From Paeniglutamicibacter sp. Y32M11 (GTDB lineage: Bacteria > Actinomycetota > Actinomycetes > Actinomycetales > Micrococcaceae), in contig NZ_CP079107.1 in NCBI RefSeq assembly GCF_019285735.1, positions 3,534,001 to 3,598,000 of the forward strand: a stretch of 64,000 bases of DNA, written 5' to 3'. Below the pieces are notes generated by a model that saw only the letters and a program-made list of their open reading frames with translations, did no database searches and had not been told where the DNA came from. Shown here in pieces: positions 1-64,000 of the stretch. The first letter of the stretch is position 1. Each line of letters starts with the position of its first letter. A program made the translations under genes and the position numbers.

Positions 1-698
1 GTCGGGGCCGCGTCGCGTTCTACCTCGCGCTGACCCTTGTAGGACAGCACGTCATCGCGCGTGATCTCGCCCTGTCCACCGGTACCGATGACCTGACGCA
101 GATCCACACCGAGTTCCTTGGCGACCTTGCGCACCGGCGGCTTGGCCAGTACCCGGTCAACAAACGCCGCGACGGCTGGCTTGGCTGCAGCGGTGAGGCG
201 GGTTGATGCCTGAGAAAATTCGCTGGCGCGGCGCGAAATAGTATCGGACAGCGCCGCCGGGATCACCGGGGAGCCTCCGGATTGTGCCGCGGTTTTGCCT
301 GACTTTCCGACAGCCGGACGGGAGACGCGGGCACGGCGCTTGACGGCGTCGGCCTTGGGGCCGGAGCCGACCAGCGGACCTGGTTCCTCGCTGGCCACCG
401 GGGTGTCGGATTCGGCGATTTCCGCCACGTCCGGCACGTTGTGCATCGGTGCAGGGGTGGAACCGGCCTCCGTGACGCTGAACAGTGGTGTGCCAACGGC
501 CAGCGTTTCACCCTCGGCGGCATGAAGTTCGCTGACCACACCGGCGTAGGGGCTGGGCAGCTCGACCAGCGACTTTGCCGTTTCGATCTCGACGAAGACC
601 TGGTTCACCACAACGGTGTCACCGGGCTTGACTTTCCACGTGACAATTTCGGCCTCGGTGAGGCCTTCGCCGACATCGGGAAGGTTGAAGGTGCTCAT
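1..698 (-). CDS. Dihydrolipoamide acyltransferase (E2), 5' part only
   Basis: This is the E2 core subunit of a 2-oxoacid dehydrogenase complex (pyruvate or branched-chain type), which moves the acyl group from E1 to CoA through a swinging lipoyl arm. About 232 residues are visible. They comprise an N-terminal lipoyl domain with the attachment lysine K42 in ETAKS, a Pro/Ala/Ser-rich linker, and an E1/E3-binding domain near residues 185-220 (RKVAKELGVDL, then GTGGQGEITRDDV). The catalytic acyltransferase domain lies beyond the left edge. The ATG at 698 gives a canonical MSTFNLPDVGEGL start and follows the E1-beta gene by about 60 bp, so it is the third gene of the operon. Assignment to E2 is firm; pyruvate versus branched-chain substrate is open. 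Confidence 0.93.
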   Translation of the reverse strand, partial: MSTFNLPDVGEGLTEAEIVTWKVKPGDTVVVNQVFVEIETAKSLVELPSPYAGVVSELHAAEGETLAVGTPLFSVTEAGSTPAPMHNVPDVAEIAESDTPVASEEPGPLVGSGPKADAVKRRARVSRPAVGKSGKTAAQSGGSPVIPAALSDTISRRASEFSQASTRLTAAAKPAVAAFVDRVLAKPPVRKVAKELGVDLRQVIGTGGQGEITRDDVLSYKGQREVERDAAP

Positions 699-758
699 CC
701 TCTGACTCCTTTTAGAACAATGCTGATGCGTTTCGGTGGCGCGAGTGCTCACCAATGA

Positions 759-1739
759 TTAGTAGGCGAAGGACCGATCGAGTGCTTCGAGGACTTTGTC
801 GATATCCGGCAGGTACTGTTCTTCGACCTTGGCCACCGGGTAGGGCATGTGGAATCCGCCAACACGAATGACCGGGGCTTCCAAGGACAGGAAGGCGCGT
901 TCGGAAACGCGGGCAGCAATCTCTCCACCAATGCCACCGAAGGTCGGAGCCTCATGGGTAATGATGAGTCGGCCGGTCTTTTCCACCGATTCGGTGATGG
1001 TGTCAAAATCGATCGGCGAGACCGAGCGCAGGTCAATGACCTCCACGCTGCGTCCGTCCTCGCGTGCCGCCTCGGCAGCGGCTAGGGCAACGGGGACCAG
1101 CGGGCCGTAGGTGACGATGGTGGCATCGTCGCCGGGGCGGATGACCTGGGCTTTGAAGGCGTCGGCGGCCGGGTTTTCGGTATCAACCTCACCCTTGAGC
1201 CAGTAACGGCGCTTGGGTTCGAAGAAGATGACCGGGTCCTGGCAGGCTGCTGCCTGCTGAATCATCCAGTAGGCATCATGCGCATTGGACGGTGCCATAA
1301 TGCGCAGACCCGCGGTGTGGGCAAAGAGGGCTTCGGGTGATTCCGAGTGGTGCTCGATGGAACCGATGCCACCGCCATACGGGATGCGGATGACGACCGG
1401 GGCGCCGAAGCGGCCCTCGGAGCGGGCGCGCATCTTGGCCAGCTGCGTGGTGATCTGGTTAAACGCGGGGAAGACAAAACCATCAAATTGGATCTCGGCG
1501 ATCGGCGAGTAGCCGCGAATCGCCATTCCAATGCTGGTGCCGACGATTCCGGCCTCGCCCAGTGGGGAGTCGATCACGCGGTCGGGACCGTAGGTATTAA
1601 TAAGGCCGTCGGTGACGCGGTAAACGCCGCCAAGGCGTCCAATGTCTTCGCCTATGAGCAGTGACTTGGGATTGGCAGCCAAGACGGCATCAAGTCCGGC
1701 GGTAATGGCCTTGGCCAAAGTCATCGTGGTGGTGCTCAT
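759..1739 (-). CDS. 2-oxoacid dehydrogenase E1 component, beta subunit
   Basis: The 326-residue protein has the usual length and layout of the E1-beta subunit that pairs with E1-alpha as an alpha2beta2 thiamine-diphosphate decarboxylase. Visible family signatures are the N-terminal LIGEDIGRLGGVYRVTDGL segment region, the central GGIGSIEHHSESPEALF stretch, and the C-terminal transketolase-like domain with ITHEAPTFGGIG. Its ATG overlaps the E1-alpha stop codon by 4 bp (ATGA), which indicates translational coupling for 1:1 assembly. E2 follows 60 bp downstream. It could belong to a pyruvate (pdhB) or branched-chain (bkdB) complex; motifs alone do not decide. Confidence 0.95.
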   Translation of the reverse strand: MSTTTMTLAKAITAGLDAVLAANPKSLLIGEDIGRLGGVYRVTDGLINTYGPDRVIDSPLGEAGIVGTSIGMAIRGYSPIAEIQFDGFVFPAFNQITTQLAKMRARSEGRFGAPVVIRIPYGGGIGSIEHHSESPEALFAHTAGLRIMAPSNAHDAYWMIQQAAACQDPVIFFEPKRRYWLKGEVDTENPAADAFKAQVIRPGDDATIVTYGPLVPVALAAAEAAREDGRSVEVIDLRSVSPIDFDTITESVEKTGRLIITHEAPTFGGIGGEIAARVSERAFLSLEAPVIRVGGFHMPYPVAKVEEQYLPDIDKVLEALDRSFAY

Positions 1740-2883
1740 CGGGTGGCCCCTTCCTCGGTGTTATCGGCGAATCCAGCCTCGTATTCCAAGTGCCATTTCA
1801 GCTCTTCCTGGATCAAGGGGTGTGCCTCGGCATAAACGTTGGCGAAGGATTGGGAGAGTTCCGGATCGGGGAACGCCATCGCTTCTTCACGCACGCGAGT
1901 GGCCATCTGATTGCCGTCGATAACAACCTGTTCGAAGAATGCGTCATCGGCCAGCTGGTTGTCCCGCAGGTGCTTTTCCAAACGGAGCATCGGATCCCGT
2001 GTCACCCAGGCCTGCTCGTCGGCATCGAGCCGGTACTTCGTCGGATCATCGGCCGTGGTGTGCGCACTCATCCGATAGGTAACTGCCTCGATGAGGACCG
2101 GACCTTCGCCGCGACGAGCACGGTCAAGAGCCCAGCGAGTGACGGCCAGAACTGCCAAGACGTCATTGCCGTCGACCCGGATCCCCGGGAATCCGTAGCC
2201 AGCGGCGCGCTCGGCCAGAGCCACCTTGGACTGGACGTGGAAGGGAACGGAGATGGCCCACTGATTGTTCTGGCAGAAGAAGACCACCGGAGAATTAAAG
2301 CTGGCGGCAAAGACCATTGACTCATGGACTTCGCCCTCGCTGGAGGAACCATCACCGAAGTAAGCAACAACAGCGGTTCCGTCCTTTTCCAGGCGTTCGG
2401 CATCCCAGCCGGCCTGGTCACGCTGGACACCCATGGCATATCCGGTGGCATGAGGCATCTGCGCCGCCAGCACCATGGTGTACATGTGGAAGTTGTTTTC
2501 CCGCGGATCCCAACCACCGTTGGAGATGCCGCGGAAGATCCTCAGCATTTGTGGGAAGTCCACGTTGCGGGTCAGCGCAACGCCGTGTTCGCGGTAGGTG
2601 GGGAAGATGTAATCGTTGGGACGCGTGGCGCGGCCCGAGCCGATCTGCGCGGCTTCCTGCCCACGCAGCGGGACCCACAGAGCTAGCTGTCCCTGGCGCT
2701 GCAGAGCCGTAGCTTCCTGATCAAAACGGCGGGTCAGCGCCATGTCGCGGTAGAACCCACGCAACATTTCGGCGTCCACATCCTGAATGAAGCTGTCGTA
2801 CTCGGCATTCGAGCGACGTTCCCCCTCGGGGTAAGGAGCTGTACCAGCGCTTGCTCCGAGGTCTCGTGCACGGTGTTGGTCAT
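1736..2883 (-). CDS. 2-oxoacid dehydrogenase E1 component, alpha subunit, with apparent 5' frameshift
   Basis: The E1-alpha subunit binds thiamine diphosphate and decarboxylates the 2-oxoacid. The open frame from the GTG at 2779 gives 347 residues with the ThDP motif GDGSS...QNN (GDGS at residues 142-145) and the lead-in YRDMALTRRFDQEA. The family normally has about 40 more N-terminal residues. These are present but split. The ATG at 2883 starts MTNTVHETSEQALVQLLTP in one frame, and the continuation EGERRSNAEYDSFIQDVDAEM lies in the frame of the main ORF. One extra base in the CCCC/GGGGG runs at 2821-2831 would join them. This is either a homopolymer sequencing error or a real lesion, in which case the GTG form would be the product. 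First gene of the operon. Confidence 0.9.
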
Positions 2884-2910
2884 ACCGAGGGCGTCCTTAC
2901 GTACATGAAA

Positions 2911-2946
2911 TATGCCCGATACGGAATATATTCCGCATCGGGCATA
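2911..2946. promoter_or_regulatory. 36-bp palindrome upstream of the E1-alpha operon
   Basis: The arms TATGCCCGAT and ATCGGGCATA match perfectly and enclose the palindrome CGGAATATATTCCG; only one A/C pair between them is mismatched. It ends 28 bp before the likely E1-alpha ATG and lies downstream of the aminotransferase gene on the same strand. The AT-rich centre and lack of a T-run favour an operator, for example for an Lrp/AsnC- or GntR-type regulator, over a terminator. The role is inferred. Confidence 0.6.
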
Positions 2947-3006
2947 TAGCGGGATTATCTGTTCTAGCCTAGCGGTGGGAAGCCGCAAACCACGACTTAT
3001 CCCTAC

Positions 3007-4128
3007 CTAGGAAAGCTTCGTGCCTTTTGGATAGTTCCCACAAAGTTCGAGGAGACGGGTGTTGGCTTCAACCTCACCGATAGTCACCCGGACTCCATCG
3101 CCTTCAAAGCCACGCACCGAGAGGGCGTTCCCCGCGGCAAGCTCCACGAACTCGGCCGTATCAGGACCCAATGGAAGCCACACAAAGTTGCCGTCGGCCG
3201 CGGGAATGTTCCATCCCAGCTGGCGGAGGCCCGCAACGACACGAGTGCGCTCGTCGACGATCTTTTGTACCCTTTCGACAACCTTGTCGTAGTGGGCAAG
3301 CGAGGCTACCGCGGCATCTTCCGCGATCGAAGACACGGCAAAGGCCGTGGCGGCTATGCGAAGTTCCGCAGTGATTTCCGGGTGCGAAACCGAGTACCCG
3401 ACACGAAGGTTAGCCAGTCCATGGGCCTTCGAGAAGGTCCGCAGCACCACAACATTGGCGTATTTGCGGTACATCTCGATCCCGTCCACCACCTCCGGAT
3501 CGCGCACAAACTCCATGTAGGCCTCGTCGATGACGATCAGTACGTTGGAGGGCACCTTGTGGATGAAAGCCTCAACTTCGGCACGGTGCAGCGCCGGGCC
3601 GGTGGGGTTGTTAGGTGTGCAAAGCAGGATCACCGAGGTGCGCTCATTGACCGCAGCAGCCATGGCGTCTAGGTCGTGGCGTCCACCGTCGCGCAGGGGC
3701 ACCCGCACCGGAAGCGCGCCAGCTGTCTGAACCACGATCGGATAGGCCTCAAAGGAACGCCAGGCAAAGATCACTTCGTCCTGCACACCGTCATCGTCCT
3801 GACCGGCAAAGGTGGCCAGGATCTGCGTGAGTGCACCCAAGGATCCGGCACCCGTGACAACATCGTCGGCCGGAACGGATAAAAATTCGCTCAGAGCATT
3901 TCGTAGCTTCGTGGACAGCGGATCCGGATACCGGTTGAAATCCAGCTGAGCATGAATCGCGGCTACGACCTCCGGAAGCGGCGGGAGCGGATTCTCATTT
4001 GAGGAGAGCTTAAACGATTCCAGGCCCGGCACCTCACGCGGCGGCTTACCCGCAGCGTATTTCGGCATCCGACCAATGACGGTGCGAGGCTGAACCGGAT
4101 CGTGGGGCGAAGTGTTTTCGGTGGTCAT
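3007..4128 (-). CDS. PLP-dependent aminotransferase (histidinol-phosphate / aromatic amino acid type)
   Basis: This is a fold-type I aminotransferase of the HisC/Pat family, which interconverts histidinol phosphate or aromatic amino acids with their keto forms. Numbered from the GTG two codons upstream, visible motifs are FKLSSNENPL (41-50), the CTPNNPTGP cofactor loop (172-180), DEAY (203-206) and the Schiff-base lysine K236 in TFSKAHGLANLRVGY. I prefer the ATG at 4128 because AGG lies 8 nt before it; the in-frame GTG is at 4134. No other histidine genes are nearby, which favours a phenylalanine/tyrosine aminotransferase over a dedicated HisC. It sits directly upstream of the 2-oxoacid dehydrogenase operon on the same strand, separated by the 36-bp palindrome. 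Confidence 0.88.
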   Translation of the reverse strand: MTTENTSPHDPVQPRTVIGRMPKYAAGKPPREVPGLESFKLSSNENPLPPLPEVVAAIHAQLDFNRYPDPLSTKLRNALSEFLSVPADDVVTGAGSLGALTQILATFAGQDDDGVQDEVIFAWRSFEAYPIVVQTAGALPVRVPLRDGGRHDLDAMAAAVNERTSVILLCTPNNPTGPALHRAEVEAFIHKVPSNVLIVIDEAYMEFVRDPEVVDGIEMYRKYANVVVLRTFSKAHGLANLRVGYSVSHPEITAELRIAATAFAVSSIAEDAAVASLAHYDKVVERVQKIVDERTRVVAGLRQLGWNIPAADGNFVWLPLGPDTAEFVELAAGNALSVRGFEGDGVRVTIGEVEANTRLLELCGNYPKGTKLS

Positions 4129-4238
4129 GACCACAGCCTATCGGTTGAACGCGTCCCATTGCCCCTCCGTTTTTCAAATCTGCCAACCTCCTGAAAATCA
4201 AGTTTTTGCACAGTTACCTCCACGGTGGGTATGCGAGT

Positions 4239-4640
4239 ATGGAATCCATGATTGCGTTTCTCTTCCGGGTCGTCATTAACGCCCTAGCCCTAGCCGCAGC
4301 TGCCTGGATTGTTCCGGGCATTACCGTCACCTCGGCACCGTCCATGGACGCGAACCTCGGCGTGGTTTTGGCCTACCTCGTGGTGGGACTGGTCTTCGGA
4401 TTGGTCAACGCCGTGGTCCGGCCCATCGTGAGCCTGCTATCAACGCCCATCACCTGCCTGACGCTGGGCTTGTTCACGCTGATCATCAACGCGGCAATGC
4501 TGCTTCTGACCTCTTGGCTCACCCAGTACCTCCCCATCGGGTTACACGTGGGCACCTTCTTCTGGGACGCCGTCATTGGTGCAGTGATTATTTCCATCGT
4601 CTCTGCCCTGTTGGGATGGTTCTCGCCGTCCAAACGTTAG
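4239..4640 (+). CDS. Small membrane protein, phage-holin-4-2-like family
   Basis: This short, very hydrophobic protein of about 133 residues matches the widespread bacterial family annotated as phage holin family 4 superfamily II (PF04020 type). It begins FLFRVVINALALAAAAWIVPGI and has about four predicted membrane segments, ending in WFSPSKR. In chromosomal contexts like this there is no lysis cassette, and the physiological role of the family is unknown. The ATG at 4239 (MESMIAF) fits the family start; ATG 4248 and an upstream TTG at 4206 are alternatives. It is divergent from the aminotransferase gene and converges with the hydrolase gene 34 bp downstream. Confidence 0.8.
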   Translation: MESMIAFLFRVVINALALAAAAWIVPGITVTSAPSMDANLGVVLAYLVVGLVFGLVNAVVRPIVSLLSTPITCLTLGLFTLIINAAMLLLTSWLTQYLPIGLHVGTFFWDAVIGAVIISIVSALLGWFSPSKR

Positions 4641-4674
4641 GGCCACGCGGGGAGCTGAGATCTCTGGTGCACGC

Positions 4675-6099
4675 TTAGTGTCGTGGAGTGATCTTGGCTA
4701 GTCTGTCGCGTTTTGAGTTCGGGGCCGGGACCTTGATCCGCGGCTTGGGCTCGCGCGCCAATTGGAAGGATCGAGTTCTCCCCCGAGGCGAGCGCCCCAA
4801 TAACGATCCCAGCAGCCCCAAGGATTCAACGACGCCAGGATCCGAGCTACCTTCCAATTCCTTGGCGTGCGACTCATAGTTCTTCAACTTATGCGCCTCA
4901 CCAAATCCGTCGTTTCCCAGCTGAAGAGTTCGATCGGGGCCATCAAAAATGACGGTCAGCCTGTTCTTTTCATCGGGGTTTCTGGCTCCGTCGGTCCCCG
5001 GCACCGGATCGTTCTTGTCTTCTACATGTAGGGCCTGGGTATCGGGCGGAACCGGAACGTTTCCCGTAGGAGAGCCAAAGGTTGATAGATAGGAGAACCG
5101 GTAGAGCTTCTTCAGGCGCTCGTCGTTCACGATGTTTACCGCGTGGATGCCGCCCTGACTGTATCCGGTGACGATGACGCGATCGCCGTCTTGCGCTCCC
5201 GATCTCTTGAGTGATTCTTCGATGGAGGGCATGAGATTCTTCGATTCATTGCCCATGCCCTCGATGATCCCGGTTCCGTCCCAAGGATTTCCCCATCCCT
5301 CACTGTCCCCACTCCGGACCTGGCGAACGATCGTTTGCATGTCCTTCAGTGGCGCCGTTTGTGTTCCGGGGATCGAAAGAATGTAGAGCGGACCGGCGGG
5401 GGCCTGGAAACGGGTCACCAAGACGCTCCCCGGGGGCTCCGCCTCGGCAAGATTCTGCAAATGAGTCAAGGTCTGAATGGATCCCTCAAAATCGATCACG
5501 CGTTCTTGACTCTGCCCAATCACCTCGATCGGATTCAGGTTGATCAGGTTCTGGTCTTTCAGATATGAGGTCAACAGCGGATAAAAGCGCTGCGGAAAGG
5601 GAGTTGAAAAAATTCCTCCATGCTCGATGTCGCCAAACATTTCCAGTGGGAAGCCCAAGTAGCCAGGTAGCTGGTTGATCAGGTCCTCGGTGGTTTGAGT
5701 TCGCGGCCGCCCCTTGTTGGTTGCCAGATCCCCCATCATGATGGCCAACGGCGCCAGGTCATCGTGGGCCGAACGTACCGCGGCAACCGCCGATTGCTCC
5801 GAGTCCTCATAGATCATCCGAGCGGTGCTGACCTTCGCTGCCATGATTCCGGTTTCTCTGGCGCTTTGTGCACAGAGGTTCCCGGTGGCTGTGATTGATG
5901 CTTCGGCGCCCCGAACTCGTGCCGCCAGGCCGAATGTGCCCAGTGCCAGTACCGCGGCCGGAACGCGAGGTGCACTGGCCAAATAGGTCACGCCATCGGC
6001 CAGCTCGCTCCCCGCTCGCACCAGCATCGAGTGCGTTCGTTCGAGTTCGTCAATCGAATACTTGATGGATCCGGGTCCACCACGCACTTCATATCCCAT
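4675..6099 (-). CDS. Uncharacterised alpha/beta-hydrolase with helical N-terminal region
   Basis: This protein of about 474 residues has two parts. Residues 1 to about 130 are helical and alanine-rich, without a signal peptide, and resemble the helical N-terminal modules of WXG100/T7SS-associated proteins. The C-terminal half is an alpha/beta-hydrolase core with LYILSIPGTQ and the nucleophile elbow GYSQG (serine 314 from the ATG used here). Candidate acid and histidine residues lie in DPVPGTDG and near EAHKLKNYESH. The ATG at 6099 has a strong GGAGGG ribosome-binding site 10 nt upstream, so it is preferred over the in-frame TTG at 6132. The gene follows the small WXG100-like gene by 19 bp, indicating one transcript. 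Likely a lipase/esterase; substrate and export route are unknown. Confidence 0.75.
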   Translation of the reverse strand: MGYEVRGGPGSIKYSIDELERTHSMLVRAGSELADGVTYLASAPRVPAAVLALGTFGLAARVRGAEASITATGNLCAQSARETGIMAAKVSTARMIYEDSEQSAVAAVRSAHDDLAPLAIMMGDLATNKGRPRTQTTEDLINQLPGYLGFPLEMFGDIEHGGIFSTPFPQRFYPLLTSYLKDQNLINLNPIEVIGQSQERVIDFEGSIQTLTHLQNLAEAEPPGSVLVTRFQAPAGPLYILSIPGTQTAPLKDMQTIVRQVRSGDSEGWGNPWDGTGIIEGMGNESKNLMPSIEESLKRSGAQDGDRVIVTGYSQGGIHAVNIVNDERLKKLYRFSYLSTFGSPTGNVPVPPDTQALHVEDKNDPVPGTDGARNPDEKNRLTVIFDGPDRTLQLGNDGFGEAHKLKNYESHAKELEGSSDPGVVESLGLLGSLLGRSPRGRTRSFQLAREPKPRIKVPAPNSKRDRLAKITPRH

Positions 6100-6118
6100 G
6101 GCCGCGGTTCCCTCCGGC

Positions 6119-6439
6119 TCAGAGAGCGTCAAGTAGTCCGCGCGGCAGCCCGCCGGGGCTCACGATGGGACCCAGGGGTCCCAAGCCGGAAAGGATGCTC
6201 GATTCCAGCTGCGCAAGATCTGCGCGCGCTGCCCAAATTTCTGCTCGGGCGGCCTCCAACCTGCCGTCCAATTCGGTGATCTTTCCGGCAAGCTCCGCGG
6301 CACGATCCCTAAAGGCCCGCCCCGCGGGTGACTCCCACTGCAGATGCAGCACCTGCTCGAGTTGCCCGCGGGCACGATAGACGGCCGCCTGTGTGGCCAC
6401 TACACGCATCAGCATTTCGTCGGCAATTGCTTCCAACAT
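6119..6439 (-). CDS. Small WXG100-like helical protein
   Basis: This 106-residue, signal-less, largely alpha-helical protein has WESPAGRAF at residues 35-43, in the position where WXG100/ESX-type proteins carry their turn between two helices. A long charged amphipathic helix follows (residues about 45-90), then a Pro/Gly-rich tail. It is the first gene of a two-gene unit with the alpha/beta-hydrolase downstream, a plausible small partner plus larger effector pair. No type VII secretion genes are in the window, so an ESX-dependent role is inference. It is divergent from purB, with about 200 bp between them holding the two promoters. Confidence 0.6.
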   Translation of the reverse strand: MLEAIADEMLMRVVATQAAVYRARGQLEQVLHLQWESPAGRAFRDRAAELAGKITELDGRLEAARAEIWAARADLAQLESSILSGLGPLGPIVSPGGLPRGLLDAL

Positions 6440-6645
6440 GGCTCCGTCTCACCGTGTCCTTCCGTGTTAAACCCGAACCACCCAACGGTTCGTTAGAACC
6501 AACCGTGACACCGGTCGGGAGCCTCGAAACCTCGGTGCAATGCAGCGTGTGGATAACGGCGCAAGGCGGTCTATTAACGCTTCTGCGACGTGTTGGCCGT
6601 CACCCGCTGAGGGTAGGTGGGGTGAATCATGAAAGAATGGGCATC

Positions 6646-8055
6646 ATGGCTGATTCCGCGCGCATTTCACTTGCATCCGAACCCCTCGCCCTTGGTGCCC
6701 TGGACGGTCGTTACCGTGCAGCAGTTGCTCCCTTGGTCGACCACCTCTCCGAAGCGGCACTGAACCGCGACCGTGTCCACGTGGAAGTCGAGTGGTTGCT
6801 CCACTTGACCGATAACTCCGTGCTTCCGGGCACCTCCCCGCTCTCCGCCGCCCAGCGCAGCTCACTGCGCAAGATCGTCACCGACTTCAACGCCGCCTCC
6901 GTCGCCGAGCTGGCCGAAATCGAAGCCATCACGGTGCACGATGTGAAGGCAGTGGAGTACTACATCGGCCGCCGCCTCGAGGGCATTGGCATTGCCAACC
7001 TCACCGCTCTGGTTCACTTCGGTTGCACCTCCGAGGACATCAATAACCTCTCCTACGCTCTGGGTATCAAGGATGCGGTCATGAACGTGTGGCTGCCCGC
7101 AGCCCGCGCGCTGGTCGCACAGATCACCGCCATGGCCGAAGAATCCCGTGAAGTGCCGATGCTCTCGCGCACCCACGGCCAGCCGGCCACCCCAACCACC
7201 CTGGGCAAGGAACTGGCCGTGTTGGCTTGGCGCCTGACCCGCCAGCTGGACCGCATCGAAAAGACCGAATTCCTCGGCAAGATCAACGGCGCCACCGGCA
7301 CCTACGCCGCCCATTACGCTTCGGTTCCGTCCGCGCAGTGGCAGGATGTCTCGCGCTCCTTCGTTGAAGGCTTGGGCCTGAGCTGGAACCCACTGACCAC
7401 CCAAATCGAATCCCACGATTGGCAGGCCGAGTTGTACGCCGACATGGCGCGCTTCAACCGGATCCTGCACAACCTGTGCACCGATGTGTGGAGCTACATC
7501 TCCATCGGCTACTTCGCACAGATCCCGGTCGAGGGTGCCACCGGCTCCTCGACCATGCCGCACAAGGTCAACCCGATTCGCTTCGAAAATGCCGAAGCTA
7601 ACCTGGAGATCTCCAACGGCCTGCTCGACACCCTCGGCTCCACCCTGGTGACCAGCCGTTGGCAGCGCGACCTCACCGATTCCTCCTCCCAGCGCAACAT
7701 CGGCACGGCCTTCGGCCACTCGTTGCTGGCCATCTCGAATGTCGCCAAGGGCCTTGACCGCCTTGACGTTGCCGAAGCCGTGCTGGCCAACGACCTGGAC
7801 CACAACTGGGAGGTGCTTGGCGAAGCCATCCAGATGGTGATGCGCGCCGAGGCCATCGCCGGTGTTAACGGCATGGAAAACCCGTACGAACGCCTCAAGG
7901 ACCTGACCCGCGGACAGCGCGTGGATTCGGCCCGCATGCAGGAATTCGTTTCCTCCCTGGGTCTCTCTTCCGAGGCCGAGGCACGCCTGCTGGCACTGAC
8001 CCCCGGGTCCTACACCGGTATCGCCTCCACGCTGGTTGACCACCTGAAGAAGTAG
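6646..8055 (+). CDS. purB: Adenylosuccinate lyase
   Basis: This enzyme catalyses two fumarate-releasing steps of purine synthesis: SAICAR to AICAR and adenylosuccinate to AMP. The approximately 469-residue protein carries the superfamily signature GATGSSTMPHKVNPIRFEN, with the catalytic serine in the SS pair. It also has the TSEDINNLSYAL and SRTHGQPATPTTLGKE regions holding active-site histidines. The length suits the bacterial PurB subgroup related to E. coli (about 456 residues). ATG 6646 (MADSARISLASEPLALGALDGRY) is chosen; ATG 6637 is three codons upstream in frame. It appears monocistronic, closed by a strong hairpin at 8097-8141. Confidence 0.96.
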   Translation: MADSARISLASEPLALGALDGRYRAAVAPLVDHLSEAALNRDRVHVEVEWLLHLTDNSVLPGTSPLSAAQRSSLRKIVTDFNAASVAELAEIEAITVHDVKAVEYYIGRRLEGIGIANLTALVHFGCTSEDINNLSYALGIKDAVMNVWLPAARALVAQITAMAEESREVPMLSRTHGQPATPTTLGKELAVLAWRLTRQLDRIEKTEFLGKINGATGTYAAHYASVPSAQWQDVSRSFVEGLGLSWNPLTTQIESHDWQAELYADMARFNRILHNLCTDVWSYISIGYFAQIPVEGATGSSTMPHKVNPIRFENAEANLEISNGLLDTLGSTLVTSRWQRDLTDSSSQRNIGTAFGHSLLAISNVAKGLDRLDVAEAVLANDLDHNWEVLGEAIQMVMRAEAIAGVNGMENPYERLKDLTRGQRVDSARMQEFVSSLGLSSEAEARLLALTPGSYTGIASTLVDHLKK

Positions 8056-8096
8056 TACTAGCTAAACACCTCCGGAGCGAAACAAAACTCCGAGCC

Positions 8097-8141
8097 GCTG
8101 TGGCCCGTGTGGATCCTTTACGGATCCGCACGGGCCACAGC
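8097..8141 (+). terminator. Hairpin terminator after purB
   Basis: Two 20-nt arms (GCTGTGGCCCGTGTGGATCC and GGATCCGCACGGGCCACAGC) with one mismatch enclose a 5-nt loop. They lie about 40 bp after the purB stop codon. No long T-run follows, as is common for actinobacterial terminators. Confidence 0.8.
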
Positions 8142-8313
8142 CCGTTAACACCCGGTAGAGCGCCCTGTTTCGGACTTGTTTCTAACTTCTGCACACCACC
8201 GTAGCTATTCGTGACGCACTTGTACGCTCAGCGCAATCTCAAGTGCGGCCCGGTGAAACCTCGCCCCGCGATGCTTAATGCATCAACCACCAGGTAAGAG
8301 GGGACGATCCGTC

Positions 8314-9708
8314 TTGAGCGCACAGCTAGAGCAGGAACAGCATCGCACCGGCACCACGACGCAACAGCCCCAACTCGAGCTGGGTCCGGGTCGCTGGATC
8401 CACAACTGGGATGCCGAAAACCCGGTGTTCTGGAACGCGATTGGGCGCACCACGGCCAAGACCAACCTTTATTGGTCGATCTTCGCCGAGTTCCTCGGCT
8501 TCGTCATCTGGCAACTCTTTGCCGTTGTCGCCGTTTATCTGCCGGCCGCCGGTTTCAACCTGAATAACAATCAACTCTTTTGGCTGATCTCGATGCCCAG
8601 CCTGGTCGGCGCCACGCTGCGGATTCCCTACACCTTCATGGTGGCCCGCTTCGGCGGGCGCAACTGGACCATCGTCTCGGCACTGCTGCTCTTGATTCCC
8701 GCCGGTGGACTGGCCCTGGCGGTCTCCAACCCGGCCACGCCCTTCTGGGTGCTGCTCACGCTCGCCGGGCTGGCCGGTTTTGGTGGCGGGAACTTCGCCT
8801 CCTCGATGGCCAACATCACCTACTTCTTCCCCGCCTCACAAAAGGGGTGGGCGCTGGGCCTGAACGCGGCCGGTGGCAACCTGGGTGCGGCCGTCGCCCA
8901 GCTGCTGGTACCCATCGCCATCACCGTCTTCGCCGCAGGATCCCTGCAGCTTCCCCTCGCCGGACTGATCTGGATCCCGCTGATCCTGCTGGCCGCCTGG
9001 GGTGCCAAGCGCAATATGCACAACCTGTCCAATGCCCGATCCGATGTCCGCGGTGCGCTGGCCTGCCTGAAGGAACCGCACTTGTGGATCATCGCCTCGC
9101 TGTACATCGGCACCTTTGGTTCATTCATCGGATTCTCTGCCGTCTTCCCCAAGCTGATTCGCGATACCTTCCCCGATTATTCCTCCTTCACCCTGGGCAC
9201 CGCGGCGCTTTCGTTGGCCTTCCTGGGCCCCCTAGTTGGATCCCTCGCCCGACCCGCCGGCGGTAAGCTCGCCGATAAACACGGTGGAGCTCGCATCACG
9301 CTCACCGCACTGGGCGTCATGGGTCTGGTGACCTTGGCGGTGGTGCTGATCCTGCCCGCGGCAAACTTCTGGGTCTTCCTGGCGCTGTTCCTCATCCTCT
9401 TTGCCGCCAGCGGCATCGGCAACGGTTCGACCTACCGGATGATCCCGATCGTTTTTGCCCTGCGCGCCGAGAATGGTGACGGCACCGTCTCGGCGGTTCG
9501 CAAGGGTGCGGCAGCCCTGGGGCTGATCTCGGCCATCGGGGCCTACGGCGGATTCCTGATCCCGCAGGCCCTGGGTCTCTCGCTATCTAAATCCGGCTCC
9601 TACAGCGCGGCCTTTGTCCTGTTCATCGCCTTCTACGCCGCCATGATGTCCCTGGTCTGGTTCTTCTACATCCGCCGCGGCACGGCCTTTGCACAACGGA
9701 GCATCTAA
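8314..9708 (+). CDS. narK: Nitrate/nitrite transporter, NarK type (MFS)
   Basis: This is a 12-segment major facilitator protein that imports nitrate and may export nitrite. Both nitrate-signature stretches of the NNP family are visible: GGNFASSMANITYFFP in segment 5 and GIGNGSTYRMIP in segment 11. The N-terminus carries GRWIHNWDAENPVFW, typical of actinobacterial NarK proteins. I place the start at the TTG at 8314, which has AGAGGGGA 9 nt upstream; the in-frame ATG at 8278 lacks a ribosome-binding site. Its stop codon directly abuts the nitrate reductase ATG (TAAATG), so uptake and reduction are co-expressed. Confidence 0.93.
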   Translation: MSAQLEQEQHRTGTTTQQPQLELGPGRWIHNWDAENPVFWNAIGRTTAKTNLYWSIFAEFLGFVIWQLFAVVAVYLPAAGFNLNNNQLFWLISMPSLVGATLRIPYTFMVARFGGRNWTIVSALLLLIPAGGLALAVSNPATPFWVLLTLAGLAGFGGGNFASSMANITYFFPASQKGWALGLNAAGGNLGAAVAQLLVPIAITVFAAGSLQLPLAGLIWIPLILLAAWGAKRNMHNLSNARSDVRGALACLKEPHLWIIASLYIGTFGSFIGFSAVFPKLIRDTFPDYSSFTLGTAALSLAFLGPLVGSLARPAGGKLADKHGGARITLTALGVMGLVTLAVVLILPAANFWVFLALFLILFAASGIGNGSTYRMIPIVFALRAENGDGTVSAVRKGAAALGLISAIGAYGGFLIPQALGLSLSKSGSYSAAFVLFIAFYAAMMSLVWFFYIRRGTAFAQRSI

Positions 9709-11877
9709 ATGACGCTCACCGCCGAAAGTCTCGCCACCACCGACACGCACTGCCCCTATTGCGCCCTGCAATGTGGCATCACTCTGGATCCCAGCCCGGG
9801 TGCTGAGGCCCGGGAACCGGTACTACTGAGCGGTCGAGACTTTGAGACCAATCGCGGTGCGTTGTGCCGCAAGGGCTACAGCGCGGGGAACCTGCTGAAC
9901 CACCCCGAGCGAATCAGTACCCCGCTGCGCCGCCGCTCGGACGGAGGCTTTGATCCGGTGAGCTGGGAGAAGGCCCTGGATGAAATTGCGCAGCAAGCGG
10001 CAAAGATCCGCCGGCAGCACGGTGCCGATGCCGTGGCGGTCTTCGGCGCCGGCGGCCTGACCAATGAGAAGGCCTACCAGCTGGGTAAGTTTGCCCGGCT
10101 CGCCCTGGGCACCTCCCGCATCGACTACAACGGACGCTTCTGCATGTCATCGGCGGCGGCCGCGGGAAACCGAGCCTTCGGCCTGGACCGTGGTCTGCCC
10201 TTCCCGCTAGCGGATCTGGATAACGCCTCGATGATCCTGATGCTCGGATCCAACGTGGCAGAGACCATGCCGCCCTTTGTTCGGCACCTGAGCAACGCCA
10301 GAGACTGCGGCGGGCTGGTGGTCGTTGACCCGCGGCGCTCCTTGACCGCCGAGCTGTGCGCCGAGGGATCGGGCTGGCATCTGCAGCCGACCCCCGGCAC
10401 CGACCTGGAGCTGTTGCTGGGACTGGCCCACGTGCTGTTATCCGAGAACCTGATCGACGAGCCTTACCTGAGCACCCGCACCCTTGGGCTGGCTTCCCTG
10501 CGAGCCTCGGTGAACCCCTGGTGGCCCGAGCGGGTAGCCACCATCACCGGGGTTCCGGCCAGTGAAATCCGGCGCACCGCCCGCGCGTTGGCCGCCGCCG
10601 CCGCGGAGGCGAAAACCGGTGGCGGGCCGGTTTATATCCTCACCGGCCGCGGCGTGGAACAACATGCCAACGGCACCGACACCACCACCGCGGCCATCAA
10701 CATCGCCCTGCTGCTCGGGCTGCCCGGCACCCTTGGCGGCGGATTCGGCACCATCACCGGACAGGGCAATGGGCAGGGCGGACGCGAACACGGGCAAAAA
10801 TCCGACCAGCTGCCGGGCTACCGCAAGATCACCGATCCCGCCCACCGGGCGCATGTGGCCAAGGTCTGGGGCATCAACCCTGAGACCATTCCCGGCCCCG
10901 GCATTCCCGCCACCGAACTATTGCACACCCTGGGCACCGCAGATGGGGCCAAGATGCTGCTGGTGCACGGCTCCAACCCCGCACTCTCCTCCCCCGACGC
11001 CTCCCAGGTCATCGCCGGATTACGCCGACTGGATTTTCTGGTGGTCTGCGACTTCTTCCTCTCCGAAACGGCCGCCGAGGCGGATCTGGTGCTGCCGGTA
11101 TTGCAATGGGCCGAAGAGGAAGGCACCATGACCAATCTGGAGGGACGGGTGCTGCATCGACGTGCCGCACTGCACCCGCCGGCCGGAGCACGGGGCGAAT
11201 TGTGGATCCTGACCGAACTTGCCAAGCGTCTGGATTCCCCGGGGAGTTTCTCCGCCGATGCGCGCGAGGTATTTGAGGAATTGCGTCTGGCCTCGGCCGG
11301 CGGACTGGCCGATTACTCCGGGATTGATTGGGATGACCTTGATCAAGGCGCCGCCATTTACTGGCCCTGCCCCAGCTCGCAGAGACTGACCCACACCCCG
11401 GGGAAACGCTCGGGCACCCCGCGGCTTTTCCTTGACGGCTTTGCCCATCCGGACTCCCGCGCCCGACTGATCCCGCTCTACCCGGGAACACGTAGACCGG
11501 CACTGCACGCGCCGGGAAAACTGGCCTTGGTCACCGGTCGCTTGTTGGAGCACTACCAATCCGGTACGCAGACTCGTCGTGTCACCGAGCTGAATGCCGC
11601 GGCACCCGAGGCCCGGCTTGAAATTCACCCCGGCACCGCGCGTGCCCACGGGATCAGCGACGGCCAACGAGTTGCCGTACGCAATGAACGCGGAGAGGTC
11701 GTGGCCAGGGCAACGTTGAGCACCGCGGTGCGGCTAGATACGGTGTTCCTGCCCTTCCACTTTGCCGGCGAGCAAAATGCCAATCTGCTCACCGATTCCA
11801 TCGTGGATCCGATCAGCGCCATGCCCGAATTCAAGAATGCATCGGTGTCCCTGCACCCCTTGGGAGATGAATCATGA
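9709..11877 (+). CDS. nasC: Assimilatory nitrate reductase, molybdopterin catalytic subunit
   Basis: This Mo-bis-MGD oxidoreductase reduces nitrate to nitrite in the cytoplasm for nitrogen assimilation. Residues C15, C18, C22 and C53 (CPYCALQCG ... ALCRKG) bind the N-terminal [4Fe-4S] cluster. The central part has the molybdopterin-domain features GRFCMSSAAAAGNRAFG and GQGNGQGGREHGQ, followed by the C-terminal molydopterin-dinucleotide-binding barrel (GRLLEHYQSGTQTRR, LPFHFAGEQNAN). The 722 residues suit the Nas type without a C-terminal NifU-like extension. There is no Tat signal, in keeping with a cytoplasmic enzyme. It overlaps the flavoprotein subunit gene by 4 bp. Confidence 0.94.
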   Translation: MTLTAESLATTDTHCPYCALQCGITLDPSPGAEAREPVLLSGRDFETNRGALCRKGYSAGNLLNHPERISTPLRRRSDGGFDPVSWEKALDEIAQQAAKIRRQHGADAVAVFGAGGLTNEKAYQLGKFARLALGTSRIDYNGRFCMSSAAAAGNRAFGLDRGLPFPLADLDNASMILMLGSNVAETMPPFVRHLSNARDCGGLVVVDPRRSLTAELCAEGSGWHLQPTPGTDLELLLGLAHVLLSENLIDEPYLSTRTLGLASLRASVNPWWPERVATITGVPASEIRRTARALAAAAAEAKTGGGPVYILTGRGVEQHANGTDTTTAAINIALLLGLPGTLGGGFGTITGQGNGQGGREHGQKSDQLPGYRKITDPAHRAHVAKVWGINPETIPGPGIPATELLHTLGTADGAKMLLVHGSNPALSSPDASQVIAGLRRLDFLVVCDFFLSETAAEADLVLPVLQWAEEEGTMTNLEGRVLHRRAALHPPAGARGELWILTELAKRLDSPGSFSADAREVFEELRLASAGGLADYSGIDWDDLDQGAAIYWPCPSSQRLTHTPGKRSGTPRLFLDGFAHPDSRARLIPLYPGTRRPALHAPGKLALVTGRLLEHYQSGTQTRRVTELNAAAPEARLEIHPGTARAHGISDGQRVAVRNERGEVVARATLSTAVRLDTVFLPFHFAGEQNANLLTDSIVDPISAMPEFKNASVSLHPLGDES

Positions 11878-13385
11878 CGCAGCACCAGAAGCCCGAACGC
11901 ATTCTCATCATTGGCTTTGGACCGGTGGCGGCCTCGCTGATCGAGGGTCTGCTGCCGGGCCTCGAGGCCGGCCTGTTCAGCCTCGACGTGATCTCCGCCG
12001 AGCAGCACGCCGCCTATAACCGAGTGTTGCTCGCCGAGGTTGCCAGCGGCGCCACCACCGCCGAGCACCTGGCGATGATTGATCCGCTACGATTGCTGGC
12101 TGCCGGCGTGGGTCTGCACCTGGGCGTCTCCGTCACGCGGGTCGATCGCTCACGTCGACAGGTTCATTTGGGTTCGGGGCAGAGACTTGGTTATGAACGG
12201 TTGATCTTTGCCACGGGAGCTCGCCCGGTGGTGCCAACGCTTAACGGTCTGGACTTTAGTCCGCATGCCGAGGCGAATCTGCCCGCCGGAGTCATGGCAT
12301 TGCGCACCCTAGAGGATGCCATGGCGCTGAATCGGGTGTTGACTTCCGGGGGCCGCGTGTTGATCCTGGGCGGAGGTATCTTGGGCATTGAGGCCGCCTT
12401 GGCGATGGCCGAGGCTGGACACCGTCCGGTGCTGGTGCACCACGGCCATGCCCCGTTGGGTCGTTCGGTGGATAGTGATGGTGGGATGCTGCTGGCCCGT
12501 TCGCTGCGCGCGGCGGGTGTTGAGGTGATATCCGGGGTCCGGGCCACGGCGGTGCGCCGGGATGCCGACGGGTTTAGCGCGCTGGTGACCGAAGACCACG
12601 GCGAAATCACCGGTGATGCTTTGCTACTCTCCTGTGGTGTTCGTGCTCGCACCGAACTGGCGGCCGGCTGCGGGCTCAAGGTGGGCCGCGGCATCAAGAC
12701 CAATGAACATCTGGTGGCCGATACCGAGAACCGCGTTTTTGCTCTCGGTGACTGTGCCGAGGTTGCCGGGGCTGCCCCCTCCGGGCTGTTGGCTCCGGGC
12801 TGGGCGCAGGCGGGGTGGTTGGCCGATTTCCTGCTCACCCACCGGGCTCCGGCCCCGAATCTGGCCACCACCGCCTTGGATCCGGCCAGTACAGCACCGC
12901 TAGTCGAGAGAACCAACGTGTTGATGCTCAAGGGCCAGTCCCTGGACCTGGTGGTTGCGGGCAACGTGATGGCAAGTCCGTGGGATGTGGGAGCGGAGCG
13001 CGTGAGCGTGTTTGCCGATCCGCAGGCCGGACGCTATCTCAAACTGGTCACCGACCACGATGTCCTCACCGGATTTCTGGCGATCGGGTTGCCGCGCACC
13101 GGCGCCGAAATGGTGTTGGCGTTTGAACGGGGGACGGTACTGCCGGAAGATCGTTCGGCGTTGCTACGCCTTGATGATCCGGCGGCTCCCGATTCTTTGG
13201 TTGCTCCCAGCGCCGATGATCAGCTGTGCCGTTGCAGTGGTGCCACGCATGGTCAGGTGGCCCATGCTGTAACCGATGGCTGCACCACCGTTGCCGAGAT
13301 CGGTGTGGCCTGCCGCGCCGGCACCGGATGTGGCGGTTGCCGCGAAACCATCGAGGCCATGCTGCGGGTTTCTGTCCCGGCCTAG
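11874..13385 (+). CDS. nasB: Nitrate reductase electron-transfer flavoprotein with BFD-type [2Fe-2S] domain
   Basis: This FAD/NAD-dependent oxidoreductase likely passes electrons from NAD(P)H to the Mo subunit encoded just upstream. Visible parts are an N-terminal FAD Rossmann fold (IIGFGPVAASLIEGL), a NAD-binding GGGILGIEAALAMAEAG near residue 165, and the FAD-closing motif FALGDCAEVAG. A C-terminal BFD-like domain carries cysteines LCRCSG and CRAGTGCGGC. The domain order matches the N-terminal half of NirB and the B. subtilis NasB subunit. The ATGA overlap with nasC indicates coupling. No siroheme nitrite reductase follows; the operon ends at the hairpin at 13422-13465. Confidence 0.9.
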   Translation: MTQHQKPERILIIGFGPVAASLIEGLLPGLEAGLFSLDVISAEQHAAYNRVLLAEVASGATTAEHLAMIDPLRLLAAGVGLHLGVSVTRVDRSRRQVHLGSGQRLGYERLIFATGARPVVPTLNGLDFSPHAEANLPAGVMALRTLEDAMALNRVLTSGGRVLILGGGILGIEAALAMAEAGHRPVLVHHGHAPLGRSVDSDGGMLLARSLRAAGVEVISGVRATAVRRDADGFSALVTEDHGEITGDALLLSCGVRARTELAAGCGLKVGRGIKTNEHLVADTENRVFALGDCAEVAGAAPSGLLAPGWAQAGWLADFLLTHRAPAPNLATTALDPASTAPLVERTNVLMLKGQSLDLVVAGNVMASPWDVGAERVSVFADPQAGRYLKLVTDHDVLTGFLAIGLPRTGAEMVLAFERGTVLPEDRSALLRLDDPAAPDSLVAPSADDQLCRCSGATHGQVAHAVTDGCTTVAEIGVACRAGTGCGGCRETIEAMLRVSVPA

Positions 13386-13421
13386 GCGTGGCCGGTGCCA
13401 GCGTTCGAGCGTCATAGCATT

Positions 13422-13465
13422 GGCGCCGGCACCCCACAGTCCCCACGATGTGTGGTGCCGGCGTC
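13422..13465. terminator. Bidirectional hairpin between nasB and the VOC gene
   Basis: The arms GGCGCCGGCACCCCACA and TGTGTGGTGCCGGCGTC pair over 17 nt with two mismatches around a 10-nt loop. They sit between two convergent genes, and a short T-run (TGTTTTCC) follows on the + strand. Confidence 0.75.
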
Positions 13466-13511
13466 AATGTTTTCCCCAGCCGCCGGAAAGGGTCGACCGG
13501 CCCCGGCACTC

Positions 13512-14291
13512 CTATTCTTGCCCGATGTCCTGGGTGATCCAGAATTCCGCGCCGGTGGGATCCTTCAGGGCGGCGTTTCGCCCAAAGGGTGTGTCCTCCG
13601 CGGGCTGGATCACCGACCCGCCCAGGGCCACGGTCTTTTCGACGGTGGCGTCCGCGTTAGCAACGGCGAAATACACATGCCAACTGGCCGGTGCACCCTC
13701 CGGCAGGAACGAGCTGGCATCCATGATCCCGGCCTTTGAATCGTCCCCCGCGCCGAGCGTGGTGTATCGGAATTCGTCGGTGTCGCCCACCACTGCGGTG
13801 TCCCATCCGAAGACGTCCTCATAGAACTTCACGGTCGGGGCAAAGTCGCGGGTAAAGAGCTCGTGCCACGCGGGAGCGCCATCCTCCGCAGCGAGCTGAT
13901 ATCCGGTGTGACCTCCGAACTCCCAGATGCCGATGGCGGCGCCTCCCGCGTCACCGAACATCGCCATCTTGCCCTGCTCGGGGACCTCCATGGGCTGGAG
14001 GTAGACCTGCCCACCATGCTCGGCCGCAGCCTTGGTTGCTGCATCAATGTCGTCCACTCGTAGGTATGTGGTCCACACATCCGGGGAGCCTGAGGAACCG
14101 TCGTTGTTCATCATCCCGGCAACCATCTTCTGGTCCTTGGACGCGGTGATGTAGCCGCCATATTTTTCTTGGTCCCCGGCCTCATACGTCCAGCCAAAGA
14201 GCGCCGTGTAGAACTCCTGAGATTTCCGGGGATCCGAGGTCAGCAGGTCGATCCAGCAAGGGGAACCAACGGAGAGTTCGGGCTTGGGCAT
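13512..14291 (-). CDS. Two-domain VOC (glyoxalase/bleomycin-resistance fold) protein
   Basis: The approximately 259-residue protein consists of two vicinal-oxygen-chelate repeats. Each opens with the family pattern of a hydrophobic strand then FYTALFGW (first repeat) or FYEDVFGW (second repeat). It resembles the actinobacterial group annotated as hydrolases or glyoxalase-like proteins related to the Streptomyces 27-kDa antigen CFP-30B. The reaction is unknown; members may bind a metal or a small ligand. The ATG at 14291 (MPKPELSVG) has GGAG upstream; longer in-frame starts lack support. It stands alone, convergent with the nas operon. Confidence 0.82.
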   Translation of the reverse strand: MPKPELSVGSPCWIDLLTSDPRKSQEFYTALFGWTYEAGDQEKYGGYITASKDQKMVAGMMNNDGSSGSPDVWTTYLRVDDIDAATKAAAEHGGQVYLQPMEVPEQGKMAMFGDAGGAAIGIWEFGGHTGYQLAAEDGAPAWHELFTRDFAPTVKFYEDVFGWDTAVVGDTDEFRYTTLGAGDDSKAGIMDASSFLPEGAPASWHVYFAVANADATVEKTVALGGSVIQPAEDTPFGRNAALKDPTGAEFWITQDIGQE

Positions 14292-14594
14292 GATGTCTCC
14301 AATGAGGGAAGTGAGGTGTGTAGACCTAGGTTCAGGCGTGATTCTATGCCCGTGGAGACGGCACAGCAATGGACCGGATCCCGATACCCTGCAGTAGGTC
14401 GAGAATTGTTCCGATCCGTGAGAATCGCCCGCCCCGAGGCAACCGCCGGCAATGGCTCCGGTGGTTCCCTTCGGGCCTTTCTTGCGCACAAGAACGACAA
14501 TAGTTACGTCTAGACGTACATTCATTTACGCCATGCCGTACTATGAATTACCCGCACTTTCCCCGATCGAGACTTCGCACCGCATAGGACCTCA
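14292..14594 (+). promoter_or_regulatory. Promoter region of the metal importer with a 14-bp perfect palindrome
   Basis: This 303-bp gap between divergent genes contains the perfect palindrome TACGTCTAGACGTA at 14505-14518, about 75 bp before the binding-protein ATG. An AT-richer stretch with a -10-like TACTAT lies at 14539-14544. It is the only clear dyad in the gap and a candidate operator for a metal-responsive repressor such as the MntR-type gene at 18832-19506. It does not match the classical DtxR/IdeR iron box. No further gene was seen here. Confidence 0.45.
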
Positions 14595-15551
14595 ATGACG
14601 ACTCCTGCCCGCGCCTTCACCTCCTACTGGCGCCGCCGCATCGCAGCCACCGTGGCCACTATCGCGCTGGCCACGGCCCTGACCGGGTGCGACTCCCCCG
14701 GAGCGATCTCCGGCGCGAGCGATTCCGAGCGCCCGGTCGTATTGACCACCTTCACCGTGCTGGCCGACATTGCCCAGAACGTTGCCGGCGACAAGATCAC
14801 CGTCGAATCGATCACCAAGGCCGGTGCCGAAATCCATGGTTATGAGCCCACGCCTCAGGACATTGCCAAGGCCTCACGGGCACAACTTATTCTGGACAAC
14901 GGGCTACACCTCGAGGCCTGGTTCGAACAGTTCATTGCCGAACTGGACGTTCCCCACGTGGTGGTCAGCGACGGCATCGACGTCATCGATATCACCGAGG
15001 ATGCCAATGCCGGCCTACCCAATCCGCATGCCTGGATGAGCCCCGTGAACGTGCAGCGCTACGTGGCGAACATCCGCGATTCCTTCATTGAACTCGACCC
15101 GGAAAATGGTGAGTATTACACCGACAACGCTCGTGCCTACACCGCGGAGCTGGAAGCACTGGAAAAGAATCTGATCGAGGGGCTCTCCGGGCTCAAGGAA
15201 AACGAACGTGCGCTGGTGTCCTGCGAGGGAGCATTCTCCTACCTCGCCCGTGACGCGGGCCTCAAGGAAAAGTACATCTGGGCGGTCAACGCCGAGCAAC
15301 AGGCCACCCCACGTCAGATCGCCTCGGTGATCGAGTTCGTCAAGGAAAACCAGGTCCCCGCGGTCTTCTGCGAATCAACCGTGTCGGATGCTCCGATGCA
15401 GCAAGTGGTCCAGAGCTCCGGGGCTGAATTCGGTGGGACCTTATTTGTCGATTCACTCTCCGAGGCCGATGGCCCGGTCCCCACCTATCTGCAGATGATC
15501 GAGCACGACAGCACCGTGATCCTCGAGGGCCTTACCGGGAAAAAGCCATGA
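14595..15551 (+). CDS. Metal-ion ABC transporter substrate-binding lipoprotein (Mn/Fe type)
   Basis: This is the extracellular cluster A-I (TroA/PsaA/SitA) metal receptor. A lipobox ALTGC places the lipidated cysteine at C32. Metal ligands expected from PsaA-type proteins are visible: H81 in HGYEPTPQD, H145 in NPHAWMSP, a glutamate in SCEGAFSYL and an aspartate in FVDSLSE. A glutamate rather than histidine at the third site, and the absence of a His-rich loop, favour manganese or iron over zinc. It is the first gene of a three-gene operon, overlapping the ATPase gene by 4 bp. An MntR-type regulator 1.7 kb beyond the operon supports the metal assignment. Confidence 0.92.
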   Translation: MTTPARAFTSYWRRRIAATVATIALATALTGCDSPGAISGASDSERPVVLTTFTVLADIAQNVAGDKITVESITKAGAEIHGYEPTPQDIAKASRAQLILDNGLHLEAWFEQFIAELDVPHVVVSDGIDVIDITEDANAGLPNPHAWMSPVNVQRYVANIRDSFIELDPENGEYYTDNARAYTAELEALEKNLIEGLSGLKENERALVSCEGAFSYLARDAGLKEKYIWAVNAEQQATPRQIASVIEFVKENQVPAVFCESTVSDAPMQQVVQSSGAEFGGTLFVDSLSEADGPVPTYLQMIEHDSTVILEGLTGKKP

Positions 15552-16291
15552 ATACCCCCGCGGTCACCGTCAGGGACCTCACCGTCCGTTATGGCGAGGT
15601 CTTGGCCCTAAAGTCTGCCTCCCTCGAATTAAACAGCTCGCGCATCTGCGGTCTGATCGGTATGAACGGCTCTGGCAAATCCACACTCTTCAAGGCCATC
15701 ATGGGCTTGGTTAAACCGGATTCCGGGACGGTACAGATCAATGGCGGAACCCCCGCCCAGGCCCGCAAATCAGCAGCAATTGGTTATGTTCCACAGAGCG
15801 AGGACGTGGACTGGGCCTTCCCTGTCTCGGTACACGACGTGGTCATGATGGGCCGCTACGGCCACATGGGCTTTACCCGTCGCCCCTCCAAGGCCGACAA
15901 GCTGGCGGTGGACGAGGCGCTAGAACGTGTGGAACTCACCGACTACACACACCGACAGATCGGGCAGCTATCCGGCGGACAAAAGAAGCGTGCCTTCGTG
16001 GCGCGCGGCATCGCCCAAAACGCCACGATCCTGCTGCTCGACGAGCCGTTCGCGGGGGTTGATAAGAGAAGCGAGGCCACGATCACCCGGCTGCTGCGCG
16101 AGCAGGCCTCGGCCGGAGCAGCGATCCTAGTCTCAACCCATGACCTCCATGCCCTACCGAAGCTGGCCGACGAGGCAGTGCTCTTGATGCAAAAGGTACT
16201 GATGCACGGGGATCCGGAGACGGTCCTGCGCCCCGAGAATCTTGCTCTGGCCTTCGGCCTAGATGTTATGGGAAGGGGAGAAGACGCATGA
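15548..16291 (+). CDS. Metal-ion ABC transporter ATP-binding protein
   Basis: This 247-residue cytoplasmic ATPase powers the Mn/Fe importer. It has Walker A GMNGSGKST, the Q-loop GYVPQSEDVDW typical of the metal-type family, the signature LSGGQKKR, Walker B ILLLDEPFAGVD and the switch histidine in STHDLH. It overlaps both neighbours by 4 bp (ATGA at each junction), a tightly coupled arrangement. There is no accessory domain. Confidence 0.94.
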   Translation: MNTPAVTVRDLTVRYGEVLALKSASLELNSSRICGLIGMNGSGKSTLFKAIMGLVKPDSGTVQINGGTPAQARKSAAIGYVPQSEDVDWAFPVSVHDVVMMGRYGHMGFTRRPSKADKLAVDEALERVELTDYTHRQIGQLSGGQKKRAFVARGIAQNATILLLDEPFAGVDKRSEATITRLLREQASAGAAILVSTHDLHALPKLADEAVLLMQKVLMHGDPETVLRPENLALAFGLDVMGRGEDA

Positions 16292-17181
16292 ACCCGATCG
16301 ATTTGATCTTGGAACCGCTGGGCTACGGATTTATGATCAACGCCCTGGCCACCGCCGTCACGGCCGCGGGCGTCTGCGCGGTACTCTCGTGCTGGCTGGT
16401 ACTCATCGGTTGGTCCCTGATGGGTGATGCCGTCTCGCACGCGGTGCTGCCGGGCGTTGTGCTCGCCTATGTCTTCTCGGTGCCCTTTGCCATCGGTGCA
16501 CTGCTCTTCGGCTTTTTGGCCGTGGCACTGATTGGGGCGGTGCGCGACACCAGTCGCATCAAGGAAGACGCGGCCATCGGCATCGTCTTTTCCACGCTCT
16601 TTGCCCTGGGCCTGGTGCTGATTTCCGTCACCCCCTCACAGACCGATTTGGGCCACATCATCTTCGGAAACCTCTTAGGTGTTTCCAAGGCCGAGCTCAT
16701 CCAGATCGTGATCCTGGGCGTATTGGCCCTGAGCGCGCTGCTGCTCAAACGCAAGGACTTTACACTCTTTGCCTTTGATGCCACCCACGCACACGCCATT
16801 GGTCTGAACCCGAGGTTGCTGGGCGCCACACTGCTGGGCCTGCTGGCACTGACGAGCGTGGTGGCACTGCAGGCGGTGGGCGTGATTCTGGTGGTGGCCA
16901 TGCTGATCATTCCCGGCGCCACCGCGCACCTGCTCACCGATCGCTTTGGCCGGATGCTGTTGATCGCCCCGGCGATTTCGGTGAGCTGCGCGGTCATTGG
17001 ACTCTACGTGAGCTACTACCTAGATACCGCCTCCGGCAGCATGATCGTGCTGACCCAGGGGGCAGTATTTGCCCTGGTCTACCTTTTCAGTCCCACGCAG
17101 GGGCTACTGGGGCGCAAGATCGTGCGATTCTTGCGCCGCCTGGCGGCCAACTCGAAACACGAAGCGGCTGCCGAGCATTAG
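16288..17181 (+). CDS. Metal-ion ABC transporter permease (ABC-3 family)
   Basis: This 297-residue integral membrane protein has about eight hydrophobic segments of the ABC-3/ZnuB/SitC type. Visible landmarks are WSLMGDAVSHAVLPGVVLAY near the N-terminus and the ATPase-contact region around DATHAHAIGLNPRLLG, followed by LLGLLALTSVVALQAVGVILVVAMLI. It is the last gene of the Mn/Fe importer operon. A long perfect hairpin at 17230-17271 ends transcription. Confidence 0.94.
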   Translation: MNPIDLILEPLGYGFMINALATAVTAAGVCAVLSCWLVLIGWSLMGDAVSHAVLPGVVLAYVFSVPFAIGALLFGFLAVALIGAVRDTSRIKEDAAIGIVFSTLFALGLVLISVTPSQTDLGHIIFGNLLGVSKAELIQIVILGVLALSALLLKRKDFTLFAFDATHAHAIGLNPRLLGATLLGLLALTSVVALQAVGVILVVAMLIIPGATAHLLTDRFGRMLLIAPAISVSCAVIGLYVSYYLDTASGSMIVLTQGAVFALVYLFSPTQGLLGRKIVRFLRRLAANSKHEAAAEH

Positions 17182-17229
17182 GCCGGGAAGCAGCCCATTT
17201 TTCTCCTCCGCGATGGCAAACACAAAAGC

Positions 17230-17271
17230 TACGTGTTCACGATCCGCTGTGCAGCAGATCGTGAACACGTA
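17230..17271. terminator. Bidirectional hairpin between the metal permease and DAACS symporter genes
   Basis: The perfect 15-nt arms TACGTGTTCACGATC and GATCGTGAACACGTA enclose a 12-nt loop that can itself pair (GCTG/CAGC). The position between two convergent stop codons fits a terminator for both strands. Confidence 0.85.
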
Positions 17272-17293
17272 ACTTGGTGAGACGTTGCCGAAA

Positions 17294-18577
17294 TTACTGG
17301 GGCAGCTGGTGTGACACGGCGGCGCTTCCCGGGGCCGCCTCAACCGTCTCATCTTCCGGATCCTGCACCTGCGCGCCGAGCTTACCGCCGGTGAGCTTGT
17401 TCATGATCATCGCCAGGGCACCATCACCGGTCACGTTCGTTGCGGTGCCGAAGCTGTCAAGCGCGATGTAGGCGGCAAACATGAGTCCCACCTCAACCTC
17501 GCCGAAGCCGAGCATCTGCGCCAAGAGGCCAGCGGCGGCGGCGATCGCGCCACCCGGAACACCCGGGGCGGCAATCATCATGACGCCGAGCATCAGGATG
17601 AACGGCAGGTACGACGTGAAGCTAACATCCCCGCCGGTCAGCAGCAGCACGGCGATCGAGAAGCAGGTGATCTTGACCATCGACCCGGAAAGGTGGATCG
17701 TGGCGCACAGCGGCACCACGAAGCCAGCCACCGCATCGGAGACACCGTTCTTCTTGGTTGAGGCCAGCGTGACAGGAATCGTCGCGGCCGAGGAGGAGGT
17801 GCCAAGCGCCGTGAAGTAGGCATCGCGCATGTTCCACAGGGCCTTGAACGGGTTTTGCCCGTTCATCGAACCGGCGATGGTGAACTGGACCAGCAGCACA
17901 ACAAAGGTCAAGGCAAAGGACACCAGGGCCACCAGCAGGAACTTCGTTACCACCGTCACCGCGGCGCCGCTCGCGGAGAGGTCCATGAAGATACCGAAGA
18001 TGAATAGTGGAAGCGCCGGAACGATGATGCGACGGATCACCGATTCGATGATCGTCCGGAATTCAACGGTTCCACGGAAGATGACCTTGCTGTGGAACGC
18101 AGTGATGCCAATACCGATGATGAAGGCGAGCACCAGCGCGCTCATCACGTTGATGACCGGTGCCAGAACGATCTCGGTCGCCGAGTCGCCCGCGCTACCG
18201 ACCACGGTCAAAAACGGCTCAAAACCCGATCCGCCTTCGTCGCCGAGGGCTTCAAGACCCCCGCCGGACATCGTGGAGGTGAACAGCCAGCGGCTCACGA
18301 AGTAGGCGAGGAATCCGGCAAAGAGCGTGGAGCCGTAGGCGATCAGTGCGGTGATTCCGAGCCACTTGCCCGCGCCCTTGCCCAGCTCGGCAATGGCCGG
18401 TGCGACAAGACCCAAAATGATCAGCGGCACAATAAAGCCAAGGAAACCCGAGAAGATCGAGTTGTAGGTCAGGAATACCCCGCCGAGCCATGTGGGCATC
18501 ACCGGTCCGGTCAGGATGCCCAGCACGATGGCTATGACAATCCAACCGAGGAGGGGGATCGATTTCAGCAGTTTCAT
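17294..18577 (-). CDS. Dicarboxylate/amino acid:cation symporter (DAACS family)
   Basis: This 427-residue secondary transporter belongs to the glutamate/dicarboxylate/serine-threonine family (GltP, DctA, SstT). Landmarks are the serine-rich re-entrant loop GTSSSAATIPVTLAS, the long amphipathic segments of hairpins 1 and 2, and the segment-8 region ATNVTGDGALAMIMNKL. The NVTGD form replaces the NMDGT of glutamate transporters, so the substrate (dicarboxylate, serine/threonine or glutamate) cannot be fixed. A signal-anchor start MKLLKSIPLLGW is preceded by GAGGA. It is a single gene, convergent with the metal importer. The 254 bp upstream hold its promoter and no gene. Confidence 0.92.
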   Translation of the reverse strand: MKLLKSIPLLGWIVIAIVLGILTGPVMPTWLGGVFLTYNSIFSGFLGFIVPLIILGLVAPAIAELGKGAGKWLGITALIAYGSTLFAGFLAYFVSRWLFTSTMSGGGLEALGDEGGSGFEPFLTVVGSAGDSATEIVLAPVINVMSALVLAFIIGIGITAFHSKVIFRGTVEFRTIIESVIRRIIVPALPLFIFGIFMDLSASGAAVTVVTKFLLVALVSFALTFVVLLVQFTIAGSMNGQNPFKALWNMRDAYFTALGTSSSAATIPVTLASTKKNGVSDAVAGFVVPLCATIHLSGSMVKITCFSIAVLLLTGGDVSFTSYLPFILMLGVMMIAAPGVPGGAIAAAAGLLAQMLGFGEVEVGLMFAAYIALDSFGTATNVTGDGALAMIMNKLTGGKLGAQVQDPEDETVEAAPGSAAVSHQLPQ

Positions 18578-18831
18578 TGGGGGTTGTCCTCAAGTCGACG
18601 AGTTTTCAGCGTGTGGGAATGGGCAAAACGCGTTGTGTCGCAGCCCACGCCTCAGCAATAGTAGTGTGGCTCACGCCATTCCCCTAAATCAACCGGGAAT
18701 CCGTGCCGCTTCCACCTCGGCCGAGCACCATCCGCGCAACAAGGAGCGCCTCGGGCACCGGGTGAGAGTGCGAGGCGTTGATGACTCGGTGCGGACGTTG
18801 GACAGGCGGTTTTTGCTACGCCGCTGCCGAG

Positions 18832-19506
18832 CTAGCCGAGTGAAACGTGCAGTGCCTCGGTCGCCTGGCGTCCCAAGCTGATGGGCACGTCTGAATCGAT
18901 AACCAGCAGCTGCACCGAGTCGGAGAACGGGGTGGCCTCGGTAATCAGCAGAAGCGTCCCGGGCACAACACCCTGTGCGCTGAGGTATTGCAGCAGCGCC
19001 GGATCCTCATCGTTGATCCGTTCGACCCGAACCTTGATTCCCGGCTCCACGGTGCTTAGGAGCACCGCGTTGGGCTGGGTCAAGACCCCATCAACACTGG
19101 GGATCGGGTCTCCATGGGGGTCTCGGTCCGGGTGGCCCAAAAAAGCGTCAAGGCGCTCCACCATGAAATCGCTCATGGCGTGTTCCAGGTTCTCGGCCTC
19201 GTCGTGGACTTGGTCCCAGTCATAGTCCAGGGTTCTGACCAAGAAGGTCTCCAGCAGTCGGTGCCGTCGCACCATGTCCAAGGCGTATTTGCTGCCAAGC
19301 TCGGTGAGTTCCACGGCCCCGTAGCGGGCGTGGCTGACCAACCCTTGCGCGGTCAGCTTGCGCACCGCATCGGAAACGGAGGAAACCTTGAGCCCAGATT
19401 TCTGCGCGATGTCTGTCGCGGTGACGGGGGCATCTGTCCATTCGGAAAGACCCCAGATAACCTTCAAATAGTTTTGTGTGCTGATGGAAAGTTCCGAAAC
19501 CGACAT
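18832..19506 (-). CDS. mntR: DtxR-family metal-dependent transcriptional regulator (MntR/IdeR type)
   Basis: This regulator of about 224 residues represses metal-uptake genes when Mn2+ or Fe2+ is bound. The N-terminal winged helix includes ATDIAQKSGLKVSSVSDAVRKL and the wing GAVELTELG. The metal-binding/dimerisation domain has RRHRLLETFLVRTLDYDWDQVHDEAENLEHAMSD, with its His/Glu/Asp ligands at residues of the HDEAENLEH helix. A C-terminal SH3-like domain follows. The ATG at 19506 (MSVSELSISTQNYLK) is preferred over longer upstream starts. Its location near the Mn/Fe importer makes that operon the prime target, possibly through the palindrome at 14505-14518. Confidence 0.9.
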   Translation of the reverse strand: MSVSELSISTQNYLKVIWGLSEWTDAPVTATDIAQKSGLKVSSVSDAVRKLTAQGLVSHARYGAVELTELGSKYALDMVRRHRLLETFLVRTLDYDWDQVHDEAENLEHAMSDFMVERLDAFLGHPDRDPHGDPIPSVDGVLTQPNAVLLSTVEPGIKVRVERINDEDPALLQYLSAQGVVPGTLLLITEATPFSDSVQLLVIDSDVPISLGRQATEALHVSLG

Positions 19507-19671
19507 GCCTACGAGTCTACAGAGCGAGCTCGATGTACACGTTCCCGCGGACCGTGATCTCACCGAGCATCGGTTCTACCGCCAAGGTCCTCACCATGCC
19601 CCCTGCCAAAGGCATCACCACTTATACTTCGATGAGGTTCAGCGACGAGCCGGCATCCTGAATGGAGATAC

Positions 19672-20742
19672 ATGACCATGGGCTTGAATTTTTCTCATGA
19701 AACACTGGCCCAACGGGTGCTCTTTGGTACGGGTTTGGCCGTCGAGCATCTCGCCGCCGAGGTCAGCCGGCTCGGGGCATCGCGGCTTATGGTGATCGCT
19801 GGGCATCGTGATTCCGACACCGTCACTGCTCTTACCCGGGCGCTGCCGGTGGCACTGCGGTATTCCGAGATCATCCAACATGTGCCGCTCGAGAGCGCCG
19901 AACGCGCGCGCACCGCGGCCCGAGAGAACAGGGTTGATCTGTTGGTGTGTTTCGGTGGAGGCTCGGCCGTCGGTCTGGCCAAGGCCATCGCTCTGGAAAC
20001 CGCAACGCCCATCATCGCCATTCCCACCACGTACGCGGGGTCCGAAGCCACCAATGTTTGGGGCTTGACCGAAGCCGGCCGCAAAACGACGGGGATTGAT
20101 GCCCGGGTGCTGCCGGTGACGGTGATTTACGATGCTGCACTGAGCCGCACGCTGCCCGTGGAACTCTCCGTCACTTCCGGGCTGAACGCCATGGCTCACT
20201 GCATCGATTCACTGTGGGGACCACATGCCGATCCGATCAATGCGACGCTGGCCGCCGAGGGAATTCGCGCCCTGGCCGCTGGCTTGTCTGCCATTATCTC
20301 CGATCCACCAGGCCTCGATGGCCGCGAGTTAACCCTCTATGGGGCCTACCTAGCTGCCGTTTCCTTTGCCTCGGCAGGATCCGGAATGCACCACAAGATC
20401 TGCCATGTCCTCGGCGGCAGCTACAACATGCCGCACGCGCAGACGCACGCCATCCTATTGCCCCACGTTTTGGCCTTCAACGCACCCTTCGCACCGCGGG
20501 CCGCCGAGCGGATTGCTGCGGCCCTTGGCTCACCGGATGCCGTGACGGGGCTGAACGCCTTGCGCAAGCTCCTGGGTGCCCCTTCGGCGTTGAAGGACTA
20601 CGGCTTTGAACTGGCGAACATCCCCGAGGCCGTCTCGATGATCTTGCCCGTCATCCCCGCCAACAACCCCAGAGCTGTCACGGCTCAAAATCTCACCGAA
20701 CTGCTCACCGCCGCCTTCCACGGCAGCACGCCCGGCAGCTGA
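19672..20742 (+). CDS. Maleylacetate reductase (iron-containing alcohol dehydrogenase family)
   Basis: This enzyme reduces maleylacetate to 3-oxoadipate with NAD(P)H. It is the last step of the hydroxyquinol and chlorocatechol branches before central metabolism. The 356-residue protein has the nucleotide loop CFGGGSAVGLAKAIA, the family signature IPTTYAGSEATNVWG, and histidines in AMAHCIDSLWGPHADP and HHKICHVLGGSYNMPHAQ. The short length and MPHAQTHAI pattern match maleylacetate reductases rather than general alcohol dehydrogenases. It is divergent from mntR and has no ring-cleavage gene beside it, so it must serve a pathway encoded elsewhere. The best local candidate is the aromatic-type cluster from 24.5 kb. 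ATG 19672 has GGAGA upstream. Confidence 0.88.
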   Translation: MTMGLNFSHETLAQRVLFGTGLAVEHLAAEVSRLGASRLMVIAGHRDSDTVTALTRALPVALRYSEIIQHVPLESAERARTAARENRVDLLVCFGGGSAVGLAKAIALETATPIIAIPTTYAGSEATNVWGLTEAGRKTTGIDARVLPVTVIYDAALSRTLPVELSVTSGLNAMAHCIDSLWGPHADPINATLAAEGIRALAAGLSAIISDPPGLDGRELTLYGAYLAAVSFASAGSGMHHKICHVLGGSYNMPHAQTHAILLPHVLAFNAPFAPRAAERIAAALGSPDAVTGLNALRKLLGAPSALKDYGFELANIPEAVSMILPVIPANNPRAVTAQNLTELLTAAFHGSTPGS

Positions 20743-20782
20743 AAATCGGCGCCCGCTAAACGTCGCCAGCGGGGTCGAGCGG

Positions 20783-21421
20783 TTAGATCCACCCCTGTTC
20801 TCGCGCCAGGTGTGCTGCCTCAATCCGGTTGGCCGCCCCGGTCTTTCCGATCGCGTTGGACAGGTGGTTGCGCACCGTTCCAACGCTCAGGAACATCCCC
20901 GCAGCTATCTTGGCCACCGGTGTCCCCGCTTGGGCGTGGGACAGTACCTCACGTTCGCGTTCGGTGAGTGGGTTGGCACCGTCTCCCAACGAATGGGCCG
21001 TTACCAACGGGTCAAATACGCGTCCGCCGGCAAACACGCTCCGTACCGCGGCGGCAAGTTCGGCAGAGGGAGTGTCCTTCACCAGAAAGCCGCTGGCCCC
21101 GGCCTCAAAGGCGGCCCGCAGATAACCCGGACGATCAAAAGTTGTCACCATCAATACCTTGCAGTCCGGAAGTTGGGAGCGCAATCTGCTGGCCGCTTCC
21201 AGCCCGTTCACGTTGGGCATCTGGATATCCAACAGGGCCACCTGCACGCCGTGTTCTTCGGCGAGCGCCACCACGTTACGTCCATCCCCGGCCTGAGCCA
21301 CCACCTCGATGTCTGTTTCCAGGTTCAGCAGGGCGGCAAGTGCCCCGCGGACCAGTGCTTGGTCATCGGCCAACAGCACGCGGATGGGTCCGTTACCCTC
21401 GTGATTTTTGGGGCTCACCAT
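20783..21421 (-). CDS. Response regulator, NarL/LuxR family (DesR-like)
   Basis: This 212-residue protein has an N-terminal receiver domain with acidic pocket LLADDQ, phospho-acceptor aspartate in VALLDIQMPN and the conserved lysine in FLVKDTPS. A C-terminal LuxR-type helix-turn-helix follows (NPLTEREREVLSHAQAG ... GTVRNHLSNAIGKTGA). Its ATG overlaps the end of the kinase gene by 7 bp. It is the last gene of an ABC ATPase / permease / kinase / regulator operon and probably controls that operon, as in Bacillus yvfRS-yvfTU-like systems. Confidence 0.93.
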   Translation of the reverse strand: MVSPKNHEGNGPIRVLLADDQALVRGALAALLNLETDIEVVAQAGDGRNVVALAEEHGVQVALLDIQMPNVNGLEAASRLRSQLPDCKVLMVTTFDRPGYLRAAFEAGASGFLVKDTPSAELAAAVRSVFAGGRVFDPLVTAHSLGDGANPLTEREREVLSHAQAGTPVAKIAAGMFLSVGTVRNHLSNAIGKTGAANRIEAAHLAREQGWI

Positions 21422-22506
21422 GAGAGCTCCACCTTGGTTCCACCGTGTGCGGAGTCCCCGATCTCAAAGGCCGCCCCGCTGAGGCGGGCTCGTTCACGCA
21501 TGCCCCGGATGCCATGGCCCTCCTTGGAGCCGGCCAGTGAATCTCCGTCGTCCTCAATGCTCAGTGTGTGTTCGCGGATGCAGATCCACGCGGTGGTGGC
21601 ATGGGCGTGGCGCAATACGTTGGTCACCGCCTCCCGCAGGATCCAGGACAGGGCGGTGGAGCGCGCCGCGTCGAGCAGTTGCGGATTGCCGATGAGCACC
21701 GTGGAGATCCCCGCATCATCGAGGGCCGAGCGAATCGCCGGCAATTCATCGGCAAGGGTCGTGCGGCGCAATCCTTCCACCGTGGCCCGGATCGAATCCA
21801 TGGCCTCGTGCGTGAGCACCTGGATCTGCTGCAGCTCGGCGCGGGCGGAGTCAATATCGGTATCCAAGAGGCGTTCGGCCAGTTGGGCCTTGAGTCCCAC
21901 CGCGGTGAGCGAATGCCCCAGTGCGTCGTGCACGTCTCTGGCCATCCGCTCCTGTTCGGCGAGTACCGCGAAGTCCAGTCGCAGATCATCCGCCACGATG
22001 CTCCTGCGGATCAGCACGGTGTTGACCGCGTTGACGACCATCAGCACCACCAATAATCCAAGCAAAAAGACGTAGTCACTCAGTGGTCCCGACGATATGG
22101 CGATCGCCAGGGAAATGGTGAGAACCACGGCGTTGACGATCCACATGCTTCGTACCGAGAGCAGATAGGCGGCAAAGCTGATGAGAAACGGCCCGAAGCT
22201 GATGATGTCCGCCCCGAGGAGCGGGATGGTGGCCCCCACGACCAGCAACAGCAATAAGAAGGGGATCCAGGCACGTCCGAACCCGCTGGCGCTGACTCCA
22301 AGTTCCGAGCTGTAGGTATAGAAGGACCTCAGATAGATCACGGCAAAGGCGAGGATCAGTCCGTAGCCGGCCATCCGCGCCGGCACCGGAAGCGTGGATT
22401 GGGCGATTCTCAGGACGGGGAAAGTCAAAAAGACAACCCACACCGCCGCCAGCAGCCACCCGTAACGCGACCAGAAGGAATGCGTTTGTGCCTGGTTCGA
22501 GCTCAC
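21415..22506 (-). CDS. Sensor histidine kinase, DesK-like (HisKA_3)
   Basis: This membrane kinase of about 363 residues has several N-terminal transmembrane segments, a short linker and a HisKA_3 dimerisation helix MARDVHDALGHSLTAVGLKAQLAE. The phospho-histidine is in the first HDALGH. A compact HATPase follows, ending in GHGIRGMRERARLSG and GGTKVELSW. The GTG at 22506 overlaps the permease stop codon (GTGA), so I prefer it to an ATG further upstream that would lie inside the permease gene. Lacking an extracellular domain, it probably senses membrane state or the transporter itself. It pairs with the downstream DesR-like regulator. Confidence 0.9.
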   Translation of the reverse strand: MSSNQAQTHSFWSRYGWLLAAVWVVFLTFPVLRIAQSTLPVPARMAGYGLILAFAVIYLRSFYTYSSELGVSASGFGRAWIPFLLLLLVVGATIPLLGADIISFGPFLISFAAYLLSVRSMWIVNAVVLTISLAIAISSGPLSDYVFLLGLLVVLMVVNAVNTVLIRRSIVADDLRLDFAVLAEQERMARDVHDALGHSLTAVGLKAQLAERLLDTDIDSARAELQQIQVLTHEAMDSIRATVEGLRRTTLADELPAIRSALDDAGISTVLIGNPQLLDAARSTALSWILREAVTNVLRHAHATTAWICIREHTLSIEDDGDSLAGSKEGHGIRGMRERARLSGAAFEIGDSAHGGTKVELSW

Positions 22507-23258
22507 CTGCGAGCCTGCGAGCGGCGGACCGCCCACAGCGCCAGGATAACGAAGAGAAGTGCCCATGCAACTAGATTAGCGATCAGCAACCCGATCGAGT
22601 CCGTGGGCGCATCGGCACCGGCACCTGACCCCTGAAGCAACGGCCAGCGCACCAGCCCCACGTACCCATACATCGGGGTGAACCGGGCGATATCCAACAT
22701 GGTGCCGCTCAATGGCAAAAACACGTTGCCGAAGAAGGCGAAGAACACCATGCCTCCGCTGGCCACGCCGATGGCCGTCTCCGACTTGAAGCTCATACCC
22801 ACCCCCATGCCGTAGAGCGCGAAGATGGAGGACCCGAACACCGCCATCAGGTAACTGGCAGTCCAGATGCGCCAATCATCGGCTTGGGCGCCGGTCATCG
22901 CTCCCAGGGTGAATACTGCACCGGCGGAAATGGCGGCAATAATCAACGAAACGCAGACCTTTGCCCCCACAAAGCCCGCAGGCTTCATGGGGGTCAGGGC
23001 AATCTGGCGCCCCCAACCCAGCAGGGATTCGGTGGCTGCAGTTCCGGCGATCGACGTGGTGGCCACCGCCGCCCCATAGGCGGCCATCGAGGCCATAATG
23101 TAGAACTTCACGTTGCCGTTCCCGGCAGCTTCTCCCCCGCCACCAAACATGTTCCCGAAGAGCAGGTACATGAGCACCGGCATGAAAACGGTAAACATCA
23201 GGTTCCCGACGTCCCGGATCTGACGGGTCAATTCGATGCGCACGTAGGTGGGGTTCAT
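22503..23258 (-). CDS. ABC-2 type exporter permease
   Basis: This 251-residue protein has six predicted membrane helices of the ABC-2 family, preceded by an amphipathic start MNPTYVRIELTRQIRDVGNLMFTVFMPVLMYLLFG. The central GWGRQIALTPMKPAGFVGAK segment is typical of the cytosolic coupling region. It overlaps the ATPase gene by 4 bp and the kinase gene by 4 bp, so the four genes form one coupled unit. The substrate is likely a lipid, peptide or antibiotic, by analogy with kinase-linked exporters. Confidence 0.9.
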   Translation of the reverse strand: MNPTYVRIELTRQIRDVGNLMFTVFMPVLMYLLFGNMFGGGGEAAGNGNVKFYIMASMAAYGAAVATTSIAGTAATESLLGWGRQIALTPMKPAGFVGAKVCVSLIIAAISAGAVFTLGAMTGAQADDWRIWTASYLMAVFGSSIFALYGMGVGMSFKSETAIGVASGGMVFFAFFGNVFLPLSGTMLDIARFTPMYGYVGLVRWPLLQGSGAGADAPTDSIGLLIANLVAWALLFVILALWAVRRSQARR

Positions 23259-24217
23259 GAGTTCTCTCCGGTCAATTCCATGAAGGCTGCGTCCAGGGTG
23301 GGTGCGGTGATTTCTAGGTCCGTTGCCGCTAGCTGACCCAGCAGCATCCGCGCCGCGGCATCGGAGTCCGGACCCGTGACCAGAATTCGTTGGCCCTTGA
23401 GCCGCACCGAGGACACCTGATCCAGCTGTTCGAGGGCGTTGATGGCCACAGCTGTGGGGCTTCCGGTGGGCAGCGTTGCGCTCACGACACGACCGCCGGT
23501 CATGGAACGCAGCTTCGCGGTGGGGCCATCGGCCAGGACCTTACCCTTTCCAATGAGCACCGTGCGTTCGGCGAAGTCTTGGGCTTCCTCGAGGTAATGC
23601 GTGGCAAAGATGACGGTGCGTCCCTCGAGAGCATCTTGACGCATGGTCTCCCAGAACCCGTGGCGGGCAGCGACGTCCATGCCGGCGGTGGGTTCATCCA
23701 AGATCAGCAGGCGCGGATCGGGCAGTAGGGCGAGGGCGAATTTCAGCCGTTGCTGTTCACCGCCCGAACATTTTGAGACCTTGCGTTTGGCCAGTGACAT
23801 GATGTCGGTGCGTTCCATGACCGAGGTGATGCGGTCTTGGGCTCCGTGCAGTGCGGCGATCGTCGTGACGGTTTCGCGCACCGTGAGGTCACGCAAGAGC
23901 CCTCCGGTTTGCAAGACGGCTGAGACTTCTCCGGCCTCCACCGCTGCGCGCGGGCTCTTGCCAAACACCGTGATGCTTCCCGAGGTGGGTGCGGTGAGCC
24001 CGAGCATCATATCGATGGTGGTAGTTTTTCCTGCGCCATTGGGGCCGAGAAATGCGACGATCTCACCGGTACCGACACTCAGATCGATTCCCGCCACGGC
24101 CTCTAACGGGCCCTCGTTGGTATGAAAAGACTTGCGTACTTTTTCCAGGTTGAGTGCCAAACGTTGGGCCGACGGTGTTGCCGTGGGTTCGATCCGTTCG
24201 GAGCTGATGATGTCCAT
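23255..24217 (-). CDS. ABC exporter ATP-binding protein
   Basis: This 320-residue ATPase heads the operon. It contains Walker A LGPNGAGKTTT, signature CSGGEQQRLKFALAL (a C replaces the usual leading L/S), Walker B RLLILDEPTAGMD and the switch histidine in FATHYLEEA. The C-terminal extension after residue about 230 resembles the DrrA-type regulatory tail. It is the partner of the ABC-2 permease immediately downstream. Confidence 0.92.
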   Translation of the reverse strand: MDIISSERIEPTATPSAQRLALNLEKVRKSFHTNEGPLEAVAGIDLSVGTGEIVAFLGPNGAGKTTTIDMMLGLTAPTSGSITVFGKSPRAAVEAGEVSAVLQTGGLLRDLTVRETVTTIAALHGAQDRITSVMERTDIMSLAKRKVSKCSGGEQQRLKFALALLPDPRLLILDEPTAGMDVAARHGFWETMRQDALEGRTVIFATHYLEEAQDFAERTVLIGKGKVLADGPTAKLRSMTGGRVVSATLPTGSPTAVAINALEQLDQVSSVRLKGQRILVTGPDSDAAARMLLGQLAATDLEITAPTLDAAFMELTGENS

Positions 24218-24551
24218 GGATCAAGTCTTCATCAGTCCGGGTGCCGGTAGAAGTGCAAATTGTCATGGTTCACCGCCATTGAGCTTCGGTACGATGCCCT
24301 TTCCCGCGCATGGCCTTCGCCGTGTGCGCGGGCGGCTTGTTGCGCCGCCCGCGCACAGCATCGATCCGCCGTTCCGGGGCTAAAGACGTGCCTGCACTGG
24401 AACGCAGCAGCGTCAACAAAGTCTGCGCAGTATTGTGGGCCCCGGCAGCAGGGACGTAGCCCAGGTGCCGGATCCAAGAGCTTTGCCACCGTATCCAGTT
24501 CACCGGTGAGCCTGGTGGGACAGCGCAGCACCTCGACTTCGCGAACTTAAA
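24218..24551 (-). terminator. Gap with a strong hairpin after the esterase gene
   Basis: This 334-bp stretch separates the esterase gene from the ABC operon; both are leftward. A perfect hairpin, TGTGCGCGGGCGGC and GCCGCCCGCGCACA with a 7-nt loop, lies at 24323-24357 and likely ends the monooxygenase-esterase transcript. The part from 24218 to about 24320 should hold the ABC operon promoter. Short open frames on both strands here show no recognisable motif and I do not call them genes. Confidence 0.65.
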
Positions 24552-25928
24552 TCAGGCCCGCGCGATTGCCGCCCGACGTGCCGACAAGCCGCGCTCGGGC
24601 TCACGGCAATCGGTTCCATCCTCGGTGATCACCTGCAGCGATGCCGAGTGCGGGGCGAATGCCACGACCCTTTCCCCGTCTGCTTTAACCGGGACTCCCG
24701 TTCGCACAAAACCTCCGAGCATCGCACCGAGCTCGGCAGCAGCAGCATCAAAGATGCTCTCCGAAAGGTCCGTAAGCATCGGGGCGTCGGACCACTGCTG
24801 GCGGTTGCCAAAGAGGAACGGCAGCTCGAAGCAGTGCGCGGCACCCGCGTGGGGCAATCTCGATGCAACGTCGAATCGAACGGTGCTCACGTTTTTGCCC
24901 GCAGCAACCGCAGCATCGGCACATTCGGTGGCGTAGAGCTCGATCTGGTGCAGGGTCATGGCCCTGGCCATGCGGGTTTTGGGCGTTGATCCCGGAAGCT
25001 CCTGGCGAAGTTTCTCGCCACTGGCTTCGGGATCATCAAAATGCGCACCAATGAATCCCGCGACCGCGCCTTCGGTAAAGGCCGTTTCCGGAGCCATGCC
25101 AATAAAGGCATTGGCTTCGTCCTTGGTGTGTGTGAGCAGGATCTGTTCAACATGCAACCTAGCCATCGCCGCATCCACGTCAAAAAGATCGGCCGGGACA
25201 TTTTCATCGATGCTCGGCATCAGCCCCAGACCACGACCTGCCCATGCCCGGGCCACCTCGCCCTGGGCCGCAAGCAGCTCAGCGATGGGCGCCAGCCCGG
25301 CACTCTTCCGGGCGAGCGCGCTGTCCACGATGCTCTGGCGTTGGGCCGCAGCCTCCCGATCCAAGGGCGGCTGATAGGTCAGCGACATCAGTGCCACACG
25401 CTGGAACAGTCCCCGAGCGGCCGGCAGCTGCGCCATGGCAAAGGCCCAGAAGGCACCGGCCGACTGTCCCACCAGACTGACATCTTCCGGGTTTCCGCCC
25501 AGGGTAGCGATGTGCGTCTGTACCCATTGAAGGGCGAGCAGCAGATCGCGGGGAACCAGATTCCCCGCTCCCACCGCGCCGGCATGGGCCAAGAGCCCAA
25601 CCCGGTAGTTCACCACGACCACCACGCAATTCTGCTGCTGAGCGAAATGGGTGGCGTCGTACCAGCGCACTGCGCCGGCTCCCGAGACAAAGGCGCCGCC
25701 GGGCAAAAACACCATGACCGGTAGGTCGGTGGCGTCTTCGGGTGCGAACACCGAGAGCTGGAACGCTTGCTCGGACTGCTCCAACTCGCCCAGCGCTCCG
25801 CCGAGCAGCCAATCCAACGACCCGGGGCTCTGCGGGAAGGCCGCGGGTTCGGCAGCGATGAGGGAATCCACCGGCTGCAGTGCGCCATAGCGCCCCGCAG
25901 CCAATGTCCCATAACTAAAGGTCTTCAC
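24552..25928 (-). CDS. Carboxylesterase (type B family)
   Basis: This 458-residue serine esterase has the oxyanion-hole strand FLPGGAF (residues 74-80) and the nucleophile elbow GQSAG with S156. A candidate acid is in HTKDEANAF, and the catalytic histidine is in GAAHCFELPFLFG. No signal peptide is visible, so it is cytoplasmic. Its start codon directly follows the stop of the Baeyer-Villiger monooxygenase gene. That pairing suggests that it hydrolyses the ester made by the monooxygenase, for example 4-hydroxyphenyl acetate to hydroquinone plus acetate. The pathway role is inferred from this context. Confidence 0.9.
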   Translation of the reverse strand: MKTFSYGTLAAGRYGALQPVDSLIAAEPAAFPQSPGSLDWLLGGALGELEQSEQAFQLSVFAPEDATDLPVMVFLPGGAFVSGAGAVRWYDATHFAQQQNCVVVVVNYRVGLLAHAGAVGAGNLVPRDLLLALQWVQTHIATLGGNPEDVSLVGQSAGAFWAFAMAQLPAARGLFQRVALMSLTYQPPLDREAAAQRQSIVDSALARKSAGLAPIAELLAAQGEVARAWAGRGLGLMPSIDENVPADLFDVDAAMARLHVEQILLTHTKDEANAFIGMAPETAFTEGAVAGFIGAHFDDPEASGEKLRQELPGSTPKTRMARAMTLHQIELYATECADAAVAAGKNVSTVRFDVASRLPHAGAAHCFELPFLFGNRQQWSDAPMLTDLSESIFDAAAAELGAMLGGFVRTGVPVKADGERVVAFAPHSASLQVITEDGTDCREPERGLSARRAAIARA

Positions 25929-27917
25929 CTAGCGCACGTCCTGGTACTGGCTGCGGTCCACCGCGCGGGTGATGTTCCAGTAATCGAGCATCGGGTAGGG
26001 CCAGATCTGTGAGACCCGACCCTGCTTGTTTTTGTACCAGGTCTTCACCTCCGGGTGACCCCAAGCCTTGGCCCGGTTGGCCTCATCAAGATCTGCCACA
26101 AAGGACTCCAGTACCTCTGGCTGCAGGTCCAGTGCCTTGAGATCCTCACTGAGCACAATGCGCAGAGCATCAAGGATGTAGTTCAGTCCGTATTCGATCA
26201 TCGAGAAGAGCGAACCGTTCACCACGTGTCCGGTATTTGGCCCCGAGACCAGGAACAGGTTGGGGAAGCCCGGCACGGTAATGCCGGCATACGCGGTGGC
26301 GTTGCCTGCCCACTGCTCGTGCAGATCCTTGCCTTCGCGCCCGGTAATCTTCAGCGGCTCCAAGAATTCGGACGCGGTGAAGCCGGTGGCGTAGATGATG
26401 ACGTCGAGCTCGTGCAGCGTGCCCTCGCCATCGATGATGCCGTCGGCGCACATTTCTGTCATCCCGGAGGTGATCAGCGAGGTCTGCGGCTTTTTCAGGC
26501 TTGCTGACCAGACGCCGTTGTCGCGGAGCATGCGCTTACCGCCGACCACGTAGTCGGGGGTGACCTTGGCCAAAAGATCGGGGCGGTCGGCATACTGCTT
26601 CTTCAGCATGGCTTCGAGTTCGCTGCGCACCTTGGCGTTGGTGGCCGAGACGGACCCCGGAGTGGTCCAGTTCGGATCTCCCGCGGTGGTGTGCTGGCGT
26701 CCCTCGACACCCAACCAGTGCTGCCAGAAGCGCAGCCACTGCCCGTACTGTGGCAGGTGCTCGGCCAGCCACAGCACCGATTCGGGCATGTCCTCGTAGT
26801 AGAAGGGGGTGGGCAGCATCCATGGCGAGGAACGCTGGAAGACCTTAAGCTCTGCGACCTCATCAACGATGGCCGGGACGATTTGGTAGGCCGAGGCACC
26901 GGATCCGATGACCGCCACCCGCTTGCCGCGCAAATCGATGGCCGGGTCCCACTGAGCCGAGTGCACCTGGATGCCAGCAAATTTTTCGCGGCCCGGGGTG
27001 TCGGTGAACTTGGGGCGATCGAGCTGGCCCACCGCCGTGAGCACCGCGTTGAAATGACGCACCTCGGGAGCTGCACCGTCGATGCTCATTTCTACTGCCC
27101 AGAGTCCGGTGCTCTCATTCCAGGTAGCGCTGAGAACTTCGGCACCGAGCTGAACATTGGAGCTGATGCCGGCGCGGGCTGCCACCTCGCGGGTGTAGGA
27201 GAGGATCTCCGGTCCCTCGGAGAACTGCTGCGGCCAGTTATCGCGTTGGGCGAAGGAGAAGGAGTAGGCATAGTTGGGGGTGTCCAGCCGGACGCCCGGG
27301 TAGGTGTTCTTCCACCAGGTACCGCCAACTTCGTGGCCCTTTTCAAAGACGGTGTAGTCGTACCCGGCCTGCTTCAGGCGGTATGCGGCGGCCATGCCGG
27401 CAACGCCGGAGCCGATCACAGCGACGGTGAATTCGCGGGTGGGTGCCAGTTCCTTGGCATGGTGGCGCGGGGTGCCATTGTGCTGGGGCACCAGGGCCAT
27501 GTCGTGCATGAGCATCGGGTGGTATTCGCGGGTGGCGCCGTTAGTCATCCAGTCAAGAATGTCCGCAGCCTGTTCATCGGATAGAGGGGAGACGCTGGTC
27601 AGCTTTTCGTCGCGAACGCGGCGCAGGGCGTTGAAGGCGAGCTCGCGGGCGCGTTCCTGCGCAGCTGCGTCCAATCCACCGTGAGGTGTGCCCACGGTGT
27701 CAACCGGAGGCTGGGGTGGGCGCAGGTCTTCACGCAACATGGTGTAGTCCCCGGTCACCGCGGCCAGCGCCACCATGAGTGCCGGAAGATCGGTGGTCTG
27801 GATGATGCTGAGCAGTTCGTCGTCGTCCTCGGTAATGGGCGAGTATTGATCTCGCCAATACAGATCGTCGATCTTGGTCTGCGACGGGTCCTGGGTCAGG
27901 GTCTCGGTCATGTTCAC
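25929..27917 (-). CDS. Baeyer-Villiger monooxygenase, 4-hydroxyacetophenone monooxygenase-like
   Basis: This flavoprotein inserts oxygen next to a ketone using FAD, NADPH and O2. The 662-residue protein has a first Rossmann motif GSGVAG (169-174), the type I fingerprint FAGIQVHSAQW (313-323, FxGxxxHxxxW) and a second NADPH motif GSGASA near 340. An N-terminal extension of about 160 residues precedes the FAD motif. That extension is characteristic of the 4-hydroxyacetophenone monooxygenase subgroup (about 640 residues) rather than cyclohexanone monooxygenases (about 540). It is cotranscribed with the esterase and divergent from a GntR regulator. Preferred substrate is an aryl ketone by inference. 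Confidence 0.9.
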   Translation of the reverse strand: MNMTETLTQDPSQTKIDDLYWRDQYSPITEDDDELLSIIQTTDLPALMVALAAVTGDYTMLREDLRPPQPPVDTVGTPHGGLDAAAQERARELAFNALRRVRDEKLTSVSPLSDEQAADILDWMTNGATREYHPMLMHDMALVPQHNGTPRHHAKELAPTREFTVAVIGSGVAGMAAAYRLKQAGYDYTVFEKGHEVGGTWWKNTYPGVRLDTPNYAYSFSFAQRDNWPQQFSEGPEILSYTREVAARAGISSNVQLGAEVLSATWNESTGLWAVEMSIDGAAPEVRHFNAVLTAVGQLDRPKFTDTPGREKFAGIQVHSAQWDPAIDLRGKRVAVIGSGASAYQIVPAIVDEVAELKVFQRSSPWMLPTPFYYEDMPESVLWLAEHLPQYGQWLRFWQHWLGVEGRQHTTAGDPNWTTPGSVSATNAKVRSELEAMLKKQYADRPDLLAKVTPDYVVGGKRMLRDNGVWSASLKKPQTSLITSGMTEMCADGIIDGEGTLHELDVIIYATGFTASEFLEPLKITGREGKDLHEQWAGNATAYAGITVPGFPNLFLVSGPNTGHVVNGSLFSMIEYGLNYILDALRIVLSEDLKALDLQPEVLESFVADLDEANRAKAWGHPEVKTWYKNKQGRVSQIWPYPMLDYWNITRAVDRSQYQDVR

Positions 27918-27991
27918 TCCTTGTGCTGCTGGACGATGGCGTTTCCTTGTCCGGGAACGCTCGAAGGCTTGAGACTAGTGTCACGCACAAG

Positions 27992-28001
27992 TTATGCATA
28001 A
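27992..28001. promoter_or_regulatory. Palindrome TTATGCATAA in the monooxygenase/GntR divergent promoter
   Basis: The 129-bp gap between the monooxygenase gene and the GntR gene contains this perfect 10-bp palindrome about 75 bp from the monooxygenase ATG and 45 bp before gntR. The length and symmetry suit a GntR/FCD operator. The same decamer recurs at 50287-50296 upstream of another operon. Confidence 0.45.
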
Positions 28002-28046
28002 GTCAACGTAAAATGTATTCTTTGTAGCGTTTGGTATGATTCCCCT

Positions 28047-28757
28047 ATGGCTAAGATGACCGATTCAGAGACCCTGTCCAAACACATCAGGGACGCCCTA
28101 CGGAATGACATCCTTGAGGGCAGATGGGCTCCGGGCGCGAAACTACAGCTCACCCGGCTCTCTGAGCACTACGACACTTCAAGCACCGTGATCCGCGAGG
28201 CCCTCACGCGCCTGGTGGGCGATCAACTGGTCACGCTGCGCCCCAACCGCGGATTCTTTGTTCCCGAGCTGTCGCTGGCAGAACTCAGCGACATCACCGA
28301 GATGCGTTGCGTCAACGAATCACTGGCCGTCGCCTTGGCCGTCGAGCGCGGCTCGATCGCGTGGGAAAGTGAACTCATCGCTGCCCACCACACCCTTGAA
28401 CGCACCGAGCGACGTTCGGTGGAAAATCCCGAAGTGCACACCGAGGCGTGGAATCACGCCCACCAGTTATTCCACGCAAAACTTGTGGAGGCCTGCGAGG
28501 TTCCCCTGCTGCTCAATCTGACCTGCATCCTCTCCGATTTAACTCAGCTCTACGGCCGCTGGGCCGGCACCGCAACTCGCGATGTAAAACGCGACGTTGA
28601 TAAGGAACACCGCGATATCTTGGATGCTGCACTGGCCCGGAACGCCACGCTGACCGGCACCCTGCTGCGCAATCACTACGAAACCACGCTTAATGCCATC
28701 AAGAAGGCAGGCGAGGTGGGTATGGCCAGCACGCTGACTGGCACGTCCGCACCTTAA
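28047..28757 (+). CDS. GntR-family transcriptional regulator (FCD subfamily)
   Basis: The 236-residue protein has an N-terminal winged helix (LSKHIRDALRNDILEGRWAPGAKL ... HYDTSSTVIREALTRLVGDQLVTLRPNRGFFV) and an all-helical FCD ligand domain. Its metal/ligand histidines lie around HQLFHAKLVEACE and RDILDAALARNATLTGTLLRNHYE. It is divergent from the Baeyer-Villiger monooxygenase-esterase operon, which it most likely represses until a pathway acid binds. A hairpin terminator follows. Confidence 0.92.
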   Translation: MAKMTDSETLSKHIRDALRNDILEGRWAPGAKLQLTRLSEHYDTSSTVIREALTRLVGDQLVTLRPNRGFFVPELSLAELSDITEMRCVNESLAVALAVERGSIAWESELIAAHHTLERTERRSVENPEVHTEAWNHAHQLFHAKLVEACEVPLLLNLTCILSDLTQLYGRWAGTATRDVKRDVDKEHRDILDAALARNATLTGTLLRNHYETTLNAIKKAGEVGMASTLTGTSAP

Positions 28758-28787
28758 CGGCGCGTCCTAATGAACGGCAAACCAGGC

Positions 28788-28827
28788 AAGGGCGGATATC
28801 TGGCGCAAACGCCTGATACCCGCCCTT
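28788..28827. terminator. Hairpin between GntR and VAO-type oxidase genes
   Basis: Two 18-nt arms starting AAGGGCGG and ending CCGCCCTT, with two mismatches and a 4-nt CAAA loop, are followed on the + strand by TTCTCTGTTT. The two flanking genes converge here. Confidence 0.85.
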
Positions 28828-28834
28828 TCTCTGT

Positions 28835-30415
28835 TTAGCCGAGGTTAACCACTTCGGGAACCGAAGAGCGACCCTCCCGGTAACGCTCGGGCCAGACGCC
28901 CTGTTTACCCGGGGCAATAATTCCCGCCGGGTCCAAGGCGTCCTTGATCTTTTCCTGCAATCGACGCAGTGAGTGGTTGTTGAAGTCGAAGCCGTCGGCG
29001 ATGCGATCCATGTAGTCCACGTGGCTGCGGTACGGAGCATATCCCTTGGCGCGGGCCACATCTAGCAGCTCCGCGTACAGGGCACGCGCCCTGCCCAGCA
29101 TCTCCTCATTTCCACGCTCGAAGAAGATCATCGTTACGTGAACCATATGCCGGGGGTACAGGTGGTACCCGATGTACAAATCAAAACCGTACTTGGCGTA
29201 CAGCCGCTTGGCTTCCTGGTAGAAGGTGTAGACCTCTTCACCGCGTGCGGGAATGATTGGTGCCGCATCGATGTGTCCACCGTCCTGCGCCGCCCACCCC
29301 ACCGTTGACAGCGGCTTCAGCGTGGGAACCCCGGCCATCTGCGTGCGGTCCAAAGCTGCAATGTCCTCATGCTGCAGGGCCAATCCTTCGGTGCCCGAGT
29401 AGAAGCGGGCGTCCACCCGAGCCCCGGGGATCACCGCGATGCGCTCGTTAATGATCTCGAGGCGGCGCTCGCACAATCCGCGGTCCCCGTAGAGCGCAAA
29501 CTTGGCGTTCCACTGGCCCAGCCCAAATTCCTGGCGCATTTCTTCCAGCCGCCAGTCCGGGATTGATCCCTCGCCCTGCCAGAAGGAGGCGCGATTCCCG
29601 CGCATGGTCGCCGCGCGCACCACGTTGCCACACAGCGCGTTGTTCTGGATGATTTCCTCGCGACGCAACGTGGTGAGGATGTCGATCAGTTGCGGCAGAT
29701 CTTCCTCGTTAGCCACGGCAATGTCGCCGTTGACGTAAGTGTTGGGAGCCGGCTGCAGCCAGAGCCCCACCTGCGTGACAACTCCAAGGTTCGACTGGGT
29801 AAAGAGCCCATCTAGGGTAGGACCAAATCCGCCCTGGAATAGCGGTCCCAAATCGGTGCCCTCCATGGCGCCCATACCGGTGCGCACCAGCTCACCGTCG
29901 GGAAGCACCACATCCATTCCACAGAGCTGCTTCACATGATCCCCATGCGGAGTCATCCCGTAGCCACGGTCGAGCATATTGCCCATCACCGAACCCCAGC
30001 CCAGCGCCGGAACACTGATCCATAGATTGAGTCCACGTTCCTTGATGTACTCAAAGAGATCAAAGAAGGTGACTCCGGGTTCCACGATGGCATAACAGAG
30101 CCTGTCATCAACGGCAATGATCCGATTCATGCGGCTCAAATCCAAGGCAACCATGCCCGAATCACGCGGTTCGGGTCCCCCGTAACCCAGGTTCTTACCG
30201 CAGGAGAAGACCCACAAGGGGACCTCAAGCTCGGTGGCCAGCTTCACCAGGCCCTGCACCTCCGCGGTGTTGGCGGGACGCACACCTGGCCACGGATTAC
30301 GCCCCGGGTTCAGCGGGTAGGGGTCAATATAGCCCGCAGAGCTGTCCAATGACACCACGTTGTCCCCACCGACGATGTTCTCGGCCCTACGCAGGAATTC
30401 CTCGCGACGATCCAT
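28835..30415 (-). CDS. FAD-linked oxidase, vanillyl-alcohol oxidase / 4-cresol dehydrogenase family
   Basis: Members of this family oxidise the side chain of 4-alkylphenols (4-cresol, 4-ethylphenol, eugenol, vanillyl alcohol) through a quinone methide. The 526-residue protein has the FAD loop WVFSCGKNLGYGGPEP (68-83) and MGNMLDRGYGMTPHGDH, whose aspartate matches the catalytic Asp of vanillyl-alcohol and eugenol oxidases. The C-terminal GYAPYRSHV supplies the expected Tyr-Arg pair. The usual covalent-FAD histidine segment appears as PRHMVHVT rather than a MHH motif, so covalent attachment is uncertain. It is divergent from a LysR regulator. It could feed the aryl-ketone route of the adjacent monooxygenase. 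Confidence 0.88.
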   Translation of the reverse strand: MDRREEFLRRAENIVGGDNVVSLDSSAGYIDPYPLNPGRNPWPGVRPANTAEVQGLVKLATELEVPLWVFSCGKNLGYGGPEPRDSGMVALDLSRMNRIIAVDDRLCYAIVEPGVTFFDLFEYIKERGLNLWISVPALGWGSVMGNMLDRGYGMTPHGDHVKQLCGMDVVLPDGELVRTGMGAMEGTDLGPLFQGGFGPTLDGLFTQSNLGVVTQVGLWLQPAPNTYVNGDIAVANEEDLPQLIDILTTLRREEIIQNNALCGNVVRAATMRGNRASFWQGEGSIPDWRLEEMRQEFGLGQWNAKFALYGDRGLCERRLEIINERIAVIPGARVDARFYSGTEGLALQHEDIAALDRTQMAGVPTLKPLSTVGWAAQDGGHIDAAPIIPARGEEVYTFYQEAKRLYAKYGFDLYIGYHLYPRHMVHVTMIFFERGNEEMLGRARALYAELLDVARAKGYAPYRSHVDYMDRIADGFDFNNHSLRRLQEKIKDALDPAGIIAPGKQGVWPERYREGRSSVPEVVNLG

Positions 30416-30464
30416 AACTCACCCTTCTGGTTCCCGGCTTCAGGCCCGGGAGCTAACTCAATAA

Positions 30465-30484
30465 ATCAAATGTTTTGTACTGAT
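30465..30484. promoter_or_regulatory. Candidate LysR binding site
   Basis: ATCA and TGAT flank a 12-nt AT-rich spacer in the 97-bp gap between the divergent oxidase and lysR genes. This is a dyad of the size LysR regulators use, placed 29 bp before the lysR ATG. Confidence 0.4.
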
Positions 30485-30512
30485 CCAACGCCATCATCAA
30501 TAGGATTGACCC

Positions 30513-31454
30513 ATGAACCTTGAATCGCATCCCCGACTCACACTGCGCCAACTATGGCACTTTGTTGTCGCCGCCGAGGCCGGGACCATGGCAGAGGCTG
30601 CGCGACGTCTGCACATGGCACCGTCGGCGATATCGATGTCGATTGCCGAACTCGAACGGATCATCGGCTCCGACCTAGCGATCAAACGCCGTGCCAAGGG
30701 ACTAACGCTGACCGCCACCGGACGAACCGTCCTGGGCCAAGCCCGAGTCCTGCTGGAGTTGGCCGGAGAACTCGAAACCCTGGGTCAAGGAACCCGCGCC
30801 TCGTTGCGTGGACCGCTGACCGTGGGCTGTTTTATGAGCCTTGGCCCCACCATCATTCCCACTATGCTTCGCGCCTTCGCCGAGCAATGCCCGCACGTGG
30901 AAGTCGACTTCGTTGAGGGTTACCACGCGGACCTGCAGCAGGCCTTGCTGGATGGCTCGATCGATGCGGCATTCCTCTATGGAGCCGAGATCTCCCCCAG
31001 CCTCTCCAGTGCACCGGTGACAGCGTCCGAGCTCTACGTCCTGGTCTCCAACGAGCATGCCCTCAGTGGGGCCGACTCCGTGTCGCTCATCGACATTGCC
31101 GGCGAACCTCTGGTGCTCTTTGACGCTGACCCGATTTCCCGGCGCATCCTGGGTTTGTTCGAGGAAGCGGGAATCACCCCCACCGTGCGGCACCGCTCGC
31201 GCAGTTACGCCACGGTGAGGTCCCTGGTGGGTTCGGGACGTGGAGTCGCACTCCTGTTCCAGCAACCCGAGCTCGAGGCTCCCTATCAGGAGCTTCGAGT
31301 GGTGCTCAAGCGTTTGGATGCCCCGGGGCTGGCCGGTGCCGCTGCGGTGCCGGTGTCCGTGGCGTGGCCGCGCAGCACCCGACTCAACGCCCGTGCCCAG
31401 GCTTGGGTCGAGGTTGCATCGGAACTGTTTGCCCACGCCACTCCCCCTGCCTAA
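30513..31454 (+). CDS. LysR-family transcriptional regulator
   Basis: The 313-residue protein has an N-terminal LysR helix-turn-helix (LRQLWHFVVAAEAGTMAEAARRLHMAPSAISMSIAELERIIGSDL) and a two-lobed periplasmic-binding-like effector domain from about residue 95. It is divergent from the VAO-type oxidase gene, which is its likely target. It converges with the luciferase-like monooxygenase gene so closely that the two stop codons share the four bases CTAA. Confidence 0.94.
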   Translation: MNLESHPRLTLRQLWHFVVAAEAGTMAEAARRLHMAPSAISMSIAELERIIGSDLAIKRRAKGLTLTATGRTVLGQARVLLELAGELETLGQGTRASLRGPLTVGCFMSLGPTIIPTMLRAFAEQCPHVEVDFVEGYHADLQQALLDGSIDAAFLYGAEISPSLSSAPVTASELYVLVSNEHALSGADSVSLIDIAGEPLVLFDADPISRRILGLFEEAGITPTVRHRSRSYATVRSLVGSGRGVALLFQQPELEAPYQELRVVLKRLDAPGLAGAAAVPVSVAWPRSTRLNARAQAWVEVASELFAHATPPA

Positions 31455-32785
31455 GCCAGGGTATTCGAGCGGATCGAGGACGGACGAGCCAGACCGAAGT
31501 TATCCCGCAGCGTGCTGCCCTCGTACTCGGTGCGGAAGTAGCCACGCTCCTGCAGCTCGGGAACGAGCTTGTCGCAGATCAGTTCAAACCCGCCGGGGTT
31601 AAACGGGGCGTTGAGGTTGAAGCCGTCGCAGGCCTTGGCATCAAACCAGTCAATCATCCGGTCGGCAACCGCCGAGGCGGTTCCGGCCATCCACTGATGT
31701 CCGGTGGAGCGGGCCAGATCAACGATCAGCTCGCGCAGGCTCATGCCCTGGTCTACCGACTTGCGGCGGTAGATCTGGTAGCGCGAGCCCAATGCCGGAT
31801 CATCGGAGAACCAGTCTTCGGGGATGGAATCGTTGAGGTCAAGACGGGTCAAATCCATCTTCAAATCAGCACCGACCTGCACACGACCGTTATCCATGTG
31901 GATGTTGTTGGCTAGGTGTTCGGCCAGCTCGTCGGCCTCGGCCTGGGTATCACCCAAGATCGGCAGGATGCCGGGGATGATCTTGATGTCATCGGGGTTG
32001 CGACCCTTGGCCGCTGCCATGGCCTTGAACTTGGCGTAGAACTCGACCGAGGGTTCCTTCAACGGCTGCGCCGTATAGATGCCATCGGCCACCGAGGAGC
32101 CCAGCTCCATGCCGGGTCCCGAGGATCCTGCCTGCACCATGACCGGGCGGCCCTGCGGGCTGCGTGGCATATTGATGGGTCCATCAACGGAGAAGAATTC
32201 GCCGCGGTGGTTGATCGGGTGGATCTTGGACGGATCAACGTACCAGCCACTGGCCTTGTCGTTGGTGACGGCATCGTCTTCCCACGAATCCCACAGCTGC
32301 TGAACGACATCAACAAATTCGGTGGCTCGGCGGTAACGCGTCGCCGGATCCGGGGCCTCGGTAATGCCGTAGTTTTGGAAGCCGTCGGAGGAGGTAACGA
32401 TGTTCCATCCAGCGCGGCCACCTGACATGTGGTCAAGCCCGGCCATCTGCCGGGCCAGGTTATACGGCTCGCTGAAGGAAGTAGAAACGGTACCGATCAG
32501 GCCAATATTCTTGGTACGAGCTGCCAATGCTGCCAGCACCGTCATCGGTTCGTAGAAGCCATTCATCTTGATGTCGCCGCGCATCACGGTATTGGCGTGG
32601 ACAATGTCGCCGAAGAAGATGGCGTCGAGCTTGGCGTCTTCTGCCATACGGGCCAGGTCGTAGACAAATTCTAAGTTGGCGAGCTCTTCGGAGCGGCTAC
32701 CATCCATGCGCCACGAGTCCTTGTGGTATCCGGCCGGCAACATGAAGGTCGTCAGGACCATGTGCTTGGGGTTCTTCGGTGCCAT
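31451..32785 (-). CDS. LLM-class FMNH2-dependent monooxygenase (NtaA/SnaA/DszA subgroup)
   Basis: This is a two-component flavin monooxygenase of about 444 residues with a luciferase-like barrel. Landmarks are KHMVLTTFMLPAGYHKDSWR at the start, FFGDIVH, the GLIGTVSTSFSEPYNLARQ flavin strand, SGGRAGWNIVTS and YGITEAPDPATRYRR. The NtaA/SnaA/DszA/EmoA subgroup cleaves C-N or C-S bonds or oxidises small heterocycles using FMNH2 from a separate reductase. ATG 32785 has AAAGGAGCC upstream, excluding the longer in-frame start. A candidate reductase partner is the fusion protein at 37567. Substrate unknown. Confidence 0.9.
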   Translation of the reverse strand: MAPKNPKHMVLTTFMLPAGYHKDSWRMDGSRSEELANLEFVYDLARMAEDAKLDAIFFGDIVHANTVMRGDIKMNGFYEPMTVLAALAARTKNIGLIGTVSTSFSEPYNLARQMAGLDHMSGGRAGWNIVTSSDGFQNYGITEAPDPATRYRRATEFVDVVQQLWDSWEDDAVTNDKASGWYVDPSKIHPINHRGEFFSVDGPINMPRSPQGRPVMVQAGSSGPGMELGSSVADGIYTAQPLKEPSVEFYAKFKAMAAAKGRNPDDIKIIPGILPILGDTQAEADELAEHLANNIHMDNGRVQVGADLKMDLTRLDLNDSIPEDWFSDDPALGSRYQIYRRKSVDQGMSLRELIVDLARSTGHQWMAGTASAVADRMIDWFDAKACDGFNLNAPFNPGGFELICDKLVPELQERGYFRTEYEGSTLRDNFGLARPSSIRSNTLA

Positions 32786-32902
32786 GAGATCAGGCTCCTT
32801 TCGCTCGATGCCCAGCGCAGCGCAGCGCCGGGGCAAATTCTTCTGTGGATGCTTACGTACATCGTGCCAATGTCTTGAAAGATCGTAAATAGAGAACTTT
32901 CA

Positions 32903-32915
32903 GAACATTATGTTC
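32903..32915. promoter_or_regulatory. 13-bp palindrome upstream of the LLM monooxygenase gene
   Basis: GAACAT-T-ATGTTC is a perfect dyad about 118 bp before the monooxygenase ATG, in an AT-rich stretch that stands out from the surrounding GC-rich DNA. It is a plausible operator. Confidence 0.45.
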
Positions 32916-32956
32916 AATATTTCTGATGTTGTGGAGAGATCATGACGGTTCGCCCG

Positions 32957-33000
32957 GCGGCGCATTGCCTCGGAAGATCTCGCGCCGTCGCCGGAGGCAA
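32957..33000 (-). terminator. Possible hairpin after the MHS transporter gene
   Basis: TTGCCTC and GAGGCAA arms enclose a GC-rich loop that can pair alternatively with GGCGGCGC/GCGCCG. It starts 12 bp beyond the transporter stop codon on the - strand. Confidence 0.45.
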
Positions 33001-33011
33001 CACGGGTACAC

Positions 33012-34367
33012 CTAGTGGTGCTGGAGCTCCTGCGCGGAAGATTCCTTCACTTGCTGGGATTGCGCACCCTCGGGGCTCATCCGCACGGCGATCAGTCCCA
33101 CGATGAGGACGGCGGCCCAGAAGACACCGACCCACACGAAGCCGCCAGCTAGGGTCAAGGCGGTGGCGATCATCGGAGTGAAGCCAGCGCCCAAGGTGGC
33201 GGCACCCTGGTAGGAAAGGGATGAGCCGGTATAGCGAACATCGGCGGGGAATAGCTCGGAGATGTAGGCACCAATCGGGCCGGCCAGGATGCCTTGAATA
33301 AGGCCATTGCCCACGAGCACCGCCAGCATGAAGCCCCACGCAGTTCCGTTATGCATCAGATAAAGGGCGGGGAAGGCCCACAAAACGCCGAGCACACCAC
33401 CAAGGGTCAGTACCGAACGGCGCCCAATGCGGTCCGATAGTCGCGCGGCCCAGAAACAGACAACAATCGTGACGACGGCGGCCAGGCCCTTGATATTCAA
33501 CACTGTCGAGCGCTCAACGCCCTCCCCCACGGCCACCGAAACACCCCAGGAGGTCAAGATGCCCTGCATCGTGTAGAAACCCAACGACGCCACGAGGGTG
33601 ATAACCACGGTGCGCGGATGGTTACGCAGCACGCGCATGATCGGGGTGCGGCGTTCCTTCTCGACCTCTGCGGCCTTGGACTCAAGGTCCTTGAACACCG
33701 GAGATTCGGCCACCTTAAGGCGGATCACCATGCCAATAACAATCAAGACGGCAGAGAAGAGGAATGGGATACGCCATCCCCACACCAAGAATTGGTCACC
33801 AGTGAGGGCGGAAACGCCCGAGACCATAAAGGTTGCCAGCAGGCCACCGGCAGGAGCGCCCGCGTTGGCGAATGAGGCCGCAAGCCCCCGCTTGGAGGCG
33901 GGAGCGTGCTCGAGGGCCATCAAGGTGGCCCCGCCCCACTCACCACCGACCGAAATTCCCTGCACCATGCGCAGCAGCACCAATATGATCGGCGCAGCAA
34001 TGCCGATGCTGGCGGTCGTTGGCAATAGGCCAATTGCGATGGTCGCGATGCCCATCATCATCATCGACAGGACCAGCATTCGTTTGCGACCAAGGACATC
34101 ACCGAAGTGGCCAAAGATGATGCCACCCAGAGGGCGGGCTAGATAACCGACGGCGAGCGTACCGAAGGAAGCGAAGAGCGCTACCCCGGGATCGAGGTTG
34201 CCGAAAAAGACCTTGTCGAAGATCAGCGCAGCAGCCGTCGCATAGAGGATGAAGTCGTAGTACTCAATAATGCTGCCCAGAAGGCTGGACCCCAAGATAC
34301 GACGCATGTTCTTGGTGTTCAGTGACTCACTGGCGGCGTCGCCGACCGTGGCTGATGATTTTTTCAT
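33012..34367 (-). CDS. MFS transporter, metabolite:H+ symporter (MHS) family
   Basis: This 451-residue protein has 12 membrane segments. It carries the MHS N-terminal pattern SSLLGSIIEYYDFILYATAAALIF, the loop-2/3 motif GGIIFGHFGDVLGRKRML and the RMVQGISVGGEWGGATLMALEHAP segment. Relatives import shikimate, alpha-ketoglutarate, proline/betaine or aromatic acids. It is divergent from the HpaB-type monooxygenase gene and shares its promoter gap with two similar palindromes, so a catabolic substrate of that operon is the likely cargo. Confidence 0.92.
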   Translation of the reverse strand: MKKSSATVGDAASESLNTKNMRRILGSSLLGSIIEYYDFILYATAAALIFDKVFFGNLDPGVALFASFGTLAVGYLARPLGGIIFGHFGDVLGRKRMLVLSMMMMGIATIAIGLLPTTASIGIAAPIILVLLRMVQGISVGGEWGGATLMALEHAPASKRGLAASFANAGAPAGGLLATFMVSGVSALTGDQFLVWGWRIPFLFSAVLIVIGMVIRLKVAESPVFKDLESKAAEVEKERRTPIMRVLRNHPRTVVITLVASLGFYTMQGILTSWGVSVAVGEGVERSTVLNIKGLAAVVTIVVCFWAARLSDRIGRRSVLTLGGVLGVLWAFPALYLMHNGTAWGFMLAVLVGNGLIQGILAGPIGAYISELFPADVRYTGSSLSYQGAATLGAGFTPMIATALTLAGGFVWVGVFWAAVLIVGLIAVRMSPEGAQSQQVKESSAQELQHH

Positions 34368-34461
34368 GGACTCGCAAACTTCCGTTGAAACCGAAATTGT
34401 GACCTAAGACATGATGACTCACCTCACACCGTCACGTCAATTTTTACGCATTTTTAACGAC

Positions 34462-34581
34462 AGAATATTTTATTCTTCGACCAACCCTCTGCTACCCCTG
34501 GGAATTTCTCCAGAAAGTTGAGGCCCTCGGTATTGCGCAAATCACGTTCAGGTATATAAACTTACACACAGAATATATTCT
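34462..34581. promoter_or_regulatory. Pair of GAATA-type dyads in the MHS/HpaB divergent promoter
   Basis: AGAATA-TTT-TATTCT at 34462-34476 and the perfect palindrome AGAATATATTCT at 34570-34581 lie 106 bp apart, one near each of the two divergent promoters. The shared half-site AGAATA suggests one regulator acting on both genes. The core GAATATATTC also occurs in the palindrome at 2911-2946. Confidence 0.5.
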
Positions 34582-34621
34582 TGCCTCGATGGGGCAAGTC
34601 CAGTCAGCTAAGGAGAATCCC

Positions 34622-36124
34622 GTGAGCGCACGCAACGGAGCAGCATACAAAGAAGGCCTGAAGGACTCCCGCGAGGTCTGGCTTGGCGATCAGCGCATCG
34701 ACGTCACCGAACACCCCGCATTCAAGGGCTCGATCAACGGCATGGCCGCATACTTCGACTACCAGCACAAGTACGCTGATGACTGCCTCATGACGGACGC
34801 CGCCACCGGCGAGGAACATAACGTCTCGCTGCTACGTCCACACAATTCGGAGGACATCGCCCGCCGACACCGCGCTTTTGACCGCCTGGCCCGCTACTCC
34901 AACGGCATGCTCGGCCGCACCCCGGACTATGTCAACGTGGTGCTCGCCGGCCATGCCTCACGCAAGGATATCTTCGACCGTTCCGGGGACCCGGTCTACT
35001 TCGAACGGCTCGAGGCTTACTGGAAGCACGTACAGAAGCACGACCTCGCACTGACCCACACCATCGTGCACGCGGCCATCGACAAGTCCGTCGGCGAGCT
35101 GCAGGGCATCAATGAGGAACTAACCCTGCGCGTTGTTGAACGCACCGAAGCCGGTCTGATTGTTCGCGGCGCCAAGATGCTGGCGACATTGGGCCCGATC
35201 GCCGATGAACTCTACGTCTACCCGGCCGTGCCGATCCAGAAGGGCTACGAAGAATATGCCCTCTCCTTCGCCATCCCGGTGGCCACCAAGGGTGTCGTTT
35301 CGGTCTGCCGCGATCACTACGGCGTGGACCAGGAAGTTGTCGACAAACCATTCTCCTCACGCTTTGACGAGCAGGATGCCGTCATCATCTTTGATGACGT
35401 GCTAGTTCCCTGGGACCGGGTATTCATCGATGGTCAGCTGGATGTGTACAACGCACTGAACGGTGGCACCGCCACCGGTAACACCCAGCAGCAGACCGCC
35501 ATCCGCGCCTCGGTCAAGCTCGAATTCGCCTACGACCTGTGCACCCAGATGGCCAAGGTCACCGGCACCGATTCCAAGCCCGACACCGCCACCATGCTCG
35601 GTGAAATCTACTCCTACCTGCGCATCGCTCGCTCGGTGATCCACTCCGCCGAGGTCAACGCCTCCGATTGGGGCGGCGGAGCCTTCTTCTGCCACGACGA
35701 CATCTCCGCGCTACGCACAATGATGCCCCTGTGGATGGCTCGCGTGAACGACATCATCAAGTCCATGGGCTCACACAATCTGCTCGCCACCCCCACCGCC
35801 GCTGCCTTCGATGAACCGCGCCTTGGTCCACTGCTGCGCAAGTACTTGCCCGGCGCCGGAGGCGTCTCCCCGGAGGACCGCGCCAAGATCTTCCGCACCG
35901 CCTGGGACTTTGCCGGTTCTGCTTTGGGCAGCCGAAACGAACTCTACGAACGCTTCTACCTCGGTTCCATTGGACGCGCTCGCGCCCTGGACCACAAAAA
36001 GGCCCAGGCCAAGGGTGTTGGTGGAGCCTTCGATGCGATGTTCGCCGAGCTGGGCATTTACCCCGTGATGAACGCACCCGACGATCTGAATCTGACGGCC
36101 GTCACCGTCCCCACCCGCGCCTAA
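34622..36124 (+). CDS. FADH2-dependent aromatic monooxygenase, HpaB/chlorophenol monooxygenase family
   Basis: This 500-residue oxygenase component hydroxylates phenols ortho or para to the ring hydroxyl with FADH2 from a partner reductase. Family landmarks are SLLRPHNSEDIARRHRAFDRLARYSNGMLGRTPDYVN, the IFDDVLVPWDRVFI flavin loop, and FRTAWDFAGSALGSRNELYERFYLG near the C-terminus. The GTG at 34622 has AAGGAG 6 nt upstream and is preferred over an upstream ATG. An HpaB-type enzyme converts chlorophenol or hydroquinone to hydroxyquinol in Arthrobacter chlorophenolicus, a comparable role. It is cotranscribed with the MmgE/PrpD and flavin-reductase genes. Confidence 0.91.
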   Translation: MSARNGAAYKEGLKDSREVWLGDQRIDVTEHPAFKGSINGMAAYFDYQHKYADDCLMTDAATGEEHNVSLLRPHNSEDIARRHRAFDRLARYSNGMLGRTPDYVNVVLAGHASRKDIFDRSGDPVYFERLEAYWKHVQKHDLALTHTIVHAAIDKSVGELQGINEELTLRVVERTEAGLIVRGAKMLATLGPIADELYVYPAVPIQKGYEEYALSFAIPVATKGVVSVCRDHYGVDQEVVDKPFSSRFDEQDAVIIFDDVLVPWDRVFIDGQLDVYNALNGGTATGNTQQQTAIRASVKLEFAYDLCTQMAKVTGTDSKPDTATMLGEIYSYLRIARSVIHSAEVNASDWGGGAFFCHDDISALRTMMPLWMARVNDIIKSMGSHNLLATPTAAAFDEPRLGPLLRKYLPGAGGVSPEDRAKIFRTAWDFAGSALGSRNELYERFYLGSIGRARALDHKKAQAKGVGGAFDAMFAELGIYPVMNAPDDLNLTAVTVPTRA

Positions 36125-36139
36125 AAGGACACTCCCGCC

Positions 36140-37555
36140 ATGGAAACCGTAATTCCCCTCGTCGACAGGCTGGTTGCCCACGCCTTGGGGATCACCTTCG
36201 AGGATCTAGATCCGCAGACGGTGATCCGGGTGAAAACCCGGCTCCTTGATACCCTCGGCGCGATGGCGGCCGGACACGGATCCCAGGATGCACCCGCGGT
36301 GCTTCGAGTGGCCGCGGCCTGGGGATCCGGCGATGACGCCGGCGTTCCCGGGACCAGCTTGCGGTTACCTGCCGCCGCCGCGGCCTTCGCCAACTCCGTC
36401 TTGGCCAGGTCCTTTGACTTCGAACCGGTGGAAGCCGACGGACCGGAAGGCACTCGGGTGGCGGCACATATCTCCGGTACCACCGTCCCGGTGGCCCTGG
36501 CACTTGCCGAACTCACCGGGGCCAGCGGGGAAGAACTGCTCACGGCGCTGGCCATCGGAGATGACATCACCGCACGTCTGGCGGTAGCCAGCGGCTTTGA
36601 CGTTTATTCGGGAACGGATAACACCGGAACAGTAAATGCCCTGGGTGCCACGTTGCTGGCAGCAAGGATGTTGGGACTTGACGCGCCAACCGCCAAACAC
36701 GCGCTGGGTATTGCGGCGAATCAACTCGGCGGCACCGTGGCCAACATCTTTGATGCGGCAAGTGCGTTCAAACTACCGATAGCCCTTGCCGCCCACACGG
36801 CCATCACCTCCGCCCAGCTGGCAGCGGCCGGGTTTACCGGAGCGAATGATCCGCTGGAAGGAAAGCACGGGTACTTCCAGATGTACTGCACCGATGCAAA
36901 GCCGGCACTAGCCGGCGTGGGTTTGGGTCGGGAGTTCTACGGAGATACAACCATCAAGCCGTGGTCCAGTTGCCGTGCCGCACACCCCTCCCTCGAGGCC
37001 TGTATACGTCTGGTCACCGAGGAGGGTGTTGAGGTGGAGCAGCTCCAGGACGTGAGCATTCACATCACCGAGCGGACGTTGAACGGATTTGTTGGAGCTC
37101 GCTTTGATCCGGCAGAACGCCGAGTAGTAGCCGGGCTTTTTTCGATTCACTTCACCGCGGCAGCCGGATTGCTTCACGGCACCGTTCGTCCCGAGCACCT
37201 CACACCCGAGGCGATGGGAGATGAGCGCATCGCCGCATTGCTCGAGCGCATTACCCTGATCGGTTCCCTTCCCAATAGTCAGCGCCTCACCGCAGAAGCA
37301 ACCGCCACCTTGAAGGACGGGAGCACCCGACACGTGCGGGTTCAATATCCTGCCGGCGACTTCGCTTCAACTCCACTGAAAAACAGTGTCATTGAAGAGA
37401 AATTCCGGCTCAATGTGGCCTTCGGACTCCCGGAGCTTGTCGAGCGCGCACCACGACTGATCGAGCTGGTTTCCGGCCTTGAGTTGGCCGAGTCGCTCGA
37501 AGGACTCTTTGGATCCTTAAACCCCACCGCCATGATCACCACCCCGATTGCCTAG
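36140..37555 (+). CDS. MmgE/PrpD family protein
   Basis: This 471-residue protein belongs to the family of 2-methylcitrate dehydratase (PrpD), cis-aconitate decarboxylase and iminodisuccinate epimerase. Visible family parts are LVAHALGITFEDLDPQTVIRVK at the start, the ARSFDFEPVEAD region, GDDITARLAVAS and the KPWSSCRAAHPSLEA active-site segment. It starts 15 bp after the monooxygenase stop codon, so it acts in the same pathway, possibly on a dicarboxylate or amino-dicarboxylate formed after ring opening. The exact reaction cannot be read from the sequence. Confidence 0.88.
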   Translation: METVIPLVDRLVAHALGITFEDLDPQTVIRVKTRLLDTLGAMAAGHGSQDAPAVLRVAAAWGSGDDAGVPGTSLRLPAAAAAFANSVLARSFDFEPVEADGPEGTRVAAHISGTTVPVALALAELTGASGEELLTALAIGDDITARLAVASGFDVYSGTDNTGTVNALGATLLAARMLGLDAPTAKHALGIAANQLGGTVANIFDAASAFKLPIALAAHTAITSAQLAAAGFTGANDPLEGKHGYFQMYCTDAKPALAGVGLGREFYGDTTIKPWSSCRAAHPSLEACIRLVTEEGVEVEQLQDVSIHITERTLNGFVGARFDPAERRVVAGLFSIHFTAAAGLLHGTVRPEHLTPEAMGDERIAALLERITLIGSLPNSQRLTAEATATLKDGSTRHVRVQYPAGDFASTPLKNSVIEEKFRLNVAFGLPELVERAPRLIELVSGLELAESLEGLFGSLNPTAMITTPIA

Positions 37556-37566
37556 GAGAAGTTACG

Positions 37567-38715
37567 ATGAACACGCAAAACACGCCAGCCGAGACCACCG
37601 TCGTCGACGCCGGAATCTTCCGCAACGTGGTGGGGCATTTCGCCTCGGGCGTCACGGTCATCACCACCGTGGTGGACGGGGTCCTCTATGGAACCACGGC
37701 TTCGGCAGTTTCTTCGCTGTCGATGGAACCACCCATGATGCTCGCCTGCCTCAACCGATCCTCATCAACTCATGACCGTGTGGTCTCCGCAGGGTACTTT
37801 GGTATCAACATCCTGGCCGACGACCAGAGTGATCTGGCCTTCCATTTCGGGCGCAAGGGCGAGGACAAATTCGCTTCGGTTCCTCACACCATCTCCCCCG
37901 AGGGCATCCCGTTGATTGATGGTGCGCTGGCTACCATCGTGTGCAAGGTGGATGAAACGGCCACCGGCGGCACCCACACCGTTTTCTTGGGCTTGGCCAC
38001 CAGCGCCGAGGCCCACAACCGCCAGCCACTGGCCTACTACCGCGGCTCAATGGGCAAGCTGGAACCGGTGAAGGAACTTTCTGCCTACACCGCGACCCGC
38101 AACTGGGTACTGTTGCGCAAGAGCCCGCTGGGTTCGGATCTCGACATTGAAGCCATCGCCGAGGCCACTCGATCGGAGGCAGCTCATGTGGGCAACGCTC
38201 TGGTGAAGCTGGAAAGTGAGCACTTGGTCTTCCGCACCCCAAGCGGCGTCTTCCAGCCCAGCCCAATTACTGCCGAGCTCACCGATTCTGCCTACGACTC
38301 CCGGGCCATCATCGAGTCGGGCATTATCGCCTCGCACTTGGATAAACTCACCGACGAGGTCATTGCCGAACTGCGCCGCATTACCGTCGAGCTGGGCAGG
38401 TTGCGCGATGAATCTGAGGCCGTTCTGGATGATTTCCTGGCCCTGAACGTCGCCTACCACGATGCTCTGGTGGGCGTTGCTGGCTCATCTCAGCTCACCG
38501 ACGCATTCCGCCGACTGGGCATCGGAACGGTGTGGCGTCAGGCCCTGACCCGCGAGGAATGGTCCCGCAATCTGGACCACACTCACGTGGCAGCACTGAC
38601 CGAGGCCCTGGCTTCGGGTGACGCCACGGCCGCGCAGGACGCGCTCACCGCCCACACCGCGTTTGGTAAATCCCTAGCCCGCGAAGTGGTTCTGCGCCAC
38701 GGCGGCAGCGTCTAA
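37567..38715 (+). CDS. Flavin reductase fused to a GntR/FCD-type regulatory domain
   Basis: The 382-residue protein joins two modules. Residues about 15-170 are an HpaC/flavin-reductase-like split barrel (FRNVVGHFASGVTVITT, TTASAVSSLSMEPPMMLACLNRSSSTHD, FGINILADDQ). This would supply reduced flavin to the HpaB-type enzyme two genes upstream. Residues about 185-375 contain a divergent winged-helix stretch and an FCD-like helical domain with DFLALNVAYHDALVGVAGS and HTHVAALTEALASGD. It starts 11 bp after the MmgE/PrpD stop codon. The fusion could couple flavin reduction to ligand sensing or to regulation of the operon. Such an architecture is unusual, though related fusions are known in actinobacteria. 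Confidence 0.85.
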   Translation: MNTQNTPAETTVVDAGIFRNVVGHFASGVTVITTVVDGVLYGTTASAVSSLSMEPPMMLACLNRSSSTHDRVVSAGYFGINILADDQSDLAFHFGRKGEDKFASVPHTISPEGIPLIDGALATIVCKVDETATGGTHTVFLGLATSAEAHNRQPLAYYRGSMGKLEPVKELSAYTATRNWVLLRKSPLGSDLDIEAIAEATRSEAAHVGNALVKLESEHLVFRTPSGVFQPSPITAELTDSAYDSRAIIESGIIASHLDKLTDEVIAELRRITVELGRLRDESEAVLDDFLALNVAYHDALVGVAGSSQLTDAFRRLGIGTVWRQALTREEWSRNLDHTHVAALTEALASGDATAAQDALTAHTAFGKSLAREVVLRHGGSV

Positions 38716-38738
38716 ACAAACCCCGCAAACAAACCTGT

Positions 38739-38772
38739 GTTGGACCGTTCCCCTGCCGGGGAACGGTCCAAC
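38739..38772 (+). terminator. Terminator of the HpaB operon
   Basis: A perfect 15-bp stem (GTTGGACCGTTCCCC / GGGGAACGGTCCAAC) with a 4-nt loop lies 23 bp after the fusion-protein stop codon. Confidence 0.9.
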
Positions 38773-38817
38773 ATTGGTTTAACGTCCCATAGCTTCACGC
38801 TTGTTCGATTCACATAT

Positions 38818-38835
38818 AGTGCATTACGATGCACT
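38818..38835 (+). promoter_or_regulatory. Inverted repeat overlapping the XRE-cupin promoter
   Basis: AGTGCAT-TACG-ATGCACT is a perfect 7-bp dyad ending one base before the ATG. TATAGT at 38815-38820 and TACGAT at 38825-38830 both resemble -10 boxes, so the site overlaps the core promoter. This is the classic placement for autorepression. Confidence 0.6.
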
Positions 38836-38836
38836 T

Positions 38837-39442
38837 ATGAACGTGAACACCTCTAAACTCGCCGTGACTATTGGTGCGCGCATTCGTCGGGAACGTTTGG
38901 CACGCCAGTGGACCCTCGACCGATTGGCGGAAGCCGCGGGAGTCAGCCGCCGCCAAGTGATTAATGTCGAGCAGGGTGAGGCGAACCCCAGTATCGGAAC
39001 CCTGCTGGGGCTCAGCGATGCGCTCGGAATCGGCCTTCCAGCACTTGTTGAACCGCCCTCAACTCAGGCGGTCAAGATCACCCTCGCCGGCGAGGCCGCA
39101 ACGCTGTGGAACGGGGAGGTCGGCGGCCACGGCAGGCTATTGGCTGGAACCCAACCACCCGACGTGGTGGAACTTTGGGACTGGCGGATGTTCCCGGGAG
39201 AGTCGCATCAAAGCAAGGCTCACCAAGGCGGAACCCACGAATTGCTGCATGTTCACACCGGGACGCTGACGCTGAGAGTCGCCTCCGAGTCCTTTGAATT
39301 GAGACCAGGTGACGCCATCTCGTTCACCGGCGACGTGCCGCACTCCTATGCAAACCACGGCAGCGAACCCACACAATTTTCTTTGACCGTTTATGAACCC
39401 CAAGTGGGCGCCGCCCACGGACGGAAGGACACCCATGAGTAA
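38837..39442 (+). CDS. XRE-family regulator with C-terminal cupin domain
   Basis: The protein of about 201 residues has an N-terminal HTH_3 domain (IGARIRRERLARQWTLDRLAEAAGVSRRQVINVEQGEANPSIGTLLGLSDALG). A C-terminal double-stranded beta-helix cupin follows, with metal/ligand-type HELLHVHTGTLTLRV and FELRPGDAISFTGDVPHSY. Such regulators usually repress the genes next to them in response to a small metabolite. The ATG at 38837 follows a dyad immediately. Its end overlaps the B3/4-domain gene by 8 bp, so the regulator, B3/4 protein and DapA-like enzyme are one operon. Confidence 0.92.
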   Translation: MNVNTSKLAVTIGARIRRERLARQWTLDRLAEAAGVSRRQVINVEQGEANPSIGTLLGLSDALGIGLPALVEPPSTQAVKITLAGEAATLWNGEVGGHGRLLAGTQPPDVVELWDWRMFPGESHQSKAHQGGTHELLHVHTGTLTLRVASESFELRPGDAISFTGDVPHSYANHGSEPTQFSLTVYEPQVGAAHGRKDTHE

Positions 39443-40154
39443 GACACAGACCTTGCAAGAGTTCCTCGACGGTGCCACCGTCGAGGCCGAGGTCTTTGCG
39501 CTGCGGCCCGACTACCGTGCACTGCTCATCGCCGTTGACGGCATCGAAGCAGGGGAATCCGATGCAGCTAGCGAGGCTTTGCTCGCCGCGGCCGAGACCT
39601 CGGCCCGCACGGCACTACAGCAACAACCAGTAGAGGACATTGCCCACGTCGCGGCCTGGCGCGAGGCCTACCGCGCCTTCGGATCCAAGCCACAGCGCAC
39701 ACGTAACAGCCTCGAAGCGTTGTTGCGTCGCGCCAAGTCGGGACTGCCACGCGTGAACCGATTGACCGACATTTATAACGGAATCTCGGTATTGCACCAG
39801 GTGCCACTGGGCGGCGAAAACCTACAGCGTTACATCGGCTCACCGCGATTGATCCGGGCCACCGGCTCCGAGGAATTTGATACCACCGCGGGCGGGCAAG
39901 ATTCTGTCGAAACTCCCGACGTTGGGGAAGTGGTGTGGGGCGATGCGCAGGGAGTTACCTGCCGCCGCTGGAACTGGCGTCAGGGCAAACGCACCCAACT
40001 TACGGATTCGACCACCAGTGCCTTCTTCATCCTTGATGCCCTTGAACCGCTCGATGACGCGGCACTCACCACCGCGGCCGCCGAGCTGGTGTCTCACCTG
40101 AAACAGTTGGGCCCCGACGTTGTGGTGGCCCAGCGCTTGATCTCCGCACCCTAA
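39435..40154 (+). CDS. B3/B4 tRNA-binding-domain protein
   Basis: This protein of about 239 residues consists mostly of a free-standing B3/4 domain, the editing-type domain of phenylalanyl-tRNA synthetase beta. Landmarks are AAWREAYRAFGSKPQRTRNSLEALLRRA, the LPRVNRLTDIYNGISVLHQVPLGGENL core and CRRWNWRQGKRTQLTD. Free-standing members are thought to bind or edit mischarged tRNA or a related amino-acyl ligand, but few are characterised. The ATG at 39435 lies within the end of the regulator gene. Linkage to an amino-acid-type aldolase gene suggests a joint role with an unusual amino acid. Confidence 0.85.
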   Translation: MSKTQTLQEFLDGATVEAEVFALRPDYRALLIAVDGIEAGESDAASEALLAAAETSARTALQQQPVEDIAHVAAWREAYRAFGSKPQRTRNSLEALLRRAKSGLPRVNRLTDIYNGISVLHQVPLGGENLQRYIGSPRLIRATGSEEFDTTAGGQDSVETPDVGEVVWGDAQGVTCRRWNWRQGKRTQLTDSTTSAFFILDALEPLDDAALTTAAAELVSHLKQLGPDVVVAQRLISAP

Positions 40155-40187
40155 CCCTTCTTCTCCCCGACAGTCACAGGAGCGAAA

Positions 40188-41081
40188 ATGTTCACCGGAC
40201 TCAGCGCCTTTCCCCTCACTCCCCTGCGTCACGACGCCTTCGATGAATCGGCCTATGCCACGCTGATCTCACGATTGGTCTCGGCAAAGGTCGATTCGAT
40301 CACCGCCTTGGGCTCCACCGGCTCCTATATGTATTTGGATCGGGCCGAGCGGGGCCGGGTCGCGCGTTCTGCCGTGCAGCACGCGGAGAACATTCCGGTG
40401 CTGGTCGGCATCGGCGCGCTGCGAACCTCTGCGGTGCAGGCTCTTGCCCACGATGCACAGGAAGCGGGAGCCAGCGGTTTGCTGCTGGCTCCCGTCACCT
40501 ATCAAGGGCTGAGCGACGACGAGGTGTTTACTCTTTTTCAAGACGTCAACGCCCAGGTCTCGGTTCCCTTGGTCATCTATGACAACCCCGGGACCACTCA
40601 CGTAAGTTTCAGCGAGGAACTCTACGCGCGAATCACCACGCTGGAACATGTTGCTTCAATCAAGATTCCGGGTGTTCCCACCGACCCCAATGAAGCTTCC
40701 GCCCGGGTGCGCTCTATTCGCGATCACATCCGAGCTGGCGTCACGGTGGGTGTCTCGGGTGACGCATCCGCGGCGAACGGGCTCGTTGCCGGGTGCGACG
40801 CCTGGTATTCGGTCATTGGTGGCACGTTGCCGCAGCTTGCCGTGCGGATCAGTCGGGCGGCGCTTGGCGGTGACAGCGCGTCGGCACTAACCGAGTCGGC
40901 TCGGCTCCAACCCTTGTGGTCATTGTTTGCTGCCCACGGCAGCTTCCGAGTCACCGCCGCAATTGCTGAGTATTTATCTCTTGTTGCTGCCGATTGTTTG
41001 CCTCGTCCCGTGATGGGATTGAATGCCGAGCAGCGGGCGCTCGTGGCAAACGTTGTTGATCAACTGCAGCTCATCGACTAA
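40188..41081 (+). CDS. Dihydrodipicolinate synthase / N-acetylneuraminate lyase family aldolase
   Basis: This 297-residue class I aldolase has a (beta/alpha)8 barrel. The Schiff-base lysine is K159 (VASIKIPG) and the general-base tyrosine is Y131 (LVIYDNPGT). The carboxylate-binding loop reads GSTGSY (42-47) instead of the GTTGE of true DapA. This change, and the lack of other lysine genes, point to a catabolic 2-oxoacid aldolase rather than lysine synthesis. It is the last gene of the XRE-cupin operon, 33 bp after the B3/4 gene. Confidence 0.88.
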   Translation: MFTGLSAFPLTPLRHDAFDESAYATLISRLVSAKVDSITALGSTGSYMYLDRAERGRVARSAVQHAENIPVLVGIGALRTSAVQALAHDAQEAGASGLLLAPVTYQGLSDDEVFTLFQDVNAQVSVPLVIYDNPGTTHVSFSEELYARITTLEHVASIKIPGVPTDPNEASARVRSIRDHIRAGVTVGVSGDASAANGLVAGCDAWYSVIGGTLPQLAVRISRAALGGDSASALTESARLQPLWSLFAAHGSFRVTAAIAEYLSLVAADCLPRPVMGLNAEQRALVANVVDQLQLID

Positions 41082-41106
41082 ATCTGAGAGCTGGTCTACG
41101 AGAGAC

Positions 41107-41529
41107 TCAGCTTGAGGGCTCGGACTCTCCCGATTCTGGTTCGTAGCCGATCAGCCAATGAAGTCCGTGGCGATCTATAACTTCGCCGTCGGAGGCGCCC
41201 CATGGTTTGGGTTCCAGCGGACCCAGCACCGTACCGCCCACCGCAAGCTTGTTAAACCACTGATGCAGTGTGGCAGGATCGGCCGTGCCCAGCAAGGAAA
41301 GCTTCATGCCTTCGGTCTTGAAACTAACCTCGCCCTCGGCGGCATCCGATCCGGCCAGGGCGACCACTCCCGAGAGCTGACCATGGGCGATGGCCTCCGG
41401 CGGACCGTCCTCGCGGCTGAACTCTTTATAGGTGTAAAGGGCGAGGTTCCCGCCAAAAATGTCCGCGTAGAAGCCGAGTGCTTCACGCGCTGTGCCGGGG
41501 AAACTGACATAAACCATGAGTGCCGTCAT
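41107..41529 (-). CDS. PhnB-like VOC family protein
   Basis: This small protein of about 140 residues has a single VOC domain of the PhnB/3-demethylubiquinone-9 methyltransferase-like type. It opens MTALMVYVSFPGTAREALGFYADIFGGNLALYTYKEF and ends with HGLHWLIGYEPES. Its function is unknown in most bacteria; some members confer resistance to reactive compounds. The ATG at 41529 fits the family start, and an in-frame upstream extension has no family counterpart. It lies between the DapA-like gene (convergent) and a terminator hairpin. Confidence 0.82.
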   Translation of the reverse strand: MTALMVYVSFPGTAREALGFYADIFGGNLALYTYKEFSREDGPPEAIAHGQLSGVVALAGSDAAEGEVSFKTEGMKLSLLGTADPATLHQWFNKLAVGGTVLGPLEPKPWGASDGEVIDRHGLHWLIGYEPESGESEPSS

Positions 41530-41591
41530 GGGCAGAGCATATAAAGGCTCAGGTCCCGTGGCAATAGTGCCCATGCGAGGAGACGCCGACA

Positions 41592-41636
41592 AGGATGCGT
41601 TACCTCCACATCGTTCGGGCGGAAGTAACGCATCCT
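41592..41636 (-). terminator. Hairpin after the ABC-2 exporter operon
   Basis: AGGATGCGTTAC and GTAACGCATCCT form a perfect 12-bp stem, extended by TCC/GGA after one mismatch. It lies about 30 bp beyond the permease stop codon. Confidence 0.85.
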
Positions 41637-41664
41637 AGTTATGTGGTGCCGGGGGCCACGTAGC

Positions 41665-42429
41665 TCAGCGGATTTTGCGGCGGTACTTGGCGATGGCCAG
41701 AGCGTAGGCGATGAACAGTATTCCAACGAGCCACGCAAGCGCGATCCAAATGCCGTTTCCCACGGTTTCTGAGGCAAACATGGCCCTGATGGTGTCCACG
41801 ATCGAGGTCACCGGCTGGTTCTCGGCAAACCACGCAACAGGTCCTGGCATGGAACTGGTGGGTACAAAGGCGGAGGAAATAAACGGCAGGAAGATCAGTG
41901 GGTAGCTGAACGCGCTCGCCCCATCAACGGTCTTTGCAGAAAGGCCAGCGATCACCGCCACCCACGTAAGTGCCAGGGTAAAGAGAATCAGGATGCCTGT
42001 CACAGCTAGCCAGGCGCTAAGTGACGCGCTGGTTCGGAATCCCATAATGAGTGCAACACCAATAACGAGCGCAACGGAGACCATGTTCGCTGCCAGGGAT
42101 GTCAACACATGGGCCCAGAGAACACTCGATCGGGCAATCGGCATCGAGGCGAAACGATCAAAGATGCCACCCTGCATGTCCAAGAACAGCCGGTAGGCGG
42201 TATAGGCAACTCCGGAGGCGATGGTGATCAAGAGAATGCCCGGGAGCATGTAATTCACATAGGATTCTCCGCTGCCGGTGTTGATGGCACCGCCAAAGAC
42301 GTAAACGAACAACAGCATCAGGGCGATCGGTGTGACCGCGGTGGTGATGATGGTGTCGGGACTGCGCAGGATATGACGCAGCGACCGTCCGGTGAGGACG
42401 CGGGTGTCGGACAGAACCTGGGTGCTCAT
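41665..42429 (-). CDS. ABC-2 type permease (DrrB-like)
   Basis: This membrane protein of about 254 residues has six helices of the drug/daunorubicin-exporter type. It starts STQVLSDTRVLTGRSLRHILRSPDTIITTAVTPIALMLLFVYVFGGAI, a characteristic DrrB opening, and carries the RLFLDMQGGIFDRFASMPIARSSVLWAHV coupling segment. Its ATG overlaps the ATPase stop codon (TGATG). It is the last gene of the PadR / DUF1048 / ATPase / permease operon. It likely exports a hydrophobic drug or membrane-active compound. Confidence 0.92.
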   Translation of the reverse strand: MSTQVLSDTRVLTGRSLRHILRSPDTIITTAVTPIALMLLFVYVFGGAINTGSGESYVNYMLPGILLITIASGVAYTAYRLFLDMQGGIFDRFASMPIARSSVLWAHVLTSLAANMVSVALVIGVALIMGFRTSASLSAWLAVTGILILFTLALTWVAVIAGLSAKTVDGASAFSYPLIFLPFISSAFVPTSSMPGPVAWFAENQPVTSIVDTIRAMFASETVGNGIWIALAWLVGILFIAYALAIAKYRRKIR

Positions 42430-43259
42430 CACGATTCCTTTCCAGCTGGCGCCGCGGTCGCGGCGTCGGCATTTTCGTCCGGCGCAGCAGCGACGTCCTC
42501 GCCCACTAGGGCCAGGAAAACATCTTCAAGGGAGGGCTGTTTTTCGACGTACTCGACCTCCGCTGCTGGCAACAGTGCTTTGAGTTCCTTCAAGGTGCCA
42601 TTCTGGATGATCACGCCCTTGTGCAGGATCGCGATCCTGTCGGCCAATGTCTCGGCCTCATCGAGGTACTGCGTGGTCAGCAGCACCGTGGTGCCAGAGT
42701 TGGCGAGGCCCTTGACGGTTTGCCACACCTCAAGACGAGCCTGCGGATCCAATCCGGTGGTCGGTTCGTCCAAGAAGATGATCGGCGGATTGCCGATCAG
42801 GCTCATCGAGATGTCCAACCTGCGGCGCATGCCACCGGAGTACGTTCCCGCTTGGCGATTCCCCGCCTCGGCGAGCGAGAAGCGTGCCATAAGCTCGTCG
42901 GCGATGGTCCCTGGATGCTTGAGATGGCGCAACTTGGCGATCAGCACCAGATTCTCCCTGCCGGTGAGCACCTCGTCCACCGCAGCGAATTGGCCGGTCA
43001 GACTGATCGACTCGCGCACGTCCTTCGGCTCGGTGGCAACATCAAAGCCGTTGACAGTTGCGATTCCCGCGTCGGGAGAAAGTAGTGTCGAGAGGATCCG
43101 TACCAGCGTGGTCTTGCCGGCACCGTTTGAGCCAAGAAGCGCGAAGATACTCCCTGCCTGCACGTCGAAGTCCACACCTTGCAGCACGTGCAGATCCTTG
43201 AACGACTTCTCAATTCCCCGCACCTGAAGTGCGGGCCCAAATATTGGGGTGGTGTCCAT
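42429..43259 (-). CDS. ABC exporter ATP-binding protein (DrrA-like)
   Basis: The 276-residue ATPase has Walker A LGSNGAGKTTL, the signature YSGGMRRRLDISMSLI, Walker B PIIFLDEPTTGLDPQ and the switch region LTTQYLDEAETLADRI. The C-terminal extension after about residue 230 (AAEVEYVEKQPSLEDVFLALVG) is typical of DrrA-type exporters. The ATG at 43259 (MDTTPIFG) with GGAGAAA upstream is preferred over longer in-frame starts that would overlap the DUF1048 gene. Confidence 0.92.
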   Translation of the reverse strand: MDTTPIFGPALQVRGIEKSFKDLHVLQGVDFDVQAGSIFALLGSNGAGKTTLVRILSTLLSPDAGIATVNGFDVATEPKDVRESISLTGQFAAVDEVLTGRENLVLIAKLRHLKHPGTIADELMARFSLAEAGNRQAGTYSGGMRRRLDISMSLIGNPPIIFLDEPTTGLDPQARLEVWQTVKGLANSGTTVLLTTQYLDEAETLADRIAILHKGVIIQNGTLKELKALLPAAEVEYVEKQPSLEDVFLALVGEDVAAAPDENADAATAAPAGKES

Positions 43260-43287
43260 GACTATTTCTCCGTTTCCGGTGGTTCTC

Positions 43288-43650
43288 TCAGGTTTCGTCG
43301 ACTGACTTGTTGATGGCATCGTCCAGGCGCTTGCGCTCCTTGCTGATCCATTGGCCGTCGGAGTAGTTTGCAATGAAGGTTTCGGCGAATTCCACCGGGT
43401 CGGCCCCGACAATGTCGCGGATGGGCGTCTGATCGGCGGCCGCGCCTTCGATGAGGTCAGCGAGGTCCTCAAGCATCTGCATCATAATGTCGCCGTTGAC
43501 AACGGCTCCCGCGTACATGAAGTAACGCTCAATCCCGTCGATTGCCGTTCGGTAGCCCGTGGGGAGCTGTGTCTTGCGAGCCTTGTACTGCTTCCAGCGT
43601 TTCTTGTCTTCGAACGATCCGGTGACCTGTTCGATCCATTTTGGTGCCAT
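43288..43650 (-). CDS. DUF1048 family protein
   Basis: The 120-residue soluble helical protein matches the DUF1048 family (KWIEQVTGSFEDKKRWKQYKARKTQLPTGYRTAIDGIERYFMYAG, then DLIEGAAADQTPIRDIVGADPVEFAETFIANY). Proteins of this type are regularly encoded between a PadR regulator and an ABC exporter, as here. No reaction is known. It follows padR by 2 bp and precedes the ATPase gene by 28 bp. Confidence 0.88.
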   Translation of the reverse strand: MAPKWIEQVTGSFEDKKRWKQYKARKTQLPTGYRTAIDGIERYFMYAGAVVNGDIMMQMLEDLADLIEGAAADQTPIRDIVGADPVEFAETFIANYSDGQWISKERKRLDDAINKSVDET

Positions 43651-43652
43651 GA

Positions 43653-44003
43653 TTAGTCTCCTAGTTTTTGCTGATTGTCGATTTCCTGATGCAGCTTTTC
43701 AATGCGTTCGGTGAGGAATTTCCATGTTCCCCAGAACTCCTCGAGATACTCGACGCCCAGTGCATTAAGCGAATAGACCTTGCGTGGTGGTCCCTTTTCT
43801 GACGGGACCTTTTCGACGTCCACCAGGCCGCGTTTTTCAATCCTGATCAATAGTGCGTAGACGGTTCCTTCGACAATGTCGGAGAATCCTTCTTCGCGCA
43901 GCCGGGCAGTTATTTCGTAACCGTAGGCTGGTCGCAGGGCCACGGTGGCGAGAACTATGCCCTCTAGTGTGCCCTTGAGCATCTCGGTCATTTGCTTACT
44001 CAT
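43653..44003 (-). CDS. PadR-family transcriptional regulator
   Basis: This regulator of about 116 residues has the PadR winged helix (MLKGTLEGIVLATVALRPAYGYEITARLREEGFSDIVEGTVYALLIRIEKRGLVDVEK) and a short dimerising C-terminal helix. Members typically repress an adjacent exporter until a drug-like ligand binds. The ATG at 44003 has GGGAGGG upstream. It is the first gene of the exporter operon and probably autoregulates through the repeats just upstream. Confidence 0.92.
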   Translation of the reverse strand: MSKQMTEMLKGTLEGIVLATVALRPAYGYEITARLREEGFSDIVEGTVYALLIRIEKRGLVDVEKVPSEKGPPRKVYSLNALGVEYLEEFWGTWKFLTERIEKLHQEIDNQQKLGD

Positions 44004-44015
44004 TGGACCCTCCCA

Positions 44016-44068
44016 TCTACTACTCTGCAATACTGAGTACCACTAAATAGTATCACCGAGTACCGGGA
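44016..44068 (-). promoter_or_regulatory. Promoter region of the PadR operon with repeated GAGTACC/ATACT elements
   Basis: Two copies of GAGTACC spaced about 29 bp start to start, together with ATACT and AGTAT half-sites about 14 bp apart, lie directly upstream of padR. PadR proteins bind short ATAC/GTAT-type inverted half-sites, so this is the expected operator zone. Confidence 0.5.
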
Positions 44069-44895
44069 GTGCAAGAGGGTCGCAAAAGAACTTTTTTGTC
44101 GCATATAGATCGAAAAACTCGGGTGCGTGCGGCCTCTAATTCACCGTGTCGGCAAGTATTTCGGAGGTTATCCCCGAAACCTCCGCTCCGGAAGGGAACT
44201 CGGAACATGAACCAGCCTCAGGCAGTGGTCGATTCCCAGCCGCGCACACTCAGGCAATGGGTACTAGGGCTCCAAGCAGTTCACTCATACCTACAACGGG
44301 CCATCCTCGTGTCAGTTGACTGTGGATCGCCTCCACGGGAACCCGTCACGCGGAGGTCGGCGAGGCTAACCCCGAATGCGTTCCTGGAACCGAATAGTCC
44401 AAGAGGCGAGCGCGGCGAAGATGCCGGAAACGGAGCAAGGAGACCAGCACTGAAGTGGTGCGACATGTGAGATTAGGCTGATGAGTGGATCCCCGTAGAT
44501 ACGGCAGTTGTTCAAGGAATCCCACTAGGCAAAACAACAGCACAAAGCTTGCCGAGAGCACGCCGGATCCTTTTATTGTTCCTCGTTTGATCGCGCGACA
44601 AAGATGATCCTGCGTTCGCTTCAGACATCAGCTCGAAGGAGGGTGCCTCCGGCCCTCCACTTCGCAATTTGCGTGCCTTGTGGCACGTCGGCTGCCGAGC
44701 GGACATGAATCGAACACCATCAACAGGACATTCGGAACCACCTTCAGCGGTCTACCCCATCCTGCCCGATGACCCTTGCCGCTAAAGGCATCAATCCGCC
44801 ACCCCGCCAGGAGGTCTGACCTTCAGCTCACCAACAACCACGACTGTTTAGCTTTTGTTTTACCAATTCCCACTCCCGCGGTGCACGTGCTACGT
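44069..44895. other. Gene-poor stretch with no recognisable feature
   Basis: About 830 bp between padR and the metallo-hydrolase gene. Short open frames occur on both strands but show no domain, no good ribosome-binding site and no codon bias like the neighbours. Two small hairpins (GTGCC-TTGT-GGCAC and GGAGGG...CCCTCC) lie between 44637 and 44690. The stretch may be the decayed boundary of an acquired module; I found no transposase remnant I can name. Confidence 0.5.
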
Positions 44896-45930
44896 TCAAT
44901 TAGAAACCAAGTTCACTTCTCGTTTCGCTATTCGAAGGCTATCTCCATCTTGGGGAACGAAAAGTTGCCCATCGAAATTTTCTTTGGCACGCTGCCATAC
45001 CTCGGGTGGGGATGCTGCTGGCACCAAGTGATGGAGCGCCAGATTGCGTGTGCCTGCGTTCTTGGCTATTCGGCCTGCATCTTGCGGCGTTGTGTGGGCC
45101 CGTCGGTGGTGTCCCATGCTAGCTTCAAGCTCTGCGGGTGATGCAGTGGGGTAACTTCGGGCAACAGCGTCGAGGTCGATGGCTTCGTGAATTAGGAGGT
45201 CACAGTCAGCGGCCAAGTCCACTAGATTGCCACTGGGCGCTGTATCGCCGGATATGACCACCGAACCATAGGCTGAGTCGAAACGAAATGCGAAAGCAGG
45301 GGCGATCGGACGGTGCTGCACGAGAGTGGCAGTGACCTTGACATGTTCATCGGAATAAACCTCAAAAGGTTCCATATCGGGATGATTTGCCAGATTCGGG
45401 TGAAATGGAACCGTACTTGGCAACACGATGTCTTCGCCTACGAAGATTCGAGAAATGTCGGGTGCACCAGAATCTCGACGTCGGTCGTTCAGGTCTGTGG
45501 CATGGGCACGAAGTAGCAACTCAACCATCTCCTTGGTGCCGGGTGTAGGTGAATCTGGAAATATCACATCCGGTTCCTTGCGCTCACCTTGGACTTCCGG
45601 GAGTAATTCGCGATTACCGGGGCCGATGATACGCACGGAGGCCTCGGGAATACCTCGAAAAGCCAGTCCGCCGAGAACCATGATCGAGTTAAGATCGATT
45701 ACGTGGTCCGAATGCTGGTGAGTAATGAAGACCCCGCGCAAGTTTGTTGGACGGAGGCCAGCGTCCGCCATGCCCAGCCCCACGCCATGACCGCAGTCGA
45801 CCAAGTAGATTTGCTCGTCAACAACCACTGCAGTAGCTATACCACGGATGTGGCCGTTGCCGGAGTTGGGGCGTAGCAGCGGGCCTCCGGCAGTGCCGAG
45901 GAAAACTACTGTTAGTCCGGTGCCGTCCAT
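44896..45930 (-). CDS. Metallo-beta-lactamase-fold hydrolase
   Basis: This cytoplasmic metal-dependent hydrolase of about 344 residues belongs to the RNase Z / arylsulfatase / phosphodiesterase branch. The two-metal site motif THQHSDH lies at residues 70-76 (H71, H73, D75, H76). Further ligands are in VVISGDTAPS, LLIHEA and LALHHLVP, and the start GLTVVFLGTAGGP is typical. The ATG at 45930 has AAGGAA upstream. It is the last gene of the ABC importer operon, separated from the binding-protein gene by a stable hairpin. A hydrolase cotranscribed with an importer suggests that the transported compound is an ester such as a phosphodiester or sulfate ester; that is inference. Confidence 0.85.
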   Translation of the reverse strand: MDGTGLTVVFLGTAGGPLLRPNSGNGHIRGIATAVVVDEQIYLVDCGHGVGLGMADAGLRPTNLRGVFITHQHSDHVIDLNSIMVLGGLAFRGIPEASVRIIGPGNRELLPEVQGERKEPDVIFPDSPTPGTKEMVELLLRAHATDLNDRRRDSGAPDISRIFVGEDIVLPSTVPFHPNLANHPDMEPFEVYSDEHVKVTATLVQHRPIAPAFAFRFDSAYGSVVISGDTAPSGNLVDLAADCDLLIHEAIDLDAVARSYPTASPAELEASMGHHRRAHTTPQDAGRIAKNAGTRNLALHHLVPAASPPEVWQRAKENFDGQLFVPQDGDSLRIAKREVNLVSN

Positions 45931-45964
45931 GAAGTTCCTTAAGTCTAAATAACGCAAACATAGA

Positions 45965-46007
45965 CGAAGGTGATATGCATCGTAGTTCTAGATGCACATC
46001 ACCTTCG
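45965..46007 (-). promoter_or_regulatory. Intercistronic hairpin between binding-protein and hydrolase genes
   Basis: Two 17-nt arms (CGAAGGTGATATGCATC / GATGCACATCACCTTCG) with one mismatch enclose a 9-nt loop, starting 8 bp beyond the binding-protein stop codon. No T-run follows. The position suits an mRNA-stabilising or partially attenuating hairpin that raises binding protein over hydrolase. Confidence 0.7.
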
Positions 46008-46014
46008 AAGTGGA

Positions 46015-47142
46015 TTAGCGGCCAAAAATCGCCGATATTTTGCTCTGGCTTTGCCGCTGACGGTCGGTGACATCCACCAAATCAGGTCGGGGAAGCAACG
46101 GAACTTCAGATGGGTTTTCGAAGGGCAGATCCAGACCTTCCGCATTGGCCACAGGCCCATGCCCCGCTTTGGCCTTTACCTCGTTAGCCTCGGGGGTGTT
46201 GAGCCAACTGACAAAAAGCTCAGCGGCTTGAGCGTTAGCGGCTCCATTTACGACCCCGGCGTACCAGTTAGTTGCCCAGTTTCCGCCCTCAATCGGATAC
46301 GTAATTTCCACTGGCGCCCCCGCCTTGGTCAGGGTCATGAAGTTGCCCATGGCACCCATCACGCAGATGTATGCCCGACCCTGAACTACAGCATTATGGC
46401 ACTCGGCGGTTGATGAAGAAATCACCACATCCTGGGCAGCAAGATCCTTCAGATAACCTTCACCCAATTTCTCGTCGTTCAGGACGAGATCGGCCCACTG
46501 CAGCCCGCCACCGTCGGTCGCCGGGTCGGTCATTGTGATCTTCCCCTTCAATGCGGGATCAAGCAGATCAGTCCAGCTGTCCGGCGTGATTCCCAGATCT
46601 TGGCGGGTGTCGTAAACCAAGCCACGGGGCGAAGCCGATACAGCTGTCAGAGTGCCTGTGTCTAGGGAGAACTGGGGATCCTCCGTCACCGGCTTTGCAT
46701 TGGCAGGGCGGTATTCAGTGAAGTATCCGCGGTCCGCCAGCGAGACAGCGCCCACGTCGCCGGTTATCACCAGATCAGCGATGCGCTGGCCAGAACTCTG
46801 CTCCTGAGAGACCTTCGTGTCCAGTTCGGCGCCGACAATCTGCAACGGCTCAACCGAGATATTGGGGAAGCGCTCTTGGAATGCTTCGAACACATCAGGC
46901 CAAGTCGCGGTCAACGGCGTGTAGACATTTAGAGATTTTTGGCCTGCCTCAAGAGCTTTGGCATACTGCTGTTCGAAGTTCGTCTGGGCTTCGGCTCCAC
47001 CTAGAGCCGCAGCCGTTTCAACACCGTCGCGCTCTCCGAGTCCGGCGGATGCAGTGGCATCTCCACCGCAGGCGGTGAGCAGCAGGACCGATGCGAGTCC
47101 CAAAGTAAGAGTGAAGTTCCGCTTAATGTGTCGATTCTTCAT
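46015..47142 (-). CDS. Fe3+-type ABC transporter substrate-binding lipoprotein
   Basis: This extracellular binding protein of about 375 residues belongs to the FbpA/AfuA/PotD-like type 2 cluster. The signal peptide ends in a lipobox LLTAC with lipidated C25. The mature protein has SLNVYTPLTATWPDVFEAFQERFPNISVE and the late signature NWYAGVVNGAANAQAAELFVSWLNTPEANE. The tandem tyrosines that bind Fe3+ in classical FbpA are not evident. Thus the cargo may be an organic phosphorus/sulfur compound, as for phosphonate receptors of this cluster, rather than iron. ATG 47142 with AAAGG upstream is preferred over the in-frame start at 47157. Confidence 0.85.
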   Translation of the reverse strand: MKNRHIKRNFTLTLGLASVLLLTACGGDATASAGLGERDGVETAAALGGAEAQTNFEQQYAKALEAGQKSLNVYTPLTATWPDVFEAFQERFPNISVEPLQIVGAELDTKVSQEQSSGQRIADLVITGDVGAVSLADRGYFTEYRPANAKPVTEDPQFSLDTGTLTAVSASPRGLVYDTRQDLGITPDSWTDLLDPALKGKITMTDPATDGGGLQWADLVLNDEKLGEGYLKDLAAQDVVISSSTAECHNAVVQGRAYICVMGAMGNFMTLTKAGAPVEITYPIEGGNWATNWYAGVVNGAANAQAAELFVSWLNTPEANEVKAKAGHGPVANAEGLDLPFENPSEVPLLPRPDLVDVTDRQRQSQSKISAIFGR

Positions 47143-47217
47143 TGAATGACCTTTCATATCGTTTAGTTAAGTTAGTTAAAAAGAGAAGTACATGGGCGAT
47201 CTCGGGCAATAGACCTG

Positions 47218-48363
47218 TCAGGAACCCGCGAGTATTGGCTCCTTTGCGCTCAATCGGGGAAGGGTTGCCAAGGCCTCCGGTGGGATGGCGGCGAGAATTC
47301 TGTCGCCGATCTGGGGTGCCCCCACTGGCCAGAGGTTGGCTACTTCCGCGGTTCGGATGGAGACCGAAACTCGCTGTAGACCGACCTGCAAGTTGTAGAT
47401 GAAATTGTCACCCAAATACATGATGTCTGTGATCAGTCCAGTGAAGCGGTTGGGCTTCGACTCCGCTGCTGGGCCAATCATGACCGACGTGGAACGTACC
47501 GCAACATCAACTTGGTCACCTTCCCAGACATCGGTGCGAGCCGGGCCATCGAGCCGGATATCGGTTCCGTCCACACGCACGGAAACCGATTGGCTATCGG
47601 CGGCGATCACGGTAGCACCCAAGAAATTGTCGTATCCCACGAAGTCGGCCACGAAGTGCGAGACCGGCTGCCAATAGATTTCGCGCGGGCTTCCTACTTG
47701 CGCGATCTGACCCTTATTCAGGAGCACGATTCTCGTGGAGAGTGATACTGCTTCCTCTTGGTCGTGTGTCACGTAAATGGAGGTGGTGCCGACCCGCTTG
47801 TGCATCTCTCTCAGCTCGGAACGCATGTCTTGGCGCAAGCGCGCATCCAAATTAGACAGGGGCTCATCAAAGAGCAACAGCCTAGGCGTGGCAACCAAAG
47901 CACGCGCAAGCGCCACGCGCTGTTGTTGTCCGCCAGAAAGGTCTGTCGCCATCCGGCTGGCGTACTCTGCGAGTCCCACCAACTCCAAGACCTCGCGGAC
48001 TCGACGGGCGCGCTCAACGATGCTGACCTGACGCATCCGAAGGGGATATCCCACATTCGCAGCCACTGACATATGAGGCCAAAGCGCATAACTCTGGAAA
48101 ACCATTCCGATGTCACGCTTGTCGGGTCCTACATGTATGCGCTTTGACGGGTCGTCAACTACTTGGTTGCCGATCGATACCCTTCCTCCAGTGGGCCGCT
48201 CCAACCCTGCGACGCAGCGCAGCGTCGTGGTTTTGCCACAACCTGAAGGGCCCAATAGGGTGAGGAATTCCCCTTCTTGGATATGTAGATCCAGAGAGGG
48301 AACCGCAGGCGGTACCTTCGGCGAGTACCGCTTCTCCAGAGACTCGATGCTAACTTGTGCCAT
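47218..48363 (-). CDS. ABC transporter ATP-binding protein (FbpC/PotA type, with TOBE domain)
   Basis: The 381-residue ATPase has Walker A GPSGCGKTTTLRCVAG, signature LSGGQQQRVALARALV, Walker B LLLFDEPLSNLDARLR and the switch YVTHDQEEA. Residues from about 240 form a C-terminal TOBE regulatory domain (GTDIRLDGPARTDVWEGDQVDVAVRSTSVMIG). The ATG at 48363 with AGGACGA upstream is chosen; a longer in-frame start overlaps the permease end. It pairs with the fused permease upstream and binding protein downstream. Confidence 0.92.
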   Translation of the reverse strand: MAQVSIESLEKRYSPKVPPAVPSLDLHIQEGEFLTLLGPSGCGKTTTLRCVAGLERPTGGRVSIGNQVVDDPSKRIHVGPDKRDIGMVFQSYALWPHMSVAANVGYPLRMRQVSIVERARRVREVLELVGLAEYASRMATDLSGGQQQRVALARALVATPRLLLFDEPLSNLDARLRQDMRSELREMHKRVGTTSIYVTHDQEEAVSLSTRIVLLNKGQIAQVGSPREIYWQPVSHFVADFVGYDNFLGATVIAADSQSVSVRVDGTDIRLDGPARTDVWEGDQVDVAVRSTSVMIGPAAESKPNRFTGLITDIMYLGDNFIYNLQVGLQRVSVSIRTAEVANLWPVGAPQIGDRILAAIPPEALATLPRLSAKEPILAGS

Positions 48364-48374
48364 GGATCGTCCTA

Positions 48375-50174
48375 TCAATTATTAGCCGCGCTCTTCGCAC
48401 GGAGGTCGTCGTGGTTTTCATTGGCGTCGTCGTCCATCCCAGGGACACCGACCGAGCTCGGATCGACCTTTGCTACAAGGTGTCCCCGGGAAATCGTCCT
48501 GCGCATGTTTATGCGGCGAAGCGCTATCCCCAAGATCATGAGGATCAGGCCGCCGACCGCCAGCATCAGCAAGAGGACCAGCAGTAGCGCGGCAGCGGCT
48601 GAGCCGCTGCCCAGCTGCGTGTAGTAGTTGTAGACCAGCAGGGAAACGGTCTCCGTTTTGGCACTTGACAGCAGGATCGGTATATCGAGACTCCCCGCAG
48701 CCATCACACCGGTGATGAACCAAGAAGCCAAGAATGTGGGACCGATTAGGGGTACCACGATTGTGACAAGCATCCTCGGAGCCGAGGCGCCGCAGACGCG
48801 GGCGGATTCTTCGAGCTCCACTCCTAGCTGCCCCACCGGTCCGGAGGTAGCCCTCTGTGCAATGGGGGTCACCACAATGATCAGGGCAATCAGCACAATC
48901 CATACCGAGCCGTAGAGACTCTTCAAACCCGGAACGCTCAGGTATGCCCAGGTGATGGCCAGTGCTAGGACGATTCCTGGAACCGCCACCACGGCCCACA
49001 CGATCATTTCAGGAACTTGGGCCCATCTGTTCTTGCTGCGTAGCGCAATATAACTGATGAGTACTGCCAACACGGTGGCGAAAAAGCCTCCGATAACGCC
49101 CATGAAGAGGGTGTTCTGCAAGGCTCGGATAACTTTAGAGGAATCAAACAATTCCGAATAGTGATCCCAAGTGAATCCATTCACGCCCAGTACCGGCTGG
49201 AAAGAGCCAATGACTAGCTGAGCCAGAGGGAGGACTAACGCTATGCCCACGAAGAGCAGGAACAGGGACAATCCAGCCCATTTCCAGCGACCTATGTCTT
49301 CCTTCTCAATGCGGTATGCCTTGCCCGTGACGGTAATGAAATTACGATTACCTATGGCCTTAGAGCGGATAGCCACTAGTACGTAGATGATCACGATCAA
49401 GAGCAAGGCAAGAGCGCTCGCTGAATCGTAACGAATTGGCGTCGTAGCAAGAAAGTCGTAAATCTGTGTTGGAAACACATAGATGCCGGCAGGGATACCC
49501 AAGATCAGAGCGACGTCCAATTGACCCAGGGAATTAACGAATCCTAGAATCGCCAATCCAGAAAGTGTCGGAAGCAGGATCGGAATATTGATGTGCGCGA
49601 ACAGCTGGAAGCGGTTTGCGCCAGACAGCAGAGCAGCCTCTTCAAGCGAACGGTTAAGTGCTTTGACCGGCCCTAAAAGCAGCAAGTACATTACGGCGAT
49701 ACTTTTTAGCCCACTCACCACGATGAGACCAAACCATGAGTAGGCATCGAGCTTCGGGGACCCATCGGATCCGACCCCAAAGAATTGGGTCAGCAGACCG
49801 GAGGGCGAGGTCATCATGCCCCAGCTGATGGCAAAGAACAAAGTCGGGATAGCAAAGATCGTGACCATCGCCGGGGTGATGGTCTTTGCCCCCGGGGTAT
49901 TCGTTCGAGTAGAGAGCCATGCAAATATGAATCCGCCGATTATCCCGATGCTCTGGACCGCTACGGCGAACATGACTGATGCCCAAAGGGTTTCCCAAGT
50001 GGCGGGGTCACCGTAGGCATCGACGAAGCCTGCCAGACCGAAGGTGCCTTCGGTTCCGGGTTGGCCACTTCGGAAGGCTCCGTACACCAGCATCGCCAAC
50101 GGATAACCGAAGAATGCGCAGATAAACAACAGGAACAGGGTGAGCAACGTCCCCGCTGAACTGATTCGATTCAC
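48375..50174 (-). CDS. ABC transporter permease, fused double unit (FbpB type)
   Basis: The 599-residue protein contains two six-helix permease halves, each with an EAA coupling loop: LEEAALLSGANRFQLFAHINIPI in the first and LEESARVCGASAPRMLVTIVVPL in the second. Such tandem permeases are typical of the Fe3+/2-aminoethylphosphonate-type importers. The start is a GTG at 50174 (MNRISSAGTLL) with GGAG upstream. It heads the four-gene operon. A hand-counted 60-bp sample here (49381-49440) is 50 percent G+C against 67 percent in purB, hinting at different ancestry. Confidence 0.92.
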   Translation of the reverse strand: MNRISSAGTLLTLFLLFICAFFGYPLAMLVYGAFRSGQPGTEGTFGLAGFVDAYGDPATWETLWASVMFAVAVQSIGIIGGFIFAWLSTRTNTPGAKTITPAMVTIFAIPTLFFAISWGMMTSPSGLLTQFFGVGSDGSPKLDAYSWFGLIVVSGLKSIAVMYLLLLGPVKALNRSLEEAALLSGANRFQLFAHINIPILLPTLSGLAILGFVNSLGQLDVALILGIPAGIYVFPTQIYDFLATTPIRYDSASALALLLIVIIYVLVAIRSKAIGNRNFITVTGKAYRIEKEDIGRWKWAGLSLFLLFVGIALVLPLAQLVIGSFQPVLGVNGFTWDHYSELFDSSKVIRALQNTLFMGVIGGFFATVLAVLISYIALRSKNRWAQVPEMIVWAVVAVPGIVLALAITWAYLSVPGLKSLYGSVWIVLIALIIVVTPIAQRATSGPVGQLGVELEESARVCGASAPRMLVTIVVPLIGPTFLASWFITGVMAAGSLDIPILLSSAKTETVSLLVYNYYTQLGSGSAAAALLLVLLLMLAVGGLILMILGIALRRINMRRTISRGHLVAKVDPSSVGVPGMDDDANENHDDLRAKSAANN

Positions 50175-51011
50175 TTAAATCTCCATGTTTCGACGTTCCG
50201 GACAAGCGTGAAGGGTGGAACCGTGCGAGGCAACCTGCCGAGTACGTATAAACATATTGCTTGTGATCTAATGCACTGTCAAGAGATTATGCATAATTGA
50301 GTCAAGAAGATTTTATGTCGAGCTCTTCCCGTAAGATGCCCCTGCGTCATTTCCTCTTCCGAACAGATCGGCACGATTCCGCCGAAACGACCTTCGATTC
50401 CCGATACTGGTGATCGCTAGGCAAATGTGGGCCAGGCTGACCCTCATCGCACCGCGCAGTTACGAGCAATTTCGCCTAGAAACCTGTTCTTGTTTGGGTA
50501 AAAGGTCCCCGTGACTAGAGCCCTTGGCATTACCCTCGAGAATGGTGCTTTAGGGGTGACCTGTGGCAACCAAGCAGAAGAGAGATGCGGTTCGAAGGAG
50601 TGATAGTGGATTCGCGTGTAATTCTGATGGCGTTCACCGGCAGTTAGATGCTTCATCGGGGTCTGCCGGACTCAATTCCAATACAACCGCGATTCCCGCG
50701 ATCCATCCATTGCTGGCCCGGAGACGGAACACGATATGCCGATTGAAACGCTGTAGTCTCGGCTCGTCGAACGCGCCGCATAGATCTGAAGAACAAAGAT
50801 GACCTCCAGCAGGGCACTGTTGTGTCCCTCGAAGACGACTCGAGGGATACAACTCTCATAATTCGCCCAAGTCGCCGTAAGTCGAGACTTTCATTCAATC
50901 GCCGCGGCGGCCACAGCATCGCTGCTCGGGCGGACAATATGAGCGGATCACGGGGCTCGCGGTACTGTGAAACGACAGTGCACCACCGCGCCTCACCGAT
51001 TGAGAGATTTC
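50175..51011. promoter_or_regulatory. Divergent promoter stretch with two palindromes, no gene
   Basis: This 837-bp gap separates the importer operon from the acidic-protein gene. The palindrome ATTATGCATAAT at 50286-50297 lies 112 bp upstream of the permease start, in AT-rich DNA that probably holds its promoter; it is a candidate operator. A hairpin with 14-nt arms (GTTGTGTCCCTCGA / TCGAGGGATACAAC, one mismatch, 7-nt loop) lies at 50819-50853. Short frames on both strands lack recognisable domains. Confidence 0.5.
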
Positions 51012-52271
51012 GTGTCCAAGAAGAAAAAGCCGTCGACCACCGCAAAGTCGAAGGCTGGTCATCCTGCACGAAGTGCGGCTTCGGCAAAGATCGTGAGCAT
51101 CGATGAATTCCGGGCGCGCGCCGCGGGTGATGATCTCTCACCGCGCTTCATGAAGTGGCTGCGGGTTAACGCACCGTTGCTGGCAAACGACAAGACCTTG
51201 CCCACCTTGCAGACCTACCTCGAGCTGTACTCACAGGAGGTGGGCGATCAGGACTTCACCATCCAGCGATGGTCCTCGATGAAAAGCGCCATCTTGCGTT
51301 TTGCCGCCGAAATTGAAGATCGGGACTTCGAATACACCCTGCAAATCGTCATGGGTTACCTCCTTTTCCTGGGCGACAGCGGTCTGTGGAGCGGAACCGA
51401 CGAGCAGTTTGATCAGGCCCAAGAATTAGTACTTGAACTCCTCGACGTGCAGTCGGATGAGGACTTCGACGAGGGCATTTTTGAGGTGCCGGCGTTGACG
51501 TTCGACCAAAAGCGCGATGCTTTGCTCGCGCTGCCCTTGGCCAAACACCTGCAAGCATTCTTGGCCTGGTTTGGTTCCGCCCGCGACATCACCTCCACCG
51601 GAATACTGACCCGCAAGGACATTGAGGGCGCGGCAGCAGCACTTGGTATGAGGGCAATCGGCGTCAATTCCGCGCCCTCTCTGGTTGCGCCGGAGGCTGG
51701 CGAACCTGTGCGGGTCACCAGCGCTAAAGACCTCCCACGCCTGCATATGTTCTGGGACGCCCTGATCCAGGTGGGGATCATCAGCCTGAGTGCCAAGCGT
51801 GCCAGCGTCAACGATCTATTTGAGCACGATCCCCAGATCGACACGGATCAGCGGTGGATGCATCTGACCAAGGACATGGCGCTGGCCATCTACGAGGGGC
51901 TCATCGACGTCGAATTCGAGGATGAAGACGACGACGATCTTTCGGAGGAAGAATTCGAAGATCATGACGTGGTGGGTATGTGGATGAGCACGCTGCTGCT
52001 GGAAGCCGGGATGGACGAGGGGTACCCCGCCGATTCGCTGGAAAATGCGTTGTCAACCCTCGAAGGCAGCGATCAGAAAGACCTGCTGGTGGCCCGGGAG
52101 CTGTTGCATACCCTGGCGCAGGAAGGCCTCATTGAGACGGGCTCGCACTATCGGATTCCGCCGGTGTTGAAGAAGATCATTGCCCACGTCATCGCCGAAC
52201 CGTCCAGCGTCGAAGTTGACTACGAGGACGAGCTGGACGAAGACCTCGGCTACCTCGGCGCCACGAGCTAG
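51012..52271 (+). CDS. Unrecognised acidic protein
   Basis: I do not recognise this protein of about 419 residues. The N-terminus is Lys/Ala/Ser-rich (SKKKKPSTTAKSKAGHPARSAASAK). A long helical, soluble region follows with repeated short helices (FMKWLRVNAPLLAND ... LEHDPQIDTDQRWMHLTK-like segments). An acidic run FEDEDDDDLSEEEFEDHD lies near residue 300, and a second acidic stretch closes the protein. There are no membrane segments or signal peptide. The basic head and acidic tail resemble nucleic-acid- or protein-binding adaptors, but no function is assigned. The GTG at 51012 is chosen because the sequence further upstream has no coding character. It is monocistronic, followed by a G-rich repeat and strong hairpin. 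Confidence 0.75.
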   Translation: MSKKKKPSTTAKSKAGHPARSAASAKIVSIDEFRARAAGDDLSPRFMKWLRVNAPLLANDKTLPTLQTYLELYSQEVGDQDFTIQRWSSMKSAILRFAAEIEDRDFEYTLQIVMGYLLFLGDSGLWSGTDEQFDQAQELVLELLDVQSDEDFDEGIFEVPALTFDQKRDALLALPLAKHLQAFLAWFGSARDITSTGILTRKDIEGAAAALGMRAIGVNSAPSLVAPEAGEPVRVTSAKDLPRLHMFWDALIQVGIISLSAKRASVNDLFEHDPQIDTDQRWMHLTKDMALAIYEGLIDVEFEDEDDDDLSEEEFEDHDVVGMWMSTLLLEAGMDEGYPADSLENALSTLEGSDQKDLLVARELLHTLAQEGLIETGSHYRIPPVLKKIIAHVIAEPSSVEVDYEDELDEDLGYLGATS

Positions 52272-52321
52272 ACCCCGACCCCGACCCCGGCCCCGGCCCC
52301 GGCCCCGGCCCCGGCCCCGGC
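52272..52321. repeat. GGGGCC-type hexanucleotide repeat (C-rich on + strand)
   Basis: About 50 bp directly after the stop codon consist of two CCCCGA units followed by about six CCCCGG units. The - strand reads as successive GGGG tracts separated by CC, able to form a G-quadruplex. The tract lies between two convergent genes, just before the 48-nt hairpin. Confidence 0.92.
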
Positions 52322-52329
52322 AGTAAAAT

Positions 52330-52377
52330 AGAGAGCTTCGGTTCTCCACACCATGGTGTGGGGAACCGAAGCTCTCT
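52330..52377. terminator. Near-perfect 48-nt hairpin between convergent genes
   Basis: The outer arms AGAGAGCTTCGGTTC and GAACCGAAGCTCTCT enclose the 16-nt palindrome CCACACCATGGTGTGG, with only one T-G pair off. It lies between the acidic-protein gene and marR and would stop transcription from both sides. Confidence 0.88.
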
Positions 52378-52392
52378 GTGGTTCTGGAACCG

Positions 52393-52845
52393 TTACGCTT
52401 CGACTCGCGTTCCGGCGTCCACCGCGGTGACGAGGTCTTGAAGTTCGGGAACCTTTGCGGCATTTTCCAGCGCTTGGCGCAGCACCGCATCATGCGTCGG
52501 ATGCGCCTCGGCGAGCAGGGCCTCCCCCGCGGAGGTGAGCTCCGTATAGATTCCGCGTCGGTCATCCATACACAGAATGCGGGTCAGGAGCGCTCGGTCT
52601 TCAAGCCGGGTCACCAAGCGCGTGGTGGCACTGCTCGACAGGGCGCCGGCACGGGCCAACTGCGCCATGCGCATGTGCCATCCATCCTGGCGACTGAGGG
52701 CATCAAGCACGGTGAACTCAACTACCGACAGCCCATGCTGAGCCTGCAGCGCGCGTTCGAGTTCGCCCTCAATAAGATTGTGCAGCGCGGCCAGTGTCCG
52801 CCAGCCCTGCGCGCGGATCTGCACGGCATCGTCCTTGATCCCCAT
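52393..52845 (-). CDS. MarR-family transcriptional regulator
   Basis: The 150-residue regulator has the MarR winged helix: LSVVEFTVLDALSRQDGWHMRMAQLARAGALSSSATTRLVTRLEDRALLTR with the basic wing MDDRRGIYTELTSAGEALL. The flanking helices form the dimer interface. The ATG at 52845 has GGAGGAG 9 nt upstream. It is divergent from an MFS exporter gene, and the gap carries a 9-bp inverted repeat that is the likely operator. Ligand-induced derepression of the exporter and the following reductase is the expected logic. Confidence 0.93.
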   Translation of the reverse strand: MGIKDDAVQIRAQGWRTLAALHNLIEGELERALQAQHGLSVVEFTVLDALSRQDGWHMRMAQLARAGALSSSATTRLVTRLEDRALLTRILCMDDRRGIYTELTSAGEALLAEAHPTHDAVLRQALENAAKVPELQDLVTAVDAGTRVEA

Positions 52846-52899
52846 GGTGATACTCCTCCGTTTTGGTAGTCCCAGCATAGCACCTTGCGCCGATATAGC

Positions 52900-52937
52900 G
52901 CGTGTGCAATCATTGCGTAAGCAACTAATGCACACGC
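52900..52937. promoter_or_regulatory. Probable MarR operator
   Basis: GCGTGTGCA and TGCACACGC form a perfect inverted repeat with a 20-nt spacer. The spacer itself contains TTGC-GTAA-GCAA, a second dyad with nearly the same centre. It lies in the 156-bp gap between the divergent marR and MFS genes. Confidence 0.65.
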
Positions 52938-53001
52938 AACGATTTGCTGCCAAGGAATCCTGAGGCAGCAAATTTCAGCCCTCACACAACGAAGGTTCAC
53001 C

Positions 53002-54195
53002 ATGCCAGCAGCACTTTATGCCCTCGCCTTGGGCGGATTCGGAATCGGTCTCACCGAATTCGTCATCATGGGCCTCCTCCCCGAGGTAGCCGCCGATTTC
53101 GGGGTTTCCGAAACCGTTGCCGGGTACCTCATCTCCGGTTATGCCATCGCGGTGGCCATCGGCGCCATCATCTTCACCGCCGTACTCAGCCGGCTCGACC
53201 GCAAAAAGTCACTGCTGTTTTTGATGGTGCTCTTCATCATCGGGAACCTGCTCAGCGCGACCGGCCCCAGTTATGAACTGGTCATGGTGGGACGCATCAT
53301 CGCCGCCCTCTGTCATGGCGCCTTCTTCGGCATCGGATCGGTAGTTGCCGCAGACCTCGTAGCACCCAACAAGCGTGCCGGTGCCATTGCCTTTATGTTT
53401 GCCGGGCTGACCATCGCCAATGTATTGGGCGTTCCCTTCGGAACCCTACTGGGCCAGGCCACCGGCTGGCGCTCAACCTTCTGGGCCATCACCGCCATCG
53501 GCGTCATTGCCTTCATCGGCATCCTGGTGATGGTTCCGAATAATCTTCCCCGCTCCGGCAGCAAGGGAATCCTCTCCGAGTTCGGCATCTTCGCCAACCC
53601 ACAGGTCTGGCTCTCGATGTTCATCACCATCCTCGGTTACGGCGGCATGTTCGGGGCCTTCACCTACATCGCTTTCACCCTGACCGGAGTCAGCGGCTTC
53701 GCCTCCAGCACCGTTCCCTGGCTTCTGGTGCTCTTCGGTGTTGGACTCTTCGCTGGCAACATCGTCGGCGGCAAGGCAGCGGATAAGAACCTGCCCAAAA
53801 CGCTCATCACGCTGCTGATCATCCTCACGCTGATCCTCATAGGCTTCGCCCTGACGGCCAGCAACCAGATCGCCACCATCGCGGCACTGGTCCTGATGGG
53901 TGGATTCGGCTTTGCCACGGTTCCGGGCATGCAAATGCGCATCATGAACCACGCCGAGCACGCCCCCACCCTCGCCTCGGGCGCCAACATTGCCGCCTTT
54001 AATATTGGCAACGCGCTCGGTGCCTGGATCGGTGGACTGACCATCGCCGCCGGCCTGGGTTACACCTCCCCCCTGTGGGCAGGAGCGGTGATCACCCTCG
54101 CGGGGTTGGCCGTCTTGCTCATCGCCACCCGCGTCCGCGGCGGCGAATACGCGACGGTCAGCGCCAAAACTCTCGCCCCTCTCGGCACCCACTAA
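53002..54195 (+). CDS. MFS exporter, DHA1 family (AraJ/chloramphenicol-efflux-like)
   Basis: This 397-residue protein has 12 membrane helices. It carries the DHA1 motifs GLTEFVIMGLLPEVAADFGVSETVAGYLISGYAIAVAIGA, the loop LSRLDRKKSLL and GRIIAALCHGAFFGIGSVVAADLVAP. The AraJ/Cml subgroup effluxes sugars, chloramphenicol and other small molecules. It is divergent from marR and precedes the aldo/keto reductase by 51 bp containing an 11-bp tandem repeat. It probably forms an inducible efflux/detoxification unit with them. Confidence 0.92.
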   Translation: MPAALYALALGGFGIGLTEFVIMGLLPEVAADFGVSETVAGYLISGYAIAVAIGAIIFTAVLSRLDRKKSLLFLMVLFIIGNLLSATGPSYELVMVGRIIAALCHGAFFGIGSVVAADLVAPNKRAGAIAFMFAGLTIANVLGVPFGTLLGQATGWRSTFWAITAIGVIAFIGILVMVPNNLPRSGSKGILSEFGIFANPQVWLSMFITILGYGGMFGAFTYIAFTLTGVSGFASSTVPWLLVLFGVGLFAGNIVGGKAADKNLPKTLITLLIILTLILIGFALTASNQIATIAALVLMGGFGFATVPGMQMRIMNHAEHAPTLASGANIAAFNIGNALGAWIGGLTIAAGLGYTSPLWAGAVITLAGLAVLLIATRVRGGEYATVSAKTLAPLGTH

Positions 54196-54223
54196 CCACC
54201 CACTAACCACCCACTAACCACCC
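54191..54223 (+). repeat. Three tandem copies of an 11-bp unit at the MFS stop codon
   Basis: ACTAACCACCC is repeated three times without change. The first copy holds the TAA stop codon of the MFS gene and a partial fourth unit (CACCCA) follows, ending just before the reductase ribosome-binding site AAGGAGATTT. Confidence 0.95.
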
Positions 54224-54246
54224 ATCATCCAAGGAGATTTATCCTC

Positions 54247-55086
54247 ATGAGTACAGCAACGAACACCATCCCCACCATCACCCTCAACGACTCAAACACC
54301 ATGCCGCGTTTGGGCTACGGCGTCTTCCAGGTTCCGGATGCCGAGACCACCGCGGCCGTTGAAACGGCACTGGAGACCGGCTACCGCAGCATCGATACCG
54401 CCGCCATCTACGGCAACGAGGCAGGCGTCGGCCGAGCCCTGGCCAGCTCCGGGATTAAGCGTGAGGAACTCTTTGTCACTACCAAACTGTGGATCGCCGA
54501 CCTGGGCCGGACCTCGGTCCACGATGCCATGAATGCCAGCCTGGAGAAGCTGGGTCTGGATCAGGTAGATCTCTACCTGATTCACTGGCCGGGTACCGAT
54601 ACCGCTGCCTACCTCGAGTCCTGGCAGGCACTGGAAGAACTTCGCTCCGCGGGTCTGACCCGCTCCATCGGCGTCTCAAATTTCCTGCCAGCACAGCTGG
54701 AAAACATCATCGGGCTTGGCGGTGCCATCCCCGCGGTCAACCAGGTGGAGCTGCACCCGTTCCTGCAGAACCGCGAAACCACCGCGGTGAACCGCGCCCA
54801 CGGCATAGTCACCGAGGCCTGGAGCCCACTGGCCCAGGGTGCGGTCTTGAATGATCCGGCCGTGCTGGCCGCATCCGAGGCCCATGGCGTCACCCCGGCA
54901 CAGGTGGTCCTTCGCTGGCACCTGCAGCGGGGCAACGTGGTCATCCCGAAGTCCGTCACCGCTTCCCGCATGGCCTCCAATCTGGATGTCTTCGGGTTCG
55001 ACCTGGACGCCGGCCAGATTGCGGCACTGGATCTGCTCGAGCGCGACGGACGCACCGGACCGTTCCCGGGTACGTTCAACGGCTAA
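54247..55086 (+). CDS. Aldo/keto reductase (2,5-diketo-D-gluconate reductase type)
   Basis: The 279-residue NADPH-dependent reductase has the complete catalytic tetrad: D50 (RSIDTAAIYGNE), Y55, K80 (FVTTKLW) and H113 (LYLIHWPG). It has the family tail IPKSVTASRMASNLDVFGFDLD for NADPH binding. It has the length of the AKR5C group. A strong AAGGAG precedes the ATG. Its position behind a MarR-linked exporter suggests detoxification of reactive aldehydes or ketones. A terminator hairpin follows. Confidence 0.94.
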   Translation: MSTATNTIPTITLNDSNTMPRLGYGVFQVPDAETTAAVETALETGYRSIDTAAIYGNEAGVGRALASSGIKREELFVTTKLWIADLGRTSVHDAMNASLEKLGLDQVDLYLIHWPGTDTAAYLESWQALEELRSAGLTRSIGVSNFLPAQLENIIGLGGAIPAVNQVELHPFLQNRETTAVNRAHGIVTEAWSPLAQGAVLNDPAVLAASEAHGVTPAQVVLRWHLQRGNVVIPKSVTASRMASNLDVFGFDLDAGQIAALDLLERDGRTGPFPGTFNG

Positions 55087-55118
55087 TACGCCCTCATCGC
55101 CTCCTGGCGGACAAACAA

Positions 55119-55166
55119 ATGCCACCGCGGTTAACACGTTGGGACGCGTGTTAACTTCGGTGGCAT
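55119..55166. terminator. Hairpin between reductase and KgtP-like genes
   Basis: Two 20-nt arms (ATGCCACCGCGGTTAACACG / CGTGTTAACTTCGGTGGCAT) with two mismatches and an 8-nt loop separate two convergent genes. Confidence 0.85.
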
Positions 55167-55200
55167 GGTGTTCGGGAGTTACCCGGGAACAACGGTGAAG

Positions 55201-56673
55201 CTAGACGTTAACAACGTCCTTCTTTTCGTCGTCCAGGTCCTTGCGCTCCGGCACAGTTGATTCAGCATTCTGCTTTTCAACCGCGCCCTTCCAGGCATGG
55301 CCCTGTTCATCATCTAGGTGCGTGGTCTTCTTGTTCTTCAGCGCGAAGATGTAGACCAGCAGCGAAATGCCGATGGCCACGGTGACATAGGTGAAGAACA
55401 GATCAATGCGATCGGCCTTCTGCAATGCCGCGCCGATCAGCGGGACGGTTCCGCCGAAGAGCGAGTTCGCGATGGCGTAGCCCAGGCCCACGCCCAGGGC
55501 GCGGATGGAGGCCGGGAACAGTTCCGACTTCACCAGGGCATTGATCGAGGTGTAACCACCAACGATGACCAGACCACCCATCATCAGCACGAAGGCCAAT
55601 ACCGGGTTCTGCGTCTTGGCCAGCAGCGACAGCAACGGCCAGGTGAACAGGACACCGGTGATGCCGAACCAAAGCAGCAACGGCTTGCGCCCGACCTTGT
55701 CGGAGATGATGCCGTAAACCGGCTGCAGCAGCATGAAGATGAACAGCGCCCAGAAGTTGATGACCGAGGTCTGGGTTTTTTCGATGCCGGAGGTATCGTT
55801 CATGAACTTCAGGATGAAGTTGGTGTACGTGTAGAAGGCCACGGTGCCGCCCAGGGTGATGCCGATGCAGATCAGCAGCGGCCTCCAGTACTGGGTGAAC
55901 AGCAGCTTCATGGTGCCCGGCTGAGCTTCGCCCGCGACGGCAGGCTTCTTGGCCGCCGCAACCTGCTCGGCGGAGAGGGTTTCTTCCATGGTGCGGCGCA
56001 GCCACATGACCACCAGGGCCGCGACGCCGCCGATGGCAAACGGAATACGCCAGCCCCACGCGGTCAGCGTTTCGTGGCTCATGGTGTTCTGCAGGATGAC
56101 CAGCACCAGCAGGGCCAGCATCTGGCCGCCGATCAGGGTCACATACTGGAAGGAGGAGAAGAAGCCGCGACGCTTGGAGGTCGCCGCCTCTGACATGTAG
56201 GTGGCGCTGGTGCCGTATTCGCCGCCCACGGAGAAGCCCTGCAACAGGCGAACGAAGACCAACAGCACCATGGCCCACATGCCGATGGCTTCCTGGGTCG
56301 GCAGCAACGCAATGGCGAAGGAACCGGCACTCATCAAGGTCACCGACAGCGTCAGCGCGGCCTTGCGGCCGTGGCGATCCGCATAGCGGCCGAAGAACCA
56401 GGCACCCACCGGGCGCATCAGGAACGAGGTCGCGAAGACGGCCATGGCTTCGAGCCCGGCCTGCAGCTCATTGGTCGAGTTGAAGAAGTGCGACTGGAAG
56501 TACGCGGCAAAAACCGTGTACACGTAGAGGTCAAACCACTCCACGAGGTTTCCTGCCGAGCCCTTGAGGATGTTACTCACGGCGCGACGAGTCGCGGCGG
56601 CCTCAACGGGGTCTTTAACGCGAGCGCCGGGACGCGGCGCCTTCTTCATGTTATCCACGGCAGCTTGGCCCAT
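55201..56673 (-). CDS. MHS-family transporter, alpha-ketoglutarate permease-like
   Basis: This 490-residue, 12-segment proton symporter has the MHS/KgtP pattern NILKGSAGNLVEWFDLYVYTVFAAYFQSHFF, the motif GAWFFGRYADRHGRKAALTLSV and LLQGFSVGGEYGTSATYMSEAA. The cytoplasmic tail is long and charged. The ribosome-binding site AGGAGGAGG precedes the ATG. KgtP relatives take up 2-oxoglutarate or related di/tricarboxylates. It is divergent from a two-component system with its own TAXI binding protein, which probably controls it. Confidence 0.92.
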   Translation of the reverse strand: MGQAAVDNMKKAPRPGARVKDPVEAAATRRAVSNILKGSAGNLVEWFDLYVYTVFAAYFQSHFFNSTNELQAGLEAMAVFATSFLMRPVGAWFFGRYADRHGRKAALTLSVTLMSAGSFAIALLPTQEAIGMWAMVLLVFVRLLQGFSVGGEYGTSATYMSEAATSKRRGFFSSFQYVTLIGGQMLALLVLVILQNTMSHETLTAWGWRIPFAIGGVAALVVMWLRRTMEETLSAEQVAAAKKPAVAGEAQPGTMKLLFTQYWRPLLICIGITLGGTVAFYTYTNFILKFMNDTSGIEKTQTSVINFWALFIFMLLQPVYGIISDKVGRKPLLLWFGITGVLFTWPLLSLLAKTQNPVLAFVLMMGGLVIVGGYTSINALVKSELFPASIRALGVGLGYAIANSLFGGTVPLIGAALQKADRIDLFFTYVTVAIGISLLVYIFALKNKKTTHLDDEQGHAWKGAVEKQNAESTVPERKDLDDEKKDVVNV

Positions 56674-56764
56674 GGGGTGTTCCTCCTCCTACGTTGGCGG
56701 CTCCCATATACGACTGGGGCCTCAACCAAGGTAATCGTGAGACACGTTACAACCAACGTGGGAA

Positions 56765-56792
56765 GCAATTCCTAACACTTCCTTAGGATTGC
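56765..56792. promoter_or_regulatory. Dyad in the KgtP-like / response regulator promoter
   Basis: GCAATTCCTAA and TTAGGATTGC form an inverted repeat with one bulged base and a 7-nt spacer. It lies in the 270-bp gap between the divergent transporter and response-regulator genes. It is a candidate binding site for the downstream OmpR-type regulator. Confidence 0.45.
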
Positions 56793-56943
56793 TCCCGAGG
56801 CTTTCCCCGAGATTCCGGGACCTAAGCTCAAGGGGCATCCAACGCGCAGAAATGATACCCTCCAAGACGGGCACCATACCCAATCTTGACCACTGACCAC
56901 CACTTTTTTACGACTTACTGCACCAGAGGCGAGGGACCGGAGA

Positions 56944-57612
56944 ATGGACGTACTCATCGTAGAGGACGACGATTCCATGGCCGCTGCCCTCCTTGCGGCG
57001 GTCAAATCCACCGGCCATGGTGCCACCCGTGTGGCCCGCGGCTCCGATGCCCTGCTCATCCACCGGGACTTCGATGTGATCCTGCTGGATCTGGGGCTCC
57101 CGGACATGGACGGCTTGGACGTGCTGCGCAAGTTGCGTCAGGTCACCGACTCTCCCGTGCTGATCCTCACCGCCCGTGATGATGAACGCAGCGTGGTCCT
57201 GGGCCTGCGCTCGGGCGCCGATGATTACCTGATCAAGCCGGTGAAACTTGTTGAGCTATTGGCCCGCATCGAGGCCGTCACCCGCCGCACCAACCGCTCC
57301 GGCGGAACGAAGTCCACCCACATCACCCTGGGCGAGCTCTCCATCGATCTGGATCGTCGCGTGGTGGTTCTTGCCGCTCGCGAGGTGTCGCTCACTCCCA
57401 CCGAGTTCGACCTGCTCGCGCTGCTGGCTAAAAACGCCGGATCCGTGGTGACCCGGGAACAAATCCTCGATTCGCTCTGGGGAGATGCCTTTATGGCCTC
57501 CTCACGTTCCTTGGATGTGCACCTGACCGCTCTGCGCTCCAAGCTGGCCCTACCCGGCTTCATCGTTAATGTCCGCGGCGTCGGATACCGGGTCGAAGCC
57601 GACCCGAGGTGA
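56944..57612 (+). CDS. Response regulator, OmpR/TctD type
   Basis: The 222-residue protein has a receiver domain with acidic pocket EDDD (7-10), phospho-aspartate D49 (VILLDLGLPDMDG) and lysine in DDYLIKPVK. A winged-helix DNA-binding domain follows (VSLTPTEFDLLALLAKNAGSVVTREQILDSLWGD). It overlaps the kinase gene by 4 bp (GTGA). With the kinase and TAXI protein it resembles tricarboxylate-sensing TctDE systems, and the divergent KgtP-like gene is the likely target. Confidence 0.94.
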   Translation: MDVLIVEDDDSMAAALLAAVKSTGHGATRVARGSDALLIHRDFDVILLDLGLPDMDGLDVLRKLRQVTDSPVLILTARDDERSVVLGLRSGADDYLIKPVKLVELLARIEAVTRRTNRSGGTKSTHITLGELSIDLDRRVVVLAAREVSLTPTEFDLLALLAKNAGSVVTREQILDSLWGDAFMASSRSLDVHLTALRSKLALPGFIVNVRGVGYRVEADPR

Positions 57613-59042
57613 AGCTAAGAGTACTGGGGGTGCTCAGTGTGCTGGTCGTGGCCCTGGTACTGCTGGTCTCCAACGTGATCCTCTCCTCGGCGGGCCGCGA
57701 GCTCACCGCGCAGCTGCAGATCAGCCGGGTCGCCTCGCTCAATCGCATCGCCCAGCTCGCCTATGATGCCGCGTCCGAAGGCGAAACCGCGGTACTCAAG
57801 CGAGATATGGACACCTACTCCGGGCTCTACGGCGAGGCTCTGGTGGTACGCATGCAGACCCAAACCCTGGTTTCCGGCTCCGTGGACCCGCAACGTGCGG
57901 ATATCCGTGATGCGCTGGCGCGGGCATCGCTGAATCTCTCGGACACCACGCTGCGACCGCTCAGCCCCTTTGGTACCGAGGCTCAGGTGATCTCCAGATC
58001 CTTCGGCAGCGCCAGCCAAGTCCTTGGTGCGGTGGTCATGGACGTAAATGTGGACGCTGCCCGGGAGAAGCTGCGACTACGCTGGCTGAGCACCGGTGCC
58101 GCTGCCACCCTGCTGGCCATCGTTTTGTTGCTGACAGCGGGCCGGGTGACCGGCTGGGTGCTCCGCCCGGTCCAGCGTCTGGGCATGGCGGTGCGCGAAC
58201 TCAAGGAGACGGGACACAGCTCCAAGGTTCCGGAGGCCGGACCGCCGGAGCTGCGCGAACTCTCGCGCTCCTTCACCGAGATGGCCACGACCCTCGGTGA
58301 GCTCATCGATTCCCAGCGCCAGCTGATTGCCGACACCTCTCACCACCTGCGTAATCCCATTGGCGCGCTGCGACTACGGGTGGATCTATTGCAGCTCGAA
58401 CTCAAGGACGCACGGGCACGGGCCGCCGGGGACGGGGTGCTCGCCGAACTTGAACGCGTCGAAGAGATCTTGGATTCGGTACTGAAATTGGCGGTGGCAG
58501 AGCACCGAGCATATGAAGATTCACTCGGCACCAAAAACGTCGAGGGAGCAGCGGCCATCGACACCCACGTGGATCCCTCGGTGGTCCTGGGTGAGGAAGT
58601 GGAGCGGGCACAACCCGCGGCCCTTGCGGCCGGGTGCATCCTGCACCTTGTTACCCCGGAGGACCAGGGACGCGAGCTCAAGTGCAACAGAATTGAGCTG
58701 GCTCAGATGATCGGCGAGCTACTGAACAACGCGATCAAATACGCCCCCGGAGCCGTCATCACCGCAGCCCTGCGTATCGCGCCGGGTAACACGATCATCG
58801 AGATCACGGATGCTGGCCCGGGACTGAGCACCGCGCAATTGGCGAACGCGACCACACGCTTCTGGAGGGCAGAGCAACATTCCAAGATTCGTGGCACGGG
58901 CATGGGGATGACCATCGTGGAGAAACTCGCCACCGCCAACGCCGCACGGCTTAACCTCAGGCCCAATGAACCCCACGGACTGCGCGCCAGCCTTACCTTT
59001 GTCATCCCACCGGGTCCGGAAGAAACGGAGCACCGCTCATGA
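57609..59042 (+). CDS. Sensor histidine kinase (TctE-like)
   Basis: The 477-residue membrane kinase has an N-terminal helix, an extracytoplasmic domain of about 120 residues and a second helix. A HAMP linker and a HisKA domain follow, with the phospho-histidine H245 in SHHLRNPIGALRLRV. The HATPase carries the N box ELLNNAIKYAPGA, ITDAGPGLS and GTGMGMTIVEKL. The start is a GTG overlapping the regulator stop codon. The extracellular domain could contact the TAXI protein encoded next. Confidence 0.93.
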   Translation: MKLRVLGVLSVLVVALVLLVSNVILSSAGRELTAQLQISRVASLNRIAQLAYDAASEGETAVLKRDMDTYSGLYGEALVVRMQTQTLVSGSVDPQRADIRDALARASLNLSDTTLRPLSPFGTEAQVISRSFGSASQVLGAVVMDVNVDAAREKLRLRWLSTGAAATLLAIVLLLTAGRVTGWVLRPVQRLGMAVRELKETGHSSKVPEAGPPELRELSRSFTEMATTLGELIDSQRQLIADTSHHLRNPIGALRLRVDLLQLELKDARARAAGDGVLAELERVEEILDSVLKLAVAEHRAYEDSLGTKNVEGAAAIDTHVDPSVVLGEEVERAQPAALAAGCILHLVTPEDQGRELKCNRIELAQMIGELLNNAIKYAPGAVITAALRIAPGNTIIEITDAGPGLSTAQLANATTRFWRAEQHSKIRGTGMGMTIVEKLATANAARLNLRPNEPHGLRASLTFVIPPGPEETEHRS

Positions 59043-60031
59043 GCCGCGATGGCCTCACGCGGCGCACCGTCCTGCGCGCGCTGCTTGCGACAGGTGCAGT
59101 CTCGGCGCTCACCCCTGCTCTCGCCTCGTGTACCCCCACCTCGCGGGCGGCTTCCATGGTGGTGGCAGGGGGCGAAAGCGGTGGCTTCTATCTGGAGTTC
59201 GCCACCCTGCTGGCCGATTCCCTGCAGCGGCACCGTGTGGCATCGGTGGCATCAGTAGAAATCACCGGTGGCAGTCTGGATAACGTCAAGAAGTTACTCG
59301 ATGGTGAGGCCACGTTGGCGGTGGCACTGGCGGATGCCGCGTCACTGAGCGCCGGGCAGGAAAGTCAGCACGGCGGAAAAATTGTCGCCCTGGGCAGGGT
59401 GTATGAGAACTATGTCCATGCCTTGGTGCGCAAGGACAGTCCCATTTCCTCCATCAAGGATCTCGCTGGACGCACCGTGGCGGTGGGCACCGAGGGATCT
59501 GGCACCTCATTGATCACCCCGCGGCTCTTTGATGTGGCCAAGCTGTCCACCATCACCGCCGGTTCCAGCAACAAGGCCGTCACGGTCCTGCCGCTGGGAC
59601 TGAACGACGGGCTGGCCGCGCTGGCGGAGAAAAGTGTGGACGCGCTGTTCTGGTGTGGCGGGGTCCCCACCGCCTCCATCACTCAGGCCCATGCCACAAC
59701 GCCATTTTCGCTACTGGATCTCTCGGCGTTGTTGCCCGGCCTGAGCCAAGAATATGGGACCTTTTACGACAGGGTACTGATCCCCGCCAATTCCTATGCG
59801 GGCATGGACGCGGTGTGGAGCATCGGTGTGGCCAATTTGCTGCTCTGCCGCTCGGATCTGGATGATGCCACGGTTAAGGCCACAGTAAAGCTGTTGGTCG
59901 GGCACGGGGATGAGCTGATTCCGCAATCCAGCGTTGGAGTGCAGTTCCTAAGCTCCGAAACCCTCATCAACACCGCGGACATCCCGCTACACCCCGCCGC
60001 CGCGGCCGCCTACCGCGAGCTCCACGGCTAG
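59039..60031 (+). CDS. TAXI-family TRAP-type solute-binding lipoprotein
   Basis: The 330-residue protein has a twin-arginine-like motif TRRTVLRALLATGA and a lipobox ALASC, suggesting Tat export and lipid anchoring. The mature part has the TAXI pattern MVVAGGESGGFYLEFATLLADSL and EITGGSLDNVKKLLDGEATLAVALADAAS, then AVGTEGSGT. TAXI proteins normally serve TRAP transporters, but no TRAP membrane gene is present. Coupled by a 4-bp overlap to the kinase, it more likely acts as an extracytoplasmic ligand sensor for that kinase. Confidence 0.88.
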   Translation: MSRDGLTRRTVLRALLATGAVSALTPALASCTPTSRAASMVVAGGESGGFYLEFATLLADSLQRHRVASVASVEITGGSLDNVKKLLDGEATLAVALADAASLSAGQESQHGGKIVALGRVYENYVHALVRKDSPISSIKDLAGRTVAVGTEGSGTSLITPRLFDVAKLSTITAGSSNKAVTVLPLGLNDGLAALAEKSVDALFWCGGVPTASITQAHATTPFSLLDLSALLPGLSQEYGTFYDRVLIPANSYAGMDAVWSIGVANLLLCRSDLDDATVKATVKLLVGHGDELIPQSSVGVQFLSSETLINTADIPLHPAAAAAYRELHG

Positions 60032-60067
60032 AGCGACACCAACGGCTTGGTACCGACGGGAAAAGAT

Positions 60068-60120
60068 AAATCGCTCCGTACCCGTGGCCTTTGAGGGGCA
60101 CCGGGTACGGAGCGATTTTT
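60068..60120 (+). terminator. Rho-independent terminator after the TAXI operon
   Basis: AAATCGCTCCGTACCCG and CGGGTACGGAGCGATTT form a perfect 17-bp stem with a GC-rich loop and a run of Ts on the + strand. The A-run at its left end would serve as the T-run for the convergent gene. Confidence 0.95.
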
Positions 60121-60158
60121 GATCGGTGGTGAGTGCCAGCCCAGGGATCTTAGCTAGA

Positions 60159-61589
60159 TCAGAGTGTCATGTCTTCGAGCTGGCGCCCGTTGGTCTCGCG
60201 CACCATCCGCCAGACAAAGAGGAACGAGAGCAACGCGAATCCGGCGTAGATGCCGTAGGCAAGCTGCAGGCCCAGGTCCGCGAGTGTCGGGAAGGTCGTG
60301 CTGACCACGAAGTTGGCGATCCATTGTGCCGCGGCACCGATTCCCAGGGCGAGCGCGCGGATGTTGTTGGGGAACATTTCGCCGAGCAATACCCAGACGA
60401 CCGGACCCCAGCTGGCGCCAAAGCCGATCACAAACAGGTTCGCTGCGATCAGGGCAATCATGCCCCAGGAGCCCGGGAGGCTCACTTCTCCGTTGACGGT
60501 CACCGATTGGGCGAAGGCCACGGCCATGGTTCCAAGTGACAGGGTCATCATGCCGGAGCCGATGAGCAGCAGCAGTTTGCGGCCCAGCACATCAACCAGC
60601 GAGATCGCCACGATGGTTGCCACGATGTTCGTGACCGAGGTGATCACGGAGATCATGAAGGAGTCAGATTCCTGGAATCCGACAGACTTCCACATGGTGG
60701 TCGAGTAGTAGAAGATCACGTTGATGCCCACGAGCTGCTGGAAGATCGAGAGCAGGATGCCGATCCAGACCAGCTTCTTGAAGCCGAATTTGCCTCCAAA
60801 GAGGTCGGCAAAGCGTTGGCGCCGTTCCAGGTTAACCGTCGCCCTGATTTCGGCGATCTTGTTCTCCGTGGATTCTCCCGGAGTCATTCCCACCATGTTG
60901 ATGAGCACCTGGCGGGCGCCCTCGTCATCGTTTTTCTCCACGAGGTAGCGCGGTGACTCGGGCAACCGAGAGGCCAGGATGCCGTAGACGACGGCCGGTA
61001 CCAGCCCGGAGAGGAACATCCAGCGCCACGCTTCAAGGCCCAGCCACGCACTCTGGGATGCTCCACCGGCCAGCCAAGCGATCATGGCCGAGATGAGGAA
61101 GGCGAGGAAGATGCCGATGACCAGCGCGAGCTGCTGCAGGGTGGCCAGGCGACCACGCTGTTTTGAGGGAGCGATTTCGGCAATGTAGGCGGGTGCGATC
61201 ACCGAGGCAAAACCCACGCCGATGCCGCCGATAAGCCGCCACCAGATCAGGTCCCACACGCCGAAGGCGAGTCCACAGCCCAAGGCACTGGCAGCAAGCA
61301 GGACACTTGCCACGAGCATGGTGCGCACGCGGCCAAAGCGTTGTGAACACACGCCGGCAAACCAAGCACCCAGTGCGGCTCCCAACAGAGCGCATGAAAC
61401 GGTGAAGCCCAGCATGACCGAACTCAGCGAGAACTGCTCACGCACCGCATCAACCGTTCCGTTGATGATCGCGCTGTCGTAACCGAAGAGGAAGCCGCCC
61501 AGCGCCGCGGTTAAGGCCATGGCGATGAGCCGAGGCGTCACCCGCCCGTCGTTCTGAACCACAGGAGTATTTCGCGTCATCTCAGGCAC
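60159..61589 (-). CDS. Sugar porter (MFS, sugar:H+ symporter type)
   Basis: The 476-residue, 12-segment transporter carries the sugar-porter signatures GGFLFGYDSAIINGTV, RLIGGIGVGFASVIAPAYIAEIAPSKQRGRL, the PESPRYLVEK loop and IFQQLVGINVIFYYS (hexose-binding helix 7). The closest known types are XylE/glucose/inositol symporters. The start is a GTG at 61589 with GTGGGAA upstream; ATG 61580 is an alternative. It is divergent from a ROK regulator, with two ATTAGTAA repeats between, which suggests sugar-responsive control. Confidence 0.92.
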   Translation of the reverse strand: MPEMTRNTPVVQNDGRVTPRLIAMALTAALGGFLFGYDSAIINGTVDAVREQFSLSSVMLGFTVSCALLGAALGAWFAGVCSQRFGRVRTMLVASVLLAASALGCGLAFGVWDLIWWRLIGGIGVGFASVIAPAYIAEIAPSKQRGRLATLQQLALVIGIFLAFLISAMIAWLAGGASQSAWLGLEAWRWMFLSGLVPAVVYGILASRLPESPRYLVEKNDDEGARQVLINMVGMTPGESTENKIAEIRATVNLERRQRFADLFGGKFGFKKLVWIGILLSIFQQLVGINVIFYYSTTMWKSVGFQESDSFMISVITSVTNIVATIVAISLVDVLGRKLLLLIGSGMMTLSLGTMAVAFAQSVTVNGEVSLPGSWGMIALIAANLFVIGFGASWGPVVWVLLGEMFPNNIRALALGIGAAAQWIANFVVSTTFPTLADLGLQLAYGIYAGFALLSFLFVWRMVRETNGRQLEDMTL

Positions 61590-61667
61590 CGATTCCCACT
61601 CGAGAGTGACCGCGGGTTACTTGCGGCAGTTCATGGCTTCGAAACACGCTGAGATCTCCTTTGATTC

Positions 61668-61689
61668 ATTAGTAAGACTCAATTAGTAA
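61668..61689. promoter_or_regulatory. Direct repeats ATTAGTAA between sugar porter and ROK genes
   Basis: ATTAGTAA occurs at 61668-61675 and again at 61682-61689 (14-bp period) in the AT-rich centre of the 180-bp divergent gap. TTAGTAA half-sites resemble those used by ROK/XylR-type repressors. Confidence 0.5.
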
Positions 61690-61769
61690 AGGAGCCTAAA
61701 CATAGCGTTATCCAGCATATGGCACTACGGTAGGAATCCGAAAGACCTCCTACCCAAAGGAACAATCGC

Positions 61770-62912
61770 ATGATCACCGCAGCCGCCTCCGGAACCCCCG
61801 ACAGGCCCCTGCCGCAGAGTCTTGCCATCGGAACCGACCGACGCTTCTTGGACCAACTGCTCCGCAACGGCCCCAGCTCGCGCACCGCCATTGCCGCTGC
61901 CACCGGACTCTCGCGCCCCACCGCTTCGGAGGCCGCCGCGCGCTTGTCAGAGACCGGATTACTACGAATTATCCAAACCCCGCCAAGCAATAAACGGGGC
62001 AGGATACCGGAGATTTACGATCTGGATCCCGCCTACGGACACACGCTTTCACTGGCTGCCGCGGCCGGCCAAACCCGAGTCCAAACCCATGACTTGCGCG
62101 GCACGCTGCTTCACGACACCAGTGCGGATCTGCCACATTCGATCACCCCAGCCGAGTTTGATTCAACCCTGCGCGAGCTCATCAGCACCGCGGTGAGTAC
62201 CACCGGATCCCCGTGTCTTGCGGCGACGGCGTCGCAGGGCAACCCGGTAGACCCCTTGTCCCAGCGTCCGGTGGTGCTACCGGCCTCGGCCTTCCCGGAA
62301 GGCCGAGGGGACGTCGGCGCACTGCTCCGGACTTTTTGCGATGGACCGGTGCGACTGGATAACGACGTTAACTGGGCAACCCTGGCCGAACAGCGCATGG
62401 GTGTCGCCCGCGGAATTGATGAGCTCATCAATGTTTATCTGGGACCCGGTATTGGCGCAGGATTGGTCATGTCCGGCATGGTTCAGCGCGGCCGGCATGG
62501 TGCCGCCGGAGAGCTGAGCTACCTGCGCTCGGGCGGACGCACGTTGATCAGCCAGCTGCTGGACCACGGCGTGGCTGCCCCCGGCACCGATAGGTTGGAC
62601 GTCCCGGGGTGCCTTGCACTTTTTGCCACCACACCGGCGCCGCACAATGCCGAACTTTTTGTTGCCGCAGTCGCCCAGCAAATCAGCAACATTGCTGCGA
62701 TCACCGACCCTCAGGCCCTGGTGCTCAGCGGCCCGATCGCGAATAATCCCCCCTTCATTCGGATGCTCAGCCAGGCCCTGAAACCGCTCCTTGTTAATGC
62801 CGATCTTCAGGTGCTGCCCAGTGCACTAGGCGCCGATGCTCCGTTGATCGGTGCCAGCTTGGCAGCTCGGGATCTGGCCGAAGAGCACTTCTGGAGCGGC
62901 TACCGCTGCTAA
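61770..62912 (+). CDS. ROK-family transcriptional regulator
   Basis: The 380-residue protein has an N-terminal winged helix (DQLLRNGPSSRTAIAAATGLSRPTASEAAARLSETGLL) and a sugar-kinase-like ROK domain. LDNDVNWATLAEQRMG, the NVYLGPGIGAGLVMSG glycine-rich loop and GAAGELSYLR are visible. The usual zinc CXCGXXGC motif after GELSYLR is missing, so the zinc site is probably absent. The regulator likely represses the divergent sugar porter through the ATTAGTAA repeats. Confidence 0.88.
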   Translation: MITAAASGTPDRPLPQSLAIGTDRRFLDQLLRNGPSSRTAIAAATGLSRPTASEAAARLSETGLLRIIQTPPSNKRGRIPEIYDLDPAYGHTLSLAAAAGQTRVQTHDLRGTLLHDTSADLPHSITPAEFDSTLRELISTAVSTTGSPCLAATASQGNPVDPLSQRPVVLPASAFPEGRGDVGALLRTFCDGPVRLDNDVNWATLAEQRMGVARGIDELINVYLGPGIGAGLVMSGMVQRGRHGAAGELSYLRSGGRTLISQLLDHGVAAPGTDRLDVPGCLALFATTPAPHNAELFVAAVAQQISNIAAITDPQALVLSGPIANNPPFIRMLSQALKPLLVNADLQVLPSALGADAPLIGASLAARDLAEEHFWSGYRC

Positions 62913-63031
62913 ATCTGCGCGTCCGCGCGCACCTGGACGCCGACTAGCCCTCCCCCACCGAAATGACCGTGCAGTAGGCTAGCGGCGAGGGAACGACGGT
63001 GCTCCCTCGATCAGTTATCAGGGGGCGAATC

Positions 63032-63979
63032 ATGTACACGTTCGAGCAAGCCGATTCATTCGCCGAATGGCGCCGACTGATCTCCTCCACCTTTGTGCCC
63101 TTGGATGCAGAGCAGGTGCGCAGCGGCTCCTTCTCCGGTCGCCTGGGCGGACGGCAGCTCAACGACGTTGGCATCATGCGCATCGAGGCCAACCCACAGA
63201 CCGTTCTGCGCTCCCCGGCCCTGATCAAGGCCGGAAACGGCGTGGGCCACTACAAGCTCAGCCTTCAGCTCAAGGGCCATGGGCTGCTGCTCCAAGATGG
63301 CCGCGAAGCGGTCTTGGCACCGGGGGATGTTGCCATCTATGACACCCAGCGTCCGTACACGCTGAACTTCGAGGAGGACTTCGAAACCCTTGTGCTGATG
63401 TTCCCGCAACACTTACTGGGGCTTTCCCCGCAGGACGTTTCCGAACTCACCGCACGCTCCATGGGACGCGATAACCTTCTGGCCCAGGCAATTTCCCCCT
63501 TTGTGGTGTCCATTGCCGACCAACTTCCGGGATTGCGCAGCCCCATTGGACACCGCCTCGCAATGAACATCGTTGACCTGCTCTCCACCCTGCTGGCCGA
63601 TGAAATCCATGCACAGCCTCTTTCCGGGTCCGATAACCATGCCCGGATGTTGCGGCGCATCCAGCACCATATTCAGGCCCAGCTGGCCGACCCCTATCTG
63701 GCCCCGGATACGATCGCGGCGGCACACCACATTGCCACGCGCACGCTGCACAAGATTTTCGCCGAATCCTCGCTGACGGTCAGCGGGTGGATCCGCGAAC
63801 GCAGGCTCGAGGCCGCACGCCGCGACCTGGCCGACCCGCTGCGCTCCCACCTTCCGGTGCGGGAAATCGGCGCCCGCTGGGGACTGCTGGATCCGGCACA
63901 TTTCAGCAGGATCTTCCGTGCGGCATTCGGCACCTCTCCCACGCAATATCGTCGCCTACAAGAGCAGTCCGGATCATAA
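63032..63979 (+). CDS. AraC-family transcriptional regulator
   Basis: The 315-residue regulator has an N-terminal AraC-binding-like ligand domain (LQLKGHGLLLQDGREAVLAPGDVAIYDTQRPYTLNFEEDFETLVLMFP). A C-terminal double helix-turn-helix follows (IQHHIQAQLADPYLAPDTIAAAHHIATRTLHKIFAESSLTVSGWIRERRLEAARRDL, then HFSRIFRAAFGTSPTQYRR). The ATG at 63032 has AGGGGG 6 nt upstream and excludes a longer in-frame start. It stands alone near the window edge; its target genes are not visible. Confidence 0.92.
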   Translation: MYTFEQADSFAEWRRLISSTFVPLDAEQVRSGSFSGRLGGRQLNDVGIMRIEANPQTVLRSPALIKAGNGVGHYKLSLQLKGHGLLLQDGREAVLAPGDVAIYDTQRPYTLNFEEDFETLVLMFPQHLLGLSPQDVSELTARSMGRDNLLAQAISPFVVSIADQLPGLRSPIGHRLAMNIVDLLSTLLADEIHAQPLSGSDNHARMLRRIQHHIQAQLADPYLAPDTIAAAHHIATRTLHKIFAESSLTVSGWIRERRLEAARRDLADPLRSHLPVREIGARWGLLDPAHFSRIFRAAFGTSPTQYRRLQEQSGS

Positions 63980-64000
63980 TTTGCGCCCCACCGATGATCC

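Follow-up and report, generated by a model that had tools for sequence, protein, structure and literature searches.

Do the oxygenase genes scattered over one stretch of the genome of Paeniglutamicibacter sp. Y32M11 form a single pathway, and which enzyme opens the aromatic ring? The stretch, hereafter the window, comprises 64,000 nucleotides of contig NZ_CP079107.1 (positions 3,534,001 to 3,598,000). The original prediction assembled from it a chain from 4-alkylphenols through hydroquinone, hydroxyquinol and maleylacetate to 3-oxoadipate, in separately regulated units that lacked the ring-cleavage enzyme. Profile and PDB matches confirm all the enzymes named for this chain (VAO-type oxidase, Baeyer-Villiger monooxygenase (BVMO), esterase, HpaB, flavin reductase and maleylacetate reductase), and GntR and LysR regulators are also present in the window. 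Our preferred reading, with a probability of about 0.6, is one catabolic regulon for a para-hydroxyaryl compound (of the alkylphenol, hydroxyaryl ketone or diaryl type) that ends in meta cleavage.

A conserved gene block

Most of the named enzymes belong together as one gene set for phenol-type compounds in soil bacteria. The block conserved in Micrococcaceae consists of HpaB, BVMO, esterase, an MmgE/PrpD-family protein and a flavin reductase-GntR fusion, and is often joined by VAO, an LLM monooxygenase and an MFS transporter. BVMO and the esterase are found within the 10-kb flanks of HpaB in 20 of 24 loci, and VAO in 13 of 24. Rows for conserved residues were collected by tblastn at a minimum of 40% identity and 90% coverage (50% for maleylacetate reductase, for which no conservation is claimed because this limit left the window copy alone).

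The HpaB operon begins with the oxygenase component of an HpaB-type flavin-dependent phenol hydroxylase (34589-36124, plus strand). By its profile scores it is a member of the HpaB superfamily and not an HpaB-1 or HpaB-2 equivalog, since it reaches 312.5 and 202.9 bits against curated cut-offs of 480.2 and 885.2, respectively. It keeps R110, Y114 and H157, and this Arg-Tyr-His triad, the key residues of which are R100, Y104 and H142 in T. thermophilus (PMC10816480, excerpt), is invariant in 28/28 rows including T. thermophilus and three Frankia-group rows. The second gene, missed by the first reading, encodes an MmgE/PrpD-family protein (36140-37555, plus strand). The following gene (37567-38715, plus strand) had been annotated as a plain flavin reductase. 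A reductase is indeed present at residues about 16-165, but it is fused to a whole GntR-type regulator at residues about 166-382, the wHTH and FCD folds both being found over the C-terminal half. In the recognition-helix region of the wHTH, the usual Arg residues seem to be absent, as judged by eye against the consensus.

The BVMO gene (25929-27917, minus strand) has a carboxylesterase gene directly at its 3' side (PF00135; 24552-25928, minus strand) and a divergent GntR regulator gene at the other (28047-28757, plus strand), a paralogue of which comes after the extradiol dioxygenase operon described below. Type I BVMOs are characterized by the fingerprint FxGxxxHxxxW, which is kept in all 22 BVMO rows. 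The protein also carries an N-terminal extension of roughly 160 residues and the motif FAGIQVHSAQWD. It had been likened to HAPMO, and no chain of that name occurs among the best 60 of its 68 PDB matches. One locus, L022, holds two BVMO genes.

Next to GntR is the VAO-type 4-phenol oxidase gene (28835-30415, minus strand; 420 bits to 8s7n), from which a LysR regulator gene diverges (30513-31454, plus strand). Between VAO and HpaB, the first reading overlooked an NtaA/DmoA-family LLM flavin monooxygenase (31451-32836, minus strand; TIGR03860, 483.7 bits, cut-off 279.7) and an MFS transporter resembling metabolite:H+ symporters (33012-34367, minus strand). The Tyr-Tyr-Arg substrate triad of VAO (Y78, Y462, R463) and the FAD-linking H381 are kept in 18/18 block rows, and the Asp of VAO, EUGO and BpfA (Asp152 in BpfA numbering) is Ala137 in 18/18. 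The roles of these residues are taken from an excerpt of PMC12507022, where Asp152 of BpfA assists covalent flavinylation and FBO, a natural Asp-to-Gly homologue, is FAD-poor and weak; the change to Ala counts against the regulon.

An extradiol dioxygenase beyond the window

As predicted, no ring-cleavage gene lies in the window among the ORFs scanned, and all five matches in the genome to the intradiol family PF00775 are outside it. A VOC protein in the window (13512-14525) was rejected as a dioxygenase, being KbpA/Rv0577-like, and a catechol 1,2-dioxygenase gene that precedes the window by about 6 kb (L008:12481-13335; 469 bits, over the cut-off, and 348 bits to 3hgi) looks like an ordinary cat gene. 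A search with PF18191 for a PnpD-type hydroquinone dioxygenase matched 0/19 genomes, its positive control giving no match anywhere either.

The ring is probably opened by an extradiol dioxygenase (C23O) encoded 57.9 kb past the window end (G000:C1:3655938-3656861), and not by the hydroxyquinol/maleylacetate route. The first reading had missed its operon, which has the order C23O, FAH, class A FAD monooxygenase (FMO) and GntR. Type I (VOC-fold) extradiol dioxygenases hold their metal by two His and one Glu, and the candidate ligands H151, H206/H207 and E257 are invariant in 17/17 C23O rows. The protein scores under the NCBIfam cut-offs for catechol_2_3 (110.9 bits vs 320.2) and HpaD (104.4 vs 321.4), and to judge by sequence it is an unnamed subfamily of the Type I enzymes. 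A VOC protein just upstream of the C23O operon (L039:14351-15349) gave weak matches only.

A family survey of 216 genomes was carried out with an E limit of 1e-120 for HpaB and 1e-100 for the other genes; weaker relatives count as absent because of these strict values. A C23O orthologue (E up to 1e-100) is found in 17/17 HpaB-positive genomes, whereas only 1/199 HpaB-negative genomes has one (Fisher p 2.5e-24, uncorrected for kinship). The surveyed genomes are related, and therefore the shuffles and Fisher tests overstate independence. Within genus g1, 2 of 14 genomes have C23O, and it is these two that have HpaB. A point against the regulon is that some 86 kb separate the C23O operon from HpaB in the source genome, so that its contiguity with the block is seen only in relatives. 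In L041 and L049, BVMO-esterase is followed in the same orientation by C23O-FAH-FMO-GntR. Among matches of at least 38% identity, C23O adjoins HpaB in L030 and L060, and it adjoins MFS-LLM-LysR-VAO in L055, L056 and L057. HpaB is missing from one C23O genome only, G191, where C23O-FMO-FAH-GntR lies close to a BVMO gene (50% identical); an esterase match of at least 38% is absent from the 35 kb examined there, which counts against the regulon.

A palindrome shared by two operons

The regulators of the supposedly separate units exist, but the units are not simply separate because BVMO and HpaB have an upstream palindrome in common. The palindrome AGAATATATTCT lies just upstream of HpaB (34570-34581), another, AGAATATTTTATTCT, lies farther upstream (34462-34476), and an operator-like site between BVMO and GntR, AAAATGTATTCT (28010-28021), has two mismatches to AGAATATATTCT. 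Matches of at least 9/12 were counted at a single locus for each gene in a genome, the threshold and the pattern having been chosen after looking. The palindrome is found upstream of HpaB, from whose site the pattern was derived, in 23/23 cases (expected 1.7). It is enriched upstream of BVMO (14/22, expected 1.0), more weakly upstream of C23O (7/17, expected 0.6) and not upstream of VAO (0/17); the counts are 3/17 for LLM (expected 0.4), 1/6 for MFS (expected 0.2), 0/19 for PrpD and 0/1 for maleylacetate reductase. In G191, a 10-of-12 match lies upstream of FAH. Gaps in the pattern count against the regulon: at the 9-of-12 level it is missing from 10/17 C23O upstream regions, from upstream of the GntR gene that leads the C23O operon in four Sinomonas-type loci, and from the FAH upstream region of L063. 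The GntR-type site TNGTNNNACNA occurs in none of the seven regions scanned. GntR is the probable regulator of the BVMO and HpaB operons at least, by a link between regulator and operator that we infer.

Proposed pathway and alternatives

The substrate, the order of the steps and the products of the regulon are proposed as follows. VAO would carry out benzylic oxidation towards a 4-hydroxyaryl ketone, BVMO would insert oxygen, and the esterase would cleave the resulting ester, releasing a carboxylic acid together with a hydroquinone-type phenol. A further hydroxyl may come from HpaB, supplied by the flavin reductase with its built-in effector-type domain, and/or from the class A FMO. C23O would then open the ring by extradiol (meta) cleavage, and the adjoining FAH-family hydrolase would convert an acylpyruvate-like acid to small acids. 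Of the predicted chain, BVMO, esterase and HpaB survive as a conserved unit, often joined by VAO, and VAO, BVMO and esterase in succession make a sensible para-hydroxyaryl-ketone chain, with the same logic as in the bisphenol F proposal (PMC12507022, excerpt); the tail from hydroxyquinol through maleylacetate to 3-oxoadipate is not supported. A more specific version can be put forward tentatively: an undescribed para-hydroxyaryl ketone route of Micrococcaceae via a triol, in which the unnamed extradiol dioxygenase and FAH by-pass 3-oxoadipate, and the fused GntR/FCD part of the flavin reductase that drives HpaB senses the substrate and perhaps binds DNA, so that reductant supply would be tied to gene control in one protein.

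It is doubtful that the substrate is a two-ring (diaryl) compound, bisphenol-F-like or lignan-like, whose rings are split by VAO and BVMO. One ring would leave as hydroquinone for HpaB or FMO and C23O, and the other as 4-hydroxybenzoate for the protocatechuate pathway. Two ring hydroxylases that are unrelated to each other do occur in the cluster, a pair of neighbouring PF00775 genes (3883287 and 3883939) appears to be laid out like protocatechuate 3,4-dioxygenase, and the VAO-type BpfA yields 4,4'-dihydroxybenzophenone, with Baeyer-Villiger oxidation and hydrolysis proposed next (PMC12507022, excerpt). However, Asp152 of BpfA is Ala in the block VAO, and substrate specificity is not readable from the sequences.

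It is improbable that, as originally predicted, HpaB turns hydroquinone from the esterase into hydroxyquinol, from which a distant dioxygenase makes maleylacetate and the window reductase 3-oxoadipate. The total lack of a ring-cleavage gene, which would have refuted this prediction, is not what the genome shows, for it contains one of the required kind, also missed at first: a hydroxyquinol 1,2-dioxygenase (618934-619902; 473.5 bits to 1tmx). The window gene (19672-20742, plus strand) is, from its matches, a real maleylacetate reductase of the Fe-ADH family, scoring 471.3 bits against 3iv7, a structure that bears the name Alcohol dehydrogenase IV, with 3jzd next, and 237.3 and 225.5 bits to the maleylacetate reductase structures 3w5s and 3hl0. 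A conversion of 4-ethylphenol via hydroquinone and trihydroxybenzene to maleylacetate has been reported in Aspergillus fumigatus (PMC3727088, excerpt). In HpaB genomes, the dioxygenase (9/17 vs 17/199 others, p 1.7e-5) and the reductase (9/17, p 1.3e-3) are enriched, which counts against the meta-cleavage regulon. However, the dioxygenase is far from the window and neighbours its own maleylacetate reductase, one of two in the genome; both orthologues are missing from 8/17 HpaB genomes (E 1e-100), the extradiol gene being present in 17/17; and the reductase is found in 0/24 HpaB loci (10-kb flanks) and in 8/12 congeneric genomes without HpaB. On these absences from genomes and loci the hydroxyquinol/maleylacetate tail was rejected as the ring cleavage of the block, and the window reductase is probably unrelated to the regulon.

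A lenient survey (E up to 0.001) found reductases of at least 61% in 8/19 genomes. In seven of the eight genomes without both orthologues, it gave dioxygenase matches of at best about 32%, and either no reductase or Fe-ADH matches of 28-33%. These seven were recognized in both surveys by identical hit coordinates, and the eighth, G106, was judged by the strict limit only. L017 was outside the whole-genome search of locus genomes, L025, L026, L034 and L035 were outside the lenient searches, and L033 was in those for dioxygenase and reductase only. In four congeners, no other window gene lies near the reductase except one 29% MFS match; a scan of ten selected neighbours placed MarR and MFS (L066, L069), MFS (L067) or an aldo-keto reductase (L068) beside it.

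Least probable is that BVMO-esterase serves an alicyclic or terpenoid ketone as a mere neighbour of the phenol pathway (HpaB, VAO, C23O): the two plasmid BVMO relatives (46-49%) whose surroundings were examined do lie in alicyclic- or terpenoid-looking operons with P450, SDR, alcohol dehydrogenase or succinate-semialdehyde dehydrogenase genes, a point against the regulon, and L022 has its BVMO pair, but in L041 and L049 C23O-FAH-FMO comes immediately after BVMO-esterase, BVMO and HpaB have the palindrome in common, and in the HpaB-less G191 a BVMO stays with C23O-FMO-FAH.

Relation to known systems

The Pseudomonas 4-hydroxyacetophenone pathway consists of HAPMO, an esterase and hydroquinone dioxygenase. 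The proposed regulon resembles this pathway (mentioned in excerpts of PMC3727088 and PMC9618137) in using BVMO and esterase to give a hydroquinone-type phenol, and differs in adding HpaB, PrpD, LLM and VAO and in having the extradiol C23O with FAH instead. The acetophenone genes acpAB likewise encode BVMO and esterase, with phenol and acetate as proposed products, although they form a two-gene cluster and their BVMO is closest to phenylacetone monooxygenase (PMC9618137, excerpt). As with the bisphenol F oxidase BpfA, a VAO-type 4-phenol oxidase would precede Baeyer-Villiger oxidation and hydrolysis to hydroquinone; BpfA, however, keeps Asp152, and the excerpt of PMC12507022 describes no gene cluster for the later steps. 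The ifc/fde meta cleavage of the flavonoid A-ring (PMC11069340, excerpt) is a near system when compared by description rather than by fdeE/fdeC sequence, to which the block adds BVMO, esterase, HpaB and PrpD. The ipp cluster for 2-isopropylphenol in Rhodococcus sp. D-6 also has a two-component flavin hydroxylase, an FAH-type gene and an extradiol dioxygenase acting on a hydroquinone, whereas its oxygenase has the group D acyl-CoA-dehydrogenase fold (HsaA-like) and not that of HpaB, and neither BVMO nor VAO is described in the excerpt of PMC12442392. The reductase C1/AbHpaC of Acinetobacter p-hydroxyphenylacetate hydroxylase similarly has a C-terminal domain of a transcription factor family, which binds the substrate and regulates the reduction of flavin (PMC10816480, excerpt); the added part here is a GntR-type wHTH with FCD, not MarR. 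The gene set is not described in titles and abstract starts of the open-licence literature among the matches listed, which does not prove its absence.

Collectively, a scattered list of oxygenases becomes a regulon that is defined and can be tested, with about 13 genes, in which the likely missing ring-cleavage enzyme is named and from which a probably unrelated maleylacetate reductase is removed. If the reading is true, the VAO with Asp changed to Ala, the extradiol dioxygenase and the reductase-regulator would be new variants for enzymologists, and soil actinobacteria would possess a route for phenols of the lignin or bisphenol type that has been overlooked.

Gene content and conservation of the block

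The genome of Paeniglutamicibacter sp. Y32M11 is a single contig of 4.17 Mb (NZ_CP079107.1) with the window at 3534001-3598000, and Paeniglutamicibacter terrestris is a very close relative (HpaB 99%). The genes named in the original prediction, for maleylacetate reductase, esterase, Baeyer-Villiger monooxygenase (BVMO), GntR, a VAO-type oxidase, LysR, HpaB and flavin reductase, are confirmed in the window. That observation is real but incomplete: VAO and HpaB have LLM monooxygenase and MFS transporter genes between them, and the HpaB operon includes an MmgE/PrpD gene (gaps: HpaB-PrpD, 15 bases; PrpD-reductase, 11 bases). The esterase gene adjoins the BVMO gene. The flavin reductase (window 37567-38715) is a fusion protein that includes an entire GntR-type (wHTH+FCD) regulator. 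Block-carrying relatives keep this fusion, and its C-terminal part retains H298 and H363, His residues of the kind that binds a metal or an effector in FCD domains. Elsewhere in the window, the gene for a KbpA/Rv0577-like VOC-fold protein (13512-14525) is flanked by pyridine-nucleotide oxidoreductase and ZnuA-type metal ABC transporter genes. About 6 kb upstream of the window, a catechol 1,2-dioxygenase gene occurs with muconate-cycloisomerase-like and LysR genes (stretch L008, 12481-15977).

HpaB orthologues are found at 24 genome loci, 21 of Micrococcaceae type (76-99%) and three of the Frankia group (47%). Within 10-kb flanks, BVMO and esterase accompany HpaB at 20 loci, PrpD at 21, reductase at 20 and VAO at 13, counts that include one locus whose sequence ends just before HpaB (L025) and others that are short. 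Arthrobacter-type genomes show a second layout, in which the same core lies amid ABC-transporter genes, zinc alcohol dehydrogenases, a class-A FAD monooxygenase (FMO) and an FAH-family gene. The predicted grouping is right in its core, the block being conserved around HpaB, and wrong in its tail, the hydroxyquinol/maleylacetate route. On a Novosphingobium humi plasmid (NZ_CP103869.1; L036, 9394-15964), an HpaB 61% identical to that of the window adjoins two VAO-type oxidases (36-41%) and a flavin reductase that is short and lacks the GntR portion; farther along are an FAH-like gene and, by eye, a gentisate-dioxygenase-like gene.

The proposed hydroxyquinol tail

The whole-genome search called for by the prediction found hydroxyquinol 1,2-dioxygenase at 618934-619902 (473.5 bits to 1tmx), next to a second maleylacetate reductase (44% to the window's copy). 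An aldo-keto reductase, a ChvE/GguAB-type sugar ABC transporter and an IclR-type regulator accompany it (L009, 3924-12903; contig positions about 610.9-619.9 kb), sugar uptake paired with hydroxyquinol cleavage being an odd combination. Full-length orthologues of the dioxygenase are present in 6 of 18 relatives searched whole, besides one contig-edge fragment; none was found in one Frankia-group genome, searched whole. Among 216 family genomes, HpaB is present in 17, hydroxyquinol dioxygenase in 26 and maleylacetate reductase in 42, nine of each of the latter two being HpaB-positive; both are nonetheless overrepresented in the HpaB-positive group (p 1.7e-5 and 1.3e-3, respectively). The proposed route through hydroxyquinol and maleylacetate to 3-oxoadipate fails, since the dioxygenase is remote (contig coordinates put it 2.9 Mb from the block, or 1.2 Mb the opposite way if the contig is circular), the same 8 of the 17 HpaB genomes lack both enzymes, and the reductase is present at 0/24 HpaB loci (10-kb flanks). 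The maleylacetate reductase in the window most likely has no part in the pathway, because its distribution differs from that of HpaB, both in the family survey and in the window's genus (10/14 genomes vs 2/14).

A probable extradiol ring-cleavage operon

In a Citricoccus locus (L030), an extradiol (catechol 2,3-dioxygenase-like) gene lies between HpaB and MFS. Its Y32M11 orthologue (C23O; contig positions 3655938-3656861), 57.9 kb beyond the window's end, is the first gene of an operon C23O-FAH-FMO-GntR. C23O is present in all 19 genomes searched (Y32M11 and 18 relatives), and in the family in 17/17 HpaB-positive vs 1/199 HpaB-negative genomes (Fisher p 2.5e-24, not corrected for kinship). Its operon directly follows BVMO-esterase at two loci (L041, L049), and C23O adjoins MFS-LLM-LysR-VAO at three others (L055, L056, L057). 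C23O is likely the ring-cleavage enzyme for the block. Just upstream of the operon is a second VOC-fold protein, which has only weak matches (L039, 14351-15349). Four distant records, plasmids of Rhizobium, Herbiconiux, Agrobacterium and Variovorax (L051-L054), again carry a VOC protein, an MhpA-like FAD monooxygenase and FAH as a trio, in other gene contexts.

A shared upstream palindrome

The MFS/HpaB gap contains AGAATATTTTATTCT and AGAATATATTCT. With up to two mismatches, the palindrome has four matches in the window where 0.39 are expected; two of them fall in this gap, a third lies between BVMO and GntR, and the fourth is elsewhere, at 2923. Counting one locus per genome and matches of at least 9/12, it is found upstream of HpaB in 23/23 (expected 1.7), a count biased because the pattern was derived from this region, and upstream of BVMO in 14/22 (1.0), C23O in 7/17 (0.6), LLM in 3/17 (0.4) and MFS in 1/6 (0.2), with none upstream of VAO (0/17) or PrpD (0/19). 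Y32M11 has a 9-of-12 site at both C23O and the second GntR; at four loci of Sinomonas type, the C23O operon begins with GntR, and no match of at least 9 lies upstream of that gene. Given this distribution, HpaB and BVMO likely form a shared GntR-controlled regulon with the palindrome as putative operator, and its occurrence at C23O is suggestive of membership in the same regulon.

Proposed pathway

VAO would oxidize the benzylic carbon, BVMO and esterase would convert an aryl ketone to a phenol and an acid, HpaB and/or FMO would hydroxylate the ring, C23O would open it, and FAH would hydrolyze the acylpyruvate-like product. The aryl ketone is only a likely substrate, because two BVMO relatives (46-49%) occur in ketone pathways of other appearance. 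If the resulting triol is hydroxyquinol, its extradiol opening beside C1 and subsequent hydrolysis by FAH would, on chemical grounds, yield pyruvate and malonate semialdehyde, with a precedent in the orcinol pathway.

The sole family genome with C23O and without HpaB (G191) has C23O-FMO-FAH-GntR, with a 10-of-12 palindrome site upstream of FAH, and a BVMO (50%); in the 35 kb covered there, VAO, PrpD and esterase gave no match of at least 38%. By eye, a NitT/TauT-type ABC transporter and an HpcH/HpaI-like aldolase lie next to these genes (L059, 1-11152). From the gene content of G191, the steps from BVMO to C23O/FMO/FAH are therefore likely the core, and HpaB, PrpD, VAO and LLM would provide peripheral steps. 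The pathway is of a known kind, but in a new combination.
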